A stretch of DNA of 64,000 bases from Alphaproteobacteria bacterium (GTDB lineage Bacteria > Pseudomonadota > Alphaproteobacteria > Micavibrionales > Micavibrionaceae). The first letter of the stretch is position 1. Every line of letters starts with the position of its first letter. The notes beneath the pieces are model-generated. The model did no database searches and was not told the origin of the DNA. It was given only the letters and a program-made list of their open reading frames with translations. The translations under genes and the position numbers were made by a program. The DNA is taken from assembly GCA_030424975.1 (NCBI GenBank), contig JAUHVY010000001.1, positions 121,093 to 185,092 of the forward strand, read 5' to 3'. Of this stretch, positions 1-64,000 are shown in pieces.

Positions 1-331
1 CGCCTTCATCGGCCTTGTAAATTTTTCCGTCTTTCCAATTCTCGCCGTCGGCCTCAAAATCCCACAGGATTTTTTTACCGCAAAGCGGACGGTTACGGTG
101 AACGGGGTTCGGATTTTTTTCATCTTTGGTCATGCCATCTTTGATGATCCAATGAATTGTGCCGCATAATTTTGTCTTTTCACATTTTTCCAAGTGAATA
201 ACCGCGCGCTTATTTTCAACCAGCCAATAGCCGATTGCGGGGTTTTCCGCGCCATTTTGTGCCTGCGCTTGTATGGGGGCAAATGATAGGGCACTCAGTG
301 TAAAGAATGTCATGATAAGCAGGTAACGCAT
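1..331 (-). CDS. DUF2147 family secreted protein (3' end off window)
   Basis: Translating the minus strand from the ATG at 331 gives a cleavable signal peptide (MRYLLIMTFFTLSALSFA then APIQAQAQ). A domain follows with the DUF2147 pattern: GYWLVE, then EKCEKTKLCGTI, then NPNPVHRNRPLCG, then WKDGKIY. A GGAGG ribosome site lies at 336-340, six bases before the ATG, which fixes the start. The C-terminus lies beyond base 1. DUF2147 proteins are small exported proteins of unknown biochemical function. The family call is fairly sure and the function is unknown. Confidence 0.75.
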   Translation of the reverse strand, partial: MRYLLIMTFFTLSALSFAPIQAQAQNGAENPAIGYWLVENKRAVIHLEKCEKTKLCGTIHWIIKDGMTKDEKNPNPVHRNRPLCGKKILWDFEADGENWKDGKIYKADEG

Positions 332-427
332 TGAAACCTCCGGTTTTGTTTTTACTCTACGAGTATATCATAAAACGAAGCGGGGTGCGTGGCCGAAATA
401 TGTTGCGATGCGATAGCTGGAGGAGCG

Positions 428-2074
428 CTAGATTTTCAATACCTGTTCGTAGATGTCAGGCAGGTCATTTTCAAGCAGGATAACATCATTCGGACGCTTG
501 TTTTCAATCAGCCATTTTTCGGCTTCTTTAAAGGTTTCAAATTGCTGAATTGTCTTGCCTTTATCGTTCGCTTTATACCCCTCAATAAATGTCGGGATAC
601 GCACAGGATGCACAACGATTGTCACATCACAGGCTTCGGCGGCGAGCATGCCCAGAGCGCGGTGAACTTCGTCGTGTGTGGCGCCCAGCTCAACGATTCC
701 CGGGGTTACCAAAATGGCGCGGCCTTCGCGATCATCAGCCAGAACGCGCATGACATGCATTGCACTGCGGAAGCCAAGGGGGTTGGAGTTAAACGCATCG
801 TCAATAATGATCGTACCGTCTTGCTGGCGTTTAACCTCTAATCTGTGTTTGATTTGCGGCGTGGTGGCAAGCGCCGTTTTGATGTCTTTTGCATCCATGC
901 CCAAACTCATGGCACAGGCAAACGCAAGAGCGATGTTATGCCCATGATGAATGCCGTATAGCGGCGCGCGCAGCGTATAGTTTTCATCTTTCCAACTAAT
1001 GATAACGCAAAGCCCCTTTGGTGTTTGTTCAACTTCCAGAATGCGCAAATCATCAGGCGCAAGATAGCTAAAGTCTTTGTCTGATTTTGCGGCGCGTGTC
1101 AGGGGTTCGCCGCATACAATGAAGTTATCCATAGCACGATGGCGAATAGCGCGCGTGTGCTCAAATTTTAGTGTTTTTTCATGGACAACCATTGTGCCGT
1201 TACGTGAAAGTACGGATTCTGCGAGCTCGTATTTTGCCTGTGCCACAGTTTCCAGTGTCTTAAATCGTTCGTAATGCGCATGACCGATCGCCGTTATAAT
1301 GCCGACATTCGGCGGTGTTAGCGCGCAAAGTGAAGCAATGGAGCCGGGGCCGTATGCCCCCATTTCCACGATGAAATATTTATGATTTGGCGCAAGCTGT
1401 TCGCGGATAATACGTGTGATCCCCATGAGGGTGTTCACGCTACCCGGTGTAATCAGGGTCGGGGCCGCCGTTTTTAAAATATGACCGAGAATATGTTTAA
1501 CTGATGTTTTCCCGTAAGAGCCGGTAATGCCGATGATGGTTGGGTTATAGGTATCAATTTTCTGGCGGGCCTCGCCGTAGAATTTCTTTTGGACGCTGGC
1601 CTCATGCGGATTCAATGCCATATTCCCGAGGATCAGCATAAGCGGCAATAAATGCACTGCGATAATCCATGTAATGGCGGAGGAGAAGTAAAATGCGCCT
1701 GCCGCCATAATACAGGTGAATACCATGCCCATACCGAGAATGCGTTTTGCGCGCTGGGTTAAAACCAATGCTTTTTTCGATTGTTTGCGCGGGTCGCGCT
1801 CAAAATATGCGGCAAATATAAAACCGAAAAAGATAAGTATATTAAGAGCGACATTCGGGAGAACGGAAACAAAGCTAAAGCCGGTTATAATCAATAGGAA
1901 GGCCGTAACGCGTTTATCGAATACGCCGTTTTTGATGATCCAAGAGATCAGGCGGCCGTTATCGTAATCGTCTTGTTGCAGCGCATGCAGATAGTTCATC
2001 AGCCGCGTTGCCGCAAAAGCAAGAAAGGTTACAAAGGTAATGGTCTGGATTGCAATGTCGGTTATCATGGTCAT
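428..2074 (-). CDS. MurF-like Mur ligase with N-terminal membrane region
   Basis: 548 residues. The first ~155 residues are hydrophobic, with several membrane segments (about 8-24, 58-90, 112-155), and replace the usual MurF domain 1. From ~178 the protein is a Mur ligase: ATP-binding loop GSYGKTS (185-191), then EMGAYGPGSI, the AIGHAHYERF box, and IIDDAFNSNPLGF, the MurF counterpart of DDSYNANP. MurF adds D-Ala-D-Ala to the UDP-MurNAc-tripeptide. The stop of the upstream hydrolase gene lies 6 bases before this ATG, so the two are co-transcribed. The nearby divergent gene is ddl, which makes D-Ala-D-Ala, so the context fits. It could be a membrane-tethered paralogue rather than the only MurF. 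Confidence 0.8.
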   Translation of the reverse strand: MTMITDIAIQTITFVTFLAFAATRLMNYLHALQQDDYDNGRLISWIIKNGVFDKRVTAFLLIITGFSFVSVLPNVALNILIFFGFIFAAYFERDPRKQSKKALVLTQRAKRILGMGMVFTCIMAAGAFYFSSAITWIIAVHLLPLMLILGNMALNPHEASVQKKFYGEARQKIDTYNPTIIGITGSYGKTSVKHILGHILKTAAPTLITPGSVNTLMGITRIIREQLAPNHKYFIVEMGAYGPGSIASLCALTPPNVGIITAIGHAHYERFKTLETVAQAKYELAESVLSRNGTMVVHEKTLKFEHTRAIRHRAMDNFIVCGEPLTRAAKSDKDFSYLAPDDLRILEVEQTPKGLCVIISWKDENYTLRAPLYGIHHGHNIALAFACAMSLGMDAKDIKTALATTPQIKHRLEVKRQQDGTIIIDDAFNSNPLGFRSAMHVMRVLADDREGRAILVTPGIVELGATHDEVHRALGMLAAEACDVTIVVHPVRIPTFIEGYKANDKGKTIQQFETFKEAEKWLIENKRPNDVILLENDLPDIYEQVLKI

Positions 2075-2080
2075 TTATAT

Positions 2081-2860
2081 TTACGCGTTTTCTTTCACAA
2101 AGTCATTGAGGATTTTTATGACCTGATGTCGCCCTGTATCCAGAACAGTGTAATGGTCTTGGTTATCCAAAATATGTAAGGCGGCATTGTGCATCATCTT
2201 TTGATACCGTTTGCCGAATTCGGGCGGGGTTTCGTTGTCATTGATACCATATATAAGTGTCACGGGACATTTGATGGTTTCGGCCTGCGGGCTGAGGTCT
2301 TCGTTCACAACGCGCACGAATATTTTGCGCATCGGCCCCGCACTTTTGTAATCGGCACTGCCGAAGGCGGTCATAATGCGTTGTTTTAAATCGCCCTCGG
2401 GCACTAGTTTTTTGAGCAGTTTAAACAGGCGTATTCGAAAAAACAGATATATTTTTTTGTGAAGCGGACGTTTGCGTTTTAGTCCTGCGCCCGCGATAAG
2501 TGCCATTGATTTGATGCATTCGGGATGGCGCGCAGCCATTTGTACACCAACGCGGCAGCCAAAGGAATGCCCGATCCAAATAACGGGGGGCATGTTGTTT
2601 TCCTTCATCCATTTTGCAATGGCATCGGCGTAATCTTCTGTACCCCAATCTTCAGGCGGTGCAGCCGAGGCACCGAAGCCCGGGAAGTCGAGCATGATGT
2701 GCGTTCCGCGCTGTGCGAAGGGTTGCATAACCTTTTGGAAACCCTGATGCGATTGTCCCCATCCGTGCGCCCACAAAAAAACAGGGTCGGAATCACTGGT
2801 TAAATCCTGCCCTGCGTGGTGGTAGGCGAAGGTTACATTATCGATTTTGAATTCTTGCAC
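2081..2860 (-). CDS. alpha/beta hydrolase
   Basis: 259 residues with a complete alpha/beta-hydrolase layout: oxyanion region WAHGWGQSHQGF, DFPGFGAS, nucleophile elbow GHSFG (Ser ~99), acidic residue in YGINDNETPP, and catalytic His in DNQDHYTVL. It lacks a signal peptide and is probably cytoplasmic. It is the first gene of a two-gene minus-strand unit with the MurF-like ligase and is divergent from ddl. The substrate cannot be read from the sequence. A small-molecule esterase or hydrolase is likely. Confidence 0.8.
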   Translation of the reverse strand: MQEFKIDNVTFAYHHAGQDLTSDSDPVFLWAHGWGQSHQGFQKVMQPFAQRGTHIMLDFPGFGASAAPPEDWGTEDYADAIAKWMKENNMPPVIWIGHSFGCRVGVQMAARHPECIKSMALIAGAGLKRKRPLHKKIYLFFRIRLFKLLKKLVPEGDLKQRIMTAFGSADYKSAGPMRKIFVRVVNEDLSPQAETIKCPVTLIYGINDNETPPEFGKRYQKMMHNAALHILDNQDHYTVLDTGRHQVIKILNDFVKENA

Positions 2861-2936
2861 ACTAGCCCCTTTTAAGAACGAATGATTCGTGATTAAATGG
2901 TTTTTCTAAACCTTTCCTTTATACGATGATCAGCGC

Positions 2937-4187
2937 ATGTCACAAACCAAAAGTTCCAATTCCGAGTTTATTAATCGCAAACGTGTAGCCGTGTTTTTTG
3001 GCGGGCGTTCTCCCGAACACGATGTCAGCGTGATTTCCGGCCTTCAGGTTTTACAGGCAATGGATCAGGGGCTGTACGATGCATTTCCTGTGTATATTGC
3101 GCCGAACGGTGCATGGTATGTGGGTGATATATTGCGCAAGCGTGAGAGTTATATGCTCAATACGACGCGTATGGCTGAGGTGACCGAGGTGACGCTGGAT
3201 GTTAGCGGTGTGCGCGGCGGTGCATTAATTCCGAAAAAACAGCCGTTATTCGGAAGTGCAAAGCCGATTCCGTTTGATGTGGCGTTACCGTCTTTTCATG
3301 GCCTATATGGCGAAGATGGTAATATCCAAGGGCTTTTTGAGTTGGCGAATATTCCCTATACGGGGATGCGTACCAAGGCATCAAGTCTGTTGATGGATAA
3401 GGTAACCACGAAACATTTCCTGAAAGCTATTGATATTCCGACTCTACCGTTTGCCGTATTAAAACGCCCGGAAGAGGGGTATTTGATTCCCGAGGATGAG
3501 ATCGAAGAAAAACTTGCACCGTTGGGCTATCCTTGCATCATAAAGCCATCGCATTTAGGAAGTTCTATTGGTGTGGCAAAGGTCAATAATGCGCAAGAGG
3601 TCAAACAATGTCTGCCTGCGATATTTGAATTTGATGATTCTGCCATTGTGGAACCGTTCGTTGAAAATTTGGTTGAGTATAATGTTGCGGTTTCCAATGT
3701 TTTTGGTGAGATCACAACGTCGGCGATAGAGCGCCCGAAGGCGACGGATGAATTGCTGGACTTTAAACAAAAATACATGTCCGGCGGAGAAGGCAAGCTT
3801 GGCGATAAACAAAGCGGTACGAAGACTTTTTCTACGGCCAGTGAGGGCATGCTCTCTCTGACGCGTGAAATAAATCCGAAAATTGCACAGGAAATGGATG
3901 ATAATATTCGCTCATGGGCGATGCGTTTATTTGATGCGATTGACGGAAGCGGCGCGCCACGCATCGATTTCATCGGTAATTCCAAAACCGGAGAGATCTG
4001 GATGAACGAGGTTAATCCATGTCCCGGGTCATTCGGTTATTTCTTATGGGAGGCGGCGAAAGACCCTGTCCTATTTACTGACTATTTGAGTGCGATGGTT
4101 TTGCAAGCAGTGAAGATTAATAATGCATCATATTTGCCTGCCGATCCTGTGCCCGTAGATGCGCGTTTGTTAAAGCGAGCGGGGTAG
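2937..4187 (+). CDS. ddl: D-alanine--D-alanine ligase
   Basis: 416 residues, ATP-grasp. Visible motifs are VFFGGRSPEHDVS near the N-terminus, LPSFHGLYGEDGNIQGL, IIKPSHLGSSIGV, and the Mg-binding tail RIDFIG...EIWMNEVNPCPGS. The enzyme joins two D-alanines for the peptidoglycan stem peptide in the cytoplasm. The protein is longer than common Ddl (about 300-370 residues), mainly through inserts between the N-terminal and central domains and around residues 270-300. Its position just before ftsQ is the usual one in proteobacterial division clusters. murC and murB, often upstream of ddl, are absent; the upstream neighbour is divergent. Confidence 0.93.
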   Translation: MSQTKSSNSEFINRKRVAVFFGGRSPEHDVSVISGLQVLQAMDQGLYDAFPVYIAPNGAWYVGDILRKRESYMLNTTRMAEVTEVTLDVSGVRGGALIPKKQPLFGSAKPIPFDVALPSFHGLYGEDGNIQGLFELANIPYTGMRTKASSLLMDKVTTKHFLKAIDIPTLPFAVLKRPEEGYLIPEDEIEEKLAPLGYPCIIKPSHLGSSIGVAKVNNAQEVKQCLPAIFEFDDSAIVEPFVENLVEYNVAVSNVFGEITTSAIERPKATDELLDFKQKYMSGGEGKLGDKQSGTKTFSTASEGMLSLTREINPKIAQEMDDNIRSWAMRLFDAIDGSGAPRIDFIGNSKTGEIWMNEVNPCPGSFGYFLWEAAKDPVLFTDYLSAMVLQAVKINNASYLPADPVPVDARLLKRAG

Positions 4188-4193
4188 TATCTG

Positions 4194-5078
4194 ATGGCGG
4201 CAGCGAAAAAGAAAAGTACAAAGGGGACGCGTAAAGCGACGCTTGATAAACGCCGTAAGGCAAAAAAGGTTGAGGCGAAACTTGGTGTATTTGGCAAGCG
4301 CGCCGTACGGGGCGGTGTTTTTGCAGTTGTTGCGCTTTGGGGGACGGCTTGGTTTTTCCTCAGTGATGCTGATACACGCACCGCAACATGGATAGACGAC
4401 CAGGCGATGAACATTACCCGCAGTGCAGGTTATGAAGTAAAGAACATTCCCGTTGACGGAATTCATCACACAGATGCGGATGCGTTGCTGGCTGTGATTA
4501 ACATCAAAAGCGGCGATCCGATTTTCCGTTTTAAACCAAAAGAGGCCAAGGAACAGATCGAACGTATCGGTTGGGTGCGAAGTGCCCATGTAGAGCGTCG
4601 TTTGCCCGATACGATTTATATCAAGCTGGATGAGCGCGAGCCGATTGCCCTGTGGGAGGATAACGGGCAGGTTTATGTTATTGATTCCGAAGGTGTGCAA
4701 TTAACGCAAAATAACCTGAATGCGTTTAAGGATTTGGTGATGGTGCGCGGAGCGGGGGCAGAAAAAGCCGTTCCGAAATTGATGGAAAAGTTATCTGCGC
4801 ATCAGGAGATTACAAGCAAGATAGATTATGCACAGCGTATTGATGATCGTCGTTGGGACATTGTCATGCATGGCGGAATGCGTTTGAAACTGCCGGAAAG
4901 CGGTGTTGTCGCCGCCCTTGAAAATGTCGTTCAAAGTGAGCGTGAAACAGGTTTATTATCTAAAGATAATATTGTTGAGATTGACGCGCGCTATAAGGAA
5001 CGATTAATAGTAAAGCCCAAACAGGGAAATGTTCAGGATTACAAATTTGATACCGTTCATGTCGGGCGTCAGTTATAA
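4194..5078 (+). CDS. ftsQ: cell division protein FtsQ
   Basis: 294 residues. A basic Lys/Arg-rich cytoplasmic tail (1-38) precedes one membrane segment (about 40-57). A POTRA domain follows (about 79-150: VKNIPVDGIHHTDADAL, GWVRSAHVERRLPDTIYIKL), then the FtsQ beta domain. FtsQ is a bitopic inner-membrane divisome protein that recruits FtsB/FtsL. It starts 6 bases after ddl and is followed by ftsA, so ddl-ftsQ-ftsA form one unit. No strong ribosome site is seen, so translational coupling to ddl is likely. Confidence 0.92.
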   Translation: MAAAKKKSTKGTRKATLDKRRKAKKVEAKLGVFGKRAVRGGVFAVVALWGTAWFFLSDADTRTATWIDDQAMNITRSAGYEVKNIPVDGIHHTDADALLAVINIKSGDPIFRFKPKEAKEQIERIGWVRSAHVERRLPDTIYIKLDEREPIALWEDNGQVYVIDSEGVQLTQNNLNAFKDLVMVRGAGAEKAVPKLMEKLSAHQEITSKIDYAQRIDDRRWDIVMHGGMRLKLPESGVVAALENVVQSERETGLLSKDNIVEIDARYKERLIVKPKQGNVQDYKFDTVHVGRQL

Positions 5079-5116
5079 GCGTTTTGATGTGAATTGTTTA
5101 TTTGAGCTAGGAAAAA

Positions 5117-6388
5117 ATGAGCCGTAAAACAGTTAAGCCAAAGGGATCTTTGATTGCTGCTCTTGATATCGGGAGCAGTAAGACATCCTGTTTTATCGGG
5201 CGTGTTATTGATGATAACGGCACGCTTGAAGTTATTGGCGTGGGAAATCGTCAATCGAAGGGCGTTAAGAACGGTTCAATTGTTGATTTGGATGCGGCAG
5301 AGTCCGTTATTCGTCAAACGGTTCATGCCGCGGAAAACATGGCGGCAGAGGTTATGCGCGGTTATCCGCTGCGTGAGATTGTGTGCAATGTTTCGGGCGT
5401 TCATGCCAATGCATTTGGCCATTCCGTAAAGGTTGATATTGGCGGGCATGATGTTACCGAAAATGATATCAAGCGTGCCTTGGCCAAGGCGCAGGAAAAA
5501 GAAGCCAAAGACAATCTTGAGCTTTTGCATACGATACCGACATTTTTCCGTATTGACGGGCAAGACGGTATTCGTGATCCGCAGGGCATGTTTGCCGAAA
5601 CCATGCAGGTCGATATTAATTTGGTCACGGGTGATGCTGTGGCGCTTCGGAATATGGCGAGCTGCGTTGAGCGTAGCCACCTTGATATATCTTCGCTTTG
5701 TGTCGGTGCTTATGCATCGGGTTTATCATCATTGGTTGATGATGAAATTGATTTGGGGTGCACGGTTATTGATATCGGCGCAGAGGTTACATCTTTTGCA
5801 GTGTTCCATAGCGGGTACATGATTTTCTGTGATGCGGTTCCGCTTGGCGGACAAAATATTACAAATGATATCGCCCAGGGTTTGACGACATCGAAAGAGC
5901 ATGCAGAGCGTATAAAAATTATGTACGGCGCGGCGATTGCCTCTCAAACGGATGAGGGCGAGATGATTGATGTTCCGCGACTTGGCGAGGAGGGGAGCGG
6001 CAAGCCGAACCATGTGCCACGATCGTTCTTGATCGGTATCATGCAGCCGCGCGTTGAGGAAATATTCGAAATGGTGCGCGCACGCCTAACCGATAGTGGG
6101 ATGCAAAATGTTATTGGGCGTCGTGTTGTTTTGACGGGCGGCACAAGTCAGATTACCGGTATGCGCGATCTGGGTGGCTATGTCTTGGATAAGCAGGTGC
6201 GTTTAGGCAAGCCGATCCGTTTGACGGGGCTTCCGGATGCAGTTAGCGGCCCGGGCTTTTCTACTGTGGCCGGTTTATTGACCTATGCCGCAGAGCATAT
6301 TGATGAAATGCCGGCAGAGATTATGGCACAGGCGCGTCCCGATTCTTTTGTCGAGCGTGCGAAATTATGGCTTCGTGAAAATTGGTAA
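5117..6388 (+). CDS. ftsA: cell division protein FtsA
   Basis: 423 residues of the actin/hexokinase ATPase fold: phosphate-1 motif AALDIGSSKTSCFIG, IDIGAEVT, QNITNDIAQGL, and the adenosine motif VVLTGGTSQITG. The C-terminal ERAKLWLRENW is the amphipathic membrane-targeting helix typical of FtsA. It tethers FtsZ filaments to the inner membrane. An AGGA ribosome site lies 5 bases before the ATG. It is followed by a 277-base gap before ftsZ, so ftsZ can have its own promoter. Confidence 0.95.
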   Translation: MSRKTVKPKGSLIAALDIGSSKTSCFIGRVIDDNGTLEVIGVGNRQSKGVKNGSIVDLDAAESVIRQTVHAAENMAAEVMRGYPLREIVCNVSGVHANAFGHSVKVDIGGHDVTENDIKRALAKAQEKEAKDNLELLHTIPTFFRIDGQDGIRDPQGMFAETMQVDINLVTGDAVALRNMASCVERSHLDISSLCVGAYASGLSSLVDDEIDLGCTVIDIGAEVTSFAVFHSGYMIFCDAVPLGGQNITNDIAQGLTTSKEHAERIKIMYGAAIASQTDEGEMIDVPRLGEEGSGKPNHVPRSFLIGIMQPRVEEIFEMVRARLTDSGMQNVIGRRVVLTGGTSQITGMRDLGGYVLDKQVRLGKPIRLTGLPDAVSGPGFSTVAGLLTYAAEHIDEMPAEIMAQARPDSFVERAKLWLRENW

Positions 6389-6511
6389 CCACGTGGAAGC
6401 ATTTATCCACAGGGCGGGCGCGAAAACATCGTGCCCTTTTTTGAATCACGGCGTTTTATATATGTGGTGATGGAAAACATGAGTCATTTTCGTGGGTTAG
6501 GTTGTGTTTGT

Positions 6512-6526
6512 TTAAGTAATCGTTCA
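6512..6526 (+). promoter_or_regulatory. weak CtrA-like site upstream of ftsZ
   Basis: TTAA-N7-TTCA lies in the ftsA-ftsZ gap. The consensus for the alphaproteobacterial cell-cycle regulator CtrA is TTAA-N7-TTAA, so this is a one-mismatch match. CtrA controls ftsZ in Caulobacter. A match this short occurs easily by chance in AT-rich spacer DNA. Confidence 0.2.
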
Positions 6527-6665
6527 ATGCCTCGTTTGTGTTTTGTGTATAAAAAACAATAAAAGCAGTGGATAGGCTGTGTAATTCCCCTTTTCAGAAA
6601 AAAGAATCTCTTCTACACTTCCTCATGTCCTTCCACGAACATCCAATTCTAGGGGTTCTCTAAAT

Positions 6666-8438
6666 ATGATAAATGTAAAAATGCAACCAACTGAGGTTCA
6701 AAAGCTCTCTCCTAAAATCGCGGTCATCGGCGTCGGTGGCGCAGGTGGGAATGCGGTTAATAACATGATCTCATCCAATTTGGATGGGTGTGAATTCCTT
6801 GTCTGTAATACAGATGCACAGGCGCTTGGTAATTCTTTGGCTGAGGATAAGGTTCAGCTTGGAATAAATGTGACAGGCGGTCTTGGTGCCGGGTCTAAAC
6901 CGGAAATTGGTCAGGCTGCAGCAGAGGAAAGCTTGGAAGAAGTTCTTCGTTATCTTGATGGTGCGAATATGGCATTCGTTACTGCCGGTATGGGCGGTGG
7001 TACGGGTACGGGCGCAGCGCCTGTTATCGCTAAAGCATGCCGCCAGCAAGGGATCTTGACTGTTGGCGTGGTAACAAAACCGTTCCATTTCGAAGGTGTT
7101 CACCGTATGCAGCAGGCCGAGAAGGGCATCGAGGAAATGCAGCAATATGTTGATACATTAATTGTTATTCCGAATCAGAATTTGTTCCGTATTGCGAATG
7201 AGAAAACAACCTTTGCCGAAGCGTTTAAGATGGCGGATACTGTTTTGCAATCTGGTGTGCGTGGTGTAACTGACCTTATGGTTCGTCCGGGCCTTGTTAA
7301 CCTTGACTTTGCGGATATTCGTACAGCGATGTTGCAAATGGGTAAGGCTATGATGGGTACAGGTGAGGCATCAGGTGATAAACGTGCCGTTGAAGCCGCA
7401 GAAGCTGCAATCAATAACCCGCTTCTTGATGATGTATCAATGAAGGGTGCAAATGGTGTAATTATTAACGTAACCGGTGGTTACGACATGACATTGTTTG
7501 AAGCTGACGAAGCATGTAACCGCATCCGTGATGAAGTTGATCCGAATGCTAATATTATCTTTGGTGCGACATTTGATGACACAATGGAAGGCATTCTGCG
7601 TGTTTCTATCGTGGCGACAGGTATTGAAACCGAAGCGGAAAAGGCTAAGATTTTTGATGGTAAATCATCGGGCGGTAACGGCAACGGGCCAAACGGACCG
7701 AATGGTGGTACGCGTATGAATGCGAGCGTTGAGCGCGCTGTGCCTAAGGCTACATCATCTGAGGTTGCTTCTGTGAATGCGCCAAGCATTACAGCACCTG
7801 CAAGTGCAGCGGCATCCGGAGCAGATAACAGCCCGGCAGCGCGTTTAACAAGTGCCTTGTCAGGACGCGAAGTTTTGCGCGGTTTGGTGGCACCAACGCC
7901 GATCTCTCAGGCACGTAATGCACCAGTGACGCCGAAGGAAGAGGAGGTTGCTTCTCTTGATATGTTTGAGCAAACAGAGTTTGCGAAAGTTGAGGCTGAG
8001 GAAGATGTGCCGGTATTACGCGGGCAAACATTAAATAATGCCTTTATTCCGCCAAAGCCTTTGGAGCCGGATATGAAGGTTCCTGATAATGGTATCGGTT
8101 CGCATATCTCCAGCTTCCATGGAGCGCATGCGGAAAACACAGGTTCAGGCCTAAAGCTAAATCCGCCGAAAATTGCGTCACCTGCTGCGGATGTGCGTAA
8201 GAAAGTCGCGCGTTCTCCGTCCTTGTTTGAGCGTATTACAGGTTCTGTGCAACAGCACATCGACAATTTGCGTGATGATAGTGATATGGTACGCAGTGAT
8301 GTTCAAGAAGCGCGTAAGCCTATTACGGATAAGCCATCACAAGGTACATTGGATATTTCTGCCCCTGCGGGTAAGCCTGCGGCAAAATCTGATGAAGATC
8401 TGGACATTCCGGCATTCTTGCGTCGTCAGGCAAATTAA
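6666..8438 (+). CDS. ftsZ: cell division protein FtsZ
   Basis: 590 residues. The tubulin-like GTPase core is clear: [14 protein letters not shown] (21-34), the signature GMGGGTGTG (108-116), and the T7-loop region [11 protein letters not shown]. After ~residue 325 a long linker of low complexity runs to ~575 (Gly/Asn-rich, then Ala/Pro/Ser-rich). The protein ends in the conserved FtsA/ZipA-binding tail [13 protein letters not shown]. FtsZ polymerises into the Z-ring. Long linkers are common in alphaproteobacteria. A hairpin terminator follows at 8469. Confidence 0.97.
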
Positions 8439-8468
8439 AGTTTTAAAGTCCTCTTATCGGGTGATTGT

Positions 8469-8498
8469 AAAAGCTCCGCTATTTTAGTGGAGCTTTTT
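8469..8498 (+). terminator. rho-independent terminator after ftsZ
   Basis: A 12-bp stem (8469-8480 with 8486-8497, one G-U pair) has a 5-base loop and ends in a run of T. It closes the ftsZ transcript. Confidence 0.8.
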
Positions 8499-8512
8499 AC
8501 ATATGCAGGCGT

Positions 8513-8528
8513 TGTTACAATTGTAACA
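8513..8528. promoter_or_regulatory. 16-bp perfect palindrome upstream of lpxC
   Basis: TGTTACAATTGTAACA is a perfect inverted repeat in the ftsZ-lpxC spacer, separate from the terminator and ~150 bases before the lpxC start. It has the size and symmetry of an operator for a dimeric regulator. I do not recognise the regulator. It differs from the GlnR/TnrA box. Confidence 0.4.
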
Positions 8529-8677
8529 TTTCGCAACAAAGCGTGATTTGATGCAATGCAATGAATTTTGTATATTTGAAAAAATCGATATACGTGAATT
8601 TCCTTCATTTATGATTCGATTTGAGATATGAGCGCTTTAACGAGTTGCCTTAAAGTTAATAAAATAGAGAACGATTA

Positions 8678-9607
8678 ATGAAAAGCACAATGCAACAAAC
8701 ATTAAAAAGCAAAATAACAATCCGTGATATCGGTTTGCATTCAGGAAAGCAAATTACAATGCATTTGATTCCTGCGGCAGAAAATCACGGAATTGTGTTT
8801 GTGCGCTCTGACCTGAAAGACGGGGAGAATGTTATCCCTGCGCTTTGGAATTCTGTTGTTGATACGAAATTATGTACCGTTATCGGTAATAAATTCGGTG
8901 CGAGTGTCGGTACGATTGAACATTTGATGTCTGCGCTGCGTGGTTTGGGCATCGATAATTTGCGCATTGAAATTGACGGAGCGGAAGTGCCGGCAATGGA
9001 TGGTAGCGCAATGCCGTTTGTTATTGCGATTGAGAAAGCCGGTACCGAAGAGCAATCTGCGCCGCGTCGCGCGATTCGCGTTCTGAAAGAGGTTTCAGTC
9101 ATTGAAGACGGTAAGCGCGTAACATTGAGCCCTGATGATGCATGTGTTTTCGCGGGCGAAATTGAATTCGACCATCAGGATATCGGTCGTCAACGTTTTG
9201 AAACGCAGCTTGTAAACGGTAACTTCAAGCATGATATTGCGCAGGCCAGAACATTTGGTTTCTTCCATGAAGCGGAATGGCTTCGCTCTCAGGGGCTTGG
9301 TCTTGGCGGTTCATTGGATAACGCCATTATCTTGAACCATGACGGTATTATGAACCCGGATGGTTTGCGTTTTTCAAATGAATTTATCCGCCATAAATTG
9401 CTTGATGCGATTGGGGACCTGTACCTTGCCGGTGGGCCGATTGTTGGTTTGTATGACGGCGTTAAAGCTGGTCACGCAATCAATAATGCAATTTTGCATG
9501 AGCTTTTCTCCTCTGATAAAAATTGGGAATATGTAGATATGCCTGTTTTGGAAGAGGTAGGTGCACCGAAAACTGTGCGTCGTGAAGAGGCTCTATTGGT
9601 CGCTTAA
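8678..9607 (+). CDS. lpxC: UDP-3-O-acyl-N-acetylglucosamine deacetylase
   Basis: 309 residues, the normal LpxC length. Key pieces are GLHSG near the N-terminus, the zinc-ligand region TIEHLMSALRGLGIDN, VPAMDGSAMPFV, ARTFGFFHE, and the second metal region HKLLDAIGDLYLAGGP, with KAGHAINN near the end. It removes acetate from UDP-3-O-acyl-GlcNAc, the committed step of lipid A synthesis, in the cytoplasm. It sits between ftsZ and bamD as in many alphaproteobacteria. Confidence 0.95.
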   Translation: MKSTMQQTLKSKITIRDIGLHSGKQITMHLIPAAENHGIVFVRSDLKDGENVIPALWNSVVDTKLCTVIGNKFGASVGTIEHLMSALRGLGIDNLRIEIDGAEVPAMDGSAMPFVIAIEKAGTEEQSAPRRAIRVLKEVSVIEDGKRVTLSPDDACVFAGEIEFDHQDIGRQRFETQLVNGNFKHDIAQARTFGFFHEAEWLRSQGLGLGGSLDNAIILNHDGIMNPDGLRFSNEFIRHKLLDAIGDLYLAGGPIVGLYDGVKAGHAINNAILHELFSSDKNWEYVDMPVLEEVGAPKTVRREEALLVA

Positions 9608-9773
9608 TTGCACTGTATCCATGTTTAATATTATTACGGGCGCGTCATGTTTGATGCGCCTGATTCTTTTCCCGAGGGTTCTTTACGCAAATGGGGGAAA
9701 TGGCTTTTCTTCTCTTGCGTCAGGGGGTATCAATAGAAAGATATGAAAGATTTTTAATTCGGAGCATTTTTAA

Positions 9774-10598
9774 ATGAGATTTAAAAGAGCGCTTCTCTCT
9801 CTGTGTTGTGTATGTGCGCTTGGTGCATGTTCAAGCAACGACAAGGAGACGCAAAAACTGGCTGAACCTGCAAGTGTTGAAACATTATATGAACGTGCAT
9901 CGAAGGCGATGGATGAACAAAGCTACGTTGAGGCGACACGTTATTTTGAAGAGGTTGAACGCCAACACCCTTATTCACAATATTCCCGACGTGCACAGTT
10001 GATGGGAGCGTATGCCTCATATCTGGATCAACGTTATGATGAGGCTGTGATTTCGCTAGATCGTTATATTCAGCTGCACCCGGGCGCAGAGGATGTTGAT
10101 TATGCCTATTATCTTAAGGCGCTGTGTTTTTATGAGCAAATCTCAGATGTGCGCCGCGACCAAGATATGACTATTCAGGCGGTAAAAGCGCTGAATACAT
10201 TGATAAACAGATTTCCCGATAGTGAGTACTCGCGAGAAGCGATGCTGAAACGTGATTTGACGCTTGACCACCTGGCAGGTAAAGAAATGGAAATCGGGCG
10301 ATACTACCTGAACCGCGGTCATGTGAATGCGGCGATTAACCGTTTCCGCTCTGTGATTGTGAATTTCCAAACAACAAGCCATGTTGCTGAGGCTCTGCAC
10401 CGTCTTGTTGAAGCCTATATGACTTTGGGCTTGAAGAATGAGGCATATCAGGTCGCTGCTGTATTGGGGTATAATTATCCGGGCAGTAAATGGTATGAGC
10501 GTTCATATAAGTTGCTGGATGATGAGCAGCGACAAAAAATTATTGATGAGCGCGGTATCGTAGAGCGCACGATCGACACGATCCTGAAGCCTGATTAA
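9774..10598 (+). CDS. bamD: outer membrane assembly lipoprotein BamD
   Basis: 274 residues. A lipoprotein signal peptide ends in the lipobox LGAC with Cys19. Tetratricopeptide-type helical repeats follow from ~residue 35 (AMDEQSYVEATRYFEEVER, then repeats to ~230). This is the BamD/ComL pattern: an outer-membrane-anchored periplasmic part of the Bam complex that inserts beta-barrel proteins. The preceding 166 bases hold no gene. A terminator follows at once. Confidence 0.92.
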   Translation: MRFKRALLSLCCVCALGACSSNDKETQKLAEPASVETLYERASKAMDEQSYVEATRYFEEVERQHPYSQYSRRAQLMGAYASYLDQRYDEAVISLDRYIQLHPGAEDVDYAYYLKALCFYEQISDVRRDQDMTIQAVKALNTLINRFPDSEYSREAMLKRDLTLDHLAGKEMEIGRYYLNRGHVNAAINRFRSVIVNFQTTSHVAEALHRLVEAYMTLGLKNEAYQVAAVLGYNYPGSKWYERSYKLLDDEQRQKIIDERGIVERTIDTILKPD

Positions 10599-10609
10599 GA
10601 AAACATGAG

Positions 10610-10632
10610 AGCGGGGGATGCCCCGCTTTTTA
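10610..10632 (+). terminator. terminator after bamD
   Basis: A 7-bp GC-rich stem, AGCGGGG (10610-10616) with CCCCGCT (10621-10627), has a 4-base loop and is followed by TTTT. Confidence 0.8.
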
Positions 10633-10670
10633 CCCTTTTAATGTTGATATAACCGAAAGCACCGAGGCCG

Positions 10671-12326
10671 ATGCTACTGAGTTTGAATATAAAGAATGTC
10701 GTGCTGATTGATCAGCTTTTGATCGAATTCAAAAGCGGCCTTTGTGTTTTAACCGGTGAAACCGGGGCTGGTAAGTCTGTCTTGCTTGATTCTCTCGGAC
10801 TTGCCTTGGGGGTGCGCGCCGAAAGCAGTTTGGTGCGTGATGGAGCCGATAGCGCACATGTCACAGCGGCGTTTCAAATTTCAGAAAATCATCAGGCGCA
10901 TGCCTTGTTACAGGATGCCGATATTATCGCGGAAGATGATGTTTTGCTGTTGCGCCGTGTGGTTAGTAAATCGGGCAAAAGCCGTGCCTATATTAATGAT
11001 CAACCTGTGAGTGTGAGCCTGCTTAAGGCTGTTGGTGATACATTGGTCGAAATTCACGGGCAGTTCGAAACGCAAGGGCTTCTTAACCCCGCAACGCATC
11101 GTGCAATGCTTGATGAATATGCGAAAATAGACGGTTCATCATTATCGGCACTCTGGGATGCATGGAAAGATCAGCAGCAAGCCTTGGTCGAGATGGAGCG
11201 CTTATCATCACGCGCACGTGAAGAAGAGGAGTATCTGCGGTTCTCTCTTGAGGATTTGGAGCAATTAGACCCTAAAGTTGGCGAAGAAGATGAGCTTTCG
11301 GCTTTGCGGGAGCGTATGAAACATAAAGAGGCCGTTTTAGATGGTTTAAATGCCGCCGCTGCCCATCTCGGGCAGGATCATGACCCCGTGCAGCAGGCAT
11401 GGGGCGCGCTTGATCGCATTGCTGAGCGTGCGGGGGAGGCATTATCGCCAGCACTCGAGGCGTTATCGCGTGCATCATCCGAAATCGCCGAAGCTGCATC
11501 CATTATCGCCAATGTGTCATCCGATATGCAGGACGGTGAATATAATCTGGAGGAGATCGATGAGCGCCTCTACGCCATTCGTATGCAGGCACGTAAACAT
11601 CAATGCGGTGCCGATGATTTACCCGCAATGCGCGATGAGTTAGCGCAAAGGTTAATGAAGATCACAAATGCGGATAGTGACATTATAACCCTGCGCAAAG
11701 CATGTGAGGCCGCGCGCGAATCTTATGTTAAGGGGGCTTTGGCTGCTCGGGAAAAGCGCGAGGCGGTCGCAAGTAAATTAAATGATTTGGTGCAAAAGGA
11801 ATTAGCGCCGCTCAAGCTGGAAAAGGCAAAGTTTTTTACGCAAGTGAGTGTCTTGGATGAAGTAGAGTGGAGCGCGCATGGCATGGATCAGGTACGGTTT
11901 TTGGTAGCGACAAATCCGGGCAGTGCGCCGGGGCCAATCCATAAAATTGCGTCAGGCGGTGAAATGTCGCGGTTTATGCTGGCGCTGAAGGTTATTATCG
12001 CACAAGAAGGATCAACACATAGTTTTATTTTCGATGAAGTTGATACGGGAATTGGCGGAGCAACGGCTGATGCTGTCGGTGAACGCTTGTCACGTTTGGC
12101 CGATTCAAAACAAGTGTTGGTCGTAACACATGCTCCGCAGGTGGCTGCACGCGCCGATTATCATTGGGTTGTGCAAAAAGGCGGGAATGATGAGCGCGTG
12201 ACCACGAATATTATTCCGTTACATACGCGGGAAGAGCGTGCAGAAGAAATAGCCCGCATGCTTGCAGGGGCAGATATCACACCGGAAGCGCGCGCCGCCG
12301 CAAAAAAATTGATTGATGCGGCATAG
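10671..12326 (+). CDS. recN: DNA repair protein RecN
   Basis: 551 residues, the usual RecN size. Walker A GETGAGKS lies at 29-36. A central coiled coil spans about 150-380. The C-terminal ABC part carries the signature ASGGEMSRFMLALK, the Walker B FIFDEVDTGIGG, and the switch His in VVTHAPQVAA. RecN is an SMC-like ATPase acting in double-strand-break repair. No clear LexA box is visible in the 70-base spacer before it. ligA follows 22 bases later. Confidence 0.95.
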   Translation: MLLSLNIKNVVLIDQLLIEFKSGLCVLTGETGAGKSVLLDSLGLALGVRAESSLVRDGADSAHVTAAFQISENHQAHALLQDADIIAEDDVLLLRRVVSKSGKSRAYINDQPVSVSLLKAVGDTLVEIHGQFETQGLLNPATHRAMLDEYAKIDGSSLSALWDAWKDQQQALVEMERLSSRAREEEEYLRFSLEDLEQLDPKVGEEDELSALRERMKHKEAVLDGLNAAAAHLGQDHDPVQQAWGALDRIAERAGEALSPALEALSRASSEIAEAASIIANVSSDMQDGEYNLEEIDERLYAIRMQARKHQCGADDLPAMRDELAQRLMKITNADSDIITLRKACEAARESYVKGALAAREKREAVASKLNDLVQKELAPLKLEKAKFFTQVSVLDEVEWSAHGMDQVRFLVATNPGSAPGPIHKIASGGEMSRFMLALKVIIAQEGSTHSFIFDEVDTGIGGATADAVGERLSRLADSKQVLVVTHAPQVAARADYHWVVQKGGNDERVTTNIIPLHTREERAEEIARMLAGADITPEARAAAKKLIDAA

Positions 12327-12333
12327 CGTATGA

Positions 12334-14430
<2,097 letters not shown>

Positions 14431-14438
14431 AAACACAA

Positions 14439-14461
14439 AAAGCGCCGAAAATGGCGCTTTA
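14439..14461 (+). terminator. terminator after ligA
   Basis: Stem AAAGCGCC (14439-14446) pairs with GGCGCTTT (14453-14460) around a 6-base loop. It separates ligA from the minus-strand gene ending at 14484. The T-run is short. Confidence 0.65.
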
Positions 14462-14483
14462 AGATGGATTATTGAACGGCGTT

Positions 14484-14723
14484 TTAGATCGCTTGTTCTT
14501 TATCTTTAAGCTCAAACAATTTTGACATGGCGGATTCAATCTCCGGCGGATAGTCACGACGTTCAACGAATTCACCACCACCGGTGTTACGTGTCATGGC
14601 TTGTTCTAACGCGCGTGTTAGTATCTCTGAAATCTTCAAATCGCCTTGCTCTAATGAAAGCTCCAGCGCGGAAAGAATTCTGTCGCTTAGTCGAATTTGT
14701 TCTCTATTCATATCATTTGTCAT
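14484..14723 (-). CDS. small conserved-type hypothetical protein
   Basis: 79 residues, soluble, charged and largely helical: LSDRILSALELSLEQGDLKI, then a Gly/Glu stretch (NTGGGEFVERRDYP) and a Glu/Lys-rich C-terminus. I do not recognise the family. A GGGAG stretch lies ~11 bases before the ATG. An in-frame ATG four codons later is possible. It is between ligA (convergent) and the hydrolase gene on the same strand. No function is proposed. Confidence 0.6.
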   Translation of the reverse strand: MTNDMNREQIRLSDRILSALELSLEQGDLKISEILTRALEQAMTRNTGGGEFVERRDYPPEIESAMSKLFELKDKEQAI

Positions 14724-14769
14724 TCTTTAGTTTCTCCCGTCAATGATCGATTCGTATTCTGCCCTGTTC

Positions 14770-15762
14770 TTAGAATGGTTTCAAGGTTTCTGGGCGGTCA
14801 ATAATTCGTTCTTTTATTATATCATGAAAATGCATAAGGAAATTGCCCCTGATGCTATCTTTTTCCATCAATATTTCATGATAACTACCAGGGTATTCAA
14901 TAATGTTAACATCGCTCATTTTTCCTGCAATTTTTTCTGTTTTTGTATTATCAACAAGATCATCTTCCCCTGCGATACCTAGTAGGCATGGCGTTGGAAT
15001 ATATTCCGCTGTCTTTTGCAGAGCCATGCATGATTTATGCGCCTCATAAACCCAACGAAACGTTAAGTCACCACATCGTAAATCAGCGTCTGCTTTGCAC
15101 CATCTTTCGTCAATATTGTTGCGCGGTTCATCGGAGGTTAACCTGACACGATCTGTGCGCTTTTCCCAATCTTTCCCGCCCGGTACGTATGATTTACCGA
15201 CAACGATATTACAAAACGCGCCAACACCCAGCATTACGTGGTTAGGAATGCTCTTAAACGCCTTAATACCAACCAGCGGTGCAGTAAAAGCCGCACATTC
15301 AAATGTTTCGTTATGTTTTTCTAAAAAACGCATGCCGATATTGGCCCCCATAGAGTGTGCCAGCATAGCCATTGGGATTCGCCCGCGATCAGGGTGGACG
15401 CAGGAATGGATGATGTATTCCTTGATAAAGAAATGCAGGTCATCGATATCATTTTCAAAGTTGTTGCTATAACGTTTTTGCGGGTTTTTTAAATAGCGTG
15501 ATGACTTACCCTGACCGACCCAATCCATTGTCCAGAAGGCGAGGTTGTTTTCCAGACACCAATGTGCAATTTCAAAATATTTTTCGGAAAATTCACGCAC
15601 CCCTTGCAGGCAAACAACAACAGCATCAGGAATACTGTCTTCAGGGAAGACGGAACCAAATCGAATTTTGCGTCCTTTCACGCGTTCGAAATGGTGCCAT
15701 CGCCAGCCTTTTGGTTGTGCAAAACGGGGCTCAAGATTTTCAGGTATTCCTGACTCGGTCAA
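14770..15762 (-). CDS. alpha/beta hydrolase, lysophospholipase-like
   Basis: 330 residues. The serine hydrolase layout is clear: VVVCLQGVREFSEKY, TMDWVGQGKSSR, nucleophile elbow HSMG (Ser ~137), acid in GEDDLVDN, and His in GSYHEIL. This resembles the monoacylglycerol lipase/lysophospholipase group (Hydrolase_4). The start is TTG at 15762, supported by a TGAGG ribosome site 6 bases upstream. No signal peptide is seen. The substrate is probably a lipid ester, which is inference only. It is separated from pntB by ~70 bases. Confidence 0.78.
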   Translation of the reverse strand: MTESGIPENLEPRFAQPKGWRWHHFERVKGRKIRFGSVFPEDSIPDAVVVCLQGVREFSEKYFEIAHWCLENNLAFWTMDWVGQGKSSRYLKNPQKRYSNNFENDIDDLHFFIKEYIIHSCVHPDRGRIPMAMLAHSMGANIGMRFLEKHNETFECAAFTAPLVGIKAFKSIPNHVMLGVGAFCNIVVGKSYVPGGKDWEKRTDRVRLTSDEPRNNIDERWCKADADLRCGDLTFRWVYEAHKSCMALQKTAEYIPTPCLLGIAGEDDLVDNTKTEKIAGKMSDVNIIEYPGSYHEILMEKDSIRGNFLMHFHDIIKERIIDRPETLKPF

Positions 15763-15834
15763 ATGAAACCTCAGTAAAAAAATTATTTCGAAAAATTATA
15801 TTCAATCACTCTAAAGAAAGAGTAAAAATTGGAG

Positions 15835-17226
15835 CTATTCCATGGATTTTATAATGTCTTCGGTCATTTTTTTAGCATCACCCAATAACATCATTGTGTT
15901 TTGCTCAAAGAAGAGGGGGTTATCGATCCCTGCATAACCTGAACCAAGCGAGCGTTTAACAAATAACACAGTTTTTGCTTTTTCAACATCAAGGACAGGC
16001 ATGCCGTAGATTGGCGATGTACTATCGTTTTTCGCGGCCGGGTTTGTAATGTCATTTGCGCCGATAACATATGCGACATCGGCTTGGGCAAAATCACGAT
16101 TAATATCTTCCATTTCAAAAACTTCGTCATATGGCACGTTTGCTTCGGCCAAAAGAACGTTCATATGACCCGGCATACGACCTGCGACAGGGTGAATGGC
16201 GTATTTCACATCAACACCTTCTTTTTTCAAAAGGTCAGCCATTTCGCGCAAGGCGTGCTGTGCCTGTGCAACCGCCATACCATAGCCCGGTACAATAATT
16301 ACTTTGGAAGCGTTCTTCATGATATATGCGGCATCTTCTGCAGCGCCGATCTTAGCATTGCGATCACCCATATCTGCGGCTGCCCCGCCGGCTTCCTCGC
16401 CGCCAAAACCGCCAAGGATAACGCTGATGAAGGAGCGGTTCATGCCCTTACACATGATGTAGGAAAGGATCGCACCCGACGCACCCACAAGGGCCCCTGT
16501 AATTATAAGCAGGTTGTTATGGAGTGTGAACCCGATCCCTGCCGCGGCCCAACCGGAATATGAGTTAAGCATAGAAACAATAACAGGCATATCTGCACCG
16601 CCAATAGGGATGATCATTAGAACACCAAGCGCTAAGGCAATGATGGCAATCATCCAGAACCAGAAGGCATTTCCGGTCGCGCAGAGCAAGACAATCATGA
16701 GCAGCAACACAATGCCTAAAATAGCATTTAATTTATGTTGGCCGGGAAATACGACGGGTTTACCCGATATACGGCCGTCCAGCTTTCCCCATGCGATGAT
16801 AGAGCCCGTAAACGTAACTGCACCGATAGCAAGGCCAAGTGACATTTCAATCAAACTGGCTGTTTTAATATCGCCATAGGTACCGATACCGTAAGCTTCG
16901 GGATTGTAGAATGCCGCTCCTGCAACGCAGACAGCCGCTAAACCAACAAGAGAGTGAAACGCCGCCATAAGCTGTGGCAATGATGTCATTTCAATTGTTT
17001 TGGCGATATGCGTACCAATTGCACCGCCAATGGCAATGCCGACAACAATCCATGTCCATCCCGTAATATGCGGAGAGAATAGCGTGGTGACTACAACGGC
17101 CAGGGCCATACCGATCATACCGTAGGTCAAGCCTCTGCGCGCTGTTTCGGGGTGCGAAAGGCCGCGAAGTGCAAGGATGAAAAGCACCGCTGATACGAGA
17201 TATGCCAAAGACGTAAATGTTGCCAT
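15835..17226 (-). CDS. pntB: NAD(P) transhydrogenase subunit beta
   Basis: 463 residues. The N-terminal two-thirds hold many membrane helices (proton channel, domain II). The C-terminal soluble domain III binds NADP: VIIVPGYGMAVAQAQHAL, HPVAGRMPGHMNVLLAEA, YVIGANDITNPAA, and VKRSLGSGYAGIDNPLF. The complex transfers hydride between NADH and NADP+ using the proton gradient and supplies NADPH. It is the last gene of the operon pntAA-pntAB-unknown-pntB. Confidence 0.96.
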   Translation of the reverse strand: MATFTSLAYLVSAVLFILALRGLSHPETARRGLTYGMIGMALAVVVTTLFSPHITGWTWIVVGIAIGGAIGTHIAKTIEMTSLPQLMAAFHSLVGLAAVCVAGAAFYNPEAYGIGTYGDIKTASLIEMSLGLAIGAVTFTGSIIAWGKLDGRISGKPVVFPGQHKLNAILGIVLLLMIVLLCATGNAFWFWMIAIIALALGVLMIIPIGGADMPVIVSMLNSYSGWAAAGIGFTLHNNLLIITGALVGASGAILSYIMCKGMNRSFISVILGGFGGEEAGGAAADMGDRNAKIGAAEDAAYIMKNASKVIIVPGYGMAVAQAQHALREMADLLKKEGVDVKYAIHPVAGRMPGHMNVLLAEANVPYDEVFEMEDINRDFAQADVAYVIGANDITNPAAKNDSTSPIYGMPVLDVEKAKTVLFVKRSLGSGYAGIDNPLFFEQNTMMLLGDAKKMTEDIIKSME

Positions 17227-17260
17227 TGTTTTTTCCTAAAACGTTTAAAAGTTCTTCAAG

Positions 17261-17914
17261 TTATTTTGTTTTACAGTAAATTGATTGATCAACAAATTCC
17301 TGTGTGCTGTATTTTTCCGCTAAAATATGATAGTGCGCGGGTAAAAATCGTTGTGCCTTGTCCAAACAATAGATGCCGACAAGCTCAATGTTTTCAACAT
17401 TATACGCACGAATTTCGCCGGATTTTAATTGTGCAAGAACATGACCGAACATCGGTCTTTGCGGATCAGTGTTTACCGTAACGATAAATTCTTCAATGAC
17501 CGCACGTTTTTTCTTCTTTTTTTCAGCTGGCGGAGTATCGCTTTTCTTTTTCTTGTCCTCTTTTGCTTTTTCTTCTTCATCTTCGATAGGCTTGCCGAAG
17601 TCTTTTGCGTTTTGATCAAAGACAACTGAGAATGCATTACCCTGTTTGTAATAATCCCATAATTCAGGCAGCGTTTTACCGCCTTTTTCGAATTCGTAAC
17701 GTAACCAAGCTTCGCTGGTGTCGGCGGTATTGCTGTTAAAGAGAACAACCAATCGATTTAAGAAATCTTTTTGATCTTCCTTGGGGATCATCAACGGTTG
17801 GCCGTTTTTAATATATGTCACCAATGCATCACGTGGACGCACACGGTCATTTGCCGATGCGGGTAATGCGAATGAAATGAATAAACATGTTACGAAGAGG
17901 GTACGAAGTATCAT
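17261..17914 (-). CDS. secreted protein of unknown function inside the pnt operon
   Basis: 217 residues. The ATG at 17914 is chosen because it gives a typical signal peptide (MILRTLFVTCLFISFALPASA) and lies just after the pntAB stop. A longer reading upstream would run inside pntAB in another frame. The mature protein is mixed alpha/beta. In the middle (~118-145) is a highly charged Lys/Glu run (DEEEKAKEDKKKKSDTPP), and residues ~190-217 contain two Cys. I do not recognise the family. Its place between pntAB and pntB suggests co-expression with the transhydrogenase, but it should act in the periplasm. Confidence 0.75.
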   Translation of the reverse strand: MILRTLFVTCLFISFALPASANDRVRPRDALVTYIKNGQPLMIPKEDQKDFLNRLVVLFNSNTADTSEAWLRYEFEKGGKTLPELWDYYKQGNAFSVVFDQNAKDFGKPIEDEEEKAKEDKKKKSDTPPAEKKKKKRAVIEEFIVTVNTDPQRPMFGHVLAQLKSGEIRAYNVENIELVGIYCLDKAQRFLPAHYHILAEKYSTQEFVDQSIYCKTK

Positions 17915-17919
17915 ATGTT

Positions 17920-18333
17920 TTAGCCTTTCTTTTGGAACATATGCAGCATGCGCTTGGTGATAATAAAGCCGCCAAAAATATTGACTGAGGCAAATACCAC
18001 TGCCAAAAATCCGAGAACACTGGCGAAACCACTTTGTGATGCGGCGCCTGTCGCAAGGACAGCGCCGACGATGATGACGGATGAAATGGCGTTTGTAATG
18101 CCCATTAACGGTGAATGCAACGCAGGGGTAACGCGCCAAACAACGTGATAGCCCACAAAACAAGCCAAAACAAAAACGGTTAATCCCGTGATGATGAACG
18201 GCTCTGAATGTGCGCTGCTTTCGGTAATGGCTGTGCCTGCATCCGCAGCAAGCTGTGCCGCCGTATCAGACATTTCCAGAAGTTGTGCCTTAAGGTCGGC
18301 CAAGCTTTCATTCATTGTTTTTTGTTGTGTCAT
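17920..18333 (-). CDS. pntAB: NAD(P) transhydrogenase subunit alpha, membrane part
   Basis: 137 residues. A short soluble N-terminus precedes about four membrane helices, with the conserved [16 protein letters not shown] stretch of the alpha-subunit domain II. This split arrangement (pntAA soluble, pntAB membrane) is typical of alphaproteobacteria. It begins 3 bases after the pntAA stop, so translational coupling is likely. It forms the proton channel with PntB. Confidence 0.94.
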
Positions 18334-18336
18334 GGC

Positions 18337-19644
18337 TTAGCTCTCCTTCGCTTTAGTTTTTGCGGGTGCTTTTTTCGTCGTTGTTGTCTTCTTTGTCGCT
18401 GTTTTCTTTGGCGGTGAAGACGTTTTTTTGGTCGCCGGTTTTGTCTCTTTTTTTGCTTTATCGGCCGCAGGTGCTTTTTTCTCTGCGGCTTTTGGCTTGG
18501 CTGTTTTTGCCCCCGAAAAGTTTGGATGCACAATGGCACCGTCTTTTACCATGCAGACGCCTTTGATAATGTCATCTTCCCAATCGATCTTGAGGGCTTT
18601 GCTCTCTTTATCAATAATCAGGTTCAGGAAGTTCAAAAGGTTTTTCGCGTAAAGTGCTGATGCATCTGCGGCCAGGCGGCTCGGTACATTAAGGTGACCG
18701 ACAATTGACACATCATGTTTGACAACGACTTCTCCTGCCTTGGATAGCTCACAGTTTCCGCCTGTCTCAACGGCCAGATCAACGACAACCGATCCCGGTT
18801 TCATTGATTTTACCATATCGGCGGTTACCAATTTAGGGGCAGGGCGCCCGGGAATTAGGGCCGTTGTAATAACAATATCTTGTTTAGCGATATGTTTTTC
18901 TACAAGTTCAGCTTGTTTTTTCTTATAAGCATCGGACATTTCCTTTGCATATCCGCCTGCTGTTTCGGCTTGTTTAAACTCATCATCTTCAACGGCGATA
19001 AATGATGCGCCAAGTGATTCGACTTGTTCTTTTGCTGCCGGGCGCACATCCGTGGCCGATACTACCGCGCCAAGACGGCGCGCCGTTGCAATTGCTTGCA
19101 GACCTGCAACACCTGCGCCCATAATGAAGACTTTTGCCGGCGGAATGGTGCCCGCCGCAGTCATCATCATCGGGAAAGCATGCGGATAACATTCTGCCGC
19201 ATCCAAAACGGATTTATATCCCGCAAGGTTAGATTGAGAAGATAATACATCCATACTTTGAGCGCGGCTGATGCGCGGCACGAATTCCATCGAAAAGGCG
19301 TCAATTCCTGCGGAAGCGCATTTTGCAAGAATATAGTCATTCACAAAAGGAGCGAGCATTGCAATTAAAAGCGCGCCTTTGGGCGTGTTTTTTAATTCTT
19401 CTGCATTCGGGGCCTGCACTTTCAGAATAATGTCTGCACCTTTGACCGTGTCGGCATAGGTTTTTGCAATTTTCCCGCCTGCATCCTTGAACGCATCATC
19501 AGTATATGCAGCATGTGCGCCTGCGCCTGATTGAACAGTGACAGTGCAGTCGAGCTGCGTTAATTTTTTAATTGTGTCCGGCGATATGGCAACGCGTTTT
19601 TCGTTTGCTGCGGTTTCGGAAGGAATGGCAATTTTTAGTCCCAC
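18337..19644 (-). CDS. pntAA: NAD(P) transhydrogenase subunit alpha, NAD-binding part, with basic C-terminal tail
   Basis: 435 residues. Residues 1-378 are a normal domain I of the alanine dehydrogenase/transhydrogenase family: KRVAISPDTIKKL, the NAD fold KVFIMGAGVAGLQAIA (171-186), SATDVRPAAKEQVESLG, and VDLAVETGGNCE. Residues 379-435 are an added tail made almost only of Lys, Ala, Pro and Thr, like histone H1-type tails. The split PntAA is usually ~370-390 residues, so the tail is unusual. The start at 19644 matches the family N-terminus (MGLKIAIPSET). Confidence 0.95.
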   Translation of the reverse strand: MGLKIAIPSETAANEKRVAISPDTIKKLTQLDCTVTVQSGAGAHAAYTDDAFKDAGGKIAKTYADTVKGADIILKVQAPNAEELKNTPKGALLIAMLAPFVNDYILAKCASAGIDAFSMEFVPRISRAQSMDVLSSQSNLAGYKSVLDAAECYPHAFPMMMTAAGTIPPAKVFIMGAGVAGLQAIATARRLGAVVSATDVRPAAKEQVESLGASFIAVEDDEFKQAETAGGYAKEMSDAYKKKQAELVEKHIAKQDIVITTALIPGRPAPKLVTADMVKSMKPGSVVVDLAVETGGNCELSKAGEVVVKHDVSIVGHLNVPSRLAADASALYAKNLLNFLNLIIDKESKALKIDWEDDIIKGVCMVKDGAIVHPNFSGAKTAKPKAAEKKAPAADKAKKETKPATKKTSSPPKKTATKKTTTTKKAPAKTKAKES

Positions 19645-19817
19645 GGTGCGTTTCCCTTAAAAATCATTTCAATTTAAGGCACTAGCATGCATCATTTTAT
19701 GGTGAAAGTGAAGTATTACTATTGGTTTTAATTGAAAAATTCCTAAGATGTGAAGGCTGGAATTTGTGTGGTTTTACAGCTTTTCTTTTAAAAATTGTGA
19801 TATTTGCGTATCAATGC

Positions 19818-19847
19818 TTGACAAGTCTGCGCATTCCCCGTTATGTT
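19818..19847 (+). promoter_or_regulatory. sigma70-type promoter for rpmJ
   Basis: A perfect -35 TTGACA (19818-19823), an 18-base spacer and -10 TATGTT (19842-19847) lie 36 bases before the rpmJ ATG. Confidence 0.7.
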
Positions 19848-19883
19848 CGCCGCCTAATACAGATTTTTGCAGGATTTAAGAAA

Positions 19884-20009
19884 ATGAAAGTTGTTAACTC
19901 TCTTAAAACATTGAAAAAGCGCGACCGCAACTGCCGTGTTATCCGTCGCAAAGGGCGCGTCTATGTTATTAACAAGACAAACCCGCGCTTTAAAGCTCGT
20001 CAGGGATAA
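19884..20009 (+). CDS. rpmJ: 50S ribosomal protein L36
   Basis: 41 residues: [20 protein letters not shown], then [20 protein letters not shown] and a final Gly. This is the Cys-poor (zinc-independent) L36 form typical of alphaproteobacteria. It is a basic protein of the large ribosomal subunit. It is a single-gene unit with a strong promoter at 19818 and a terminator at 20068, as expected for a stand-alone rpmJ. Confidence 0.96.
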
Positions 20010-20067
20010 TTCCCGCATTTTCGTTGCCTTGTTTTAGGGGCGCGATTGTGATGATGATTGAATTTAC

Positions 20068-20104
20068 AAAAAGCCGTGAGATTGCTCTCGCGGTTTTTCT
20101 TTTT
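20068..20104 (+). terminator. terminator after rpmJ
   Basis: Stem CCGTGAG with CTCGCGG (one G-U pair), extended by an A/T stem, is followed by a long T-run. It separates rpmJ from mreB. Confidence 0.75.
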
Positions 20105-20211
20105 GTTGACAAGTTTTAAATCTCCTTCACACAGATGGTGCAATCTTGTTTGCGGTCTGATATATCCTTAGATGACCATTGAAATATTAACCTGTTAACG
20201 GAATGGCCTGA

Positions 20212-21255
<1,044 letters not shown>

Positions 21256-21368
21256 ATCAATAATATAGCGTCAGATTTCATCAAAATGCGGGCCGAGGCT
21301 GTTTTTTTCTATAAAACAGTATTATGCCTGTTTCGATGTGAAGTAATTTTGTAAAGCAGACAAAACCA

Positions 21369-22202
21369 TTGAAACGACATAAGAAAGTCAGAGGTATAGC
21401 ACGGCGGCTACCCCTTCCATGGGCGGGCTCATCAGTTGATTCTTCAATATTGATCTTTGTATCCGTTATTTTGATGGCAATCTCTGGGTTTAAACCACAT
21501 AGCTTCGATTCATTGCGAAACTTCACTACCGATGCATTTTCTCCGATTTTGGCCGCGGTCAGTTACCCGATGCAAAATATTACGTTATTTTTCCATGACA
21601 TAACCAATTTGGCGCAAATTCAAGCGGATCGTGAAAGATTAGAGCGTGAAAATGAGCGCTTGCGGGAGTGGTATCAAACGGCGTTGTTTTTACAATCTGA
21701 AAACCAGTCTTTGCGGGCGCTCCTCAACCTAAAAGTTGATAAGAAATATGATCATGTCAGTGCGCGCGTTTTATCAGATGCGGGGAATACATATTTAAAA
21801 AGTCTGGTTGTCATTGCCGGCGCAGCGGATGGCGTACAAAAAGAATCTGCAGTGTTATCGGCGCAGGGGCTTATCGGGCGTATCATTGATGTGGGGGATA
21901 AGACCTCTCGTATTCTTTTGATCACAGATATCAATTCCCGTGTTCCTGTTGTTGTTGAGGATACAGGGCAACACGCGATTATGGCTGGAAGTAACGATGA
22001 TTTACCGCGTCTTATTCATTTGCCGCAAGATAGCGAGATTAGTGAGGGGGCGCATGTTATAACCTCCGGCTATGGTGGGGTTTATCCGCGTGGTTTACCT
22101 GTCGGGCGCGTGGTCATGACAAAGCAGGGGAAGTTGGGGGTCATGCTGTTTGCTGATTTTAATGCTCTCCAAATTGTTCGGATTTTACAGGAAAAGAACT
22201 AG
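21369..22202 (+). CDS. mreC: rod shape-determining protein MreC
   Basis: 277 residues. A short basic cytoplasmic tail precedes a membrane helix (~22-40). A periplasmic coiled coil follows (~75-115: QADRERLERENERLREWY), then two beta domains with GLIGRIIDVGDKTSRILLIT and VITSGYGGVYPRGLPVGRV. The start must be TTG at 21369, since no ATG or GTG lies between the upstream in-frame stop (21339) and the membrane helix. MreC links MreB to the periplasmic wall synthases. Confidence 0.92.
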   Translation: MKRHKKVRGIARRLPLPWAGSSVDSSILIFVSVILMAISGFKPHSFDSLRNFTTDAFSPILAAVSYPMQNITLFFHDITNLAQIQADRERLERENERLREWYQTALFLQSENQSLRALLNLKVDKKYDHVSARVLSDAGNTYLKSLVVIAGAADGVQKESAVLSAQGLIGRIIDVGDKTSRILLITDINSRVPVVVEDTGQHAIMAGSNDDLPRLIHLPQDSEISEGAHVITSGYGGVYPRGLPVGRVVMTKQGKLGVMLFADFNALQIVRILQEKN

Positions 22203-22212
22203 ATAAGGATAG

Positions 22213-22752
22213 ATGGCAATGCCGACAAGCGATGAAAAACTGCATTTATTTATCCGCATAAGCATTGCGTATATGTTGATGTTTTTTTTGTTTACGTTGA
22301 ATTTGATATCATTTTCAACGCCGCTATATGTGGTTATTGATATCCCGTTTGTCTATGCGGTTTTGTATTATTGGGCGATATACAGGCCCAGTTTATTGCC
22401 ACCCTTTGTTGTTTTTGTTTTCGGCCTCATTTTTGATTTGATTATCGGTTTGCCGGTGGGGTTGAGCGCGTTTGTGATGCTCATCGTCAGGCAGCTTGTC
22501 GCGGATCAGCGACTGTTTTTAACAGGCCAGCCATTCACAGTTATATGGCTGGGTTTTGCCATCGTCAGCGGCGTTGCACTGTCTGTTCACTGGGCGCTTT
22601 ACGGGCTTGTTCAATTGCAATGGACGCCGTTTTTGCCGGTGGCTGTTAAAATTATATGCGGTATTTTTATTTTCCCTGCCGTGGTTTTGATCCTTCATTT
22701 AACGCATAAATTATTACCGATTGTTGTTGATCAGTATTCTGCGGTGAAATAA
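22213..22752 (+). CDS. mreD: rod shape-determining protein MreD
   Basis: 179 residues, very hydrophobic, with about five or six membrane helices and the MreD-like stretch FVFGLIFDLIIGLPVGLSAF. It is placed between mreC and mrdA with 10-13 base spacers, the usual order. It is an inner-membrane component of the elongasome. An AAGGATA ribosome site precedes the ATG. Confidence 0.9.
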   Translation: MAMPTSDEKLHLFIRISIAYMLMFFLFTLNLISFSTPLYVVIDIPFVYAVLYYWAIYRPSLLPPFVVFVFGLIFDLIIGLPVGLSAFVMLIVRQLVADQRLFLTGQPFTVIWLGFAIVSGVALSVHWALYGLVQLQWTPFLPVAVKIICGIFIFPAVVLILHLTHKLLPIVVDQYSAVK

Positions 22753-22765
22753 CGGGTGAAATGTG

Positions 22766-24697
22766 ATGTATCACGATGACCTGAGTGAAAAAATATTTAC
22801 GCGCCGCGCCTTTGTTGTTGGTGCGCTGCAACTCGTCGGCGTCACGGTTTTGGGCGCACGTTTGGCATGGCTGCAGGTTGCGCAAGGTAGCCGGTATAAA
22901 ATGTTGTCGGATAAAAACCGTATCAATATTAAGATGTTGTTGCCGTTGCGCGGTCAAATCGTTGATCGGTTTGGGGTTCCGTTGGCGGTTAATAATCAAA
23001 TTTATCGTGTTGTTATTGTGCGCGAACAAGCGGGGGATCTTGAAAAATCACTGGCCGAATTGCAAAAAGTTATCGCTGTTGAGGAACGCGACATTCAACG
23101 CGTCATAAAAGAATCGAAAAAAACAGCAAAGTTTATCCCTTTGCGTGTGAAAGAAGAGTTGAGTTGGGAGGAGGTTGCCCGCATCGAGGTGCACCTGCCG
23201 TACCTGCCGGGTGTTTCTATTGAACGCGGAGAGATCAGAAGTTATCCATATAAAGATTCAACGGCGCATTTGGTTGGGTATGTACGCAATGTTTCGCCCA
23301 AAGATTTGGAAGATGATGATGACCCCGTTTTGAAATTACCCGGTTTTAAGCTCGGTAAAACAGGCGTTGAGCGTACCTATGATAAGCAATTGCGCGGTAA
23401 GGCCGGAGCATCAGAAGTTGAGGTTAATGTGATTGGCCGTGAGGTGCGCGAACTTCGTCGTCGTGATGCATCGCTTGGTGATCGTGTGACATTGACGATT
23501 GACGGCGAATTGCAACGATTTACACAAGAGATTTTGGCAACACATAAAAGTGCGTCTGCCGTGATCATGGATGCGCATACGGGGGCGGTCTATGCAATGG
23601 CATCACATCCCGCGTTTGATCCGAATATGTTTGTGCGCGGCTTTTCCCAAGAAGATTGGCAAATTATTATGAATGACCCCGGAAGGCCGCAAACAAATAA
23701 GGCGATTTCCGGGCAATATCCGCCGGGGTCAACATTTAAAATGGTAACAGCCTTGGCAGGATTAAGGGCAAATGTGATTAACAAGCACACGACGGTGTTT
23801 TGCCCCGGCCATTATGAATATGGCGACAGCCGTTTTCATTGTTGGAAGAAAACGGGACATGGCCGCGTTGATCTTGATATGGCTTTGGCACAATCCTGCG
23901 ATGTGTATTTTTATAAAATGGCGACTGAGGTAGGTATTGATGCGATAGCCGAAATGGCGCGTGAGCTTGGGTTAGGAGAAGCACTCGGGATTGAGCTTGC
24001 CGAGGAGGCTGGCGGCCTAATTCCTGATATAGCATGGAAGAAAAGGGTTTTGGGCCGGAGTTGGCAACCGGGAGAAACGATTGTTTGCAGCATCGGGCAA
24101 GGCGCGGTGCAGGCAACGCCTTTGCAATTGGCTGTTATGACGGCGCGTATGGTGAATGGCGGTTATGCCGTGAAACCATGGATTACAGGCTTTGTTGGTG
24201 AGACGTTTTACGGCAAGGAAGAGGCTGAGAAATTAAATATCCCGCAAGAGCATCTTGATTTGGTCATGAAGGGGATGGATATGGTCGTAAACCATCCGCG
24301 CGGTACGGCACATAAATCCCGTATCGAAGAAGAGGGGAAAGAAATGGCGGGGAAGACGGGGACGGCGCAGGTGCAAAGCATTACAAAAGAGCAGCGCCGT
24401 TTAGGGGTTAAGAACGAAAACTTGCCTTGGAAACAGCGTCACCATGCCCTTTTTGTCGGGTATGCGCCTGTTAATAATCCACGCTATGTTTGCGCTGTCG
24501 TTGTGGAGCATGGTGTTGGCGGTTCCAGCGCAGCGGCTCCACTTGCGAAGGAATTATTGGTGCAGGCACAGGCGCGTGATCCGGCCATTACAAATATGCA
24601 GCCTGAAAAAATTGATAATCAGGAGGTCTTGCAGAGTTGGCCGCCCCGTAAACCAAAGGATACAGGGGCAAATACAAATGATGAGGGGGCGCAATAG
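22766..24697 (+). CDS. mrdA: penicillin-binding protein 2 (elongation transpeptidase)
   Basis: 643 residues from the ATG at 22766. A GTG lies one codon upstream. One N-terminal membrane helix (~12-32) is followed by a dimerisation/pedestal region with RGQIVDRFGVPLAVN. The transpeptidase domain carries active-site PPGSTFKM (SxxK), the SCDVYFYK motif and AGKTGTAQV (KTG). It cross-links peptidoglycan during side-wall growth with RodA, whose gene follows directly. The C-terminal ~50 residues are a hydrophilic tail. Confidence 0.95.
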   Translation: MYHDDLSEKIFTRRAFVVGALQLVGVTVLGARLAWLQVAQGSRYKMLSDKNRINIKMLLPLRGQIVDRFGVPLAVNNQIYRVVIVREQAGDLEKSLAELQKVIAVEERDIQRVIKESKKTAKFIPLRVKEELSWEEVARIEVHLPYLPGVSIERGEIRSYPYKDSTAHLVGYVRNVSPKDLEDDDDPVLKLPGFKLGKTGVERTYDKQLRGKAGASEVEVNVIGREVRELRRRDASLGDRVTLTIDGELQRFTQEILATHKSASAVIMDAHTGAVYAMASHPAFDPNMFVRGFSQEDWQIIMNDPGRPQTNKAISGQYPPGSTFKMVTALAGLRANVINKHTTVFCPGHYEYGDSRFHCWKKTGHGRVDLDMALAQSCDVYFYKMATEVGIDAIAEMARELGLGEALGIELAEEAGGLIPDIAWKKRVLGRSWQPGETIVCSIGQGAVQATPLQLAVMTARMVNGGYAVKPWITGFVGETFYGKEEAEKLNIPQEHLDLVMKGMDMVVNHPRGTAHKSRIEEEGKEMAGKTGTAQVQSITKEQRRLGVKNENLPWKQRHHALFVGYAPVNNPRYVCAVVVEHGVGGSSAAAPLAKELLVQAQARDPAITNMQPEKIDNQEVLQSWPPRKPKDTGANTNDEGAQ

Positions 24698-25819
24698 ATG
24701 GTAATGTTTATCGAAGATGACATGCGACTTTCACAGCGCCTCGCCAAAATGAATTGGTGGTTGATCTTTTTGATTTGTGCATTGGCCAGCGTTGGGCTTG
24801 CTTCTTTATATTCCGCAGCAGGCGGAAGTATGGAGCCTTGGGCGTCCCGTCATTTGATGCGTTTTGGCATTGGTATGTTTGGGATGACGATTATCGCGAT
24901 GATTGATATAAAATGGTGGTACCGCCTGACATGGCCGATTTATTTCCTTGGGCTGGCGATGTTGGTGTTTGTAGAGATTAAGGGGCATGTCGGTATGGGC
25001 GCGCAGCGCTGGATTAACCTCGGGTTTATGCAGCTTCAGCCATCAGAGTTGATGAAGATTGCTGTTATCATGGCGCTGGCACGTCACTTTCATGGCTCAA
25101 CTCCCGAGCAGGCGCGCAGGCTTTCTTTCTTAATTGTGCCGGCATTGGTTATTATTGCGCCTGTGGGCTTGGTATTGCTGCAGCCTGATTTGGGGACATC
25201 GCTTATGATTGTTATGGCAGGGGGGGCAATGGTGTTTATGGCCGGCGCGCCTGTTTGGTTATTTATCGGAGGAATGGTTTTGGTTGCCATCAGTATACCG
25301 ATTGCCTGGCAGTTTCTGCATGATTATCAAAAACAACGTGTTATGACGTTTTTGAACCCGGAATCTGATCCGTTGGGGGCAGGATATCATATTACACAAT
25401 CAAAAATCGCTATCGGTTCCGGCGGAATTGAGGGGAAGGGGTTTTTGAAGGGGTCGCAAAGTCATTTGAATTTTCTGCCCGAAAAGCAAACTGACTTTAT
25501 CTTTACGTTGTGGGTCGAGGAGTGGGGGTTGCTTGGCGGTCTTGGTTTGCTTGCTCTTCTTTTGTTGATATTTGCTGTGGGGCTGCGGACGGCTTTGCGG
25601 TGTAAACATAATTTCGGGCGCTATCTTGCGCTGGGCGTGAGTGTGAATTTCTCGCTCTATGTCTTTATCAATATCGCGATGGTGATGGGGCTTATTCCAG
25701 TTGTCGGGGCGCCTTTACCGCTTGTGTCCTACGGTGGTACATCAATGTTGGCGGCGTTGATCGGGTTTGGCCTTATGATGGCTTGCGGCATTTACCGCCA
25801 CAGCAAGGTAACACGATAG
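24698..25819 (+). CDS. rodA: rod shape peptidoglycan glycosyltransferase RodA
   Basis: 373 residues of the SEDS family with ~10 membrane helices. Signature pieces are GAQRWINLGFMQLQPSEL, the catalytic-region Asp in LLQPDLGTSLM, QSHLNFLPEKQTDFIFT, and LPLVSYGGTSMLAALIGFGL. RodA polymerises glycan strands with PBP2. The ATG directly follows the mrdA stop with no spacer. It is the last gene of the mreBCD-mrdA-rodA operon. Confidence 0.95.
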   Translation: MVMFIEDDMRLSQRLAKMNWWLIFLICALASVGLASLYSAAGGSMEPWASRHLMRFGIGMFGMTIIAMIDIKWWYRLTWPIYFLGLAMLVFVEIKGHVGMGAQRWINLGFMQLQPSELMKIAVIMALARHFHGSTPEQARRLSFLIVPALVIIAPVGLVLLQPDLGTSLMIVMAGGAMVFMAGAPVWLFIGGMVLVAISIPIAWQFLHDYQKQRVMTFLNPESDPLGAGYHITQSKIAIGSGGIEGKGFLKGSQSHLNFLPEKQTDFIFTLWVEEWGLLGGLGLLALLLLIFAVGLRTALRCKHNFGRYLALGVSVNFSLYVFINIAMVMGLIPVVGAPLPLVSYGGTSMLAALIGFGLMMACGIYRHSKVTR

Positions 25820-25823
25820 GAAA

Positions 25824-25844
25824 AGGCCGCATCAATAGCGGCCT
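25824..25844. terminator. hairpin between convergent rodA and grxD
   Basis: Stem AGGCCGC (25824-25830) pairs with GCGGCCT (25838-25844) around a 7-base loop. Read on the minus strand it is followed by TTTT, so it mainly serves the grxD transcript. It can also limit rodA read-through. Confidence 0.65.
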
Positions 25845-25877
25845 GAAATTCATCTGATATAGTTGATGTGCAATCTG

Positions 25878-26210
25878 TTATGCAGCGATTTGGATACCCT
25901 TATCTTGCATTAATTGTTGTAGTTCACCTGTTTCGTACATTTCACGAATGATATCACAACCACCAACAAATTCGCCCTTAACATAGAGCTGAGGAATCGT
26001 CGGCCATTGTGTGAAATCTTTAATGCCTTGGCGGATGTCATTGTCTTCTAAAACATTGACGTCTTTAAACGTAACACCAAGTTGTGAAAGAACCTGTACA
26101 ACAAGAGATGAGAAACCACATTGCGGAAAGGCTGCATTACCCTTCATGAACAAGACGATGTCGTTTTCATCGATGTCTTTTTGAATGCGGTTGAATACGA
26201 TATTTTCCAT
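25878..26210 (-). CDS. grxD: monothiol glutaredoxin (Grx4 type)
   Basis: 110 residues with the CGFS active site at 31-34, the glutathione-binding WPTIPQLYVKGEFVGG and GGCDIIREM. CGFS glutaredoxins carry and transfer [2Fe-2S] clusters, usually together with BolA. The next gene upstream on the same strand is bolA, 20 bases away, which supports this role. It is the last gene of the DUF1476-bolA-grxD unit. Confidence 0.95.
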   Translation of the reverse strand: MENIVFNRIQKDIDENDIVLFMKGNAAFPQCGFSSLVVQVLSQLGVTFKDVNVLEDNDIRQGIKDFTQWPTIPQLYVKGEFVGGCDIIREMYETGELQQLMQDKGIQIAA

Positions 26211-26230
26211 GTTTCGTTCCTTTATTTTGT

Positions 26231-26464
26231 TTATTCAGGGACAGATGTTTGCAACGCCAAAGCGTGAAGTTCACCGCCCATTTTATCTTGCAAGGCGTTA
26301 TAAACCATTTGATGTTGTTGTACACGGCTTTTCCCTGCGAAAGCGGGTGAAGAAACATAAGCCGCGTAATGATCACCATCGCCGCGTAAATCTTCTATTT
26401 TTACGCTGGCATCAGGAATAGCTTCGCGGATCATGCGTTCTATGTCTTTTGCGTCCATTGGCAT
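26231..26464 (-). CDS. bolA: BolA family protein
   Basis: 77 residues with the BolA fold: IREAIPDASVKIEDLRGDGD, HYAAYVSSPAFAGKSRVQQH, QMVYNALQDKMGGELHALAL. The conserved C-terminal His is present in HALALQT. It works with monothiol glutaredoxins in Fe-S handling. It lies between DUF1476 and grxD with ~20-base spacers. The exact BolA subgroup (BolA or IbaG) is not settled. Confidence 0.9.
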   Translation of the reverse strand: MPMDAKDIERMIREAIPDASVKIEDLRGDGDHYAAYVSSPAFAGKSRVQQHQMVYNALQDKMGGELHALALQTSVPE

Positions 26465-26483
26465 ATGTTTATGTCCTTACGTT

Positions 26484-26810
26484 TTATGAGGATTGTTCTG
26501 CGATTTGTTTTTTTGCTTCTTCTAAGCAGATTTCGAGCTGTGCATGCATGACATGTTCAGAAACGTCTAAACCTTTTTTGTCAAAATCTGCACGCACTTT
26601 GCGTAAGATATCATCAAAGCCCGGCTCATCTAAGTTTGCAGAGACAACTTCTTGCGCGTAAGTCAACGCATCGGCGCCTGTGATACCAAGTTTTTCAGCC
26701 GCCCATAAGCCATAAAGTTTTGAAAGGCGTGCTTCAACCGCGAAATTAAGTTTTTCATCATAGACGAATTTACCTTCGAACCCTTCTTCGCGTTTGTCAA
26801 AAGTGGTCAT
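26484..26810 (-). CDS. DUF1476 protein, F1-ATPase inhibitor zeta-type
   Basis: 108 residues, soluble and helical: FDKREEGFEGKFVYDEKLNF, EARLSKLYGLWAAEKLG, and VRADFDKKGLDVSEHVM. This is DUF1476, known in Paracoccus and other alphaproteobacteria as the zeta inhibitor subunit of F1-ATPase. It blocks ATP hydrolysis through its N-terminal region. It is the first gene of the unit with bolA and grxD and is divergent from purC. Confidence 0.9.
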   Translation of the reverse strand: MTTFDKREEGFEGKFVYDEKLNFAVEARLSKLYGLWAAEKLGITGADALTYAQEVVSANLDEPGFDDILRKVRADFDKKGLDVSEHVMHAQLEICLEEAKKQIAEQSS

Positions 26811-26939
26811 GTATTTATGCTCCTATAGTAAAAAAACACAGTTATATGCGTAAAAATTCGGTTGAGATCATTACTATCATTTGAATCTTATGAAATCCAT
26901 TGTTATATGAAGGGTAATAAAAATTTTAAGGATGAATTG

Positions 26940-27791
26940 ATGGCACGACGACGCAAGATCTATGAAGGTAAGGCAAAAATCTTATATGAGGGCCCGGATC
27001 CGAATACTGTTATTCAATATTTTAAAGATGATGCGACCGCGTTTAACGGTGAAAAGCATGCGGTAATCGCCGGTAAGGGCGTTTTGAATAATCGTATTTC
27101 TTCTCATTTGATGACGAAGTTGGAAGAGATCGGTATTCCGACGCATTTTATTCGCTCAATCAATATGCGTGAGCAATTGGTACGTAGTGTTGAAATTATT
27201 CCGATTGAGCTGGTTGTCCGTAATATCGCGGCAGGTTCATTGTGTAAGCGCCTTGGGCTGGAAGAGGGAGAGATTCTTCATAAGCCTTTGGTCGAGTTCT
27301 ATTACAAAAAGGATGAGTTGGGTGACCCCTTAATCAGCGAGGATCATATCATCACATTTGGTTGGGCCGATCATTATGAGCTTGAGGAAATGGTTGCAAT
27401 GGCTTGGCGTGTGAATGATTACCTGAACGGTATGTTTGCGGGCATCGGGTTACGCTTGGTTGATTTCAAGCTTGAGTTCGGTCGTATCTGGGGCGAGCAT
27501 GGAGAGCTTTATCTTGTCCTTGCAGATGAAATTTCACCTGATAATTGCCGTTTGTGGGATGCGAAGACAAACGAAAAGTTTGATAAAGACCGCTTCCGTC
27601 AGGATCTTGGTGATCTTGTCGAAGGGTATGAATATGTCGCAAAGCGTCTGGGCCTCATCCCGGAGGATGGGATTCTGAAAGGCGGCAGTATTAACGAGCA
27701 GCTGGCCGAGAATTTAGATCAGATTGAAAACGAGCTGGCAGAGCGCCGCCGTTTGCGCGATTTAAAAGCCGGAAAGCCGCGTAAGCTTTAG
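26940..27791 (+). CDS. purC: SAICAR synthase
   Basis: 283 residues from the ATG at 26940, chosen because it gives the family start [13 protein letters not shown] and has an AAGGA site 8 bases upstream. In-frame ATGs at 26862 and 26907 are less likely. Motifs are [59 protein letters not shown], and [12 protein letters not shown]. It ligates CAIR and aspartate in purine synthesis. It is slightly longer than usual, with a charged C-terminal helix. Its 3' end overlaps the convergent response-regulator gene by 4 bases. Confidence 0.95.
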
Positions 27792-28171
27792 GCGCTGTCT
27801 TTGAATAAATTATCAATAGTTTCAAAAAGCTCATTCACGTTAATGGGCTTTTTGATTATTGCTCCTGCGCCTGATGCTTTTGCAATGGACAAGAGTGTTG
27901 TGTAGCCGGCGCTTGCGTCAGAAGACATGGCAATAATTTTTATTTTGTCAGTTTTGTCGACGATATGGGATATAACCTCTATACCCTCTATTTGAGGCAT
28001 TAAGAGGTCGGTAATTACAAGATCAAAATTATCATTATTAAATTGATCTATTGCATCTTGCCCATTTTGCACAGTTATGACATCGCATCCGTTATTGATG
28101 AGTGCAGTAGCAATGATTTTTGATGTCATATTATCGTCATCAGCAAGTAAAACTTTTAATTTTTGTTTCAT
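27788..28171 (-). CDS. single-domain response regulator (CheY-like)
   Basis: 127 residues, one receiver domain and nothing else: acidic pocket DDD (11-13), phospho-acceptor Asp55 in LVITDLLMP, Ser in AMSSDAS, and Lys in [12 protein letters not shown]. It lacks an output domain, so it acts by protein-protein contact or phosphotransfer. No kinase gene is nearby. It follows nadK on the same strand after 89 bases. A CheZ-like phosphatase is encoded far away at 57286. A link between the two is possible but unsupported. Confidence 0.9.
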
Positions 28172-28260
28172 TTTGCAACCATTGTTTTTATATGCGTTAA
28201 AGCATTGTGAAATTTTATATTTAAAAATCTAATATTACATTAATGATAAATATATATAAC

Positions 28261-29019
28261 TTATGGTGCAAATTGTTCTTGATAAATACGTTCTTCCAAA
28301 TGGTTTTCCGGATCGAATAAAAGGCGTGCCGTTATGTCCCGAGCTTCGGAAATATCTACGGTTGCGATATCTCTTATCTCTGTTGCATCGGCAGAAGCAC
28401 TAATCGGGCGTTCCTGCGGTCGTATGACTTCAAAGCGCACAGAACACGTATTTGGTATCAATGCGCCGGGCCAGCGACGTGGTCTGAATGCACTAATCGG
28501 GGTAATCGGCAAAACATTTGCACCAAGTGGCACAATGGGGCCGGCAGCAGAAGAGTTATAAGCCGTAGAGCCGACAGGGGTGGATACCATGATGCCGTCA
28601 CAAACAAGCAAGGGCAAGCGCACTTCGTCATTAACAAACACCATAAGCTTTGCGGAGCTGTGCGTTTCACGAAGCAAAGAAACCTCGTTATACGCCAATT
28701 CCTCATATGTTTTGCCATTGATATCCGTTGCAATCATGCGTAATGGGTGGATTTCATACGCATTCGCTTTTGATATGCGTTCGACCAGGTCTTTTTCCTT
28801 GTATTCATTCAGTAAAAAGCCAAGTGTACCAAGGTTCAGGCCGAAAATAGGCAAGTTCACATTTGTAAACGCATGCAATGCGCGCAGCATGGCGCCATCC
28901 CCCCCCAGAACAATGATAGCATCCGCATCATCTAATTCATGATGCGTATATTTTGCCGTTAAGTCGCGATAAGCGGCTTGTGGTCTGGGGTTATTTGATG
29001 CGTGAAAATGCAGTTTCAT
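28261..29019 (-). CDS. nadK: NAD kinase
   Basis: 252 residues. The GGDG motif (39-42) with catalytic Asp41 lies in IIVLGGDGAMLRALHAF. FGLNLGTLGFLL, the NE pair in AYNEVSLL, and the NAD-binding CDGIMVSTPVGSTAYNSSAA are all present. It phosphorylates NAD to NADP, which feeds the transhydrogenase encoded at 15.8-19.6 kb. It begins 28 bases after the pyrE fusion gene on the same strand, so co-transcription is likely. Confidence 0.94.
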   Translation of the reverse strand: MKLHFHASNNPRPQAAYRDLTAKYTHHELDDADAIIVLGGDGAMLRALHAFTNVNLPIFGLNLGTLGFLLNEYKEKDLVERISKANAYEIHPLRMIATDINGKTYEELAYNEVSLLRETHSSAKLMVFVNDEVRLPLLVCDGIMVSTPVGSTAYNSSAAGPIVPLGANVLPITPISAFRPRRWPGALIPNTCSVRFEVIRPQERPISASADATEIRDIATVDISEARDITARLLFDPENHLEERIYQEQFAP

Positions 29020-29047
29020 GGTATTTACCTGTCGGTTTCAAAAAAGG

Positions 29048-29971
29048 TCAATGTTCATCTTGCCATTTAATCGGGTCTTTTAGGAAGCTTTCAACAGAGT
29101 TTAATGTTTGTGCATCGAAATATTCTTTTTCTTTTGCGACCTCTAAAACATCCCACCATGTTGTTAAGGCATGCAGGGTAATGCCCAGATCGGCCATGTT
29201 CTGTTCGCTGGCTTTGAAAATACCGTAATGGAACACGACAAAGGCATGTTTTACATTTGCACCTGCCTCGCGCAGGGCATTAATGAAAATCTTTTTACTG
29301 CCACCATCTGTTTGTAAATCTTCGATCAAAATGACGTTCGGTTTTTTGCCGCTTTCATTTTTCTCTGGCATGAACCCCTCGATTTGCGCCATACGTCCAT
29401 AGCCTTTGGGTTCTTTGCGGACATAGATCATCGGCTTGTTTAGGCGATCAGATATATATGCGCCGTATGGAATACCGGCCGTTTCACCGCCGGCCAAAAG
29501 ATCGATGTTCTTCCCACCGACATCAGAACGCAGCAAACGCGCCGCATGATTCATCAGCATAGTGCGTTCGTTTGTAAAGGAAATCAGCCTGCGGCAATCA
29601 ATGTAGACAGGGCTTTTCTTCCCTGATTTCAGGGTAAAGGGTTCTTTTGCATTAAACAAAACGGATTCTGTATTGATCAGTGCATCCGCCGCACTTTGCG
29701 CAATATATTTACGTTCTTCTTTTGAAAGAGTGTCCTGCGTTTCGGATTCGACCATGGCTACAAAATCAGACATTGTTGAATCAGTTACGGCCAACACCTT
29801 TGCAAGGCTCTCTGTTGATGGCCAGCGTGGTTTTCCTTCAGGGCTGGTCCGTTTGCTTTTGTTAAAAGATGTCGGATCAAGGCCTGCAAGTTTTGCTAAG
29901 CCGGAGGCAGAATACCCTTTCGATGTCGCTAAGCGATCTAACCCGTCCCAAATTTGTGCGTGCGTAAACAT
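29048..29971 (-). CDS. pyrE: helix-turn-helix domain fused to orotate phosphoribosyltransferase
   Basis: 307 residues from the ATG at 29971. An in-frame ATG at 29983 is less likely because it has no well-spaced ribosome site. Residues 1-75 look like the DNA-binding half of alphaproteobacterial LexA/cI-like (S24) repressors: FTHAQIWDGLDRLATSKGYS, GLAKLAGLDPTSFNKSKR, RWPSTESLAKVL. The peptidase half is absent. Residues ~88-255 are OPRTase: LKSGKKSPVYIDCRRLISF, LLAGGETAGIPYG, YVRKEPKGYGRMAQIEG, and the PRPP loop VILIEDLQTDGGS (213-225). Catalytic residues look intact, so it should make OMP from orotate. The HTH part suggests DNA binding too, as in Bacillus PurR, which is a winged helix plus PRTase. 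Confidence 0.88.
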   Translation of the reverse strand: MFTHAQIWDGLDRLATSKGYSASGLAKLAGLDPTSFNKSKRTSPEGKPRWPSTESLAKVLAVTDSTMSDFVAMVESETQDTLSKEERKYIAQSAADALINTESVLFNAKEPFTLKSGKKSPVYIDCRRLISFTNERTMLMNHAARLLRSDVGGKNIDLLAGGETAGIPYGAYISDRLNKPMIYVRKEPKGYGRMAQIEGFMPEKNESGKKPNVILIEDLQTDGGSKKIFINALREAGANVKHAFVVFHYGIFKASEQNMADLGITLHALTTWWDVLEVAKEKEYFDAQTLNSVESFLKDPIKWQDEH

Positions 29972-30058
29972 AATGAAATTCATCCCGTGTTTTTAGTATA
30001 GGACAGTAATCCCATTTATGCGCGCAAAGGTAAATAGGAAATTATTCTTATTTTTTCC

Positions 30059-30088
30059 TTGACCTTGTGATTTTTTTATATCATAAAT
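30059..30088 (+). promoter_or_regulatory. probable promoter of the phage-derived cluster
   Basis: A -35-like TTGACC (30059-30064) is followed after 17-18 bases by CATAAA/ATAAAT (30082-30088). It lies ~80 bases before the first gene of the cluster and directly before the LexA-like box. The -10 is imperfect. Confidence 0.45.
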
Positions 30089-30090
30089 GA

Positions 30091-30105
30091 GAACATAAAG
30101 GGAAC
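30091..30105. promoter_or_regulatory. LexA-type (SOS) box, GAAC-N7-GAAC
   Basis: GAAC (30091-30094), seven bases, then GAAC (30102-30105). This is the reverse complement of the alphaproteobacterial LexA operator GTTC-N7-GTTC. It lies just downstream of the predicted promoter, where a bound repressor would block transcription of the cluster starting at 30169. The divergent pyrE fusion gene starts 120 bases away, so it could be affected too. Confidence 0.6.
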
Positions 30106-30168
30106 AAATGTATCTAAATTCCTTCAAAATTTCTCAAAATAAAAATCATAAAAAAGGAAAAGCAAGCA

Positions 30169-30630
30169 ATGACAGTGTCTTACGGAAGTGATGTTGAAAA
30201 CAAGAATACCATGATGTTTACGCAGGAGGCCGTTCCCTTTGATTCGGTAGAGGATGCGTGGTTCTGGTTCATAAATGCCCAGCAAGCCCGCAATGACGGC
30301 GCGCGCACGGTATCAGGTGTTGGGAATGTGAAACGACCGTGTGAACCTGTGGATATCCTGAAGATTCTGGATACGCTCTATCGTAAGAGGCGTCTTGTCC
30401 GCGATCATTTATTGGTTTTGCGCCATTACGGGCGTCGGATGATGCCGCCGGAAAAAAGTCGGGTTAAGGAAAAACGTGCCTATTATATATGGTCAGAGGC
30501 CATGGATCGTTTGGAAGAGGTTATGGAGGCCAAGGGGATCGTCCGCGCCAATAGCTGGGTTCGCCGCTATCAGGATCAGATGCCGCCTGCCCAATCTGAT
30601 TTTTTTAATTATGCGGGAGGGCGTGCCTGA
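30169..30630 (+). CDS. hypothetical protein, first gene of the phage-derived cluster
   Basis: 153 residues, soluble, basic and helical, with an aromatic stretch DAWFWFINAQQARNDGAR and a Trp- and Arg-rich C-terminal part (YYIWSEAMDRLEEVM, NSWVRRYQDQ). I do not recognise the family. It is the first gene behind the LexA-like box and overlaps the next gene by one base (stop/start TGATG). By position it could be a regulator or a packaging/assembly protein, but nothing in the sequence decides. An AAGGA ribosome site precedes the ATG. Confidence 0.65.
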   Translation: MTVSYGSDVENKNTMMFTQEAVPFDSVEDAWFWFINAQQARNDGARTVSGVGNVKRPCEPVDILKILDTLYRKRRLVRDHLLVLRHYGRRMMPPEKSRVKEKRAYYIWSEAMDRLEEVMEAKGIVRANSWVRRYQDQMPPAQSDFFNYAGGRA

Positions 30631-31349
30631 TGAATATGTATGAGCAGCCTCTCGATGTGCATGCATTGTTAAACGGAAGCACCGTCGCAGACAGGTGTGT
30701 TTGGATTGTCTTTAGCGGTCAAACGGATTTACCGTGGCTTCGTATTTTAAAACGCGGTTTTCGGCATTGCTTTGCCCTCATCTATGAAAACGGAAAATGG
30801 ATTAGTGTTGATCCGATGGCGCATTATATGGAGGTCATAACCCATGATGTGCCAAGCGATTTCAATATGCCGACATGGTTGGAGCAACGTGGATGCACAT
30901 TGTTATTGTCCCCGCGCGTAACGCCGAAAATGCGGCCTGCGCCGATTATGTTTTTTTCCTGTGTCGAGGTGTGTAAACGCCTTGCGGGGATACATGATAT
31001 GCGGGTGATTACCCCATGGCAGCTTTATGATTACCTTAACAAACAACAGAATAAAAATGCCGCACAGCCGAGCGGTTCAAAACTTATAGGAGGAAGAATA
31101 TGGGAAGTTTATTTTCATCGCCTAAGGCGTCGTTACCTGCGGTTCAAACGCCGTCGTCAAATGCAACAACGGGTGGACAGGAAACGCAAGGCAGTGGTGT
31201 TGTGCAAAAAACATCCGAGGAAAATGCCGCACAAGAGCGCGAAAGAAATTTGTTATCACGTAAACGTGGTCGTCTGGGCACGATTGAAACAGGTTTCCGC
31301 GGATTTTTGGGGCAAAGTACAAGCAGTGATGCCCGAAAAAGCCTGCTAG
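30630..31349 (+). CDS. phage-cluster protein, possible papain/NlpC-like fold, with overlapping basic tail
   Basis: 239 residues. Residues 1-~140 look like a small folded domain with a His in KRGFRHCFALIYENGKWISV, an Asp in VDPM and a Cys in FFSCVEVCKRLAG. This His...Cys spacing recalls permuted NlpC/papain-like phage proteins, but that is a weak inference. Residues 157-239 are extremely Arg/Lys-rich and are read from the same DNA as the 85-residue gene at 31100, in another frame. That tail looks like a read-through shadow. In the +1 frame a TAG (31087-31089) sits directly before the next gene's ribosome site, so a one-base shift may have removed the normal stop. Confidence 0.55.
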   Translation: MNMYEQPLDVHALLNGSTVADRCVWIVFSGQTDLPWLRILKRGFRHCFALIYENGKWISVDPMAHYMEVITHDVPSDFNMPTWLEQRGCTLLLSPRVTPKMRPAPIMFFSCVEVCKRLAGIHDMRVITPWQLYDYLNKQQNKNAAQPSGSKLIGGRIWEVYFHRLRRRYLRFKRRRQMQQRVDRKRKAVVLCKKHPRKMPHKSAKEICYHVNVVVWARLKQVSADFWGKVQAVMPEKAC

Positions 31350-31357
31350 GGGAGTAG
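31100..31357 (+). CDS. small phage-cluster protein
   Basis: 85 residues: MGSLFSSPKASLPAVQTPSS, then a Gln/Gly/Ser-rich linker, a basic stretch RERERNLLSRKRGRLGTIET, then GFRGFLGQ. A strong ribosome site (AGGAGG, 31089-31094) lies 5 bases before the ATG. Low-complexity proteins with a MG(S/G)LFSSPK start are commonly placed just before portal genes in podoviruses and alphaproteobacterial prophages, but the function is unknown. It overlaps 250 bases of the preceding reading frame. This frame is the better supported of the two. Confidence 0.7.
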   Translation: MGSLFSSPKASLPAVQTPSSNATTGGQETQGSGVVQKTSEENAAQERERNLLSRKRGRLGTIETGFRGFLGQSTSSDARKSLLGE

Positions 31358-31395
31358 GCAGCGCGAAAGCGATTATTAAAGAGAAGGATTTCGAT

Positions 31396-32904
31396 ATGAA
31401 TAAAAGTGATATTGCGCCTGAGCCGTTTATGGCTGAGGCGGCGCTTGATGCTGCGCGCGGTGCTGCCGTTATAAAGCGATATGAGGGCGCAAAAGACAGG
31501 CGTACGCCTTGGCTCAGCCTTTGGGAGAGCTGTTACGACTATGCCTTGCCGCAACATGCGGGGTTTACGTTTGACGCCCCTGTTGCAAAGCGTCAGATGC
31601 AGAACGTGTTTGATGCGACGGCTCTGGATGCTGTTGATCAATTGGCGGCAAGCATGCTGGGGCATTTAACACCGATATGGACGCAATGGTTCGGCCTTAT
31701 TCCGGGGCCGGATGTTAGTGAGGAGGAGGCGCAAAGTTTAGCGCCCGTATTGGAAAAAGCAGCCCGCGTCATGCAATCGCATTTTGATCGTTCCAATTTT
31801 GCGATGGAAATTCACCAATGCTATTTGGACTTGGTTGTCGGCGGTACGGCCTCTCTTGCATTCGAAGAAAGCGCGCCCGGAGATTTCAGTGCGTTTAAAT
31901 TTCAGGCCATTCCCCTAAAGCATATAGTTTTAGAAGAGGGGGCAACAGGGTTCCTTGATGGCGGATATCGTATTCTGGCGCTTACGTTGGATCAAATGAT
32001 GGCGCGCTATTCGCAGGCGGTTTTGCCAAAGGATGTTATTCGTGCGCTTGCCAAAGATCCGCAGGCGCGGATCAATGTTTTGGAGGGCATAACGCAAAAC
32101 GGCTCTGTTTATGATTATGTAGCTGTCTTAAATCACGAACAGGGCACGCCGATAATTTTGCAGGCGGGAACGTTTAATGAAAGCCCGATCATCAGTTTCA
32201 GGTGGTCTAAAACCCCGGGAGAGATTTACGGGCGTTCACCTGTGATGAAGGCTCTTCCTGATATTAAAACCGCCAATAAAGTAGTGGAGTTAATTCTGAA
32301 GAATGCTTCCATTGCGGTGACAGGGATCTGGCAGGCAGATGATGACGGGGTTTTGAACCCCGCGAATATTGAGCTTGTCCCGGGGAGTATTATTCCAAAA
32401 GCCGTAGGCTCAAAGGGGTTGCAGCCATTGGATATGCCTGGACAATTCGATGTATCGCAAATCATGTTGGAGAATTTGCAAGGACGTATTCGCCATGCTT
32501 TGCTCGTTGATCGCTTAGCGCCCGTCGGAACGCGCATGACCGCAACCGAAGTGTTAGAGCGTACATCGGAGATGGCTCTATTGCTTTCCGCAACATATGG
32601 GCGGTTACAATCTGAACTATTATTACCGTTAATCAAGCGTGCCTATGCGATTTTACGCCGCCGTGGAGAAGTGCCGGACCTTATGCTGGACGGGCGCAAT
32701 GTAATGATTGATTTCAGGTCACCTTTGGCGCGCGCGCAAGGGCAAAGTCATGTGCAAAATACATTGCAATGGGTCAATGCGGTTCAATCGCTTGGAGCAG
32801 AAGGGGCGGGGCGCGTTGATGTTCACGCAACTGCGCGTTACTTGCGCGAGGCCATGGCTGTGCCATCTGATCTGATGCGCTCTGATGATGCGATTATTTC
32901 ATAA
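31396..32904 (+). CDS. portal protein (T7-type head-to-tail connector)
   Basis: 502 residues. The N-terminus has the connector-family pattern: IKRYEGAKDRRTPWLSLWES, CYDYALPQ, RQMQNVFDATALDAVDQLAA, SMLGHLTP, W. Later, FRWSKTPGEIYGRSPVMKAL and RMTATEVLERTSEMALLL are also typical of T7 gp8-like portals. Twelve copies would form the ring at the capsid vertex through which DNA enters and leaves. The length is near normal (~500-540). AGAAGG precedes the ATG. The scaffold candidate follows. Confidence 0.9.
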   Translation: MNKSDIAPEPFMAEAALDAARGAAVIKRYEGAKDRRTPWLSLWESCYDYALPQHAGFTFDAPVAKRQMQNVFDATALDAVDQLAASMLGHLTPIWTQWFGLIPGPDVSEEEAQSLAPVLEKAARVMQSHFDRSNFAMEIHQCYLDLVVGGTASLAFEESAPGDFSAFKFQAIPLKHIVLEEGATGFLDGGYRILALTLDQMMARYSQAVLPKDVIRALAKDPQARINVLEGITQNGSVYDYVAVLNHEQGTPIILQAGTFNESPIISFRWSKTPGEIYGRSPVMKALPDIKTANKVVELILKNASIAVTGIWQADDDGVLNPANIELVPGSIIPKAVGSKGLQPLDMPGQFDVSQIMLENLQGRIRHALLVDRLAPVGTRMTATEVLERTSEMALLLSATYGRLQSELLLPLIKRAYAILRRRGEVPDLMLDGRNVMIDFRSPLARAQGQSHVQNTLQWVNAVQSLGAEGAGRVDVHATARYLREAMAVPSDLMRSDDAIIS

Positions 32905-32931
32905 GCTTTTCATTACAAAAGGAGATTTAAG

Positions 32932-33576
32932 ATGAATGAAGAAGAAAATTTGTTGGAAATAGATATTCCGCAAAAGTTTAAAGATGTCAAAACGGGGGCT
33001 CTTGATACGCAAAAGCTGTTGGCATCGTATAAAGAGTTGGAAGGGCATTTATCAAGCAGACCATCTGCGCCGAAGTCACATCTTGATTATTGTATTGATT
33101 GTTCACACGGCATGTTCAATGCAGATGAGGAGGTAAACAAGCGCTTGCATGATAAAGGGTTTACGCCCGAACAAGCGCAAGAGGTGTACGATTTGGCGGC
33201 AGAAAAGCTGATGCCGATGATCCGTGAATTAGCAGTGGAATATCAGGCGGAACGCGAGGTCGAAAAATTGGTCAATCATTTCGGCGGTTCAGAGAAATGG
33301 AAAGAGGTGTCACGTCAATTACTGACATTTGGCCGTCAGAATATGCCCGAAGATGTGCTTGATAATATGGCATCATCATATGAGGGTGTTTTGGCGCTTT
33401 ATCGTATGATGCAGAATAAGGAGCCGAGCCTGCAGCGTCATGCCGCGCCGTCACATGACGGTCCGGATGAGAAAAAGCTGATTTCCATGATGCGTGATCC
33501 GAAATATTGGCGCGAAAAAGACCCATCCTTTGTTGAGAAGGTAACAAAGGGGTTTGAAGGCTTGTATAATAGCTAA
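32932..33576 (+). CDS. capsid assembly/scaffolding protein candidate
   Basis: 214 residues, acidic and mostly helical, with a Glu/Lys-rich central part (YQAEREVEKLVNHFGGSEKW) and the phage head-assembly-like QNMPEDVLDNMASSYEGVLA and KYWREKDPSF. It lies between portal and capsid, the place of T7 gp9. AAGGAG lies 9 bases before the ATG. The call rests on position and composition, and homology to gp9 is plausible. It is followed by a hairpin and a convergent PilZ gene. Confidence 0.7.
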   Translation: MNEEENLLEIDIPQKFKDVKTGALDTQKLLASYKELEGHLSSRPSAPKSHLDYCIDCSHGMFNADEEVNKRLHDKGFTPEQAQEVYDLAAEKLMPMIRELAVEYQAEREVEKLVNHFGGSEKWKEVSRQLLTFGRQNMPEDVLDNMASSYEGVLALYRMMQNKEPSLQRHAAPSHDGPDEKKLISMMRDPKYWREKDPSFVEKVTKGFEGLYNS

Positions 33577-33602
33577 GCCATTGAAAACGCCCTAAAGTAT
33601 TT

Positions 33603-33625
33603 AGCCCCGCAAAATGTGCGGGGCT
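33603..33625. terminator. hairpin between scaffold gene and convergent PilZ gene
   Basis: A 9-bp stem, AGCCCCGCA (33603-33611) with TGCGGGGCT (33617-33625), has a 5-base loop. T-runs are weak on both strands, but its position between convergent stops suggests transcription termination. Confidence 0.55.
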
Positions 33626-33655
33626 GTTATCAATCAATTTAGGAGAGGGGTAATT

Positions 33656-34036
33656 CTAAACCTGAGATTCTGCGAAACGTTGTGCAACGTAGTCATCAAC
33701 GACTTTTTGAAAGCCGGATTGTACGTTTTTGGTCAACGGAAGGAATCGTAGGGCAACTTTATTCGGCACTTTGCGAATAACTTTGGCTTTATGGTCAACT
33801 TCCATGATTTCGTCACGTAATTTGAATTTTACGGTAAAAGTGCATTCCTGACCGATGGCAAACAGGCGTTCATCTGCGGTAATTAGCATACCACCTGAAC
33901 TCCAGTTTTCGACCGGGTGCATTTGTCCGTTAATGATGCTGACGCAACGATCATCAGAGCGACGTGCATGAACGCGTTTTCTTAATGAACTTACATCTTG
34001 GCTTTTCGCTTGATGTGAAACATTCTTACCAAACAT
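33656..34036 (-). CDS. PilZ domain protein
   Basis: 126 residues. The c-di-GMP-binding motifs of PilZ are present: RxxxR in RKRVHARR (Arg21, Arg25) and (D/N)xSxxG as NWSSGG (44-49). A beta-barrel-like remainder follows (FTVKFKLRDEIMEVDHKAKV). PilZ domains sense cyclic di-GMP and act on motility, secretion or polysaccharide systems. It is the only minus-strand gene inside the phage-derived cluster, between scaffold and capsid. It could be a cargo gene or a host gene trapped during decay. Its promoter would lie in the AT-rich 34037-34190 region. Confidence 0.85.
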   Translation of the reverse strand: MFGKNVSHQAKSQDVSSLRKRVHARRSDDRCVSIINGQMHPVENWSSGGMLITADERLFAIGQECTFTVKFKLRDEIMEVDHKAKVIRKVPNKVALRFLPLTKNVQSGFQKVVDDYVAQRFAESQV

Positions 34037-34191
34037 CAGTTTATACCTTGTTTTAGTTTTATTATGACAAAAACCTAATATAAATTTTTGTTCAAATTAA
34101 GGCAATTTTAACAGATTTAGGCTACTGCACACAAAAAAATAAGGTTTTTTGTATTTTTATCTTGCATTTATATGACTTTATTCCTAAAATT

Positions 34192-34235
34192 GTGGTGTAG
34201 GCACCACTCTTGCGACATTTTAGTGCGAGGTGGTG
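34192..34235 (+). ncRNA. candidate RNA switch with two exclusive hairpins
   Basis: GTGGTG (34192-34197), CACCAC (34202-34207) and GTGGTG (34230-34235) lie in one leader. The middle block can pair with either outer block, so two hairpins compete. The second is extended by CTTGCG pairing towards TGCGAG. A terminator follows at 34266 and the capsid gene at 34402. This is the layout of a transcription attenuator. It matches no riboswitch class I know and does not resemble the GEMM c-di-GMP motif. Confidence 0.35.
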
Positions 34236-34265
34236 TAATTTTATTTCAGTTTAGCGAAATTCTCT

Positions 34266-34315
34266 AAGTGGCTTTGACAACATCTGATTTTTCAGGTGCC
34301 GGAGCCGCTTTTTTT
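34266..34315 (+). terminator. two-part terminator upstream of capsid
   Basis: An outer stem AAGTGGCT (34266-34273) with AGCCGCTT (34303-34310) encloses an inner stem CATCTG (34281-34286) with CAGGTG (34293-34298). Seven T follow. It lies before, not after, the capsid gene. Confidence 0.75.
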
Positions 34316-34325
34316 ATGCCTGAAA
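34307..34325 (+). repeat. GC-T7-ATGCCTGAAA element, copy 1
   Basis: The 19 bases GCTTTTTTTATGCCTGAAA are identical to 43427-43445, upstream of the terminase. A shorter copy (T6-AATGCCTGAA) is at 37734-37749, upstream of tail tubular B. Each follows a terminator and opens a tiny MPE reading frame. Confidence 0.7.
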
Positions 34326-34401
34326 CGGCCCTGTTACATCGGTATGCAGGATAACCCGCGCAGGTTTCATTTTCCAATTAACATTAACAAAGAGGTTTAT
34401 A

Positions 34402-35235
34402 ATGTCTACGACAATAGATCAGGCTTTTATTAAGCAATTCGAGCGTGAGGTTCACGAAGCATATCAACGACAAGGGTCAAAGCTTCGTAATACGGTGCGC
34501 ACAATTTCAAATGTGAATGGCTCCAGTGCCGTTTTCCAAAAAGTCGGCAAGGGAACAGCCAGCACGAAATCAACGCATGGTATGGTGCCAGTGATGAACT
34601 TGGATCACACCGCGATTGAGGTCATCTTGCAAGATTATTATGCGGGTGACTGGGTTGATCGTTTAGATGAGCTGAAAACAAATATTGATGAGCGCCAGGT
34701 GATCGCAAATGCAGGGGCGCAAGCTCTGGGCCGTAAAACGGATGAATTGATCATCAATGCCCTTGAAACGGCATCAACGCATACAATTGCAGACGGTAAT
34801 GTCGGTATGACAAAGGATAAAATCCTGAGTGCGTTTGAAACATTCGGTGAAAATGATGTGCCTGATGATGCGCAACGTTTTTGCGTGGTCGGGTGGAAGC
34901 AATGGAGTGATCTGCTTGCGATTGATGAGTTCGTGAATGCCGATTATATCGGTCATGAACAATTGCCGTTTGCCACAATCACGCAGGCGAAGATGTTTCT
35001 GGGTACAGTTTTTATTCCGCATTCAGGTCTGCCGATTGACGGGAATGATGTACGCTCTTGTTTCTATTATCACAAAACCGCCGTCGGTCATGCAGCGGCC
35101 AGTGATGTCCAAACAGATATCTCATGGCATGGCGACCGCGCCGCGCATTTCGTCAATAATATGATGAGCCAAGGCGCCGGTCTGATTGATGAGAGCGGTA
35201 TTGTGGTTATCGGCTGTGATGAAACGCCCGACTAA
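34402..35235 (+). CDS. major capsid protein (podovirus type)
   Basis: 277 residues: a helical N-terminus TIDQAFIKQFEREVHEAY, then SKLRNTVRT, and a mixed alpha/beta body with LDHTAIEVILQDYYAGDWVD, LDELKTNIDERQVIANAGAQ, GRKTDELIINALE and a loop QRFCVVGWKQWSDLL. This is the HK97-fold capsid family found in many podoviruses and prophages. It forms the icosahedral shell. It has its own leader with an attenuator-like element. The 79-residue gene follows. Confidence 0.85.
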   Translation: MSTTIDQAFIKQFEREVHEAYQRQGSKLRNTVRTISNVNGSSAVFQKVGKGTASTKSTHGMVPVMNLDHTAIEVILQDYYAGDWVDRLDELKTNIDERQVIANAGAQALGRKTDELIINALETASTHTIADGNVGMTKDKILSAFETFGENDVPDDAQRFCVVGWKQWSDLLAIDEFVNADYIGHEQLPFATITQAKMFLGTVFIPHSGLPIDGNDVRSCFYYHKTAVGHAAASDVQTDISWHGDRAAHFVNNMMSQGAGLIDESGIVVIGCDETPD

Positions 35236-35273
35236 TTCCCATTAAAATTTAAAGAAAGAAAAGGAGACATATC

Positions 35274-35513
35274 ATGGCTTATTCAGCATCTGATTTAAGT
35301 GTTTTGGCCTATGCCAATAATTTTACGTTATGGCATTTCACAACAACAGACAGCGCAATTACAAGTGGCGGTTATTTTAACAAAGCCGCCGATATGTTGC
35401 GTGTGAATGATTTGATTATTGCGAATATCGATACCGACGGGACCGCGTCTACGGCATTTTATGTTGTGACCGGCAATGACGGCAGCAGCGTCACTATCAC
35501 GGCTTATGCGTAA
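35274..35513 (+). CDS. small beta-rich protein after capsid
   Basis: 79 residues, Thr/Ser/Ala-rich and beta-rich, without charge clusters: LAYANNFTLWHFTTTDSAIT, GGYFNKAADMLRVNDLIIAN, and FYVVTGNDGSSVTITAYA. AAGGAG precedes the ATG by 7 bases. Proteins of this type follow capsid genes in several podovirus-like prophages, and a decoration or head-completion role is possible. I do not recognise a named family. A hairpin follows at 35557. Confidence 0.65.
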   Translation: MAYSASDLSVLAYANNFTLWHFTTTDSAITSGGYFNKAADMLRVNDLIIANIDTDGTASTAFYVVTGNDGSSVTITAYA

Positions 35514-35556
35514 ATGCGTCATAAGTAACCAAACGTGACCTTTCCTAAAAAACGCG

Positions 35557-35581
35557 GGCGGTAATATATTAACCGCCTGTT
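35557..35581 (+). terminator. hairpin after the capsid transcription unit
   Basis: GGCGGT (35557-35562) pairs with ACCGCC (35572-35577) around an AT-rich loop, followed by TGTTT. The T-run is short. Confidence 0.5.
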
Positions 35582-35669
35582 TCAGACGTAAAAGCGTTGA
35601 GCTTTACTCCTCTTAGAAACCACAGCTCCGCTTTGGTGAGCCGCATTAGGAACAGGTATCGATATGGCG

Positions 35670-35702
35670 CAGCCCCGATTGTTTAAAACGCTTTCGGGGC
35701 TG
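35670..35702 (+). terminator. hairpin in the leader of tail tubular protein A
   Basis: A perfect 9-bp stem, CAGCCCCGA (35670-35678) with TCGGGGCTG (35694-35702), has a 15-base loop. It lies inside what would be an N-terminal extension of the next reading frame. This supports a start at 35745 rather than 35664. It could be an RNA processing or regulatory structure, as no T-run follows. Confidence 0.4.
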
Positions 35703-35744
35703 TCTGCCTTACAACGTATCATCAGGATTTTCAGGAGAAAAATT

Positions 35745-36314
35745 ATGGCTTTATCAGATATCGGCCTTTGTGCGCGTGCCCTTATAAAAATCGGCGCGGC
35801 GCCAATCACAAGTTTTGAAGACGGAAGCGCAGAAAGCGAAATTGCAGGCGCATTATTTGGGCAAATACGTGATGCTTTGCTTTCGTCTTATGCATGGAGC
35901 TTTGCTAGCGGGCAGGTTGTTTTAAACAGATTAGAAGGCGCGCCGTTAGCGGATTACACATATGCGTATCAGTTACCGAATGATTTCCTGCGTGCCCTTA
36001 GCGCGGGGCAGGGCTCACGCGGTAGGGGATTGAATTTCAGAATTGCGGGTAATCAACTGCATACAAATGCATCCGAAGTCATCCTGAGTTATATCTATCG
36101 CCCCGAAGAAGAAGTGTTCCCTCCATATTTTGATCAGGCGTTAATTGCACGGCTGGCGGCGGAGTTTACGATTCCCGTGACGGAGAATACATCGCGTGCA
36201 GAAAGCATGATGGCATTGGCCGAGCAAGAGTTTAAAAATGCACGACAAATTGACGCACAGCAAGATACGCCAAATAAAATTGAAGATTTCACGCTAATAA
36301 ATGCGCGTGATTAG
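35745..36314 (+). CDS. tail tubular protein A (T7 gp11-like)
   Basis: 189 residues from the ATG at 35745, which has AGGAG 7 bases upstream and gives the family start MALSDIGLCARALIKIGAAP. Further motifs are EIAGALFGQIRDALLSSYAW, YAYQLPNDFLRAL, and YIYRPEEEVFPPYFDQALIA, all typical of the gatekeeper protein under the portal. An in-frame ATG at 35664 is rejected because a hairpin lies in between. It joins the portal to the tail nozzle. Confidence 0.85.
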   Translation: MALSDIGLCARALIKIGAAPITSFEDGSAESEIAGALFGQIRDALLSSYAWSFASGQVVLNRLEGAPLADYTYAYQLPNDFLRALSAGQGSRGRGLNFRIAGNQLHTNASEVILSYIYRPEEEVFPPYFDQALIARLAAEFTIPVTENTSRAESMMALAEQEFKNARQIDAQQDTPNKIEDFTLINARD

Positions 36315-36397
36315 TCGCTTTTTTTCTTGGTTTTATTAAAACCCGTGTGATAACTTTATTGAAATAAAAAAATAAATAATACGCACAGGGTGGTTAT

Positions 36398-37390
36398 ATG
36401 GTGGATTCAGCAAAGGACAGTAATGGTGTGTCAGGTGATTTTCCTGATATGTCGGGTGATTTTGATGGCGGAAAAGAGGTTTTGCGCCAATCGCGTCATT
36501 TCACGATTGAGCGTGTCAATGATAAGCAAACACTTGAACAGGAGTGGGAGCCGTTATTGGTCGAGATTTTTCCCGATGAAGGTGACCGAGAGCCGATTGA
36601 GCTTTTGAATGAACGTTTGGAAAACGGCGAGAATTTCTTTTTAATGCGTGATGAAACAGGGCGCGCCGTTGGTATGGAGCTATCGCAAATTATGCTTGAT
36701 AGCGATGAGCCTGATGCGAAGTATAAAGCCATGTATGTGCCGTGGACAGGCGTTGTTGAGGAATGCCGAAACAACGGTATCGGGTCACAAATGAACCGTC
36801 AGATTTCTGAATATATGCGCGAAAATTATGGCACAACGCATACACTGATTGATATTGAAGACCCTGATAGATTGCATGATTCAGGATACGCACCTGAGGA
36901 ATTAGATGAGGCCATCGGCTTTGCAGAGCGCCGTATTAATTTCTGGCGTCGTGAGGGGTTTGTTGTCGTTGATGATGAGAGCAAGCAATCAGGTGATAAG
37001 CTTGAATATGTGCGACCTGCGTCCGATGATGAACAAAATATTCAGGGGTATGACCATTTAACCGTGCGTCTTGAAAATGACGCATTGGAGGCCGAAGTAT
37101 TAAGCGCGGACGGGATGGAGATTGATAAGGACTTTGTCCGTGAATGTTATCTTGATATGACCCGTATTCAGTATGGCAATCATAGTGAAGATGAGCTTCG
37201 TGAAATGTTCCCGGCGGTAAATCAGTATTTGAATGATATTGATGCAGTCCAGGAGCCGACATTGAAGCTCCGTAGTAGTGCCATTACACCAAAGCGCACA
37301 CCGGATGCGGATATTGTTATGACGATGAAGTCCGATGCGCAAATACCTGTTGCTTCGTATGATACGGAAGAAGGGTATGATTGTGATTAA
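36398..37390 (+). CDS. GNAT-type N-acetyltransferase in the phage cluster
   Basis: 330 residues. An acidic N-terminus precedes a GNAT-like domain with FFLMRDETGRAVGMELSQIM and the acetyl-CoA loop EECRNNGIGSQMNRQISEYM (Arg124-Gly129). The pattern R-x-x-G-x-G is intact. The C-terminal ~100 residues are a separate acidic region (VTMKSDAQIP near the end). The target is unknown. It is not part of a T7-like module, so with the following small gene it looks like an inserted cargo pair. AGGGTGG precedes the ATG. Confidence 0.7.
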   Translation: MVDSAKDSNGVSGDFPDMSGDFDGGKEVLRQSRHFTIERVNDKQTLEQEWEPLLVEIFPDEGDREPIELLNERLENGENFFLMRDETGRAVGMELSQIMLDSDEPDAKYKAMYVPWTGVVEECRNNGIGSQMNRQISEYMRENYGTTHTLIDIEDPDRLHDSGYAPEELDEAIGFAERRINFWRREGFVVVDDESKQSGDKLEYVRPASDDEQNIQGYDHLTVRLENDALEAEVLSADGMEIDKDFVRECYLDMTRIQYGNHSEDELREMFPAVNQYLNDIDAVQEPTLKLRSSAITPKRTPDADIVMTMKSDAQIPVASYDTEEGYDCD

Positions 37391-37463
37391 TCATATTTGA
37401 CGTATGGTGGTTTTATGCCTTATAACTTAAATTATAAGTAATTTTTTGGGAAGGTGAATGAAT

Positions 37464-37643
37464 ATGGGTCTAGATAATCAAAAAAGTATTTCAAAAGAGT
37501 GGGATCCGCAAGCTGAGGACAGCTTAGGTGCGGATGCATCAGTTTCTTTTGATCGTGGTGTTGCAGCAGAAGTGGAAACAAAGTCAGCACCTGTACATCC
37601 GATCGCAGAAGAAGAGCATGACGGTTTCGGCCTGGGTGTTTAA
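37464..37643 (+). CDS. small acidic hypothetical protein
   Basis: 59 residues from the ATG at 37464 (GGAAGG 9 bases upstream). An ATG two codons earlier sits too close to the ribosome site. It is acidic, probably disordered, and ends in EEEHDGFGLGV. No family is recognised. It follows the acetyltransferase gene by ~70 bases and is closed by a strong terminator, so the two may form one unit. Confidence 0.5.
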   Translation: MGLDNQKSISKEWDPQAEDSLGADASVSFDRGVAAEVETKSAPVHPIAEEEHDGFGLGV

Positions 37644-37668
37644 TACCGTCACATAAATGTTTTTATAA

Positions 37669-37694
37669 AGCTCGCTGCTTTGGCGGGCTTTTTT
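37669..37694 (+). terminator. terminator after the small acidic gene
   Basis: A 7-bp stem AGCTCGC (37669-37675) with GCGGGCT (37683-37689; 37683-37684 read GC after a G), including one G-U pair, is followed by six T. Confidence 0.7.
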
Positions 37695-37733
37695 ATTGTT
37701 TTTTTGAGGTAAGGCGCAGTGCGTTTTTGCCTC

Positions 37734-37749
37734 TTTTTTAATGCCTGAA
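37734..37749 (+). repeat. T6-AATGCCTGAA element, copy 2
   Basis: A near copy of the element at 34307 and 43427. Its ATG (37741) opens an 11-codon frame (MPEFWKRGEDL) whose TGA overlaps the ATG of tail tubular protein B as ATGA (37773-37776). Confidence 0.6.
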
Positions 37750-37772
37750 TTTTGGAAAAGGGGAGAGGATTT

Positions 37773-39719
37773 ATGACACGAATAAGAGATATCAAAACAA
37801 CGTTCACAGCCGGTGAAGTTTCGCGTGATTTACTGGGGCGCGGAGATTTACGCGCTTATGATAACGGTGCACTATCTTTGCGCAATGTATTCATAAACCC
37901 GACGGGCGGGGTAAAGCGTCGCTTCGGCATGCGGTTTATTGACACGGCTGCGGGCGACGGGAAGCTGATTGCGTATGAATTCAATACCGAGCAAACGGCC
38001 TTAATTGTCATTACGGACGGGCAAATTGATATTTATTCCGGCGGCGTCCAGGAGGCGAGTATCAGCGCCCCGTGGGATAGTGATGAGATTAAACAATTGG
38101 TCTGGACACAAAGCGCGGATACGCTGCTATTCGTGCATCCCGATGTACCGCCGAAAAAATTGGTGCGTAGTGCCTTTGGTGTTTGGACGTTATCGGATTG
38201 GGCATTTTTTACAGATCAAAACATTATTCATCAGCCGTTTTTTAAATTTGCCGAGAGCGATGTGACCTTAACGCCAAGTGATGTAACGGGGGATATTACC
38301 TTAACGGCGTCTGCATCGGTTTTTAGTGCGGCACATGAAAACACACGTTTGCGGGTGCGCGGTATAGATGTTGTGATCACGGATTTTGACTCCCCCACAG
38401 TGGTGAGCGCAACCGTAATTCCAAAACCAAATCTCGATTACGATGCCGCGGAAGCAGGTAGTGAGGAATTTCTGGAATTACCAAATAGCGATGCGACAAT
38501 TGATTGGTATGAGCAGGCATTCAGCCCCGCGCGCGGATATCCCACAACGGTAGCGTTCCATCAGGATCGTTTAGTAATTGGCGGTTCGCGTGACTTGCCG
38601 AACCGTTTGTGGTTTTCCAAATCTGGCGATTTGTTTAATTTTGACCTGGGGCAGGGATATGACGACGAAGCCATAGAGTTTGCGATTTTATCAGATCAGG
38701 TGAATGCCATTCGCGGTGTTTTTTCATCACGTCATTTGCAGGTTTTTACAAGCGGCGCGGAATGGATGGTTACGGGTGATCCGTTGACGCCGCAATCGGT
38801 GCAAATTCGCAGACAAACCAGAACGGGATCACGCATTGATCGATATATTCCGCCGGTGAATGTTGATGGTGCGACGCTGTATGTTGCGCGAAGCGGACGT
38901 GAAATTCATGAATATCTTTATACGGATTTAGAGCAAGCCTACACCTCTACCGATTTGGCGTTGCTCTCGCGTCATGTCATTAAAACCCCGATAGATCAGG
39001 ATTATGATGCGCGTAACCGCCTGTTATTTGTGGTGCGCGATGACGGTAAATTCGCGAGCTTGACCGTTTTTCGTGCCGAACAGGTTTCCGCATGGACATT
39101 GCATAAAACGGATGGTGCCGTACGCTCCGTTTCTGTGGTTGGGGATGAGGTTTATATGTTGGTGCAACGAGGTGCAGAGCATTTCATTGAACTGTTGGAT
39201 GACACGCTATTTTTAGACGCTGCCCTGTCAGGTGAGGTCAATACCCCCGCAACCGTATGGGCGGGATTAGACCATCTGGAGGGGCAAACCGTATCCATTG
39301 TGGCAGATGGTTTGTTGGTTGCGGATCAACAGGTGCAGAGCGGGTCAGTGACCTTGGATGAGCCGGCGTTGGCGGTGCAGGTCGGGCTGCCTTATACGCA
39401 TATCGTTGAGCCGTTGCCCCCGAATGAGGCCGGGCACATTGGTGCGGGGCGAAAGATACGCTTGGTTGAGGCTATATTCCGTATGCAAGATACGGCCGCG
39501 CTTCGGCTTGATGTAGGGCGCGGCCTGCAGGATATCTCTCTGAAAGATTTGGATAATCAGGTCCTTGATGCACCACAGTTGAGTGTTAGCGGTGATGTAC
39601 GCGTACGTGCGCTGGGTTGGCAAAAGGACGGGACGACGCCGCTATGGCGGATTGAGCAAAGGGCGGCCTTGCCATTTGAATTGTTGTTTGTGTCATCTGA
39701 AATCAAGGTCAATGAATAA
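37773..39719 (+). CDS. tail tubular protein B (T7 gp12-like nozzle)
   Basis: 648 residues from the ATG at 37773 (GGGGAGAGG just upstream). The N-terminus matches the nozzle family: IRDIKTTFTAGEVSRDLLGR, YDNGALSLRNVFINPTGGV, KRRFGMRFI. Central PTTVAFHQDRLVIGGSRDLP, RLWFSKSGDLFNFDLG, VFTSGAEWMVTGD and a beta-propeller-like C-terminal half follow. It forms the tail nozzle that holds fibres. It is shorter than T7 gp12 (~794 residues) but similar to prophage relatives. Confidence 0.85.
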   Translation: MTRIRDIKTTFTAGEVSRDLLGRGDLRAYDNGALSLRNVFINPTGGVKRRFGMRFIDTAAGDGKLIAYEFNTEQTALIVITDGQIDIYSGGVQEASISAPWDSDEIKQLVWTQSADTLLFVHPDVPPKKLVRSAFGVWTLSDWAFFTDQNIIHQPFFKFAESDVTLTPSDVTGDITLTASASVFSAAHENTRLRVRGIDVVITDFDSPTVVSATVIPKPNLDYDAAEAGSEEFLELPNSDATIDWYEQAFSPARGYPTTVAFHQDRLVIGGSRDLPNRLWFSKSGDLFNFDLGQGYDDEAIEFAILSDQVNAIRGVFSSRHLQVFTSGAEWMVTGDPLTPQSVQIRRQTRTGSRIDRYIPPVNVDGATLYVARSGREIHEYLYTDLEQAYTSTDLALLSRHVIKTPIDQDYDARNRLLFVVRDDGKFASLTVFRAEQVSAWTLHKTDGAVRSVSVVGDEVYMLVQRGAEHFIELLDDTLFLDAALSGEVNTPATVWAGLDHLEGQTVSIVADGLLVADQQVQSGSVTLDEPALAVQVGLPYTHIVEPLPPNEAGHIGAGRKIRLVEAIFRMQDTAALRLDVGRGLQDISLKDLDNQVLDAPQLSVSGDVRVRALGWQKDGTTPLWRIEQRAALPFELLFVSSEIKVNE

Positions 39720-39741
39720 GCCAAAATGAAAGGATAATGAA

Positions 39742-40212
39742 ATGGGAAGTTTAGTTCCGGTACTGGCGAGTACTCTACTAACGCAAGGTGTGGCCTTTGC
39801 CGCGCAAGAGGGGCAGCGCCGCCAAGGTGAAAAGCAACTAAAGCAAGAGCAAGCCTTGCGAGAGCGGCAGAACGCACAAAGTGCCGCGCTTGAAAAAGAA
39901 AGACTTGCACTTGATACAAAAAATACAGAGGCGGAGCGTAAAAGCGCGCTGAAACGTGCGGTATCGCGTCAACGCGCGCAATTCGGTGCGCAAGGGGTCG
40001 GTGCATCGGGGGGCTCCTCTCAGGCGGTGTTGCTTGGCTTTTTTGATGAATCAGAAGATGAGCGCGAAAAGCGTGAGGCTATGGATAATATACGAAGCCG
40101 TGCCATTGATCAGGGGCTAAGCCAGCAAAGCGCGATAAATGTATTGCAGCGCACGCAACTAGCGGAGAAAAATCGCCTGCGTAGCTTAAGCACTATTACT
40201 GACCTTGTATAA
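39742..40212 (+). CDS. internal virion protein candidate (gp14-like by position)
   Basis: 156 residues. A short hydrophobic N-terminus (LVPVLASTLLTQGVAFAA) precedes a long Gln/Glu/Arg-rich coiled coil (EKQLKQEQALRERQNAQSAA) with a central Gly/Ser hinge (GAQGVGASGGSSQAV). Size, composition and place between the nozzle and tail fibre fit T7 gp14-type internal proteins. No large gp15/gp16-like partners are present. AAAGGA precedes the ATG. Confidence 0.6.
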   Translation: MGSLVPVLASTLLTQGVAFAAQEGQRRQGEKQLKQEQALRERQNAQSAALEKERLALDTKNTEAERKSALKRAVSRQRAQFGAQGVGASGGSSQAVLLGFFDESEDEREKREAMDNIRSRAIDQGLSQQSAINVLQRTQLAEKNRLRSLSTITDLV

Positions 40213-40230
40213 GAATACGGAGAAAAGCAA

Positions 40231-42252
40231 ATGACCGAACATATAAAAATACCCGATATCTCGCCGATTGTGCGTTATGTCGCCAATGGTTCGCAAACCG
40301 ATTATGACTTCCCGTTTCCGATTTTTGCGAGTGAAGATTTGATCGTACAGCTTAATGGGGCAACACAAGTCAGCGGGTTTGATATTATTGATGCGGGTGT
40401 AACACATGGCGGGCAGGTACAATTTGATTCTGCGCCGGCTAACGGCATTATTATTACAATAAAGCGGGAGTTACCCATCGAGCGCATAAGCGATTATTTG
40501 GAAGGGGGCGATTTTAGCGCGGCCTCTATCAACTCGGAGCTTGATTACATGATAGCCGCCTTGCAACAGGTGAAGCGCGAAAATGATGTGATGCTGCGTT
40601 ATGATGATAGTGAAACGCCGGGGGAAACTGTTCTTCCTGCGCGCAATTTACGTGCGCATAAGGCATTGGGTTTTGATGGTGACGGTAACCCGATTGCGGT
40701 TTCACTCGATGGTGCAATGGCATCACTCGATTTTACAGCGGTCGGTACGGGCGCAAATACGCGCTCGGCGCATGATAAGTTCACAGATATCGTATCGGTA
40801 AAGGATTTCGGGGCGGTGGGTGATGGCATTACTGATGATACAATCGCCATTCAAAATGCATTAGGGGCGGCCGACGCCGTTTATTTGCCCGAAGGAGAAT
40901 ATTTGATCAGTGCGACAATACAAATGCGCGCCCGCAAAAGTTTGTACGGGGTTGGCGCGGCATCTGTGTTGAAGGCCAATAGTGCGGTGTTCAATGTGAT
41001 TGAAGTCGTTGAGGATTATGTGCGCCTTTCCGATTTCCGTATTGAGGGCGGGAATATCGGCATAAAACTGTACGGTTTATTGCGCCCTGTTGTACAATCA
41101 TCGATTGTTGATGTGACGATTGTTACACCTCAAGTCGGAGTGCAGTTAGACGGGTATAATGATACGAATTATCCGTGTTATTGGAATAATTTTACTCGTG
41201 TTTTGGTCGAGCAACCAGCAGTGCATGGCTTTCACCTTACAAAAAGCGGTGCCGGGGATACGCCCAATGCCAATAAATTTTATGCATGCCGTGCTTATTC
41301 ATTGGGGGCGGATATTTCAGGCGCCGGATTTTATGTCGAGCACGGGCGCTTCAATAATACTTTTATTGATTGTGAGGCCAACGTCAAGGGCACGGCGCAG
41401 GGGTGTTTCATAATCGGCGCAAATTCAGATAAGACCTTGCTGATTAATCCGTATGCAGAGAGTAATAACCTGGTGCCGAATGTGAAGCTGGAAGCAGGGT
41501 CTATTGAAACTTCGATTATGAATTTGTTATCGGTAAGTGATGGCGCCGCAATTTGGGATTTATCAGGCGGCGAATACACGGCCTATAATGCGGGGTATCC
41601 GTATAAAAACCGTTTGCAGAAAACCACTGTGACGGATTTGAATACAACTTTGCAACGCTATGACACAGAATTTATCGATAGTAGCGGCAGCGTGACCCTA
41701 GATTTGTCGCATTCCGTGCATTTGGTTTCATCCTATGGCGGTGCACTCGACATCGTTTTACCAAATGCGGTTGATGCCGCAGGGGCAATGATGGTTATTA
41801 AGAAAACCGACAGCTCGGCCAATGTGATTACGATTAAGGAAGAGGACGGCGCAGGAGCAGACGGCAAAGATTTCTTTCTTGGCGCGGAAAATGACTATGT
41901 GATGATGGTTTCAAACGGGGCAGAATGGTTTGTTATTGCCTCAAATCGATCAAGCGGAAATACACGTTATTTCGACGGCAGTGGTACATACGATATTGAT
42001 ATGGCAGTTGATACATATCTACTCTCAGGCTTTAGCGGAGCAATGACGGCGCGCCTTCCGCCTGCGAATGCTGCGGAGAGTATCGGTCGCACCGTTACGA
42101 TCAAAAAAACGGATGTGTCATCAAACGTTATTACCGTGACAGAGCAGGGTGCGACAGGCCCCGATGGCTATGCGCAACCGTTAAGCAGCCAGTATGATGC
42201 AATTACGGTGGTGTCAGATGGCGGGCAATGGTGGATTGTTGGTAAATTTTAA
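40231..42252 (+). CDS. tail fibre/tailspike protein
   Basis: 673 residues. The N-terminal part (about 1-130) resembles T7 gp17-type adaptors: VRYVANGSQTDYDFPFPIF, LIVQLNGATQVSGFDI, LPIERISDYLEGGDF. From 187 a pectate-lyase-like beta-helix begins: VSVKDFGAVGDGITDDTIAI, LPEGEYLISATIQM. The last 198 residues are two related ~95-residue modules (476-570, 579-673) with MVIKKTDSSANVITI / VTIKKTDVSSNVITV and EWFVIA / QWWIVG. The protein would bind and perhaps cut a surface polysaccharide of the target cell. A terminator follows. Confidence 0.82.
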   Translation: MTEHIKIPDISPIVRYVANGSQTDYDFPFPIFASEDLIVQLNGATQVSGFDIIDAGVTHGGQVQFDSAPANGIIITIKRELPIERISDYLEGGDFSAASINSELDYMIAALQQVKRENDVMLRYDDSETPGETVLPARNLRAHKALGFDGDGNPIAVSLDGAMASLDFTAVGTGANTRSAHDKFTDIVSVKDFGAVGDGITDDTIAIQNALGAADAVYLPEGEYLISATIQMRARKSLYGVGAASVLKANSAVFNVIEVVEDYVRLSDFRIEGGNIGIKLYGLLRPVVQSSIVDVTIVTPQVGVQLDGYNDTNYPCYWNNFTRVLVEQPAVHGFHLTKSGAGDTPNANKFYACRAYSLGADISGAGFYVEHGRFNNTFIDCEANVKGTAQGCFIIGANSDKTLLINPYAESNNLVPNVKLEAGSIETSIMNLLSVSDGAAIWDLSGGEYTAYNAGYPYKNRLQKTTVTDLNTTLQRYDTEFIDSSGSVTLDLSHSVHLVSSYGGALDIVLPNAVDAAGAMMVIKKTDSSANVITIKEEDGAGADGKDFFLGAENDYVMMVSNGAEWFVIASNRSSGNTRYFDGSGTYDIDMAVDTYLLSGFSGAMTARLPPANAAESIGRTVTIKKTDVSSNVITVTEQGATGPDGYAQPLSSQYDAITVVSDGGQWWIVGKF

Positions 42253-42301
42253 AAACGGCGTTGCTACGCTTGATATTTAAACGATTACAATATGTTTTCT
42301 G

Positions 42302-42327
42302 AAGCCGCCTTTCGGGCGGTTTTTTTA
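42302..42327 (+). terminator. terminator after the tail fibre gene
   Basis: CCGCC (42305-42309) pairs with GGCGG (42315-42319) around a TTTCG loop, followed by seven T. Confidence 0.75.
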
Positions 42328-42347
42328 TTGAAGAAAGGATGGCATGA

Positions 42348-42665
42348 ATGGCCGTAATTGAACAAAAGATGCGCACGCAAATCGCTTCTTTTTTACCGTC
42401 TGCCCTGCGTACGGCTATGGATTCGTACAAGGCATTTTCCGTTGCCAATGCATATGAAGGTGCAAAAGAATTTAAAACGCATCATGATGCATGCAAAGTA
42501 GCAATCGCCCATATTGATTTTTTGATTAAGTTGGCACAATGGGCGGATTTACCGGACCCCGCGATAGAAGATGAGGTGCAACATTCTATGCTTTCACAAC
42601 TTATTGAAAATGCCCGCTGCGAATTATCGGGTTACGACGGGCAGTCAGATGAAAACTTGGAATGA
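42348..42665 (+). CDS. hypothetical protein, small-terminase candidate by position
   Basis: 105 residues, soluble and helical: MRTQIASFLPSALRTAMDSY, YEGAKEFKTHHDACKVAIAH, FLIKLAQWADLPDPAIEDEV. No family is recognised. It stands between tail fibre and large terminase, where T7 carries the small terminase (gp18, 89 residues), so that role is a positional guess. The mini-frame ATGGCATGA overlaps its start. Confidence 0.5.
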   Translation: MAVIEQKMRTQIASFLPSALRTAMDSYKAFSVANAYEGAKEFKTHHDACKVAIAHIDFLIKLAQWADLPDPAIEDEVQHSMLSQLIENARCELSGYDGQSDENLE

Positions 42666-42683
42666 TATGAAAAATAATATAGG

Positions 42684-43379
42684 ATGCCGCGCATAGAAAT
42701 ATTGGGTGAGTTGAGCTGTGGGATGAGTAAGCGTTTCAAAGATATGGATTATAGCCAGATTGATAAAACAAGTCTGACAATGCCTGTAATGGTTTTAAGC
42801 GGCTTGATTGCCGTAAGCACGGCATATCACTTTATCAAAGAGCAAAGAGAAGATGTGTCCGATGTTCTGTCTGATTTGCCCGTGAATGAGATGTTTTGCC
42901 GTGTTCCTGATCTTCCGGAAGGGAATTTCCTGAATGATGATCCGTTTGCCTATTTGATGATGGAAAAGGAACCTTCTTTTGAACATTTTTGGGAAGGTGA
43001 TGAAAACCTGAAGATCGTCAATTTCGAATTTGACTATAATCGCACGCTGACGAATAAAAATATCGAATTCTTTACCTCTATCCCGCAGGATATTGTAGAC
43101 GACCCGAATGTGACATTCGTTTTAAGTGGCCATGCAACAGATGATATGCGCGGTATCTTTGGTCGAGGCGTTCCGATTACGGACGATGTTGAGGAGCAAT
43201 ATAATAACCACTTGCGGAATAATTTTAAAATCGCGAGCGGGCGTTTGGATTTTATTAAATCGAAATTGGTCGAGGCGGGTATTTCAGAAGACCGTATTAC
43301 CGTTAATAATTTGAATACGCGTTACAATAAACGCGCGGTTGATTTGGAGGTATGCCTTGCGGGGCATGACCACGAATAG
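42684..43379 (+). CDS. OmpA-like domain protein in the phage cluster
   Basis: 231 residues. A short cytoplasmic part precedes a membrane segment (~32-48, MPVMVLSGLIAVSTAYHFI) and a C-terminal OmpA/MotB-like domain: IVNFEFDYNRTLTNKNIEFF, VTFVLSGHATDD, and NNFKIASGRLDFIKSKLVEA. The Arg-rich end YNKRAVDLEV follows. Such domains bind peptidoglycan. An in-frame ATG at 42723 is an alternative start. It could serve in lysis or wall attachment (a spanin-like job), or be host-derived cargo. This family is not usual in phage clusters. Confidence 0.65.
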   Translation: MPRIEILGELSCGMSKRFKDMDYSQIDKTSLTMPVMVLSGLIAVSTAYHFIKEQREDVSDVLSDLPVNEMFCRVPDLPEGNFLNDDPFAYLMMEKEPSFEHFWEGDENLKIVNFEFDYNRTLTNKNIEFFTSIPQDIVDDPNVTFVLSGHATDDMRGIFGRGVPITDDVEEQYNNHLRNNFKIASGRLDFIKSKLVEAGISEDRITVNNLNTRYNKRAVDLEVCLAGHDHE

Positions 43380-43408
43380 TTTTTAGTTTGGAACTTTAAT
43401 TTTTGTAG

Positions 43409-43435
43409 AGCTTCGCAATTTGCGAAGCTTTTTTT
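43409..43435 (+). terminator. terminator upstream of the large terminase
   Basis: AGCTTCGC (43409-43416) pairs with GCGAAGCT (43422-43429), followed by seven T. It closes the OmpA-like unit. Confidence 0.75.
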
Positions 43436-43445
43436 ATGCCTGAAA
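43427..43445 (+). repeat. GC-T7-ATGCCTGAAA element, copy 3
   Basis: 19 bases identical to 34307-34325. The ATG (43436) opens a 6-codon frame (MPENRP, then TAA), followed by the AAGGGG ribosome site of the terminase gene. Confidence 0.7.
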
Positions 43446-43467
43446 ACAGGCCGTAAGGGGATTTTAT

Positions 43468-44952
43468 ATGGCGCGCTTTGATATAACCGAGGCAGATTTT
43501 AAATTATTTGTCGTGCTGTGGAATCAACGGCAGAATTTGCAAACACCTGACGTGCATTTGGATATGGCGCAATGGTTGGAGCATGCATATAAAACACAGG
43601 AAAGGCGTCTGTTGTTGATGGCGTTTCGGAGCGCGGGTAAATCGACGTTAGTCGGGCTTTTTGCGGCATGGTTGCTTTATCGTGATGCAAATTTGCGCAT
43701 TATGGTTTTGGCCGCAGATCAGGTGCTTGCCGCAAAGATGGTGCGAAATGTGAAACGCATCATTGAACGTCATCCCTTAACGCAAAAAATGAAGCCAAAA
43801 CGCGCAGATCAATGGGCATCTGACAGGTTTACAGTGCGCCGCATGCTGGAGCTTCGTGACCCGTCAATGATTGCCAAGGGGGTCTGCGCCAATATCACAG
43901 GTAGCCGCGCCGATATCGTAATTTGTGATGATGTTGAGGTTCCTAATACATGCGATAGCGTGGAAAAGCGTGAGGATCTGCGTAACCGTTTGGCAGAAAT
44001 GATTTATGTCCTAACGGCGTGCGGTACACAGCTCTATGTCGGAACGCCGCATCATTTTTACTCTATCTATGCTCGTGAGGGGCGCCCGGAAATCGGTGAA
44101 GACGGACCTTTTCTGGATGGGTTTAAGCGCTTAGAGTTGCCATTGCTGGATGATCATGGGAATTGTCGGTGGTCTGAACGATATAGTGATTATGATATTG
44201 CGCAAATGCGCCGCGCCGCAGGGCCGAATAAATTCGAAAGCCAGATGATGCTGCGCCCGGTGAATATTGCGCAGGGGCGTCTAAACCCTGACTTGCTGCG
44301 GCATTATGATGATGATCTTGATTATGTGCGAGAGATCAAAACCCTGTTCATAGGTGATAAACGCATGGTTGGTGCGTCGTGCTGGTGGGATCCTGCTTTT
44401 GGCAATCATCGTGGGGATAACAGTGTTTGCGCAGTGGTTTTTACCGATGAGAGTGGTGATTATTACTTGCATCACCTTGAATATATCACAGTGGATGAGC
44501 GGTGCGATGATGATGAGGCAACGCAGCAAGCACGCATTGTGGCCAATATCGCCAAGCAATTTTATCTGCCGCGTATAACTGTGGAGATTAACGGTATTGG
44601 GCGTTTTCTGCCTAATATCTTGCGTAATCAGTTGAGCCTTGCTCATGCCCCGACGCGGGTTGATGAGGTATCAAGCCACAGGCCAAAGGTCGCGAGGATT
44701 ATGGAAGGGTTTGACGCCCTGATGGCGGCGCGGCGGCTTTATGTTCATCGCAATGTCCTAAAGACCCCGTTTTTAATGGAAATGCGTGAATGGCGCCCCG
44801 ATGGCGGCAAAGGGCATGATGATGGGTTGGATGCGGTTGCAGGAGCCTTATCGCAGCAGCCTGACCGCTTGCAGCGCGTTTATGGTAGGGGCGCACATCA
44901 ATGGGGGGGCGGCGTTAAACACATGCGCGCAAAAAGTGATTTTGACGTTTAA
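43468..44952 (+). CDS. terminase large subunit
   Basis: 494 residues. The ATPase part has Walker A RSAGKST (54-60) and Walker B IVICDDVE (150-157), then TQLYVGTPHHFYSIY. The nuclease part has acidic residues in CWWDPAFGNHRGDNSV and GHDDGLDAVAGAL. This T7 gp19-like motor cuts and packages DNA into the prohead. All catalytic motifs are intact, so the gene looks functional. AAGGGG lies 8 bases before the ATG. Confidence 0.92.
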   Translation: MARFDITEADFKLFVVLWNQRQNLQTPDVHLDMAQWLEHAYKTQERRLLLMAFRSAGKSTLVGLFAAWLLYRDANLRIMVLAADQVLAAKMVRNVKRIIERHPLTQKMKPKRADQWASDRFTVRRMLELRDPSMIAKGVCANITGSRADIVICDDVEVPNTCDSVEKREDLRNRLAEMIYVLTACGTQLYVGTPHHFYSIYAREGRPEIGEDGPFLDGFKRLELPLLDDHGNCRWSERYSDYDIAQMRRAAGPNKFESQMMLRPVNIAQGRLNPDLLRHYDDDLDYVREIKTLFIGDKRMVGASCWWDPAFGNHRGDNSVCAVVFTDESGDYYLHHLEYITVDERCDDDEATQQARIVANIAKQFYLPRITVEINGIGRFLPNILRNQLSLAHAPTRVDEVSSHRPKVARIMEGFDALMAARRLYVHRNVLKTPFLMEMREWRPDGGKGHDDGLDAVAGALSQQPDRLQRVYGRGAHQWGGGVKHMRAKSDFDV

Positions 44953-44978
44953 AACTATAAATAATAGGGACAAAGACA

Positions 44979-45302
44979 ATGACAGAGATTTCTACAGATT
45001 TACTCTGGTGGATTACGGTGGTTGATTTACCGGCGCTGAGCGGTCTTTTCTGGCTTATCTGGCGTGTACGGACAGAGGCAGAAGATGCCGTGGATGATAT
45101 GCATGTCACGCTGGATTTACGCTGTGATCAACTGCGTGAGGCACTTCATGGGTTCAAGTTGGAAGTCGCAAAAAATTATGCATCACAGCGCGATTTACGT
45201 GCACTAGAAACGCGGCTGGTGGAGCATTTGCTGCGTATTGAGGCAAAACTGGACAGCACAGCCCTCAAAACCGAAAGCCTGAGCGCTGGCAGAGATTATT
45301 AA
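44979..45302 (+). CDS. small membrane protein with coiled coil
   Basis: 107 residues. One membrane helix (~8-27, LLWWITVVDLPALSGLFWLI) is followed by a charged coiled-coil region to the C-terminus (LRCDQLREALHGFKLEVAKN, LRALETRLVEHLLRIEAKL). It lies between the terminase and the lysin genes, so it probably belongs to the lysis module (Rz-like or holin accessory). No family is assigned. Confidence 0.6.
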   Translation: MTEISTDLLWWITVVDLPALSGLFWLIWRVRTEAEDAVDDMHVTLDLRCDQLREALHGFKLEVAKNYASQRDLRALETRLVEHLLRIEAKLDSTALKTESLSAGRDY

Positions 45303-45325
45303 TCATAAACAAACGGAGAAAAGAA

Positions 45326-45832
45326 ATGGATAAACGACCACAATTGGTCGCGATTTGTGATGGAAAGGTAACAGATACATTGCAAAATCGTGAGCAGACA
45401 ATGCAGGATTTCTACAATGATATGGCGATTGATGTTTTAGCACGCACAATGTGGGGTGAGGCCCGCGGGCAAGGAACGGACGGGTTAAGCGCTGTGGCTT
45501 GTGTTGTTTTAAACCGCGTGAAGGTCGCGCATGAACACGGAACATATTGGTGGGGGAATAATATAATTCAGGTGTGCCAGAAGCCTTATCAGTTTTCGTG
45601 TTGGAACCGATCTGATACGAATTTTAAAAAGCTTCAATATGTAGGGGCGGATAATGTGTACTTTGCATCCTGTCTGCGTATTGCGCGGCGTGCCGTTATC
45701 GGTGTTCTGGACGATAACACAAATGGCGCAACACATTATCATGCCGATTATGTATCGCCATATTGGGCACGTGGTAAACAGCCATGTGCTGAAATAGGTG
45801 CGCATTTGTTTTACAAACTGGTGGAGGGGTAG
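45326..45832 (+). CDS. cell wall hydrolase (SleB/lysozyme-like endolysin)
   Basis: 168 residues. The hydrolase_2 pattern is LARTMWGEARGQGTDGLSAV with the probable catalytic Glu45, then ACVVLNRV, QVCQKPYQFSCWN and GATHYHADYVSPYWARGK. The family cleaves peptidoglycan, and in phage and gene-transfer-agent clusters it frees particles. No signal peptide is seen, so release would depend on the adjoining holin, whose ATG follows the stop directly. GGAG lies 9 bases upstream of the ATG. Confidence 0.87.
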   Translation: MDKRPQLVAICDGKVTDTLQNREQTMQDFYNDMAIDVLARTMWGEARGQGTDGLSAVACVVLNRVKVAHEHGTYWWGNNIIQVCQKPYQFSCWNRSDTNFKKLQYVGADNVYFASCLRIARRAVIGVLDDNTNGATHYHADYVSPYWARGKQPCAEIGAHLFYKLVEG

Positions 45833-46360
45833 ATGATAGGGGGCATATTATCCAATATCGGCTTGCCTGTTCTGGTGGCCATCCTCGGTGCGGCGCTTGG
45901 CGTGATTGATAATCCGGTGGCGAAAACTGCGTCAGAGGCGTTATCAAAAGTTGATGAAGCGCTCAAGAGTGGTCAGATTAGTGATGAACAGGTCGCCGAA
46001 GCCAATCGCCACAGTGAAAAAATGGCGCAGATGGAAATGGAAAACTATCAAACCACATTGTCGGAAATTAATGCGTCGCTGCGTGCGGAGGTGGCTTCGG
46101 ATGATAAATATGTACGGCGGATGCGCCCGACATTCGGATATTTGATGGCGCTGACATGGGCGGCGCAAATGTTTGGTATAGCGTATGTTATTATGTTTGA
46201 TACTGATAAAGCGGGTGTGGTCATGGCGGCAATGGGTAATTTAAGCGCGATTTGGGCGGTGGGGCTATCTGTGCTTGGGATATATGTCTATAAACGCAGT
46301 GATGAGAAGAATTTATTGCCCTCTAAAGAAGTGATTTTCTGGAATCCGGTAAATAAGTAA
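45833..46360 (+). CDS. holin of the three-helix gene-transfer-agent type
   Basis: 175 residues. A first hydrophobic segment (~5-24), then a soluble amphipathic middle (ISDEQVAEANRHSEKMAQME, ASDDKYVRRMRPTFGYLMA) and two further membrane helices (~102-120, ~130-157). This matches the GTA_holin_3TM pattern, in which an RxxRP element enters the second helix. It would form pores that let the preceding hydrolase reach the wall. It is the last phage-like gene and starts at the base after the hydrolase stop. Confidence 0.82.
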   Translation: MIGGILSNIGLPVLVAILGAALGVIDNPVAKTASEALSKVDEALKSGQISDEQVAEANRHSEKMAQMEMENYQTTLSEINASLRAEVASDDKYVRRMRPTFGYLMALTWAAQMFGIAYVIMFDTDKAGVVMAAMGNLSAIWAVGLSVLGIYVYKRSDEKNLLPSKEVIFWNPVNK

Positions 46361-46366
46361 AAAGCG

Positions 46367-46436
46367 AATGTTTGTGATAAACATTTCGTATTAAGTATAG
46401 ATACTTGCGATAGAGGATATGTTTTTGTTATAACAA
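46367..46436. promoter_or_regulatory. three inverted repeats at the right edge of the cluster
   Basis: Three inverted repeats lie within 70 bases: AATGTTT (46367-46373) with AAACATT (46379-46385); AAGTAT (46393-46398) with ATACTT (46401-46406); and the perfect palindrome TTGTTATAACAA (46425-46436). They lie between the holin gene and the next gene and could be operators or a weak terminator. AT-rich DNA gives such repeats by chance fairly easily. Confidence 0.3.
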
Positions 46437-46451
46437 GGATTGGTAGTCAAA

Positions 46452-47204
46452 ATGACAGGGTTTACAGGTTTGATATTTCGTAAATTTATAATTTTATTAT
46501 TGGCGCTTTGCTTTCTTCCGCTAATAAATATCGCACAAGCGGCTCGTCCGTTGATTGGTGATACGCGATATGAACCGGTAATCATGCCTGTTTTAAAACA
46601 AAATTCAGTTTTTATTGATGATGATGCTGTACTTCCGTCAGAGCCCAATATTCCTGTTGTTAAGTTTATGCGTATTCCGGAACCTCGTGGTTATGTAGAG
46701 GAGGTGAATGCCCTTATGTTTGGCATTACAACTGATATTCAACCGGAGCATGATCATTATGGACATGAAATTCGCCGTTATATGATGCAGGTTGGTGGCT
46801 TAGGTGTTTATGAGGATCGTTCTTTTTTAATTGAGCAAATTAAAAATGTCAGAAAAGCGCGTGTCATTGCGAATTACTGGAAAAAGGATTTAGAAGCTAA
46901 AATATCAGAGATTGAAAAATCGCATGAGGGGAATAATGAGGTTCCGCTTTCTGTTCGTACTGCGTTTAAACAAAATTCACTGGCTGTTAAAACCTTTTTG
47001 ATTGTGTTGCAGAGTTGGATTGACGCAAATGAACGCGTTTTAATGTTTGTTTATAATAATCCTGCAATCTTAGACATTGATTATCCGGAAATTATAATTT
47101 ACGCAACACAAGAGCGATTGGATTTTTATAATATTTATTCTAATCGTCAGACAAAATTGAAAGATATGCGCGGATATCATCCGTTCGAGATGATGGTTTA
47201 CTAA
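46452..47204 (+). CDS. secreted hypothetical protein
   Basis: 250 residues from the ATG at 46452. A TTG four codons earlier would sit directly on the AGGA site. The signal peptide is clear (GLIFRKFIILLLALCFLPLI, NIAQA). The mature part is mixed and charged, with His-rich EHDHYGHEIRRYMMQVGG and helical EIEKSHEGNN. No family is recognised. It lies between the phage-derived cluster and folD and may belong to either. Probably periplasmic. Confidence 0.7.
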   Translation: MTGFTGLIFRKFIILLLALCFLPLINIAQAARPLIGDTRYEPVIMPVLKQNSVFIDDDAVLPSEPNIPVVKFMRIPEPRGYVEEVNALMFGITTDIQPEHDHYGHEIRRYMMQVGGLGVYEDRSFLIEQIKNVRKARVIANYWKKDLEAKISEIEKSHEGNNEVPLSVRTAFKQNSLAVKTFLIVLQSWIDANERVLMFVYNNPAILDIDYPEIIIYATQERLDFYNIYSNRQTKLKDMRGYHPFEMMVY

Positions 47205-47232
47205 ACCCATTAATTGAGATCGTTATAAAAAA

Positions 47233-47260
47233 GCCCTTTTGTTATTAAAAGGGCCTTTTT
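47233..47260. terminator. bidirectional terminator between convergent genes
   Basis: GCCCTTTT (47233-47240) pairs with AAAAGGGC (47247-47254) around a 6-base loop. T-runs stand on both strands, so it serves the secreted-protein gene and folD. Confidence 0.8.
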
Positions 47261-47261
47261 A

Positions 47262-48098
47262 TTATGCGTTTTTAGCAGCTTTAACAGTGTTTTGTAGCAA
47301 GCATGCAATTGTCATCGGACCCACGCCGCCGGGGACAGGGGTGATCGCTTGCGCTTTTTCAATTGCGGCATCGTAATCAACATCACCGCAAAGTTTACCG
47401 TTTTCCATGCGGTTAATACCGACATCAATAACGCATGCTCCGGGTTTGATCCAATCACCTTTCACCATTTTCTCACGTCCGACTGCCGCCACAAGAATAT
47501 CAGCGTTTTGGCAGATTTCTTTGAGGTTCTTCGTGCGAGAATGCGCGATGGTAACGGTGCAATTTTCCTGCAGCAGAAGTTGCGCCATGGGTTTACCGAA
47601 TAGGTTTGAGCGGCCGATAACAACGGCATTTAAACCGCTTAGGTTATCAAGTACCGATTTAATCAGAAGCAAAGATCCTTGAGGTGTGCAGGGTACAAGA
47701 CCACCTTCAATACCAAGGAATAATTTCCCTGCATTGGCAATGGTCAGTCCGTCTACATCTTTGTGTGGCGCGATTTTTTGTACCAAGGCCTCACTATCGA
47801 GGTGATCAGGAACAGGGAGCTGTAGTAGAATTCCGTGTACATTCGGATTGTCATTAAAGGCTTCGATTTCTGCGGCAATTTCATATTGTGTTGCTTTTTT
47901 AGGCATGCGTGCTTCGAAGCTCTTGATTCCGACCTTTTCACAGGCAAGTATTTTGTTTTTCACATAAACATGGGATGCCGGGTCATCGCCAACCAATATA
48001 ACCGCAAGGCCGGGCGTCGTATCCATTTGTGCAACGTCTTGTGCAATGCTTTCTTTAAGGTCAGCTGCGATTTTTTTGCCGTCAATAATATCTGTCAT
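47262..48098 (-). CDS. folD: methylenetetrahydrofolate dehydrogenase/cyclohydrolase
   Basis: 278 residues. Motifs are [18 protein letters not shown] with catalytic Lys49, [18 protein letters not shown], the NADP fold [19 protein letters not shown], and the tail [19 protein letters not shown]. It interconverts methylene-, methenyl- and formyl-tetrahydrofolate in the cytoplasm. The length is typical. It starts 27 bases after the yggT-like gene on the same strand. Confidence 0.96.
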
Positions 48099-48125
48099 GT
48101 TCTCTTACACCTGTATCGGTTGTAT

Positions 48126-48404
48126 TTAAAAAATGGACAACAAAAATGCCCCTAATAATTGCACGCCTATTAATACGATTAGCGGCGTAATGTCAATACC
48201 ACCCAGGGGTGGGACATATTTACGAATAGGTTGATATACGGGATCAGTTAATCTTTTTAACAGGGCCGTTAAATTTTGTGCTGCTTCGTTACTTTTATTC
48301 ACGATCTCAAACGCAATCAACCAGCTCATTAAGACCTGTAGAATAATGATCAAAATATAAATCTGAATACATGCGCCGATAATAAATGAAATGATGCCGC
48401 CCAT
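48126..48404 (-). CDS. YggT family membrane protein
   Basis: 92 residues with two membrane segments and the YggT core: IYILIIILQVLMSWLIAFEI, LKRLTDPVYQPIRKYVPPLG, GIDITPLIVLIGVQLL. YggT proteins are small inner-membrane proteins; homologues have been tied to osmotic stress and, in cyanobacteria and plastids, to division and thylakoid functions. The exact role here is unknown. Co-directional with folD. Confidence 0.88.
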   Translation of the reverse strand: MGGIISFIIGACIQIYILIIILQVLMSWLIAFEIVNKSNEAAQNLTALLKRLTDPVYQPIRKYVPPLGGIDITPLIVLIGVQLLGAFLLSIF

Positions 48405-48528
48405 GAATTGTATCTCCCATATCTGAGTTTGAATTATGTTATAGCGCTTTTATACGGATGCGAAAAGGGGGCTTAGCGATAGATATTTGTTCTGGCTTGT
48501 ATTTTTTGATTCTCTTAAGGCTTTGGTT

Positions 48529-49287
48529 ATGGTTTTATGCTACTGTTTTGATCTGGTAATTAATAATATACGGGCTAATTTTATGCTTGGTGTCGATCCT
48601 TTAACATTTTCAACGCTTTTGGTTTTAGCCGGTACAAAATTAACTTGTCCGTCGCATGAGCCTACTAAAATCAATATTATTCCGCGCACTGAAGAGGTTA
48701 AGTACGATTATTCCAAACCTTTGAGGGATATCCAAAATTATAATTTGGATACGGTTGATCCGTATGCGTTTCACGGCACAACTGTGACGCAAGCCTTGAT
48801 GCGTGGTCAGATAGAGTTGAAAATGAAAACCAGCTTCGGGCAGGCGGAGTTTCAACGTTTTGGGTATTCATGTATCTGGTATAAGGATATTACGGTTGAA
48901 TTGTTTATTGATCCGACCATCATTATTGCGAAAGAGCTTTATAATGACTCTTGTATGCGCAAAGCATTGTTGGAGCATGAGTTAAAACATGTGCGTGTGG
49001 ATCGTGAAATCGTCAATAAATATGCCAAAACTATGGGTACTAAGATTTTCGAAGCGTTAAAATCGCGTGGTTTTTCCGTGGGTCCTGTCCCATCTGATCG
49101 TTTAGGCGAAATTTCAACAAAGATGCAAAAGGTTGTGCATCAGATACTGGATCTGGAGTATAAAAAGCTTGGTATTGAGCGTGCGGAGCGCCAACGCGCC
49201 GTCGATAGTTTAGGCGAGTATGAAAGCGTTGATGACAAATGCCCTAGCTTTGAGAAAAAGAAAAAGGCGCTTTATTCGAAATTGTGA
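48529..49287 (+). CDS. HExxH-containing putative metalloprotease-like protein
   Basis: 252 residues from the ATG at 48529 (AAGG 8 bases upstream). TTG at 48487 and ATG at 48583 are alternatives. The N-terminus is hydrophobic, possibly a signal. The mature part carries a zinc-protease-like EHELKHVRVDRE (HExxH) and a charged C-terminal helix. FGYSCIWYKDITVELFIDP precedes the motif. It resembles DUF922-type proteins in layout, but I cannot confirm this. Its 3' end overlaps the convergent TPR gene by 16 bases. Confidence 0.6.
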   Translation: MVLCYCFDLVINNIRANFMLGVDPLTFSTLLVLAGTKLTCPSHEPTKINIIPRTEEVKYDYSKPLRDIQNYNLDTVDPYAFHGTTVTQALMRGQIELKMKTSFGQAEFQRFGYSCIWYKDITVELFIDPTIIIAKELYNDSCMRKALLEHELKHVRVDREIVNKYAKTMGTKIFEALKSRGFSVGPVPSDRLGEISTKMQKVVHQILDLEYKKLGIERAERQRAVDSLGEYESVDDKCPSFEKKKKALYSKL

Positions 49288-49838
49288 TCTTCTCGGTCTT
49301 GCTGATCGGCCGCTTCTTCAACCTTCTTTATGAAATAATGAATATCATCGGTAAAGGGTGCATCACTTGGTGCGAACGTAACGGCAAGGTGCAGGTAATG
49401 CTTCGCGGAATCATATTCTTTGCGTTCTGCCATCAATAACCCCTTTGAAAAATAAGCCGTGGAGAGCATGAGTAATAAATCATGTTCATCGTTATATCCG
49501 TCATATCCTTTGATGATGGATATTGCTTTATCATATTCCTCGATCGCGACATAAAGGCCTGCGAGTTTCAGGATGATATCCTTATTATTCGGCGCGTTTT
49601 TTAGAGCAGATTCTTCGTATGTAATCTCTTTTTGAATTTGTTCGTTTTTTTGAGAGGGTGAGCGTGTAGGCGTATGCTGTGATCCGTAATATGTCACCCC
49701 CATAAACAAAGCGATCGAACAAATCGGGATCAGCCACATCAAGGCAAACCCTGTTTTTGGGTGCGTTTGCATCGACGGCGCAACAAGAATAAGGGCGCAT
49801 AGCCCGCTCAGTATTGCTGCGATAACGAGGATGGTCAT
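49272..49838 (-). CDS. TPR membrane protein, CcmI-like
   Basis: 188 residues. Two N-terminal membrane helices (~2-20, ~30-50) precede tetratricopeptide-like repeats (~75-165: LAGLYVAIEEYDKAISIIKG, DLLLMLSTAYFSKGLLMAE, DSAKHYLHLAVTFAP). This is the layout of CcmI/CycH, the chaperone that presents apocytochrome c for haem attachment, but shortened. It overlaps the CcmG-like gene by 4 bases on the same strand, which supports a cytochrome-c role. Confidence 0.65.
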   Translation of the reverse strand: MTILVIAAILSGLCALILVAPSMQTHPKTGFALMWLIPICSIALFMGVTYYGSQHTPTRSPSQKNEQIQKEITYEESALKNAPNNKDIILKLAGLYVAIEEYDKAISIIKGYDGYNDEHDLLLMLSTAYFSKGLLMAERKEYDSAKHYLHLAVTFAPSDAPFTDDIHYFIKKVEEAADQQDREDHNFE

Positions 49839-50389
49839 AACGTGTTTTCTTCTTCTTTTAATTTTTCAATCATCGGCAAGATGACCTCATATAAACGGTC
49901 TAGCTTAACAGGGCCGGGATGATGCAGGCGGATATTGCCATGGGAATCAACAATATAGGTCTGTGGTAGGGCTTTTATATTGAAATATCCTTCGCTGTAG
50001 CCGATATCATCATTTAAGACAATGCGGAAAGGGTTTCCTGTTCTGCTGAGGACGCGTTTCACGAGCTCTTCTTTATCACGAAAGGCAATTCCATATACGG
50101 GAATGTTATAGATATTCGCAAGCCTTAGAAGCTGTGCATGTTCGAGGGCGCAGGTTGTGCACCATGTCGCAAAGATGTTCAGGATATAGATATCTTTCGG
50201 GAAATCGGCTGTGCTGAATTCTTTCTCATTACTTTCCGTCTTATCATCCAAAGAGATTGTTTTGAATGCGAAGTCGGGCATTGGCTTGTTGATCGTATTT
50301 TGTTCTGCGATTTTGCTTTGATGGCTGTAGTAAAGCGTGCCTATTAAGGCGATGCAAAGCAGCGGCAGCAGATAGAAAACCTTATTCAT
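49835..50389 (-). CDS. thiol:disulfide oxidoreductase, CcmG/DsbE-like
   Basis: 184 residues from the ATG at 50389, which overlaps the upstream stop (ATGAATAA). An N-terminal signal/anchor (MNKVFYLLPLLCIALIGTLY) precedes a thioredoxin fold with active site ATWCTTC (Cys77, Cys80), VYGIAFRDKEELV and the cis-Pro loop ALPQTYIVDSHG. CcmG keeps apocytochrome cysteines reduced in the periplasm. The neighbouring CcmI-like gene agrees. CcmH, CcmF and CcmE are not in the window. Confidence 0.82.
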   Translation of the reverse strand: MNKVFYLLPLLCIALIGTLYYSHQSKIAEQNTINKPMPDFAFKTISLDDKTESNEKEFSTADFPKDIYILNIFATWCTTCALEHAQLLRLANIYNIPVYGIAFRDKEELVKRVLSRTGNPFRIVLNDDIGYSEGYFNIKALPQTYIVDSHGNIRLHHPGPVKLDRLYEVILPMIEKLKEEENTL

Positions 50390-50606
50390 TCTCGTCAATG
50401 GCCTTTCTGATTGCATCTTGCAGGCTCACCTCTTGCGGGGATGGCGTAAGATCGGCTTTTGGCGCACCTATATAAAGGCCAATAAATCCAAGCAACAGCA
50501 GGGCGATTAAAATACCCGCGCGTTTTTTTGATATGCCCGGAACACAAAGGCATAACGCCAGTACTGCGGTCAGACATAAACAAAAATGCGCAAGTTGCAG
50601 AAGCAT
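50382..50606 (-). CDS. small two-helix membrane protein
   Basis: 74 residues with two hydrophobic helices (~4-24, ~30-48) and an acidic C-terminal end (SLQDAIRKAIDENE). It begins 2 bases after the metB stop and its TAA overlaps the next start. So metB, this gene, the CcmG-like and the CcmI-like genes are one tightly packed unit. No family is recognised. Confidence 0.6.
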   Translation of the reverse strand: MLLQLAHFCLCLTAVLALCLCVPGISKKRAGILIALLLLGFIGLYIGAPKADLTPSPQEVSLQDAIRKAIDENE

Positions 50607-50608
50607 GT

Positions 50609-51766
50609 TTAGGCCACCTGAGCCAGAGCATGTTCCAGATCAGCCAGTAAGTCCTCTATGTGTTCAACACCGATAGACAGACGGAAGAGTTGATCGGTAA
50701 CGCCGGCTTTTGCACGGGCCTCCGCCCCCATGGAAACATGAGTCATGCTCGCAGGGTGATTGATCAGGCTCTCTGTGCCGCCCAATGATTGTGCAAGACG
50801 GAAAAGCTCCAGCGCATCAATAAAGGCTGCGGCTTTTTCTGCCGGGGCATCGATCTCAAAGCTGATCATTGCTCCGAAGCCGTCTTGTTGTTTTGCGGCA
50901 ATCTCATGACCGGGATGTGATTTTAAACCGGGGTAGTATACTGCGCGTACGTTTTTATGCTGATCTAGCATAGTGGCGATTTGTTCTGCGTTTTCTTGTG
51001 CACGGTGAACACGAAGCTCCAATGTGCGCATGCCCCGTAATGTCATATAGGAATCAAACGGTGCACCGATCAGGCCGAGCGAGTTTGCCCAAAACTCTAA
51101 ATCAGTCAGAATATCTTCGCGTGATGTTGTCACGCACCCGCCGACGATGTCTGTATGGCCGTTCAGGAACTTTGTAGTTGAATGATATGATATATCTGCA
51201 CCCAAGCTCAGGGGTTGTTGTAGCATCGGAGAGAGGAACGTGTTGTCACATACTGTAATCGCACCGCATTCCTTTGCTTGTGCCGCGATGGATGCGATAT
51301 CGGCGATACGCATAACGGGGTTGCTCGGGCTTTCGATCAAAACCATCTTTGGTTTCTTTGTAAATGCCTCTTTCACGGCGGCCGCATCGTATTGATCGAT
51401 AAACTCTAATTTGAAGTGCCCCTTTTCAGAAAGGGCGCATAACATTCTGTAGGAACGTCCGTAACAATCATACGGCGCGATCAATAAATCATCGGGATTA
51501 AGAAGGTGAATAATCAGTGTTAGGGCGGCCATGCCTGATGATGTAACGCAAGTGCCGATCCCGCCTTCCAGAGCCGTTACCGCGTTTGCCAGTTCATCAC
51601 GGGTCGGGTTACGCGTGCGTGAATATTCGTATGGTGCCTTTTTGCCAAGGCCGTCAATCTCAAACGTGGAGGTCAGATAAATAGGCGGCATAACGGCCTT
51701 GTGCGCTTTGTCGGTTCCGATACCTGCCTGAACAATAGAGGTTCTTCTGCGCTTGTTTATCGTCAT
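50609..51766 (-). CDS. metB: cystathionine gamma-synthase-type PLP enzyme
   Basis: 385 residues of the Cys/Met metabolism PLP family. PLP Lys199 lies in HSTTKFLNGHTD. Further motifs are EYSRTRNPTRD, SSGMAALTLIIHLL, APYDCYGRSYRM, VLIESPSNP and AESLGG-like QSLGGTESLINHPASMTH. These patterns track E. coli MetB closely. It would replace an acyl group of homoserine by cysteine to form cystathionine. Cystathionine lyase activity cannot be excluded by eye. GGAAG precedes the ATG. A minus-strand terminator lies in its leader at 51839. Confidence 0.85.
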   Translation of the reverse strand: MTINKRRRTSIVQAGIGTDKAHKAVMPPIYLTSTFEIDGLGKKAPYEYSRTRNPTRDELANAVTALEGGIGTCVTSSGMAALTLIIHLLNPDDLLIAPYDCYGRSYRMLCALSEKGHFKLEFIDQYDAAAVKEAFTKKPKMVLIESPSNPVMRIADIASIAAQAKECGAITVCDNTFLSPMLQQPLSLGADISYHSTTKFLNGHTDIVGGCVTTSREDILTDLEFWANSLGLIGAPFDSYMTLRGMRTLELRVHRAQENAEQIATMLDQHKNVRAVYYPGLKSHPGHEIAAKQQDGFGAMISFEIDAPAEKAAAFIDALELFRLAQSLGGTESLINHPASMTHVSMGAEARAKAGVTDQLFRLSIGVEHIEDLLADLEHALAQVA

Positions 51767-52235
51767 AATTTATCTTCCACGTTGTGTTGTTTACATCGGA
51801 CACACACTCTAGCGCCTTAGGAATCAAAAATCAGCAAGAAAAAACCGCTGCACCTCGAGGAAGGGCAGCGGTATGAATAAAGTAAGTAAGCGAATTGAAT
51901 GGTATGAGAGGAAAAAATTCTTGAATTTGAATTCAGACCTGATGTCTCATTTCATCTATTGTTAATAGTGCATACGAAATGTGGCAAAATGATGAAAATT
52001 TCTTGCGGTTTTTATACCGAATTGTAAGTCGTTGATATTTAATGGTTTTTGGTTGTGGGTAAAGTGTAGATATAGTGTTTTTTTGTGTTAAAAGGCTATG
52101 TTTTTTATGATTTTTTGCGTTTTATAAATTCCTTGTTAATCTCTTTGCTGTAATGATGTACACTCCTTCTCTGTGGGGACGTGATTCTATGCGTTCTTAT
52201 GGATTTCATTCTTTTATACAAAAGAGGTTCTTTTT
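51767..52235. other. 469-base region between divergent metB and acnA
   Basis: It holds the metB leader with a minus-strand terminator (51839-51872). A T/A-rich stretch from ~51950 to 52190 follows, probably containing the promoters of both genes. The acnA ribosome site AAGAGG (52221-52226) lies at the far end. I see no protein gene. No SAM-II riboswitch pattern was recognised before metB. Confidence 0.5.
51839..51872 (-). terminator. terminator/attenuator in the metB leader
   Basis: On the minus strand, ACCGCTGC (51872-51865) pairs with GCAGCGGT (51851-51844), followed by six T. It lies ~75 bases before the metB start, upstream of the gene. It therefore either ends a small upstream transcript or attenuates metB. 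Confidence 0.65.
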
Positions 52236-54908
52236 ATGGCACGTACTGGTCAAGACACCCTGGAAACAAGACAAAAACTTAGCGTTGACGGCAAGGAATA
52301 TGATTATTTCTCTTTAGCCGCAGCGGCAGAAAAAATCGGCGATGTTTCGCGATTACCTTATACATTAAAGGTGTTGCTCGAAAACCTGTTGCGTCATGAA
52401 GATGGTCGCTCAGTTAAGGTAGAAGATATCGAAGCCATTCAGAAATGGCAGGAAAACAAAAGATCATCTCATGAGATCGCATATCGCCCTGCGCGGGTGC
52501 TTATGCAAGATTTCACAGGTGTTCCTGCGGTTGTTGATTTGGCCGCGATGCGCGAAGCCATGGTGACCTTAGGCGGTGATGCGCAAAAGATTAACCCGCT
52601 TGTGCCTGTGGATTTGGTGATTGACCACTCCGTTATGGTGGATGAATTTGGAACGCCGCAAGCGTTCCAGCAAAATGTTGAGCGTGAATTTGAACGTAAC
52701 GGTGAGCGTTACAGCTTCCTTCGCTGGGGGCAAGAGGCATTTAAAAACTTCCGCGTTGTGCCACCCGGCACAGGTATTTGTCACCAGGTAAATTTGGAAT
52801 ATCTGGCACAAACCGTATGGATGGAAGAGGATGATAAGAACGCAGGTGTGAATGTTGTTTACCCTGACACGTTGGTCGGCACAGATTCGCACACAACAAT
52901 GGTGAACGGCTTGGCTGTTCTTGGTTGGGGTGTTGGCGGTATTGAGGCAGAGGCCGCGATGCTCGGTCAGCCGGTATCAATGTTAATTCCTGAGGTTGTC
53001 GGCTTTAAATTGACGGGCACAATGAAAGAGGGAACAACGGCGACAGACCTTGTTCTGCGTGTTGTTGAAATGCTTCGTGAGCTTGGTGTTGTCGGCAAAT
53101 TTGTTGAATTCTTTGGTGATGGACTTGATCACCTTAGTTTGGCTGATCAGGCAACAATCGCGAATATGGCGCCGGAATATGGTGCGACATGCGGTTTCTT
53201 CCCGATTGATCAGGAAACATTGCGTTATTTGGAATTTACAGGCCGTGATCCACACCGCGTCAAAGTGGTAGAGGAATATGCAAAGGCGCAAGGAATGTGG
53301 CGTGATTCTAATACACCGGATCCGATCTTCACAACAACGCTTGAGCTTGATTTGGCAGATGTAGAGCCCGCGATTTCCGGGCCGAAACGTCCGCAGGACC
53401 GTATTGTCTTATCTAAGGCTGCGTCTGCGTTCGATAAATTGGTGCCTGAAGCAACCTCGGTTGCTGTTGAGGGCGCAGATTATACCCTTGATAACGGTGA
53501 TGTTGTTATTGCCGCGATCACGAGCTGTACAAATACATCAAACCCGTCTGTTTTGGTCGGTGCGGGGCTTGTTGCGCGCAAGGCACGAGCGCTTGGCATG
53601 CAGGTGAAGCCATGGGTGAAAACATCGCTTGCGCCCGGATCACAGGTTGTGACGGATTATCTGAATAAGGCCGGATTGCAAGACGATTTGGATGCGCTTG
53701 GCTTTAATACTGTTGGGTATGGCTGTACGACATGTATCGGTAACTCCGGTCCGTTGCCGGGGCCGATTGCCGCGGCAGTAGAAGAGGGTGATTTGAACGT
53801 GACCTCTGTTCTGTCAGGAAACAGAAACTTTGAGGGACGTATTTCGCCGCATGTGAAGTCAAACTACTTGGCTTCTCCGCCATTGGTGGTTGCCTATGCA
53901 TTGGCGGGGTCAATGCGTATTGATGTCACGACGGAGCCATTGGGCAAAGACAAAGACGGTAATGACGTTTATCTGAAAGATATTTGGCCGACGAATAAAG
54001 AAATTGCCGACCTTGTAGGTGAATGTTTGACATCTGAAATGTTCAAGGATCGTTATGCCGATGTGTTTAAAGGGCCGAAAGAATGGCAGGAAATTGGCGG
54101 TGGTGAATCCGGCGAAACCTATGATTGGCAAGACGGATCAACGTATGTTCGTAATCCGCCGTTCTTTACAGGTATGACAAAGGATGCAGGATCTGTGAGC
54201 AATATTGAACATGCTTATGCTCTGGCTGTTCTTGGTGATTCTGTAACGACTGATCATATTTCTCCGGCCGGATCGATCAAGAAAGACTCTCCTGCAGGTG
54301 AGTATTTGACAGATCGTCAGGTCAGATCGGTTGACTTTAACTCTTATGGTTCACGCCGTGGTAACGATCAGGTTATGACACGCGGAACTTTTGCCAATAT
54401 TCGTATCCGTAATGAAATGGTTATCGGCGTAGAGGGTGGTTATACCAAGCATATCCCGACAGGTGAACAGATGAGCATTTATGATGCGGCAATGCGTTAC
54501 CAATCTGAGGGGCAGTCTTTGGTGGTTATCGCCGGTAAAGAATACGGTACGGGATCTTCTCGTGACTGGGCGGCGAAAGGTACGCGCCTGTTGGGTGTGA
54601 AGGCCGTTGTCGCTGAGAGTTTTGAGCGTATTCACCGTTCAAACCTGATTGGTATGGGTGTTCTTCCTTTGCAATTTAAGGAAGGCACAGACCGCAAGTC
54701 ACTCAACTTGCAAGGTGATGAGCGTTATACCATTAAAGGCATCACAGAGGGGCTGGAGCCGCAACAAGACGTCGTCATGACAATTAGCTATACTGATGGC
54801 TCAGAGCAGGATGTTAAGCTTCTATGTCGTATTGATACGCTGGATGAGATGGAATATTATCGAAATGGCGGTATTTTGCATTACGTTTTGCGTCAATTGG
54901 CCGCGTAA
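52236..54908 (+). CDS. acnA: aconitate hydratase
   Basis: 890 residues, standard AcnA/IRP length. The [4Fe-4S] ligands are Cys431 ([10 protein letters not shown]) and Cys497/Cys500 ([13 protein letters not shown]). Substrate motifs are [28 protein letters not shown] and [14 protein letters not shown]. The C-terminal swivel domain is complete. It isomerises citrate and isocitrate in the TCA cycle. It is a single-gene unit with a terminator at 54938. Confidence 0.97.
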
Positions 54909-54937
54909 TCGCATCGATCGATATCTAAGAGTTTTGG

Positions 54938-54969
54938 AAATCACCCGTCATGATATGGGTGATTTTTTT
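54938..54969 (+). terminator. terminator after acnA
   Basis: AATCACCC (54939-54946) pairs with GGGTGATT (54957-54964) around a 10-base loop, followed by seven T. Confidence 0.8.
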
Positions 54970-55882
54970 ATTCGATGAAGACTTCATTTTCATCGGCAAT
55001 ACGCTCTTTTGCGCATTTTTTAGATGATTCCATGATGTAGTTGAAATCTGGGCGTTCCGGTCTGTAGCGGAGCTTGTACCGGTTTTCCAAACTATCGAGC
55101 TGTGCATCAAGTTGTTCAATGCGCTCTTTTGCTTTCAATGTTTGTTTATATTCATGGGAGAATTTTTCAATTAAGCCCATGTCTATTTTTTCAATATTCA
55201 GGCCGATCATGAAGGATAGTTGGATGCCCTCTAGGAAGTCTGCTGCCGCGGTAAGTGATTGAGCGGGATTCAGGCGCTGTTCGGGCGTGCTGATGCGGAC
55301 ATTCAGGTTAAATGTGGCTTTACGATCCGGGCTTCTGACGGCAAGGCTGCACCGTCCTTCTTTTTTGTTAGAAATAGCAACGAGTGCGACGTTGCTGTCA
55401 TATGTCAGGTTGATACTTTTTCCTGCTTTGCTAAAGGCTTGTTCTGCTACAGGGATGGACTCCGAGTAATTACCTTTATGTAGGCCGTCGCATTGTTCAA
55501 TCACATCCAGAAACGGGTGGTGTTCACCGCATGCGTATAGTGATTTTCCGTTGAGGTAAATACTGACCCAACGTTGCGGATTATAGTGATGGTCATAACT
55601 GCTGAGGGTTTTTTCCCAAAGGTCTTGCCAATCAATGAGCTTCGTACGCGGGGCGATCGGGCCTGTTCGGTCGTATTCAGTAACAATTTGTGCAACCATG
55701 CGCACGGTATTGTGCATCGTGTTGCTTCGAACAATTAATATTTCTTTGGGCAAGTTTCCGGCCTGTAGGGCAATAGACATACGATTGCTTCGGGCATAAA
55801 ACTCAAGGGTTTTGCTGTCCTTATCGGCATTTTTTTCTTTAATAAAAAATTTTTCCCGAAGTAGGGAGGTGTCTATATTCAT
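54968..55882 (-). CDS. hypothetical protein with C-terminal coiled coil
   Basis: 304 residues from the ATG at 55882. A TTG seven codons earlier is possible. No signal or membrane segment. The body is mixed alpha/beta (LPKEILIVRSNTMHNTVRMV, WVSIYLNGKSLYACGEHHPF). Residues ~240-275 form a coiled coil (KERIEQLDAQLDSLENRYKL). No family is recognised. It is convergent with acnA, whose terminator T-run reaches its stop. Cytoplasmic. Confidence 0.65.
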   Translation of the reverse strand: MNIDTSLLREKFFIKEKNADKDSKTLEFYARSNRMSIALQAGNLPKEILIVRSNTMHNTVRMVAQIVTEYDRTGPIAPRTKLIDWQDLWEKTLSSYDHHYNPQRWVSIYLNGKSLYACGEHHPFLDVIEQCDGLHKGNYSESIPVAEQAFSKAGKSINLTYDSNVALVAISNKKEGRCSLAVRSPDRKATFNLNVRISTPEQRLNPAQSLTAAADFLEGIQLSFMIGLNIEKIDMGLIEKFSHEYKQTLKAKERIEQLDAQLDSLENRYKLRYRPERPDFNYIMESSKKCAKERIADENEVFIE

Positions 55883-56010
55883 ATTTTTACGGCTCTTGCC
55901 CAAGATGATTATATTTTATCTTATACAATAGCACATAACAAATATTCTGAAAGTAATGATCGCGCATGATGCAAAATTATATCTGCATATCAAGGCGTTG
56001 TTTAAATGAA

Positions 56011-56583
56011 TTAAGCGGCCATGCGTGGCTTTGGAGCTGCATATTGCATTTTAGGTGCCATGCTTAGAGCATCCAACTGACGAGCGTAATGCGCAAGGTT
56101 CTGCTCGATAACCATGCGGCGTGGTAGGTCTTCTAGGAAAGATTGCATGTCTTCGTCGATTGATGCGCGGATGTTGAAGCAGCTTGAGATTGATGTACCT
56201 GACATGCGTGCCATTGTGCCTTGGCCATGTGCTGCGATTTTACGTGTCTTTGCTTCTACATCACACATATATTCGCTGTAGCAATCCAAAGCATCACCAA
56301 GATCAATGTTGTTTAGGAAGTCAGGAGCCATTTCGCTCATTTCTGACATTGCTTCTTGCAATGCTACGCCCATGATGGCTTCAAGCATCATAGAACCAAG
56401 CATACCTTCGTCGTTTCCGTTTGATGCTTTGAAGTTTGCATTGTTTTTAATGAATATCGGGCCTTTGTAACCTTTTGCATTCGGATGAGGAGCTAAAGTC
56501 TGTAGCTCGTTCATTAAACCAGCGATCGCGCCCATGATGGCTTCTTTTTGTTGATCGTTGTTTTGTTTGTATGCGTAAGTCAT
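56011..56583 (-). CDS. hypothetical protein
   Basis: 190 residues, Met- and Ala-rich and helical, without signal peptide: MGAIAGLMNELQTLAPHPNA, GPIFIKNNANFKASNG, and MLEAIMGVALQEAMSEMSEM. Two Cys lie in DALDCYSEYMCDVEAKT and one in SSCFNIRAS. AGGGGC precedes the ATG. No family is recognised. It is flanked by AT-rich spacers on both sides and has no operon partner. Confidence 0.6.
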   Translation of the reverse strand: MTYAYKQNNDQQKEAIMGAIAGLMNELQTLAPHPNAKGYKGPIFIKNNANFKASNGNDEGMLGSMMLEAIMGVALQEAMSEMSEMAPDFLNNIDLGDALDCYSEYMCDVEAKTRKIAAHGQGTMARMSGTSISSCFNIRASIDEDMQSFLEDLPRRMVIEQNLAHYARQLDALSMAPKMQYAAPKPRMAA

Positions 56584-56774
56584 TTTATGCCCCTTTGTTA
56601 GTTCAATACTACTAAGGGCAAGTAAAAAGGTTTTTAATTATGCATAAAATTCGAAGTAATTCTTATTTTTACTTTATCTTTTATTTGTATAAAATTTTAT
56701 GTATTTTTTTGCATTGTTTTTCAATGGCTTATGTATTTTGCTCGGGGGGTGATATGACGGTTTTTTGAATTTTT

Positions 56775-56803
56775 TTGACATAAAGGCCCGTGACACTTTA
56801 TAT
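56775..56803 (+). promoter_or_regulatory. sigma70-type promoter
   Basis: TTGACA (56775-56780), a 17-base spacer and TTATAT (56798-56803) lie 57 bases before the ATG at 56861. It is one of the best promoter matches in the window. Confidence 0.65.
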
Positions 56804-56860
56804 TTCGGTTAGTATTGTTAATATTAAATCGTAAAAAAATTAATTTTTTAAAGGTGCTAA

Positions 56861-57211
56861 ATGGGCAAGAAACAAGATATTGAGGATGTTAGAGAATTAT
56901 TGAGCAATCGTGATCAAATATTGTTTCACACAAGCTCAGGTTATTCTGACGGCAAGTCGCCGATGGATGCGCGACGTTTGGATCAAATCAAAGATCAACT
57001 CGCTGAATTTGGTATTACAGATGAGAATATGACACTTGAACGTTTTGACGAAGACGTTGCACGCGGTTTGACGCATATAAAAACTGAGCCGTCTATTTTG
57101 GAAAAAGCGTTTGGCGGCTTGAAAAATATGTTAAAGGGCGGCGCGAAAGAAGACCGTTTTCAGCAGCGTCTAAATCGTATTAAGGCGGAAAATGACAGTT
57201 ACGAGATGTAA
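56861..57211 (+). CDS. hypothetical protein
   Basis: 116 residues, soluble and charged: DIEDVRELLSNRDQILFHTS, RRLDQIKDQLAEFGITDENM, and a basic end AFGGLKNMLKGGAKEDRFQQ. No family is recognised. It has its own promoter (56775), an AAAGGTG ribosome site and a terminator (57237), so it is a single-gene unit that is probably well expressed. Confidence 0.65.
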   Translation: MGKKQDIEDVRELLSNRDQILFHTSSGYSDGKSPMDARRLDQIKDQLAEFGITDENMTLERFDEDVARGLTHIKTEPSILEKAFGGLKNMLKGGAKEDRFQQRLNRIKAENDSYEM

Positions 57212-57236
57212 TTTGTCTTTCAAATAAATAAAAAAT

Positions 57237-57266
57237 AATGCGCCCAAAGTTGAGGCGCATTTTTTA
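57237..57266 (+). terminator. terminator of the 56861 gene
   Basis: AATGCGCC (57237-57244) pairs with GGCGCATT (57254-57261) around a 9-base loop, followed by T6. Confidence 0.8.
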
Positions 57267-57285
57267 GCATTAATGTGATGTGTAA

Positions 57286-57960
57286 TCAGTCAAACATGCC
57301 GTCGATATCATCTTGTGAGGCCGAGCCGCCGTCTACATCTTTCTTTTCCTTAAATATGTCATCGACATCTGCCTGTGACGATGCCTTGCGCACCTGTTCT
57401 TCGATGATGTGCTGGTCCGGTTTGACCTCAATGCCCAGGCGTTCGAATGTCGCGCTAAGACGTTGTTCGATGCTGTGGAGGTTGTTGAGCGTATTTCGTA
57501 TACGTTGTCCGGTCAGGTCTTGGAATGTGCAAGCCATCAAGATTTCCTGAATATCGTTCTTAATGCGTGATCTCATATCTTCACGCACCTTTTCGCTGTC
57601 CCAATCGTGGTCATCACTGACATAATCGACGATACGATCAGCCGCATCCAAAATGTTATTCGCAGCTTTTTCGGTGTCTTCAATAACAGCCTCAAGCTCA
57701 ACACCGGTATTTGCGGCTGAATCACCGCTTCCGCTGTAATTAATCGCGCCGAGAATCTCTAAAACTTCGCTGAAGCGACGAATGATGCCATCTTCTGCCA
57801 TATCAACTTGTTGTGCCGTTGCATTGATTTCCATTGAAATTTCATCAAAACGACGTGCAATAAAACGTTCCAGTGTTTGTAACTGTAAGTTCACTGTATC
57901 AACCGTTTGATAAATTTCTTCTTGCTCGGGCTGAAGTGTATGTTCTTTTTTTGATGACAT
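57286..57960 (-). CDS. cheZ: CheZ-like protein phosphatase
   Basis: 224 residues, largely long helices. The CheZ signature ILMACTFQDLTGQRIRNTL supplies the Asp/Gln active-site pair used to dephosphorylate CheY-P. Two copies of a CheY-binding peptide stand at the C-terminus: SQADVDDIF (195-203) and SQDDIDGMF (215-223). The same peptide type ends E. coli CheZ and begins FliM. No che or fla genes are nearby. The partner could be the single-domain regulator at 27788 or one outside the window. Confidence 0.82.
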   Translation of the reverse strand: MSSKKEHTLQPEQEEIYQTVDTVNLQLQTLERFIARRFDEISMEINATAQQVDMAEDGIIRRFSEVLEILGAINYSGSGDSAANTGVELEAVIEDTEKAANNILDAADRIVDYVSDDHDWDSEKVREDMRSRIKNDIQEILMACTFQDLTGQRIRNTLNNLHSIEQRLSATFERLGIEVKPDQHIIEEQVRKASSQADVDDIFKEKKDVDGGSASQDDIDGMFD

Positions 57961-58093
57961 GTAGTTAATACCTTATTTCTAACAAAAAAGATTCTAGCAT
58001 TTTAGCGTTAATAAAATACTACATTTTTTCTAAAAAAGAATGCGGAGGAGAACACAGCTGTATTGCGTTTAGGTGGTTATATTTAAAATAAGC

Positions 58094-59095
58094 TTATTTA
58101 GGTGGTTGGTATAGGTCAAATACATCGATAACTTCAAGGAGTTGTTCGACTTCTTTTTTCACTTCGAGCGCTTGTGACTTGGTTGTGATAGGAACGAACA
58201 TATTTGATGCTTCGAACATGTCTTTTGCATATGGGATCATCATAAAAATGTATTTTTTGCCGAATAAGCATGCTGTGAGTTGAGCATTATCAAAAACTTC
58301 ACCTGCCTCTGCCAGTTCCTTCAGAAGGCGTTCACCAACCATAAGCTCAGCTGATTCTGGTTTTGTAGAGAAAATTTGGAATTTGTCCCAATCAGGGTTC
58401 GATACGCTGATATGGACCGCGCTCATATCTTTCCAACGTGTGCTTTGATATGCTTTTACCATTTTATGATTACTGGTGATAATGGTATGCCCCTCAATGA
58501 CGTCTTCGGGGGTTTCCATTAATACAAAGATACCGTCGAAAACTGGCCCATCTTTGTTTACCTTTGAATATAGGCGCGCTTCAGAAAAAATAACTTTGAC
58601 GCCTTTATAAACGCCCATGAAGCAATCTTCGGCTTCGTATTTATCATGTGCGGGAATAACAGCTAAACGCCCTAAAATTTTGCTGCTCACGCCGCGATCT
58701 TGATGAAAGCTGAGGCCATTTAACGTTTTCGCCAATTTCGGCATAAAAACGCTCTTGTGTTCCTTGAGATAAGTTTTAGGCGGCTGCGCGGCCCAAATAT
58801 TTAGTAATACAGCAGGTATGATTGATAAGATAAGGCATCCAAAAGCAGAAATAACCTGCGCCTCCATCATGAACAGCCAACCAAAGCCGGATATACCGAT
58901 CAGGATAGATAAAATACCCAGATTCATAGAGATGAAACCGCGTTTTTGATATTGCTTCATCCGCATCAGGCGCGTTTCCTCGGATTCTTTAATCAGGAGC
59001 TCAAGCTCTCTGGTAAAGCGTGATTCGTTTACGCGTCCGATTTCGGCATCAAGTTTATGGGTGTCTTCTTGGATAGTTTGATTTTCTGCTGTCAT
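58094..59095 (-). CDS. DUF3137-like membrane protein
   Basis: 333 residues from the ATG at 59095. A GTG three codons upstream is possible. An N-terminal coiled-coil helix precedes two membrane helices (~55-73, ~80-103). A large soluble domain with the DUF3137 pattern follows: YEAEDCFMGVYKGVKVIFSE, VFDGIFVLMETPEDV, FMMIPYAKDMFEAS. The function of the family is unknown. It is an isolated gene between cheZ and the DUF455 gene on the same strand. Confidence 0.72.
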   Translation of the reverse strand: MTAENQTIQEDTHKLDAEIGRVNESRFTRELELLIKESEETRLMRMKQYQKRGFISMNLGILSILIGISGFGWLFMMEAQVISAFGCLILSIIPAVLLNIWAAQPPKTYLKEHKSVFMPKLAKTLNGLSFHQDRGVSSKILGRLAVIPAHDKYEAEDCFMGVYKGVKVIFSEARLYSKVNKDGPVFDGIFVLMETPEDVIEGHTIITSNHKMVKAYQSTRWKDMSAVHISVSNPDWDKFQIFSTKPESAELMVGERLLKELAEAGEVFDNAQLTACLFGKKYIFMMIPYAKDMFEASNMFVPITTKSQALEVKKEVEQLLEVIDVFDLYQPPK

Positions 59096-59160
59096 GTCTA
59101 ACACAATAGTATTTTGTATTTATATTGCGCAAGTCTTTTCAAATATCCCGCCTATGATTC

Positions 59161-60015
59161 TTATGATTCAGATATATTGAAATCTATATCGGCCAGTGGT
59201 TCATACCAATCGCGGATCATACCCGCTTCCTCGCGGGAGGGGTGATTGAACGGACGCTTTAATTTGCCGTTAAAATATGTTTTCACCAATTCCTGCCAAT
59301 GCATTTCTATATCTTTATTATGGTGGTTGCACCAATATTCAAACCATACGGTTCCTGCACGCACATGGGTGATTTCATCATCGTGAATGATTTGAAGCAT
59401 ATCAGCCGTTTTTTGATCGTTTTGCGTTTTCATGCCTTTTATCATTGCGGGCGTAACATCCAGGCCGCGTGCCTCTAGGACCATTGGAACAATCGCAAGG
59501 CGCGCCGCGAAATCTTCTGCTGTGCGTTCACTCGCTTCCCACAGGCCGTCATGCGCAGGTAAATCGCCATATGTCGCATCAAAGTCATTGAGCCTGCTTT
59601 CGAGCATCAGAAAATGTTTTGCCTCGTCGTCAGCAACCTTCAGCCAGTCGGCGAAAAAATCACGGGGCAGGGTGATCTCTGTTTTGTTCTTGTGTGTGTG
59701 CTCATCTGAAAGGTATGAAAAACGCGCCATTATATCCCATGCCAGATCAATAGCATTCAATTCAATATGTGCAATCGCATGCAAGAGGGCGATTTTAGAA
59801 GCCCGTGTGCCGGCCTTTCTGCGTTTGGGCATTTGGCTGGCATGTTTCAGTTCAGGTTTTTCCGGCCTGGCCGGACGCAGGGGCGTTTGATCGGTAAAGC
59901 CGACAGGCAGAGGGCTACTACGCCATAAGGCCGCATATTCTCTGGTCTTTTGTGCTTTTTCTTTGGCATTTTCTGTTTCCAGAACAGAAAGAGCACAATC
60001 ACATAAGGTTTTCAT
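59161..60015 (-). CDS. DUF455 ferritin-like protein
   Basis: 284 residues of the DUF455 family. Candidate di-metal ligands sit in helices: HAIAHIELNAIDLAWD, DDEAKHFLMLESRL, LEARGLDVTP, and IIHDDEITHVRAGT. The fold is ferritin-like, as in MiaE-type diiron proteins. The biochemical role is unproven. The C-terminal NHPSREEAGMIRDWYEPL is also conserved in the family. A single gene, with 264 bases of AT-rich spacer before the next gene and no signal in it. Confidence 0.82.
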   Translation of the reverse strand: MKTLCDCALSVLETENAKEKAQKTREYAALWRSSPLPVGFTDQTPLRPARPEKPELKHASQMPKRRKAGTRASKIALLHAIAHIELNAIDLAWDIMARFSYLSDEHTHKNKTEITLPRDFFADWLKVADDEAKHFLMLESRLNDFDATYGDLPAHDGLWEASERTAEDFAARLAIVPMVLEARGLDVTPAMIKGMKTQNDQKTADMLQIIHDDEITHVRAGTVWFEYWCNHHNKDIEMHWQELVKTYFNGKLKRPFNHPSREEAGMIRDWYEPLADIDFNISES

Positions 60016-60279
60016 TACTTATTCCTGATGGTCATTTATGTGTTTCGTGCACCAATAGGTGCATTTTTAAACTAATGACGTCAAGATTGATTTGTTTTCA
60101 AACGTAAGATGCTGATATTTATTAATGTTTTTTGTGCGTTTTTAGAGGGTATAAAAAAAACAAATTAATCATTGCTTTTCATGTTTTAAAGGCATATAAA
60201 CCGACCCGTTCCCCGGCTGCTTTCTCCCCCCACACACTCCCTCTTAAGCGGTCGGGGTTACCTTTATCCCTAAATTCCT

Positions 60280-60477
60280 TTATGGCGCAGCGTTTAGCGG
60301 TATTTCTTCAAGCATTATCGGTGCATCAGCTTGTCCGTCATCGTCGTATTTTGATACCGCCCCCGCAGCCGTTGATACGATCTTCACAGGCAGGGTAATA
60401 ATTCCGCCAATAAGTTGGCCGCTCTCTGCGCAAGAGCATAATAAAAAACAAACGCATAACATTGTGATTTTTTTCAT
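60280..60477 (-). CDS. small lipoprotein
   Basis: 65 residues from the ATG at 60477, chosen because it gives a lipoprotein signal (MKKITMLCVCFLLCSC, lipobox LCSC, Cys16). A short hydrophobic-acidic tail follows (LIGGIITLPVKIVSTAAGAV, SKYDDDGQ). A longer frame starting at 60546 adds residues before the signal and overlaps the upstream gene. No family is recognised. It lies 43 bases after the entericidin-like gene on the same strand. Confidence 0.6.
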   Translation of the reverse strand: MKKITMLCVCFLLCSCAESGQLIGGIITLPVKIVSTAAGAVSKYDDDGQADAPIMLEEIPLNAAP

Positions 60478-60520
60478 GCTGAATACGTTATCAAAATATT
60501 TGATTGTTTCCAAAAAGGAA

Positions 60521-60649
60521 TCAGAAGCTGCCGGCCTTTTTCCCAATATCTTTTGAAAATCGCTTTAAGTTATTATCCCATGTGTCGCATCCGCATAAAG
60601 GGAGGATTCCGATGCTAAGACTTAGGATGACGAGAGTGGCGCGTTTCAT
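60521..60649 (-). CDS. entericidin-like small lipoprotein
   Basis: 42 residues, read directly from the minus strand: MKRATLVILSLSIGILPLCG, then CDTWDNNLKRFSKDIGKKAG and SF. The lipobox is LCGC (Cys21). The mature part, with an N-terminal Cys-Asp-Thr and a Lys-rich amphipathic helix ending in GKKAG, resembles entericidins, small envelope lipoproteins of toxin/antidote type. A strong AAGGAAG site lies 7 bases before the ATG. It is too short for usual length cut-offs. Confidence 0.6.
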   Translation of the reverse strand: MKRATLVILSLSIGILPLCGCDTWDNNLKRFSKDIGKKAGSF

Positions 60650-60945
60650 GGCGGTCTTCCTTGTATGTTGTGGTTTCTATTTTTTTAAGTCACTTACCTC
60701 CTGTGCTTGCGACACGGACGTAAAGCGAAACAGGCAGATAGTATAAGCAGAAATAAAAGGTATTTGCAGTATGGCTGCCTCTTTAGATATATGCGTATAT
60801 TTTAATACGCCTTATTCTGTATCGCCATTTTACTTTTAAGTAGTATTAATCACTCAAATCAACGAAGTCAATTTGATCACATTCATCGTATCGAGAGCGT
60901 ACGTATTTTTGATGATCACCACGCGGTTTCATCATTTTCTGTTTT
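60650..60945. other. 296-base spacer without a supported gene
   Basis: AT-rich DNA between the methyltransferase gene and the entericidin-like gene. It must hold the promoter of the small lipoprotein. I see no clear terminator and no gene with a ribosome site. Short frames here lack coding character. Confidence 0.4.
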
Positions 60946-61422
60946 TTATTTGGGAAGTGGTATCCAGCGATTGACGCGGGATTGGTATTCCGTATAGGTA
61001 TCGCCGAATTTTTCGGTGAGGTATGCTTCTTCCGGAATGATGGTCTTGTTGTTGAGCATGTAGAATAACGGAAACAATAAGAGCAGCATGAGCGGTGCAT
61101 CGGCCATCATGCCCAAGCCAGCAAAGCCAATCATAAAGGAGAGGTACATCGGGTTGCGTGTGTATTGAAACGGGCCGTCCGTTACGATGGTTGTTGCAGG
61201 CTTGTTTGGCGCGACGTTTGTTTCGGCGTTTTCAAAGCATTTCTTTGCCCAAATTGTGAGAGAGAATGCACTGATGAGTAATATAAGTCCGAAACCGCCC
61301 CAAAGGTGACCGAAATTTACAGGGAATATCCAATCGAGGGTTATGCCTGCGCAAATGAATACCAGCAAAAGGGTAGGCGGTAGCATTGCGATCTTTGGTG
61401 CATCTTTTACGGTTTCGCTCAT
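60946..61422 (-). CDS. isoprenylcysteine/phospholipid methyltransferase-like membrane protein
   Basis: 158 residues with about four membrane helices and the ICMT/PEMT C-terminal pattern: VTDGPFQYTRNPMYLSFMIG, then IIPEEAYLTEKFGDTYTEYQ and VNRWIP. Residues RNPMY and EE..L..FG..Y..Y are the SAM-binding core of the family. The substrate is unknown (a lipid or prenylated group). It begins 2 bases after the lepA stop, so the two are co-transcribed. Confidence 0.82.
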   Translation of the reverse strand: MSETVKDAPKIAMLPPTLLLVFICAGITLDWIFPVNFGHLWGGFGLILLISAFSLTIWAKKCFENAETNVAPNKPATTIVTDGPFQYTRNPMYLSFMIGFAGLGMMADAPLMLLLLFPLFYMLNNKTIIPEEAYLTEKFGDTYTEYQSRVNRWIPLPK

Positions 61423-61424
61423 CG

Positions 61425-63233
61425 TTAGTCATCACCCATTTTAAGTGCTGCAATAAATGCACTTTGCGGAATCTCAACATTTCCGTACTGGCGCATTTTT
61501 GCTTTACCTTTTTTCTGTTTCTCCAGCAGCTTTTTCTTACGGCTGATGTCACCGCCGTAACATTTTGCCGTCACGTCTTTACGAAGCGCGGAAACGTTTT
61601 CACGTGCAATGATTTTACCGCCGATTGCCGCCTGAATGGCGATTTTGAACATTTGGCGCGGGATCAAATCCTTGAGGCGTTCACACATGGCTCGGCCACG
61701 GAATTCCGCCGTAGAGCGGTGAACAATCATCGCAAGCGCGTCGACAGGTTCATCGTTCACACGAATTTCAAGTTTCACAAGGTCATTTTCGCCATAGCCG
61801 TCAAGTTCGTAATCAAAGCTGGCATAGCCTTTTGAAATACTTTTCAGGCGGTCATAAAAATCGAACACGACCTCGTTCAATGGCAGGCGGTACACAAGCA
61901 TCGCGCGACCACCGGCATAGGTTAATTCCTTTTGTATGCCGCGTCGATCCTGACAAAGCTGTAGTAATCCGCCAAGATATTCGTCGGGGACAAGGATTGT
62001 CGCCTTAATCCATGGTTCTTCGATATTCTTAATCTTTACGACTTCGGGCATGTCGACAGGGTTGTAAAGTTCGATCTGGTCACCGTTGGTCATGTTGATT
62101 TTATAAACAACGGATGGCGCGGTCGGGATTAGGTCAAGATCAAATTCGCGTTCCAGACGCTCTTGAATGATTTCCATGTGCAAAAGCCCGAGGAAGCCAC
62201 AGCGGAAACCTAGACCAAGTGCCTGAGAGCTTTCCATTTCGTAATGCACGGATGCATCGTTCAGGCGGATTTTGCCAAGCGAATCACGTAGCTTTTCGAA
62301 ATCACCTGCATCGGCAGGATAGAATGAACAAAAAACCATCGGGATACTTGGTTTGAAACCAGCGAGGGCCTTTGCACACGGGTATTTCACATCAGTAATC
62401 GTATCACCGACATTGGTTTCGCTTATATCCTTGATGCTTGCGGTGATAAAGCCCATCTCACCGGGGCCAAGTTCGGCCAGTTCAACTTTTTTCGGGGTGA
62501 ACATACCAACACGGTCAATTTCACGTGTTGCACCATTGCTCATAAATTTAATTTTCTGGCCCTTCTTGAGGTGGCCGTCAATAACGCGCACCAAGACCAC
62601 AACGCCAAGGTAAATGTCATACCAGCTATCAACCAGCAGCGCCTTGGTCGGCTCATCACTCTTGCCTTCATGGGGCGGTGGAAGCTTGGTAACAATCGCT
62701 TCGAGGAGGTCGCCAACACCTTGTCCCGTTTTACCGGAGCAGGGAACGGCTTCATCAGCAGGCAGGCCGATAACATCTTCGATTTCTTCCTTCGCCTGAT
62801 CAATATCGGCTGCGGGCAGGTCGATCTTGTTGATGACAGGAACAATTTCATGATTGTTCTCAAGTGCCATATACACATTGGCAATGGTCTGCGCCTCAAC
62901 CCCTTGTGTCGAATCAACCACGAGAAGAGAGCCTTCGCACGATGCAAGCGAGCGTGATACCTCATATGCGAAGTCAACGTGGCCCGGCGTATCCATTAAA
63001 TTCAATTGATAGGTAATACCGTCTTTTGCGGTATATTCCAGGCGCACTGTTTGCGCCTTAATTGTGATGCCGCGCTCGCGCTCGATATCCATATTATCAA
63101 GCACCTGTTCGCTCATCTCGCGTTCTTCCAAACCGCCACAGGTTTGAATAAGGCGGTCGGCCAGTGTTGATTTACCGTGGTCAATATGGGCAATGATAGC
63201 GAAATTGCGAATATGTTCTAATTTATGCGACAT
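61425..63233 (-). CDS. lepA: elongation factor 4 (LepA)
   Basis: 602 residues, the usual LepA length. GTPase motifs are G1 AHIDHGKST (15-23), G3 [14 protein letters not shown], and G4 NKIDLPAAD. The LepA-specific C-terminal domain has [20 protein letters not shown] and ends [15 protein letters not shown]. It acts on the ribosome during initiation/elongation. It leads a unit with the methyltransferase. Confidence 0.97.
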
Positions 63234-63385
63234 GAAATTTTATACTTTAATCCCTAACAGATATATTTCGAATAGGGGAGAAGATAAGGGCTTTCGTGTC
63301 AAACGTCTATCAAAATTTTATGCTTGTAATTTTATTCGGATCGGAAAGAATAGGTATCTAACATATTGGCCATGGGGATTTTGTA

Positions 63386-63661
63386 ATGGTACGTAAAAAA
63401 TCAAATGATATGAACTTGGATCCTGATGAGCAGGAAGTTGTGGACGTGCCTCAGGAGGAAGAGCAAGGGCCCGTTCTGCGCCCCGAAAGTGAGGCACTTG
63501 TTCAAAAAGGCAAGGGGCCGCCCGTTATCTTTCTTCTTTTCTTGGTATTTGCAGTTTTAACGGCGGTTTGGAAAAAGATGGTCGTGCCGGTATTGTTTCC
63601 TGCTGATAAGGTTATAGAGCAACCGTTGCAATCTAGTCAGGGTGATCGTTCAGGGGGATAG
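63386..63661 (+). CDS. hypothetical single-helix membrane protein
   Basis: 91 residues. An acidic N-terminal tail (LDPDEQEVVDVPQEEEQGPV) precedes one membrane helix (~47-62, PPVIFLLFLVFAVLTAVW) and a short hydrophilic end. No family is recognised. It is divergent from lepA and ends before a strong bidirectional terminator. Confidence 0.55.
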   Translation: MVRKKSNDMNLDPDEQEVVDVPQEEEQGPVLRPESEALVQKGKGPPVIFLLFLVFAVLTAVWKKMVVPVLFPADKVIEQPLQSSQGDRSGG

Positions 63662-63698
63662 ATTCTGCGGCCGCTTACTACGATATTATGCGAACAAT

Positions 63699-63726
63699 AA
63701 AAAAGCAGGCCATGGCCTGCTTTTTG
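63699..63726. terminator. bidirectional palindromic terminator
   Basis: AAAAAGCAGGCCATGGCCTG is part of a perfect palindrome flanked by A-run and T-run (63699-63726). It ends both the 63386 gene and the convergent small gene at 63749. Confidence 0.8.
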
Positions 63727-63748
63727 AAACCTTAAGTACTAAACGGAA

Positions 63749-63937
63749 TTACATATCTAATCCGCTGAATGTCGCTGCCGGACCTGCCATAACAGGATCA
63801 ACACCAGACAATTGATTTGTAATGTCAACAGAAACACCATCTGTGCCCTGTGCAATAGCATGGAAAGTCTGAATGTTTAGGCTGTCTGCCCCTACACCTG
63901 CAACTGCGCTGAAATCTCCGCCATTTGATAAACTCAT
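63749..63937 (-). CDS. small Gly/Ala/Ser-rich hypothetical protein
   Basis: 62 residues from the ATG at 63937. A strong AAAGGAG lies 8 bases upstream. A GTG three codons earlier is on top of that site and is rejected. It has low charge, no signal and no Cys (MSLSNGGDFSAVAGVGADSL, AAATFSGLDM-like end). No family is recognised. The strong ribosome site and terminator argue that it is a real gene. Confidence 0.55.
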   Translation of the reverse strand: MSLSNGGDFSAVAGVGADSLNIQTFHAIAQGTDGVSVDITNQLSGVDPVMAGPAATFSGLDM

Positions 63938-63958
63938 ATATCTCACTCCTTTAGTTTT

Positions 63959-64000
63959 TTATTTAATACCCATGCCTGCTTTATGCAGATCTTTTTCTAT
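63959..64000 (-). CDS. possible 3' end of a gene entering from the right
   Basis: The minus strand reads IEKDLHKAGMGIK then TAA, open to the window edge, with the stop 21 bases before the next gene's ATG. It is too short to judge as coding. The spacing is typical of an operon. Confidence 0.25.
   Translation of the reverse strand: MEKDLHKAGMGIK

Follow-up and report, generated by a model that had tools for sequence, protein, structure and literature searches.

A podovirus-type virion gene cluster beside a conserved LexA box in Micavibrionaceae and Rhodospirillales, a candidate lineage of gene transfer agents

RcGTA, a siphovirus-like gene transfer agent (GTA), has an HK97-type capsid. The RcGTA type (Rhodogtaviriformidae; R. 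capsulatus, C. crescentus) resembles the locus described here in being a vertically inherited alphaproteobacterial virion cluster with dispersed genes, and our cluster encodes a three-helix holin of the GTA-named family PF11351, but it differs from RcGTA in its T7-type portal, PF19821 capsid and tail tubular proteins A and B. The Caulobacter GTA is controlled by the LexA-like repressor RogA, outlined as an alphaproteobacterial protein of about 213 amino acids with an HTH and a LexA-like S24 domain (PMC9632790), and a RogA-like gene lies beside our cluster. BaGTA (Bartogtaviriformidae) is likewise alphaproteobacterial with a main cluster of about 14 kb, but is described as belonging to Bartonella, with an HK97 capsid and with secretion-system genes and an origin of viral descent close by. 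The FpGTA of Faecalibacterium prausnitzii, termed podovirus-like and GTA-like by its authors (PMC12946183), shares portal, scaffold, capsid, TerL, holin and endolysin with our cluster, but has a Gram-positive gut host and two operons, and we presume a separate origin. In Table 3 of Kogay 2019, the number of RcGTA-like clusters is zero for both Azospirillales (13 genomes) and Rhodospirillales (24 genomes). Particles containing random host DNA of ~10 kb are reported for Azospirillum lipoferum and Azospirillum sp. B510 (PMC3899980).

We analysed a window of 64,000 nt from an alphaproteobacterium of the Micavibrionaceae (Alphaproteobacteria bacterium, GCA_030424975.1, contig JAUHVY010000001.1, positions 121,093-185,092, forward strand). 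Judged from the sequences, its virion gene cluster is well supported as a domesticated podovirus-like particle, and our best reading is a new podovirus-derived lineage of GTAs that would be under SOS control. No paper describing the cluster was found in our search, which left subscription papers and preprints outside.

Virion, packaging and lysis genes

Pfam and PHROGs matches at 31396-46360 agree with the preliminary description of the locus, which had named a T7-ordered set from portal to TerL followed by a SleB hydrolase and a three-helix holin. All genes of the cluster lie on the forward strand unless stated otherwise. The portal (head-tail connector; 31396-32904; PF12236, E 2.4e-132) and scaffold (32932-33576; PF05396, E 7.8e-14) are followed by the major capsid protein (34402-35235; PF19821, E 8.7e-81), tail tubular proteins A (35736-36314; phrog_394, E 1.1e-47) and B (37752-39719; phrog_376, E 3.5e-145), a gp14-size candidate internal virion protein matched by size and position (39742-40212; phrog_418, E 0.43) and a tail fibre or spike (40231-42252; PF12708, PF03906, phrog_1640), the N-terminus of which is T7-tail-like with a PF03906 match (E 0.00094) below the family cut-off. 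As had been noted, large gp15/gp16-type proteins are missing, since none of the window ORFs between the gp14-size gene and the fibre is of this kind. The large terminase TerL (43468-44952; phrog_38, E 2.8e-82; PF17289) follows a small protein (42348-42665; phrog_31793) that is by its position a candidate small terminase, and small genes of this type adjoin TerL in many relatives. TerL residues G57, K58, S59, D308, D451 and D455 are invariant across 13 aligned sequences; these are residues of the ATPase and nuclease motifs and are intact in the TerL of the window. The set ends with a small lysis-module candidate, named by position (44979-45302; phrog_29007), the SleB-type cell wall hydrolase (endolysin; 45326-45832; PF07486, E 1.9e-19) and the GTA-type holin (45833-46360; PF11351 GTA_holin_3TM, E 7.4e-11).

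Non-virion genes are interspersed with these. A PilZ-domain gene (33656-34036, reverse strand; PF07238) is kept inside the cluster across Micavibrionales, in 20 of 24 mapped relatives, and the GNAT-domain gene (36398-37390; PF00583) and the OmpA-like ORF (42684-43379), the latter named by eye with no family match, were each found there in 0 of the 24. Replication, integration, excision and polymerase genes, which an active podovirus or prophage would own, were not detected among the window ORFs by Pfam and PHROGs, nor were tRNA genes in the 64 kb. The own genome has four integrase-family genes, the closest of which lies on the same contig ~770 kb off the cluster. This agrees with the earlier statement that integrase and replication genes are absent. 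Codon usage of the cluster correlates with that of 12 host genes (0.94).

The start of the cluster comprises two conserved genes, X1 and X2, and the small X3, all of which had previously gone unnamed. X1 (30169-30630), the first gene of the operon, encodes a conserved helical protein; one X1 sequence used as query had no match in the phage collection, and structure comparison gave no useful match to a known fold. X2 (30630-31349) had no significant match by Foldseek, and VIA-align paired it with TseH (Z 7.1 over 113 residues) and 3kw0 (Z 5.3), both below Z 8. This weak fold match, together with the invariant residues H46, C47 and C111, is suggestive of a papain-fold (permuted NlpC/P60-like) cell-wall hydrolase. 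X3 (31100-31357), a small conserved protein just 5' of the portal, overlaps the 3' part of the X2 ORF.

RogA-like regulator and LexA box

Upstream of X1, an HTH::PyrE fusion is encoded on the reverse strand (29048-29983), in which the N-terminal HTH of a RogA-like HTH-S24 protein is joined to orotate phosphoribosyltransferase and, according to the alignment, the S24 domain is absent. Thus, while no stand-alone repressor is present, as had been stated, a regulator does exist in fused form. The fusion occurs in the own genome and eight of the 24 mapped relatives; in other Micavibrionales HTH-S24 and pyrE are two separate genes. The HTH-S24 regulators near the cluster match the RogA family in architecture and size, the likeness to Caulobacter RogA being one of description only. 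A RogA-like gene was found in 49 of 50 genomes with a strong portal match, and in 46 it is divergent and less than 9 kb from the portal; the HTH-model tally covers 113 of 125 genomes, 12 partial or weak matches (among them RcGTA-positive G195 and portal-positive G346) having been left out. Furthermore, lysK flanks the regulator side at 10 non-Micavibrio loci (nine distinct genomes, L112 and L266 being the same contig by length) of 69 loci with a regulator, at a median distance of 106 bp.

With the consensus GTTCN7GTTC, the sole exact LexA/SOS box of the 64-kb window, GAAC-N7-GAAC, was located at 30091-30105 (forward strand), between the fusion gene and X1. Of 122 intergenic regions between the RogA-like gene and X1, 63 hold an exact box, against a null mean of 0.86, and about half are without one; the box also emerged from a k-mer search of these regions; a search for inverted-repeat operators gave weak excesses only. 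A TTGAC element (30059-30063, forward strand), a possible -35, starts 32 bp before the box. Among 40 forward boxes examined, 37 have an upstream TTGAC and in 18 of these the spacing is 31-32 bp; no -10 element could be assigned at the X1 promoter. In six genomes with split modules the X1 promoters have no exact box, and before their capsid modules a box is plausible in two of the six, one further match, at the start codon, having been discounted.

Distribution, inheritance and selection

The portal was found in 79 of 115 genomes, own included, as one match in 75 and in two pieces in four, with 55-69% identity over the family and mostly open frames. No portal match was obtained in 13 of 72 family relatives, some of which are incomplete assemblies. 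The 24 mapped relatives were chosen for long contigs and mapped for core genes only; 14 of them have the full gene set, and 13 of these 14 keep it between pyrE/nadK and folD, the interval proposed earlier for a comparison of synteny. The cluster is also present in Azospirillum, Magnetospirillum and Telmatospirillum, and TerL was found in 23 of 24 further genomes, in single copy except for a weak second match in one. Within some families presence is patchy, which could reflect loss or horizontal gain.

Trees of the cluster and of rpoB for 26 genomes have 12 of 23 splits in common (null maximum 2), with a Mantel r of 0.85 (null maximum 0.37). Inheritance with the host, a trait of GTAs, is thus seen together with losses and seven conflicting supported nodes (>0.95; four cluster-only and three rpoB-only, some of them shallow). 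The rpoB tree includes 26 of 30 genomes sought (three had no match and one was split), and TerL is missing from four of the 26, in which the retrieved sequence did not extend far enough or TerL was matched over a short length. Values of dN/dS were at most 0.2 in 79 of 91 cases, from 13 overlapping pairs, viral-collection contigs included, and 10 genes, none of them TerL, SleB, holin or p29007. In the closest Micavibrionales pair they were 0.016 for portal, 0.008 for capsid and 0.032 for tail tubular protein B. The 12 values above 0.2 include two pairs at 0.34 for X1, X2 with a maximum of 0.27, scaffold values as high as 0.38 and a single capsid value of 0.24; two of the 12 (portal 0.69 and scaffold 0.30) belong to L206/L207, a pair almost without synonymous change. 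Purifying selection, another GTA trait, is therefore seen for the head and tail genes covered; of the genes singled out beforehand for this analysis, portal and capsid gave mostly low values and TerL gave none.

The portal module lies apart from the capsid-TerL module in seven of 28 genomes, such dispersal being a general trait of GTAs, and the window's own copy is contiguous. The count rests on 28 of 31 genomes, G275 and G277 being left out as distant and G508 being identical to G134 by coordinates; five splits were measured within one contig and two (G464, G497) rest on different contigs. A 16-locus set had been picked as contiguous, and gene order was found rearranged at L253/L272, L260 and L263. 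Frameshifts in relatives, which the preliminary description had named as a sign that would count against domestication, are few, but damage does occur: the portals of G045 and G069 have one stop each, that of G020 is seemingly frameshifted and that of G094 interrupted. Further decay was seen as an internal deletion in G079, a missing portal in G284 and ~17 kb interrupting the portal in G152.

Origin and possible function

We consider it likely that the cluster is a podovirus-derived GTA. In this reading, a podophage akin to Pelagibacter phage Hodr became fixed in the chromosome long ago, and its genes have since been handed down mostly by vertical descent, with some loss, among Micavibrio-type bacteria and many Rhodospirillales. 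Synteny, dN/dS of the genes covered and the lack of a nearby integrase and of a recent phage relative among those searched mostly favour the earlier suggestion of a domesticated podovirus-like particle or GTA. Since the virus genes here are passed on as any other chromosomal genes are, next to a switch that responds to DNA damage, they would probably give particles carrying bacterial DNA between cells. Upon DNA damage, LexA and the RogA-like repressor would leave the X1 promoter and a minority of cells would make short-tailed particles, which TerL would load with any chromosomal DNA available; the wall would be opened by holin, SleB and perhaps X2, and sister cells would be supplied with DNA that could serve in recombination repair. 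Fusion of the repressor HTH to PyrE, as seen in the window's clade, could tie the switch to pyrimidine or PRPP status. The capacity of a T7-type capsid exceeds the 16 kb length of the cluster, phage relatives having genomes of 34-35 kb, so that size provides no argument for random packaging.

The same conservation data would also fit a domesticated podovirus-like particle with a job other than gene transfer, such as a PBSX-like DNA-filled killer or an SOS-triggered lysis device for competition or predation, the more so as fibre and lysis genes are retained in many genomes and some cluster-bearing relatives are named Micavibrio, a genus known for predation. We regard this as improbable, given that the DNA-packaging set is retained, with TerL in 28 of 28 close genomes and its motif residues invariant in 13, that portal and scaffold are mostly constrained, and that the cluster is shared by Azospirillum and Magnetospirillum, which are not known to be predatory.

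An ordinary family of reduced prophages, repeatedly entering the same site beside the RogA-like gene, appears very unlikely. Patchy presence within families, decayed copies and conflicting tree nodes would be expected of it, and an SOS box with a CI-like (S24) repressor is typical of prophages, but the integrase-family gene nearest to the own cluster is ~770 kb away, cluster and rpoB trees are largely congruent, the conserved flanks are specific to clades, and the two modules stand apart in seven of 28 genomes. Moreover, no close free phage relative was present in the collections searched. The closest matches in isolated phages were 49.5% identical for the capsid (Pelagibacter phage Hodr) and 33.3% for the portal, and in the capsid tree all genomic sequences group as a single clade that excludes the four phage isolates included; plasmid portals reached 33.0% identity at most (19 records), and a plasmid search with the Azospirillum capsid gave no match. 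Of the patchy presence with recent phage relatives that was to be looked for, only the patchiness was thus encountered. Phages HTVC010P and HTVC034P have portal, scaffold, capsid and tail tube genes in the order of the cluster, but HTVC010P has TerL 5' of the portal, unlike the cluster with TerL 3' of the fibre, and Pelagibacter podophages of the HTVC010P/Hodr type are isolated phages with genomes of 34-35 kb. Among the matches listed, integrase-family genes occur 17-27 kb from a module in G464, G501, G134 and G364, Xer recombinases not being separated. We reject an ordinary prophage as the main reading because the own genome has no integrase near the cluster, and neither close phage relatives, in the collections searched, nor signs of mobility were found. 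A dead remnant retained by chance, to which broken or partial copies (G020, G079, G094, G284, G152) might point, is scarcely credible in view of the low dN/dS over the 13 pairs, the frames still mostly open at such divergence and the conserved promoter box.

For the GTA reading, a possible but doubtful history is that the Rhodospirillales-Micavibrio ancestor held a podovirus at the rogA-like/lysK locus, which became an SOS-controlled GTA. RogA would then be the element's own CI-type repressor, remaining at places from which the virion genes disappeared and recruited there for the Caulobacter-type GTA, and the HTH-PyrE rebuild in the window's clade would couple DNA packaging to pyrimidine metabolism. 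If the cluster is a GTA, Rhodospirillales and Azospirillales have a GTA of their own with another type of viral ancestor, and such domestication took place a further time within one bacterial class, with the conserved LexA box tying the GTA-like cluster to the SOS response. In addition, the cluster is a candidate gene set for the ~10 kb-DNA particles of A. lipoferum and sp. B510 mentioned above (PMC3899980).

Membership in the RcGTA type was rejected on one marker, TIGR02217, which is absent from the own genome (Caulobacter control positive); it was over the cut-off in two of 110 relatives, G041 and G057, both also with the portal of this cluster. In a 387-genome sample, to which G041 and G057 do not belong, 50 genomes with a strong portal (at least 500 bits, pieces summed for G152, G264 and G409, with G201 just under at 493.7 bits) and 55 with the RcGTA marker showed no overlap, the Fisher tests used ignoring relatedness among genomes. 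At a loose threshold (110 portal genomes of this sample), G193, G252 and G326 have both. Mutual exclusion of portal and RcGTA is weaker than first thought, and our best reading is independent of it. G193 also carries HTH-X1-X2 at a contig edge.

Gene content and distribution of the cluster

The genes for portal, scaffold, capsid, tail tubes A and B, a gp14-size protein, fibre, a small protein, the large terminase (TerL), a second small protein, a SleB hydrolase and a gene transfer agent (GTA)-type holin lie on a single strand in T7 order (31396-46360), which bears out the virion cluster of the preliminary description. Ahead of the portal are X1, X2 and X3 (30169-31357), conserved together with the cluster in relatives. 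The GC content of the cluster is 47.0% against 45.4% in the flanks and its codon usage correlates at 0.94 with that of 12 host genes, thus the cluster looks long resident in the chromosome.

The portal is present in 79 of 115 genomes, our own included, in 65 of the 79 genomes of good quality and, with rows counted by hand, in 59 of 72 same-family relatives. Portal identity inside the family is mostly 55-69%. Frameshifts, named beforehand as evidence against a domesticated particle, are few in the relatives' portals: reading frames are mostly open, but G045 and G069 have one stop each, G020 has an apparent frameshift and G094 is interrupted. On contig C2 of G152 (loci L333-L334), approximately 17 kb of inserted DNA interrupts the portal.

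Among 24 mapped relatives, fetched because of their long contigs, 14 possess portal, scaffold, capsid, both tail tubes, TerL and holin, and 13 of these keep the pyrE/nadK and folD flanks, so the interval singled out for synteny comparison is retained. The remaining 10 are cut at contig or fetch ends, have portal and scaffold alone at the locus (G017, G024, G038) or carry an internal deletion (G079). The cluster also encloses an opposite-strand PilZ gene, a GNAT gene and an OmpA-like ORF; PilZ was found within it in 20 of the 24 relatives, GNAT and the OmpA-like ORF in none. PilZ (33656-34036) is antisense at the scaffold/capsid junction, the point where the clusters of other genomes are split in two.

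The cluster extends well past Micavibrio: scanning named genomes gave at least 420 relatives, the best 80 of which include Micavibrio, Azospirillum, Magnetospirillum, Paramagnetospirillum, Telmatospirillum, Terasakiella and Defluviicoccus (53-68% identity). Gene order is unchanged in most distant loci and rearranged in a few (L253/L272, L260, L263). In 16 non-Micavibrio loci hand-picked as contiguous, X2, portal, scaffold, capsid, both tail tubes and TerL were each found in all 16, the regulator HTH in 15, X1 and SleB in 8 each and the holin in 5. Conserved neighbour genes differ by group, with Magnetospirillum, Azospirillum and Micavibrionales each having their own set. The rearranged L253 (G168) and L272 (G412) belong to a genus with 0.9 Mb genomes, and their TerL matches are two pieces about 3-4 kb apart. 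On contig C1 of the more distant G275, a single portal (2951125) and capsid/tail B (capsid 1345115) occupy separate sites and the TerL match is very weak; this genome perhaps represents a further divergent lineage.

Regulator and LexA box

The preliminary description listed no stand-alone repressor; as a lack of any regulator this does not hold, since relatives carry a RogA-like gene divergent from X1 and the window an HTH-PyrE fusion. The regulator (210-216 aa) combines an HTH with a LexA-like S24 domain, and by simple pattern search 58 of 76 full-length copies retain G-x-S-M plus the downstream lysine motif. We liken it to RogA, the Caulobacter GTA repressor, on the strength of that protein's published description (PMC9632790). 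It occurs in 49 of 50 strong-portal genomes, in 46 of them divergent and less than 9 kb from the portal, and a class I lysyl-tRNA synthetase gene adjoins it in 10 non-Micavibrio loci (9 distinct genomes). Cluster-free genomes also carry it; of 20 such alphaproteobacterial loci inspected (L303-L322), 15 have lysK nearby, and neither X1 nor X2 was found at any of the 20. In the window's clade the HTH is joined to PyrE instead, with loss of the S24 domain (29048-29983, minus strand). This joining of a phage-type repressor head to a pyrimidine biosynthesis enzyme is found in our genome and 8 of the 24 mapped relatives; at E 1e-20 our genome has no regulator copy besides the fusion.

Between regulator and X1 lies GAAC-N7-GAAC, which on the opposite strand reads as the published Caulobacter LexA box, GTTCN7GTTC. 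Of 122 distinct intergenic regions, 63 contain the exact box, where the null gives 0.86 on average and 3 at most, and control windows 2.0 on average and 6 at most; among the regions treated as Micavibrio-type, 23 of 26 have it. The box at 30091-30105 is the sole exact match within 64 kb, and because about one is expected there by chance, its evidential weight rests on the conserved place.

Chromosomal inheritance or mobile phage

As judged from comparison of sequences, the cluster is inherited with the chromosome. For 26 genomes, the tree of six cluster proteins (2209 columns) and the rpoB tree have 12 of 23 splits in common (1000 shuffles of the labels never gave more than 2), and their distances correlate at 0.85 (at most 0.37 in 999 permutations). 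Within the two groups the correlations are 0.88 and 0.75, against null maxima of 0.77 and 0.58, respectively. Conflicting nodes with support above 0.95 number four in the cluster tree only and three in the rpoB tree only. In the pair G033/G062, portal has a dN/dS of 0.016, capsid of 0.008 and tail B of 0.032, and 79 of 91 values over 13 pairs are at most 0.2. Of the three genes proposed earlier for this comparison, portal and capsid are thus low, while the terminase, like the lysis genes, is outside the covered set.

In its overall features the cluster looks unlike a mobile phage. The nearest isolated phage, Pelagibacter phage Hodr, reaches 33.3% identity in portal and 49.5% in capsid; among the matches listed, isolated phages reach at best about 31% in TerL and 34% in tail B, and the phage search with X1 gave no match. 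Capsids from genomes group as a single clade in the capsid tree, and all four isolated phages included fall outside it. Of 505 related viral-collection contigs, 80 were fetched; none exceeds 25.6 kb, and 42 of the 44 that extend far enough upstream of the portal carry HTH, X1 or X2, so these contigs appear to be copies of the chromosomal element. A 5.1 kb unverified "bacteriophage" scaffold from human faeces (L339, MT838907.1) groups inside the genomic capsid clade beside G254 (support 0.994) and is therefore probably a piece of the chromosomal element rather than a phage. Furthermore, the HTH-X1-X2-portal-scaffold module is apart from the capsid-to-TerL module in 7 of 28 genomes, by 1.24 Mb in G428, about 0.31 Mb in Azospirillum TSH64, 0.24 Mb in G364, 0.15 Mb in G256 and 0.13 Mb in G296; in G464 and G497 the two modules sit on separate contigs. 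This speaks against a virus moving as a unit, which would not be expected to persist intact that way. The noted absence of integrase stands for the window, the four integrase-family genes of our genome all being distant, but not for every relative: in at least four genomes (G464, G501, G134, G364) such genes, with Xer recombinases not told apart, lie 17-27 kb from a module, which counts against the non-mobile reading.

Relation to RcGTA and proposed working

In a sample of 387 genomes of Alphaproteobacteria, strong portal matches occur in 50 and the RcGTA marker TIGR02217 in 55, and no genome has the two together (Fisher p 2.6e-4, with no correction for relatedness). RcGTA and the present, probable GTA are largely mutually exclusive. 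With weaker portal matches counted, G193, G252 and G326 overlap with the marker. Outside this sample, Micavibrio-family G041 (C92:2387) and G057 (C46:35771) have TIGR02217 plus portal, be it through an RcGTA-like prophage, a second GTA or contamination. Kogay 2019, in Table 3, gives 0 RcGTA-like clusters for Azospirillales, Rhodospirillales and several other orders. Judging by distribution and gene content, the cluster is not an RcGTA; its host lineage also differs from that of FpGTA, the podovirus-like system of Faecalibacterium prausnitzii.

The cluster shows all the general GTA features examined and probably encodes a damage-induced GTA, which would carry out the defining act of such agents, transfer of random host DNA. 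Upon DNA damage, LexA and the RogA-like repressor would leave the X1 promoter and the structural genes would be expressed. TerL would then pack chromosomal DNA, and short-tailed particles would be set free by the lysis genes, with X2 perhaps contributing; the particles may bring DNA to kin. Particles with approximately 10 kb DNA, judged to be GTAs, are described for Azospirillum lipoferum and sp. B510 in a report (PMC3899980) that attributes these particles to different loci, which are R. capsulatus-like.
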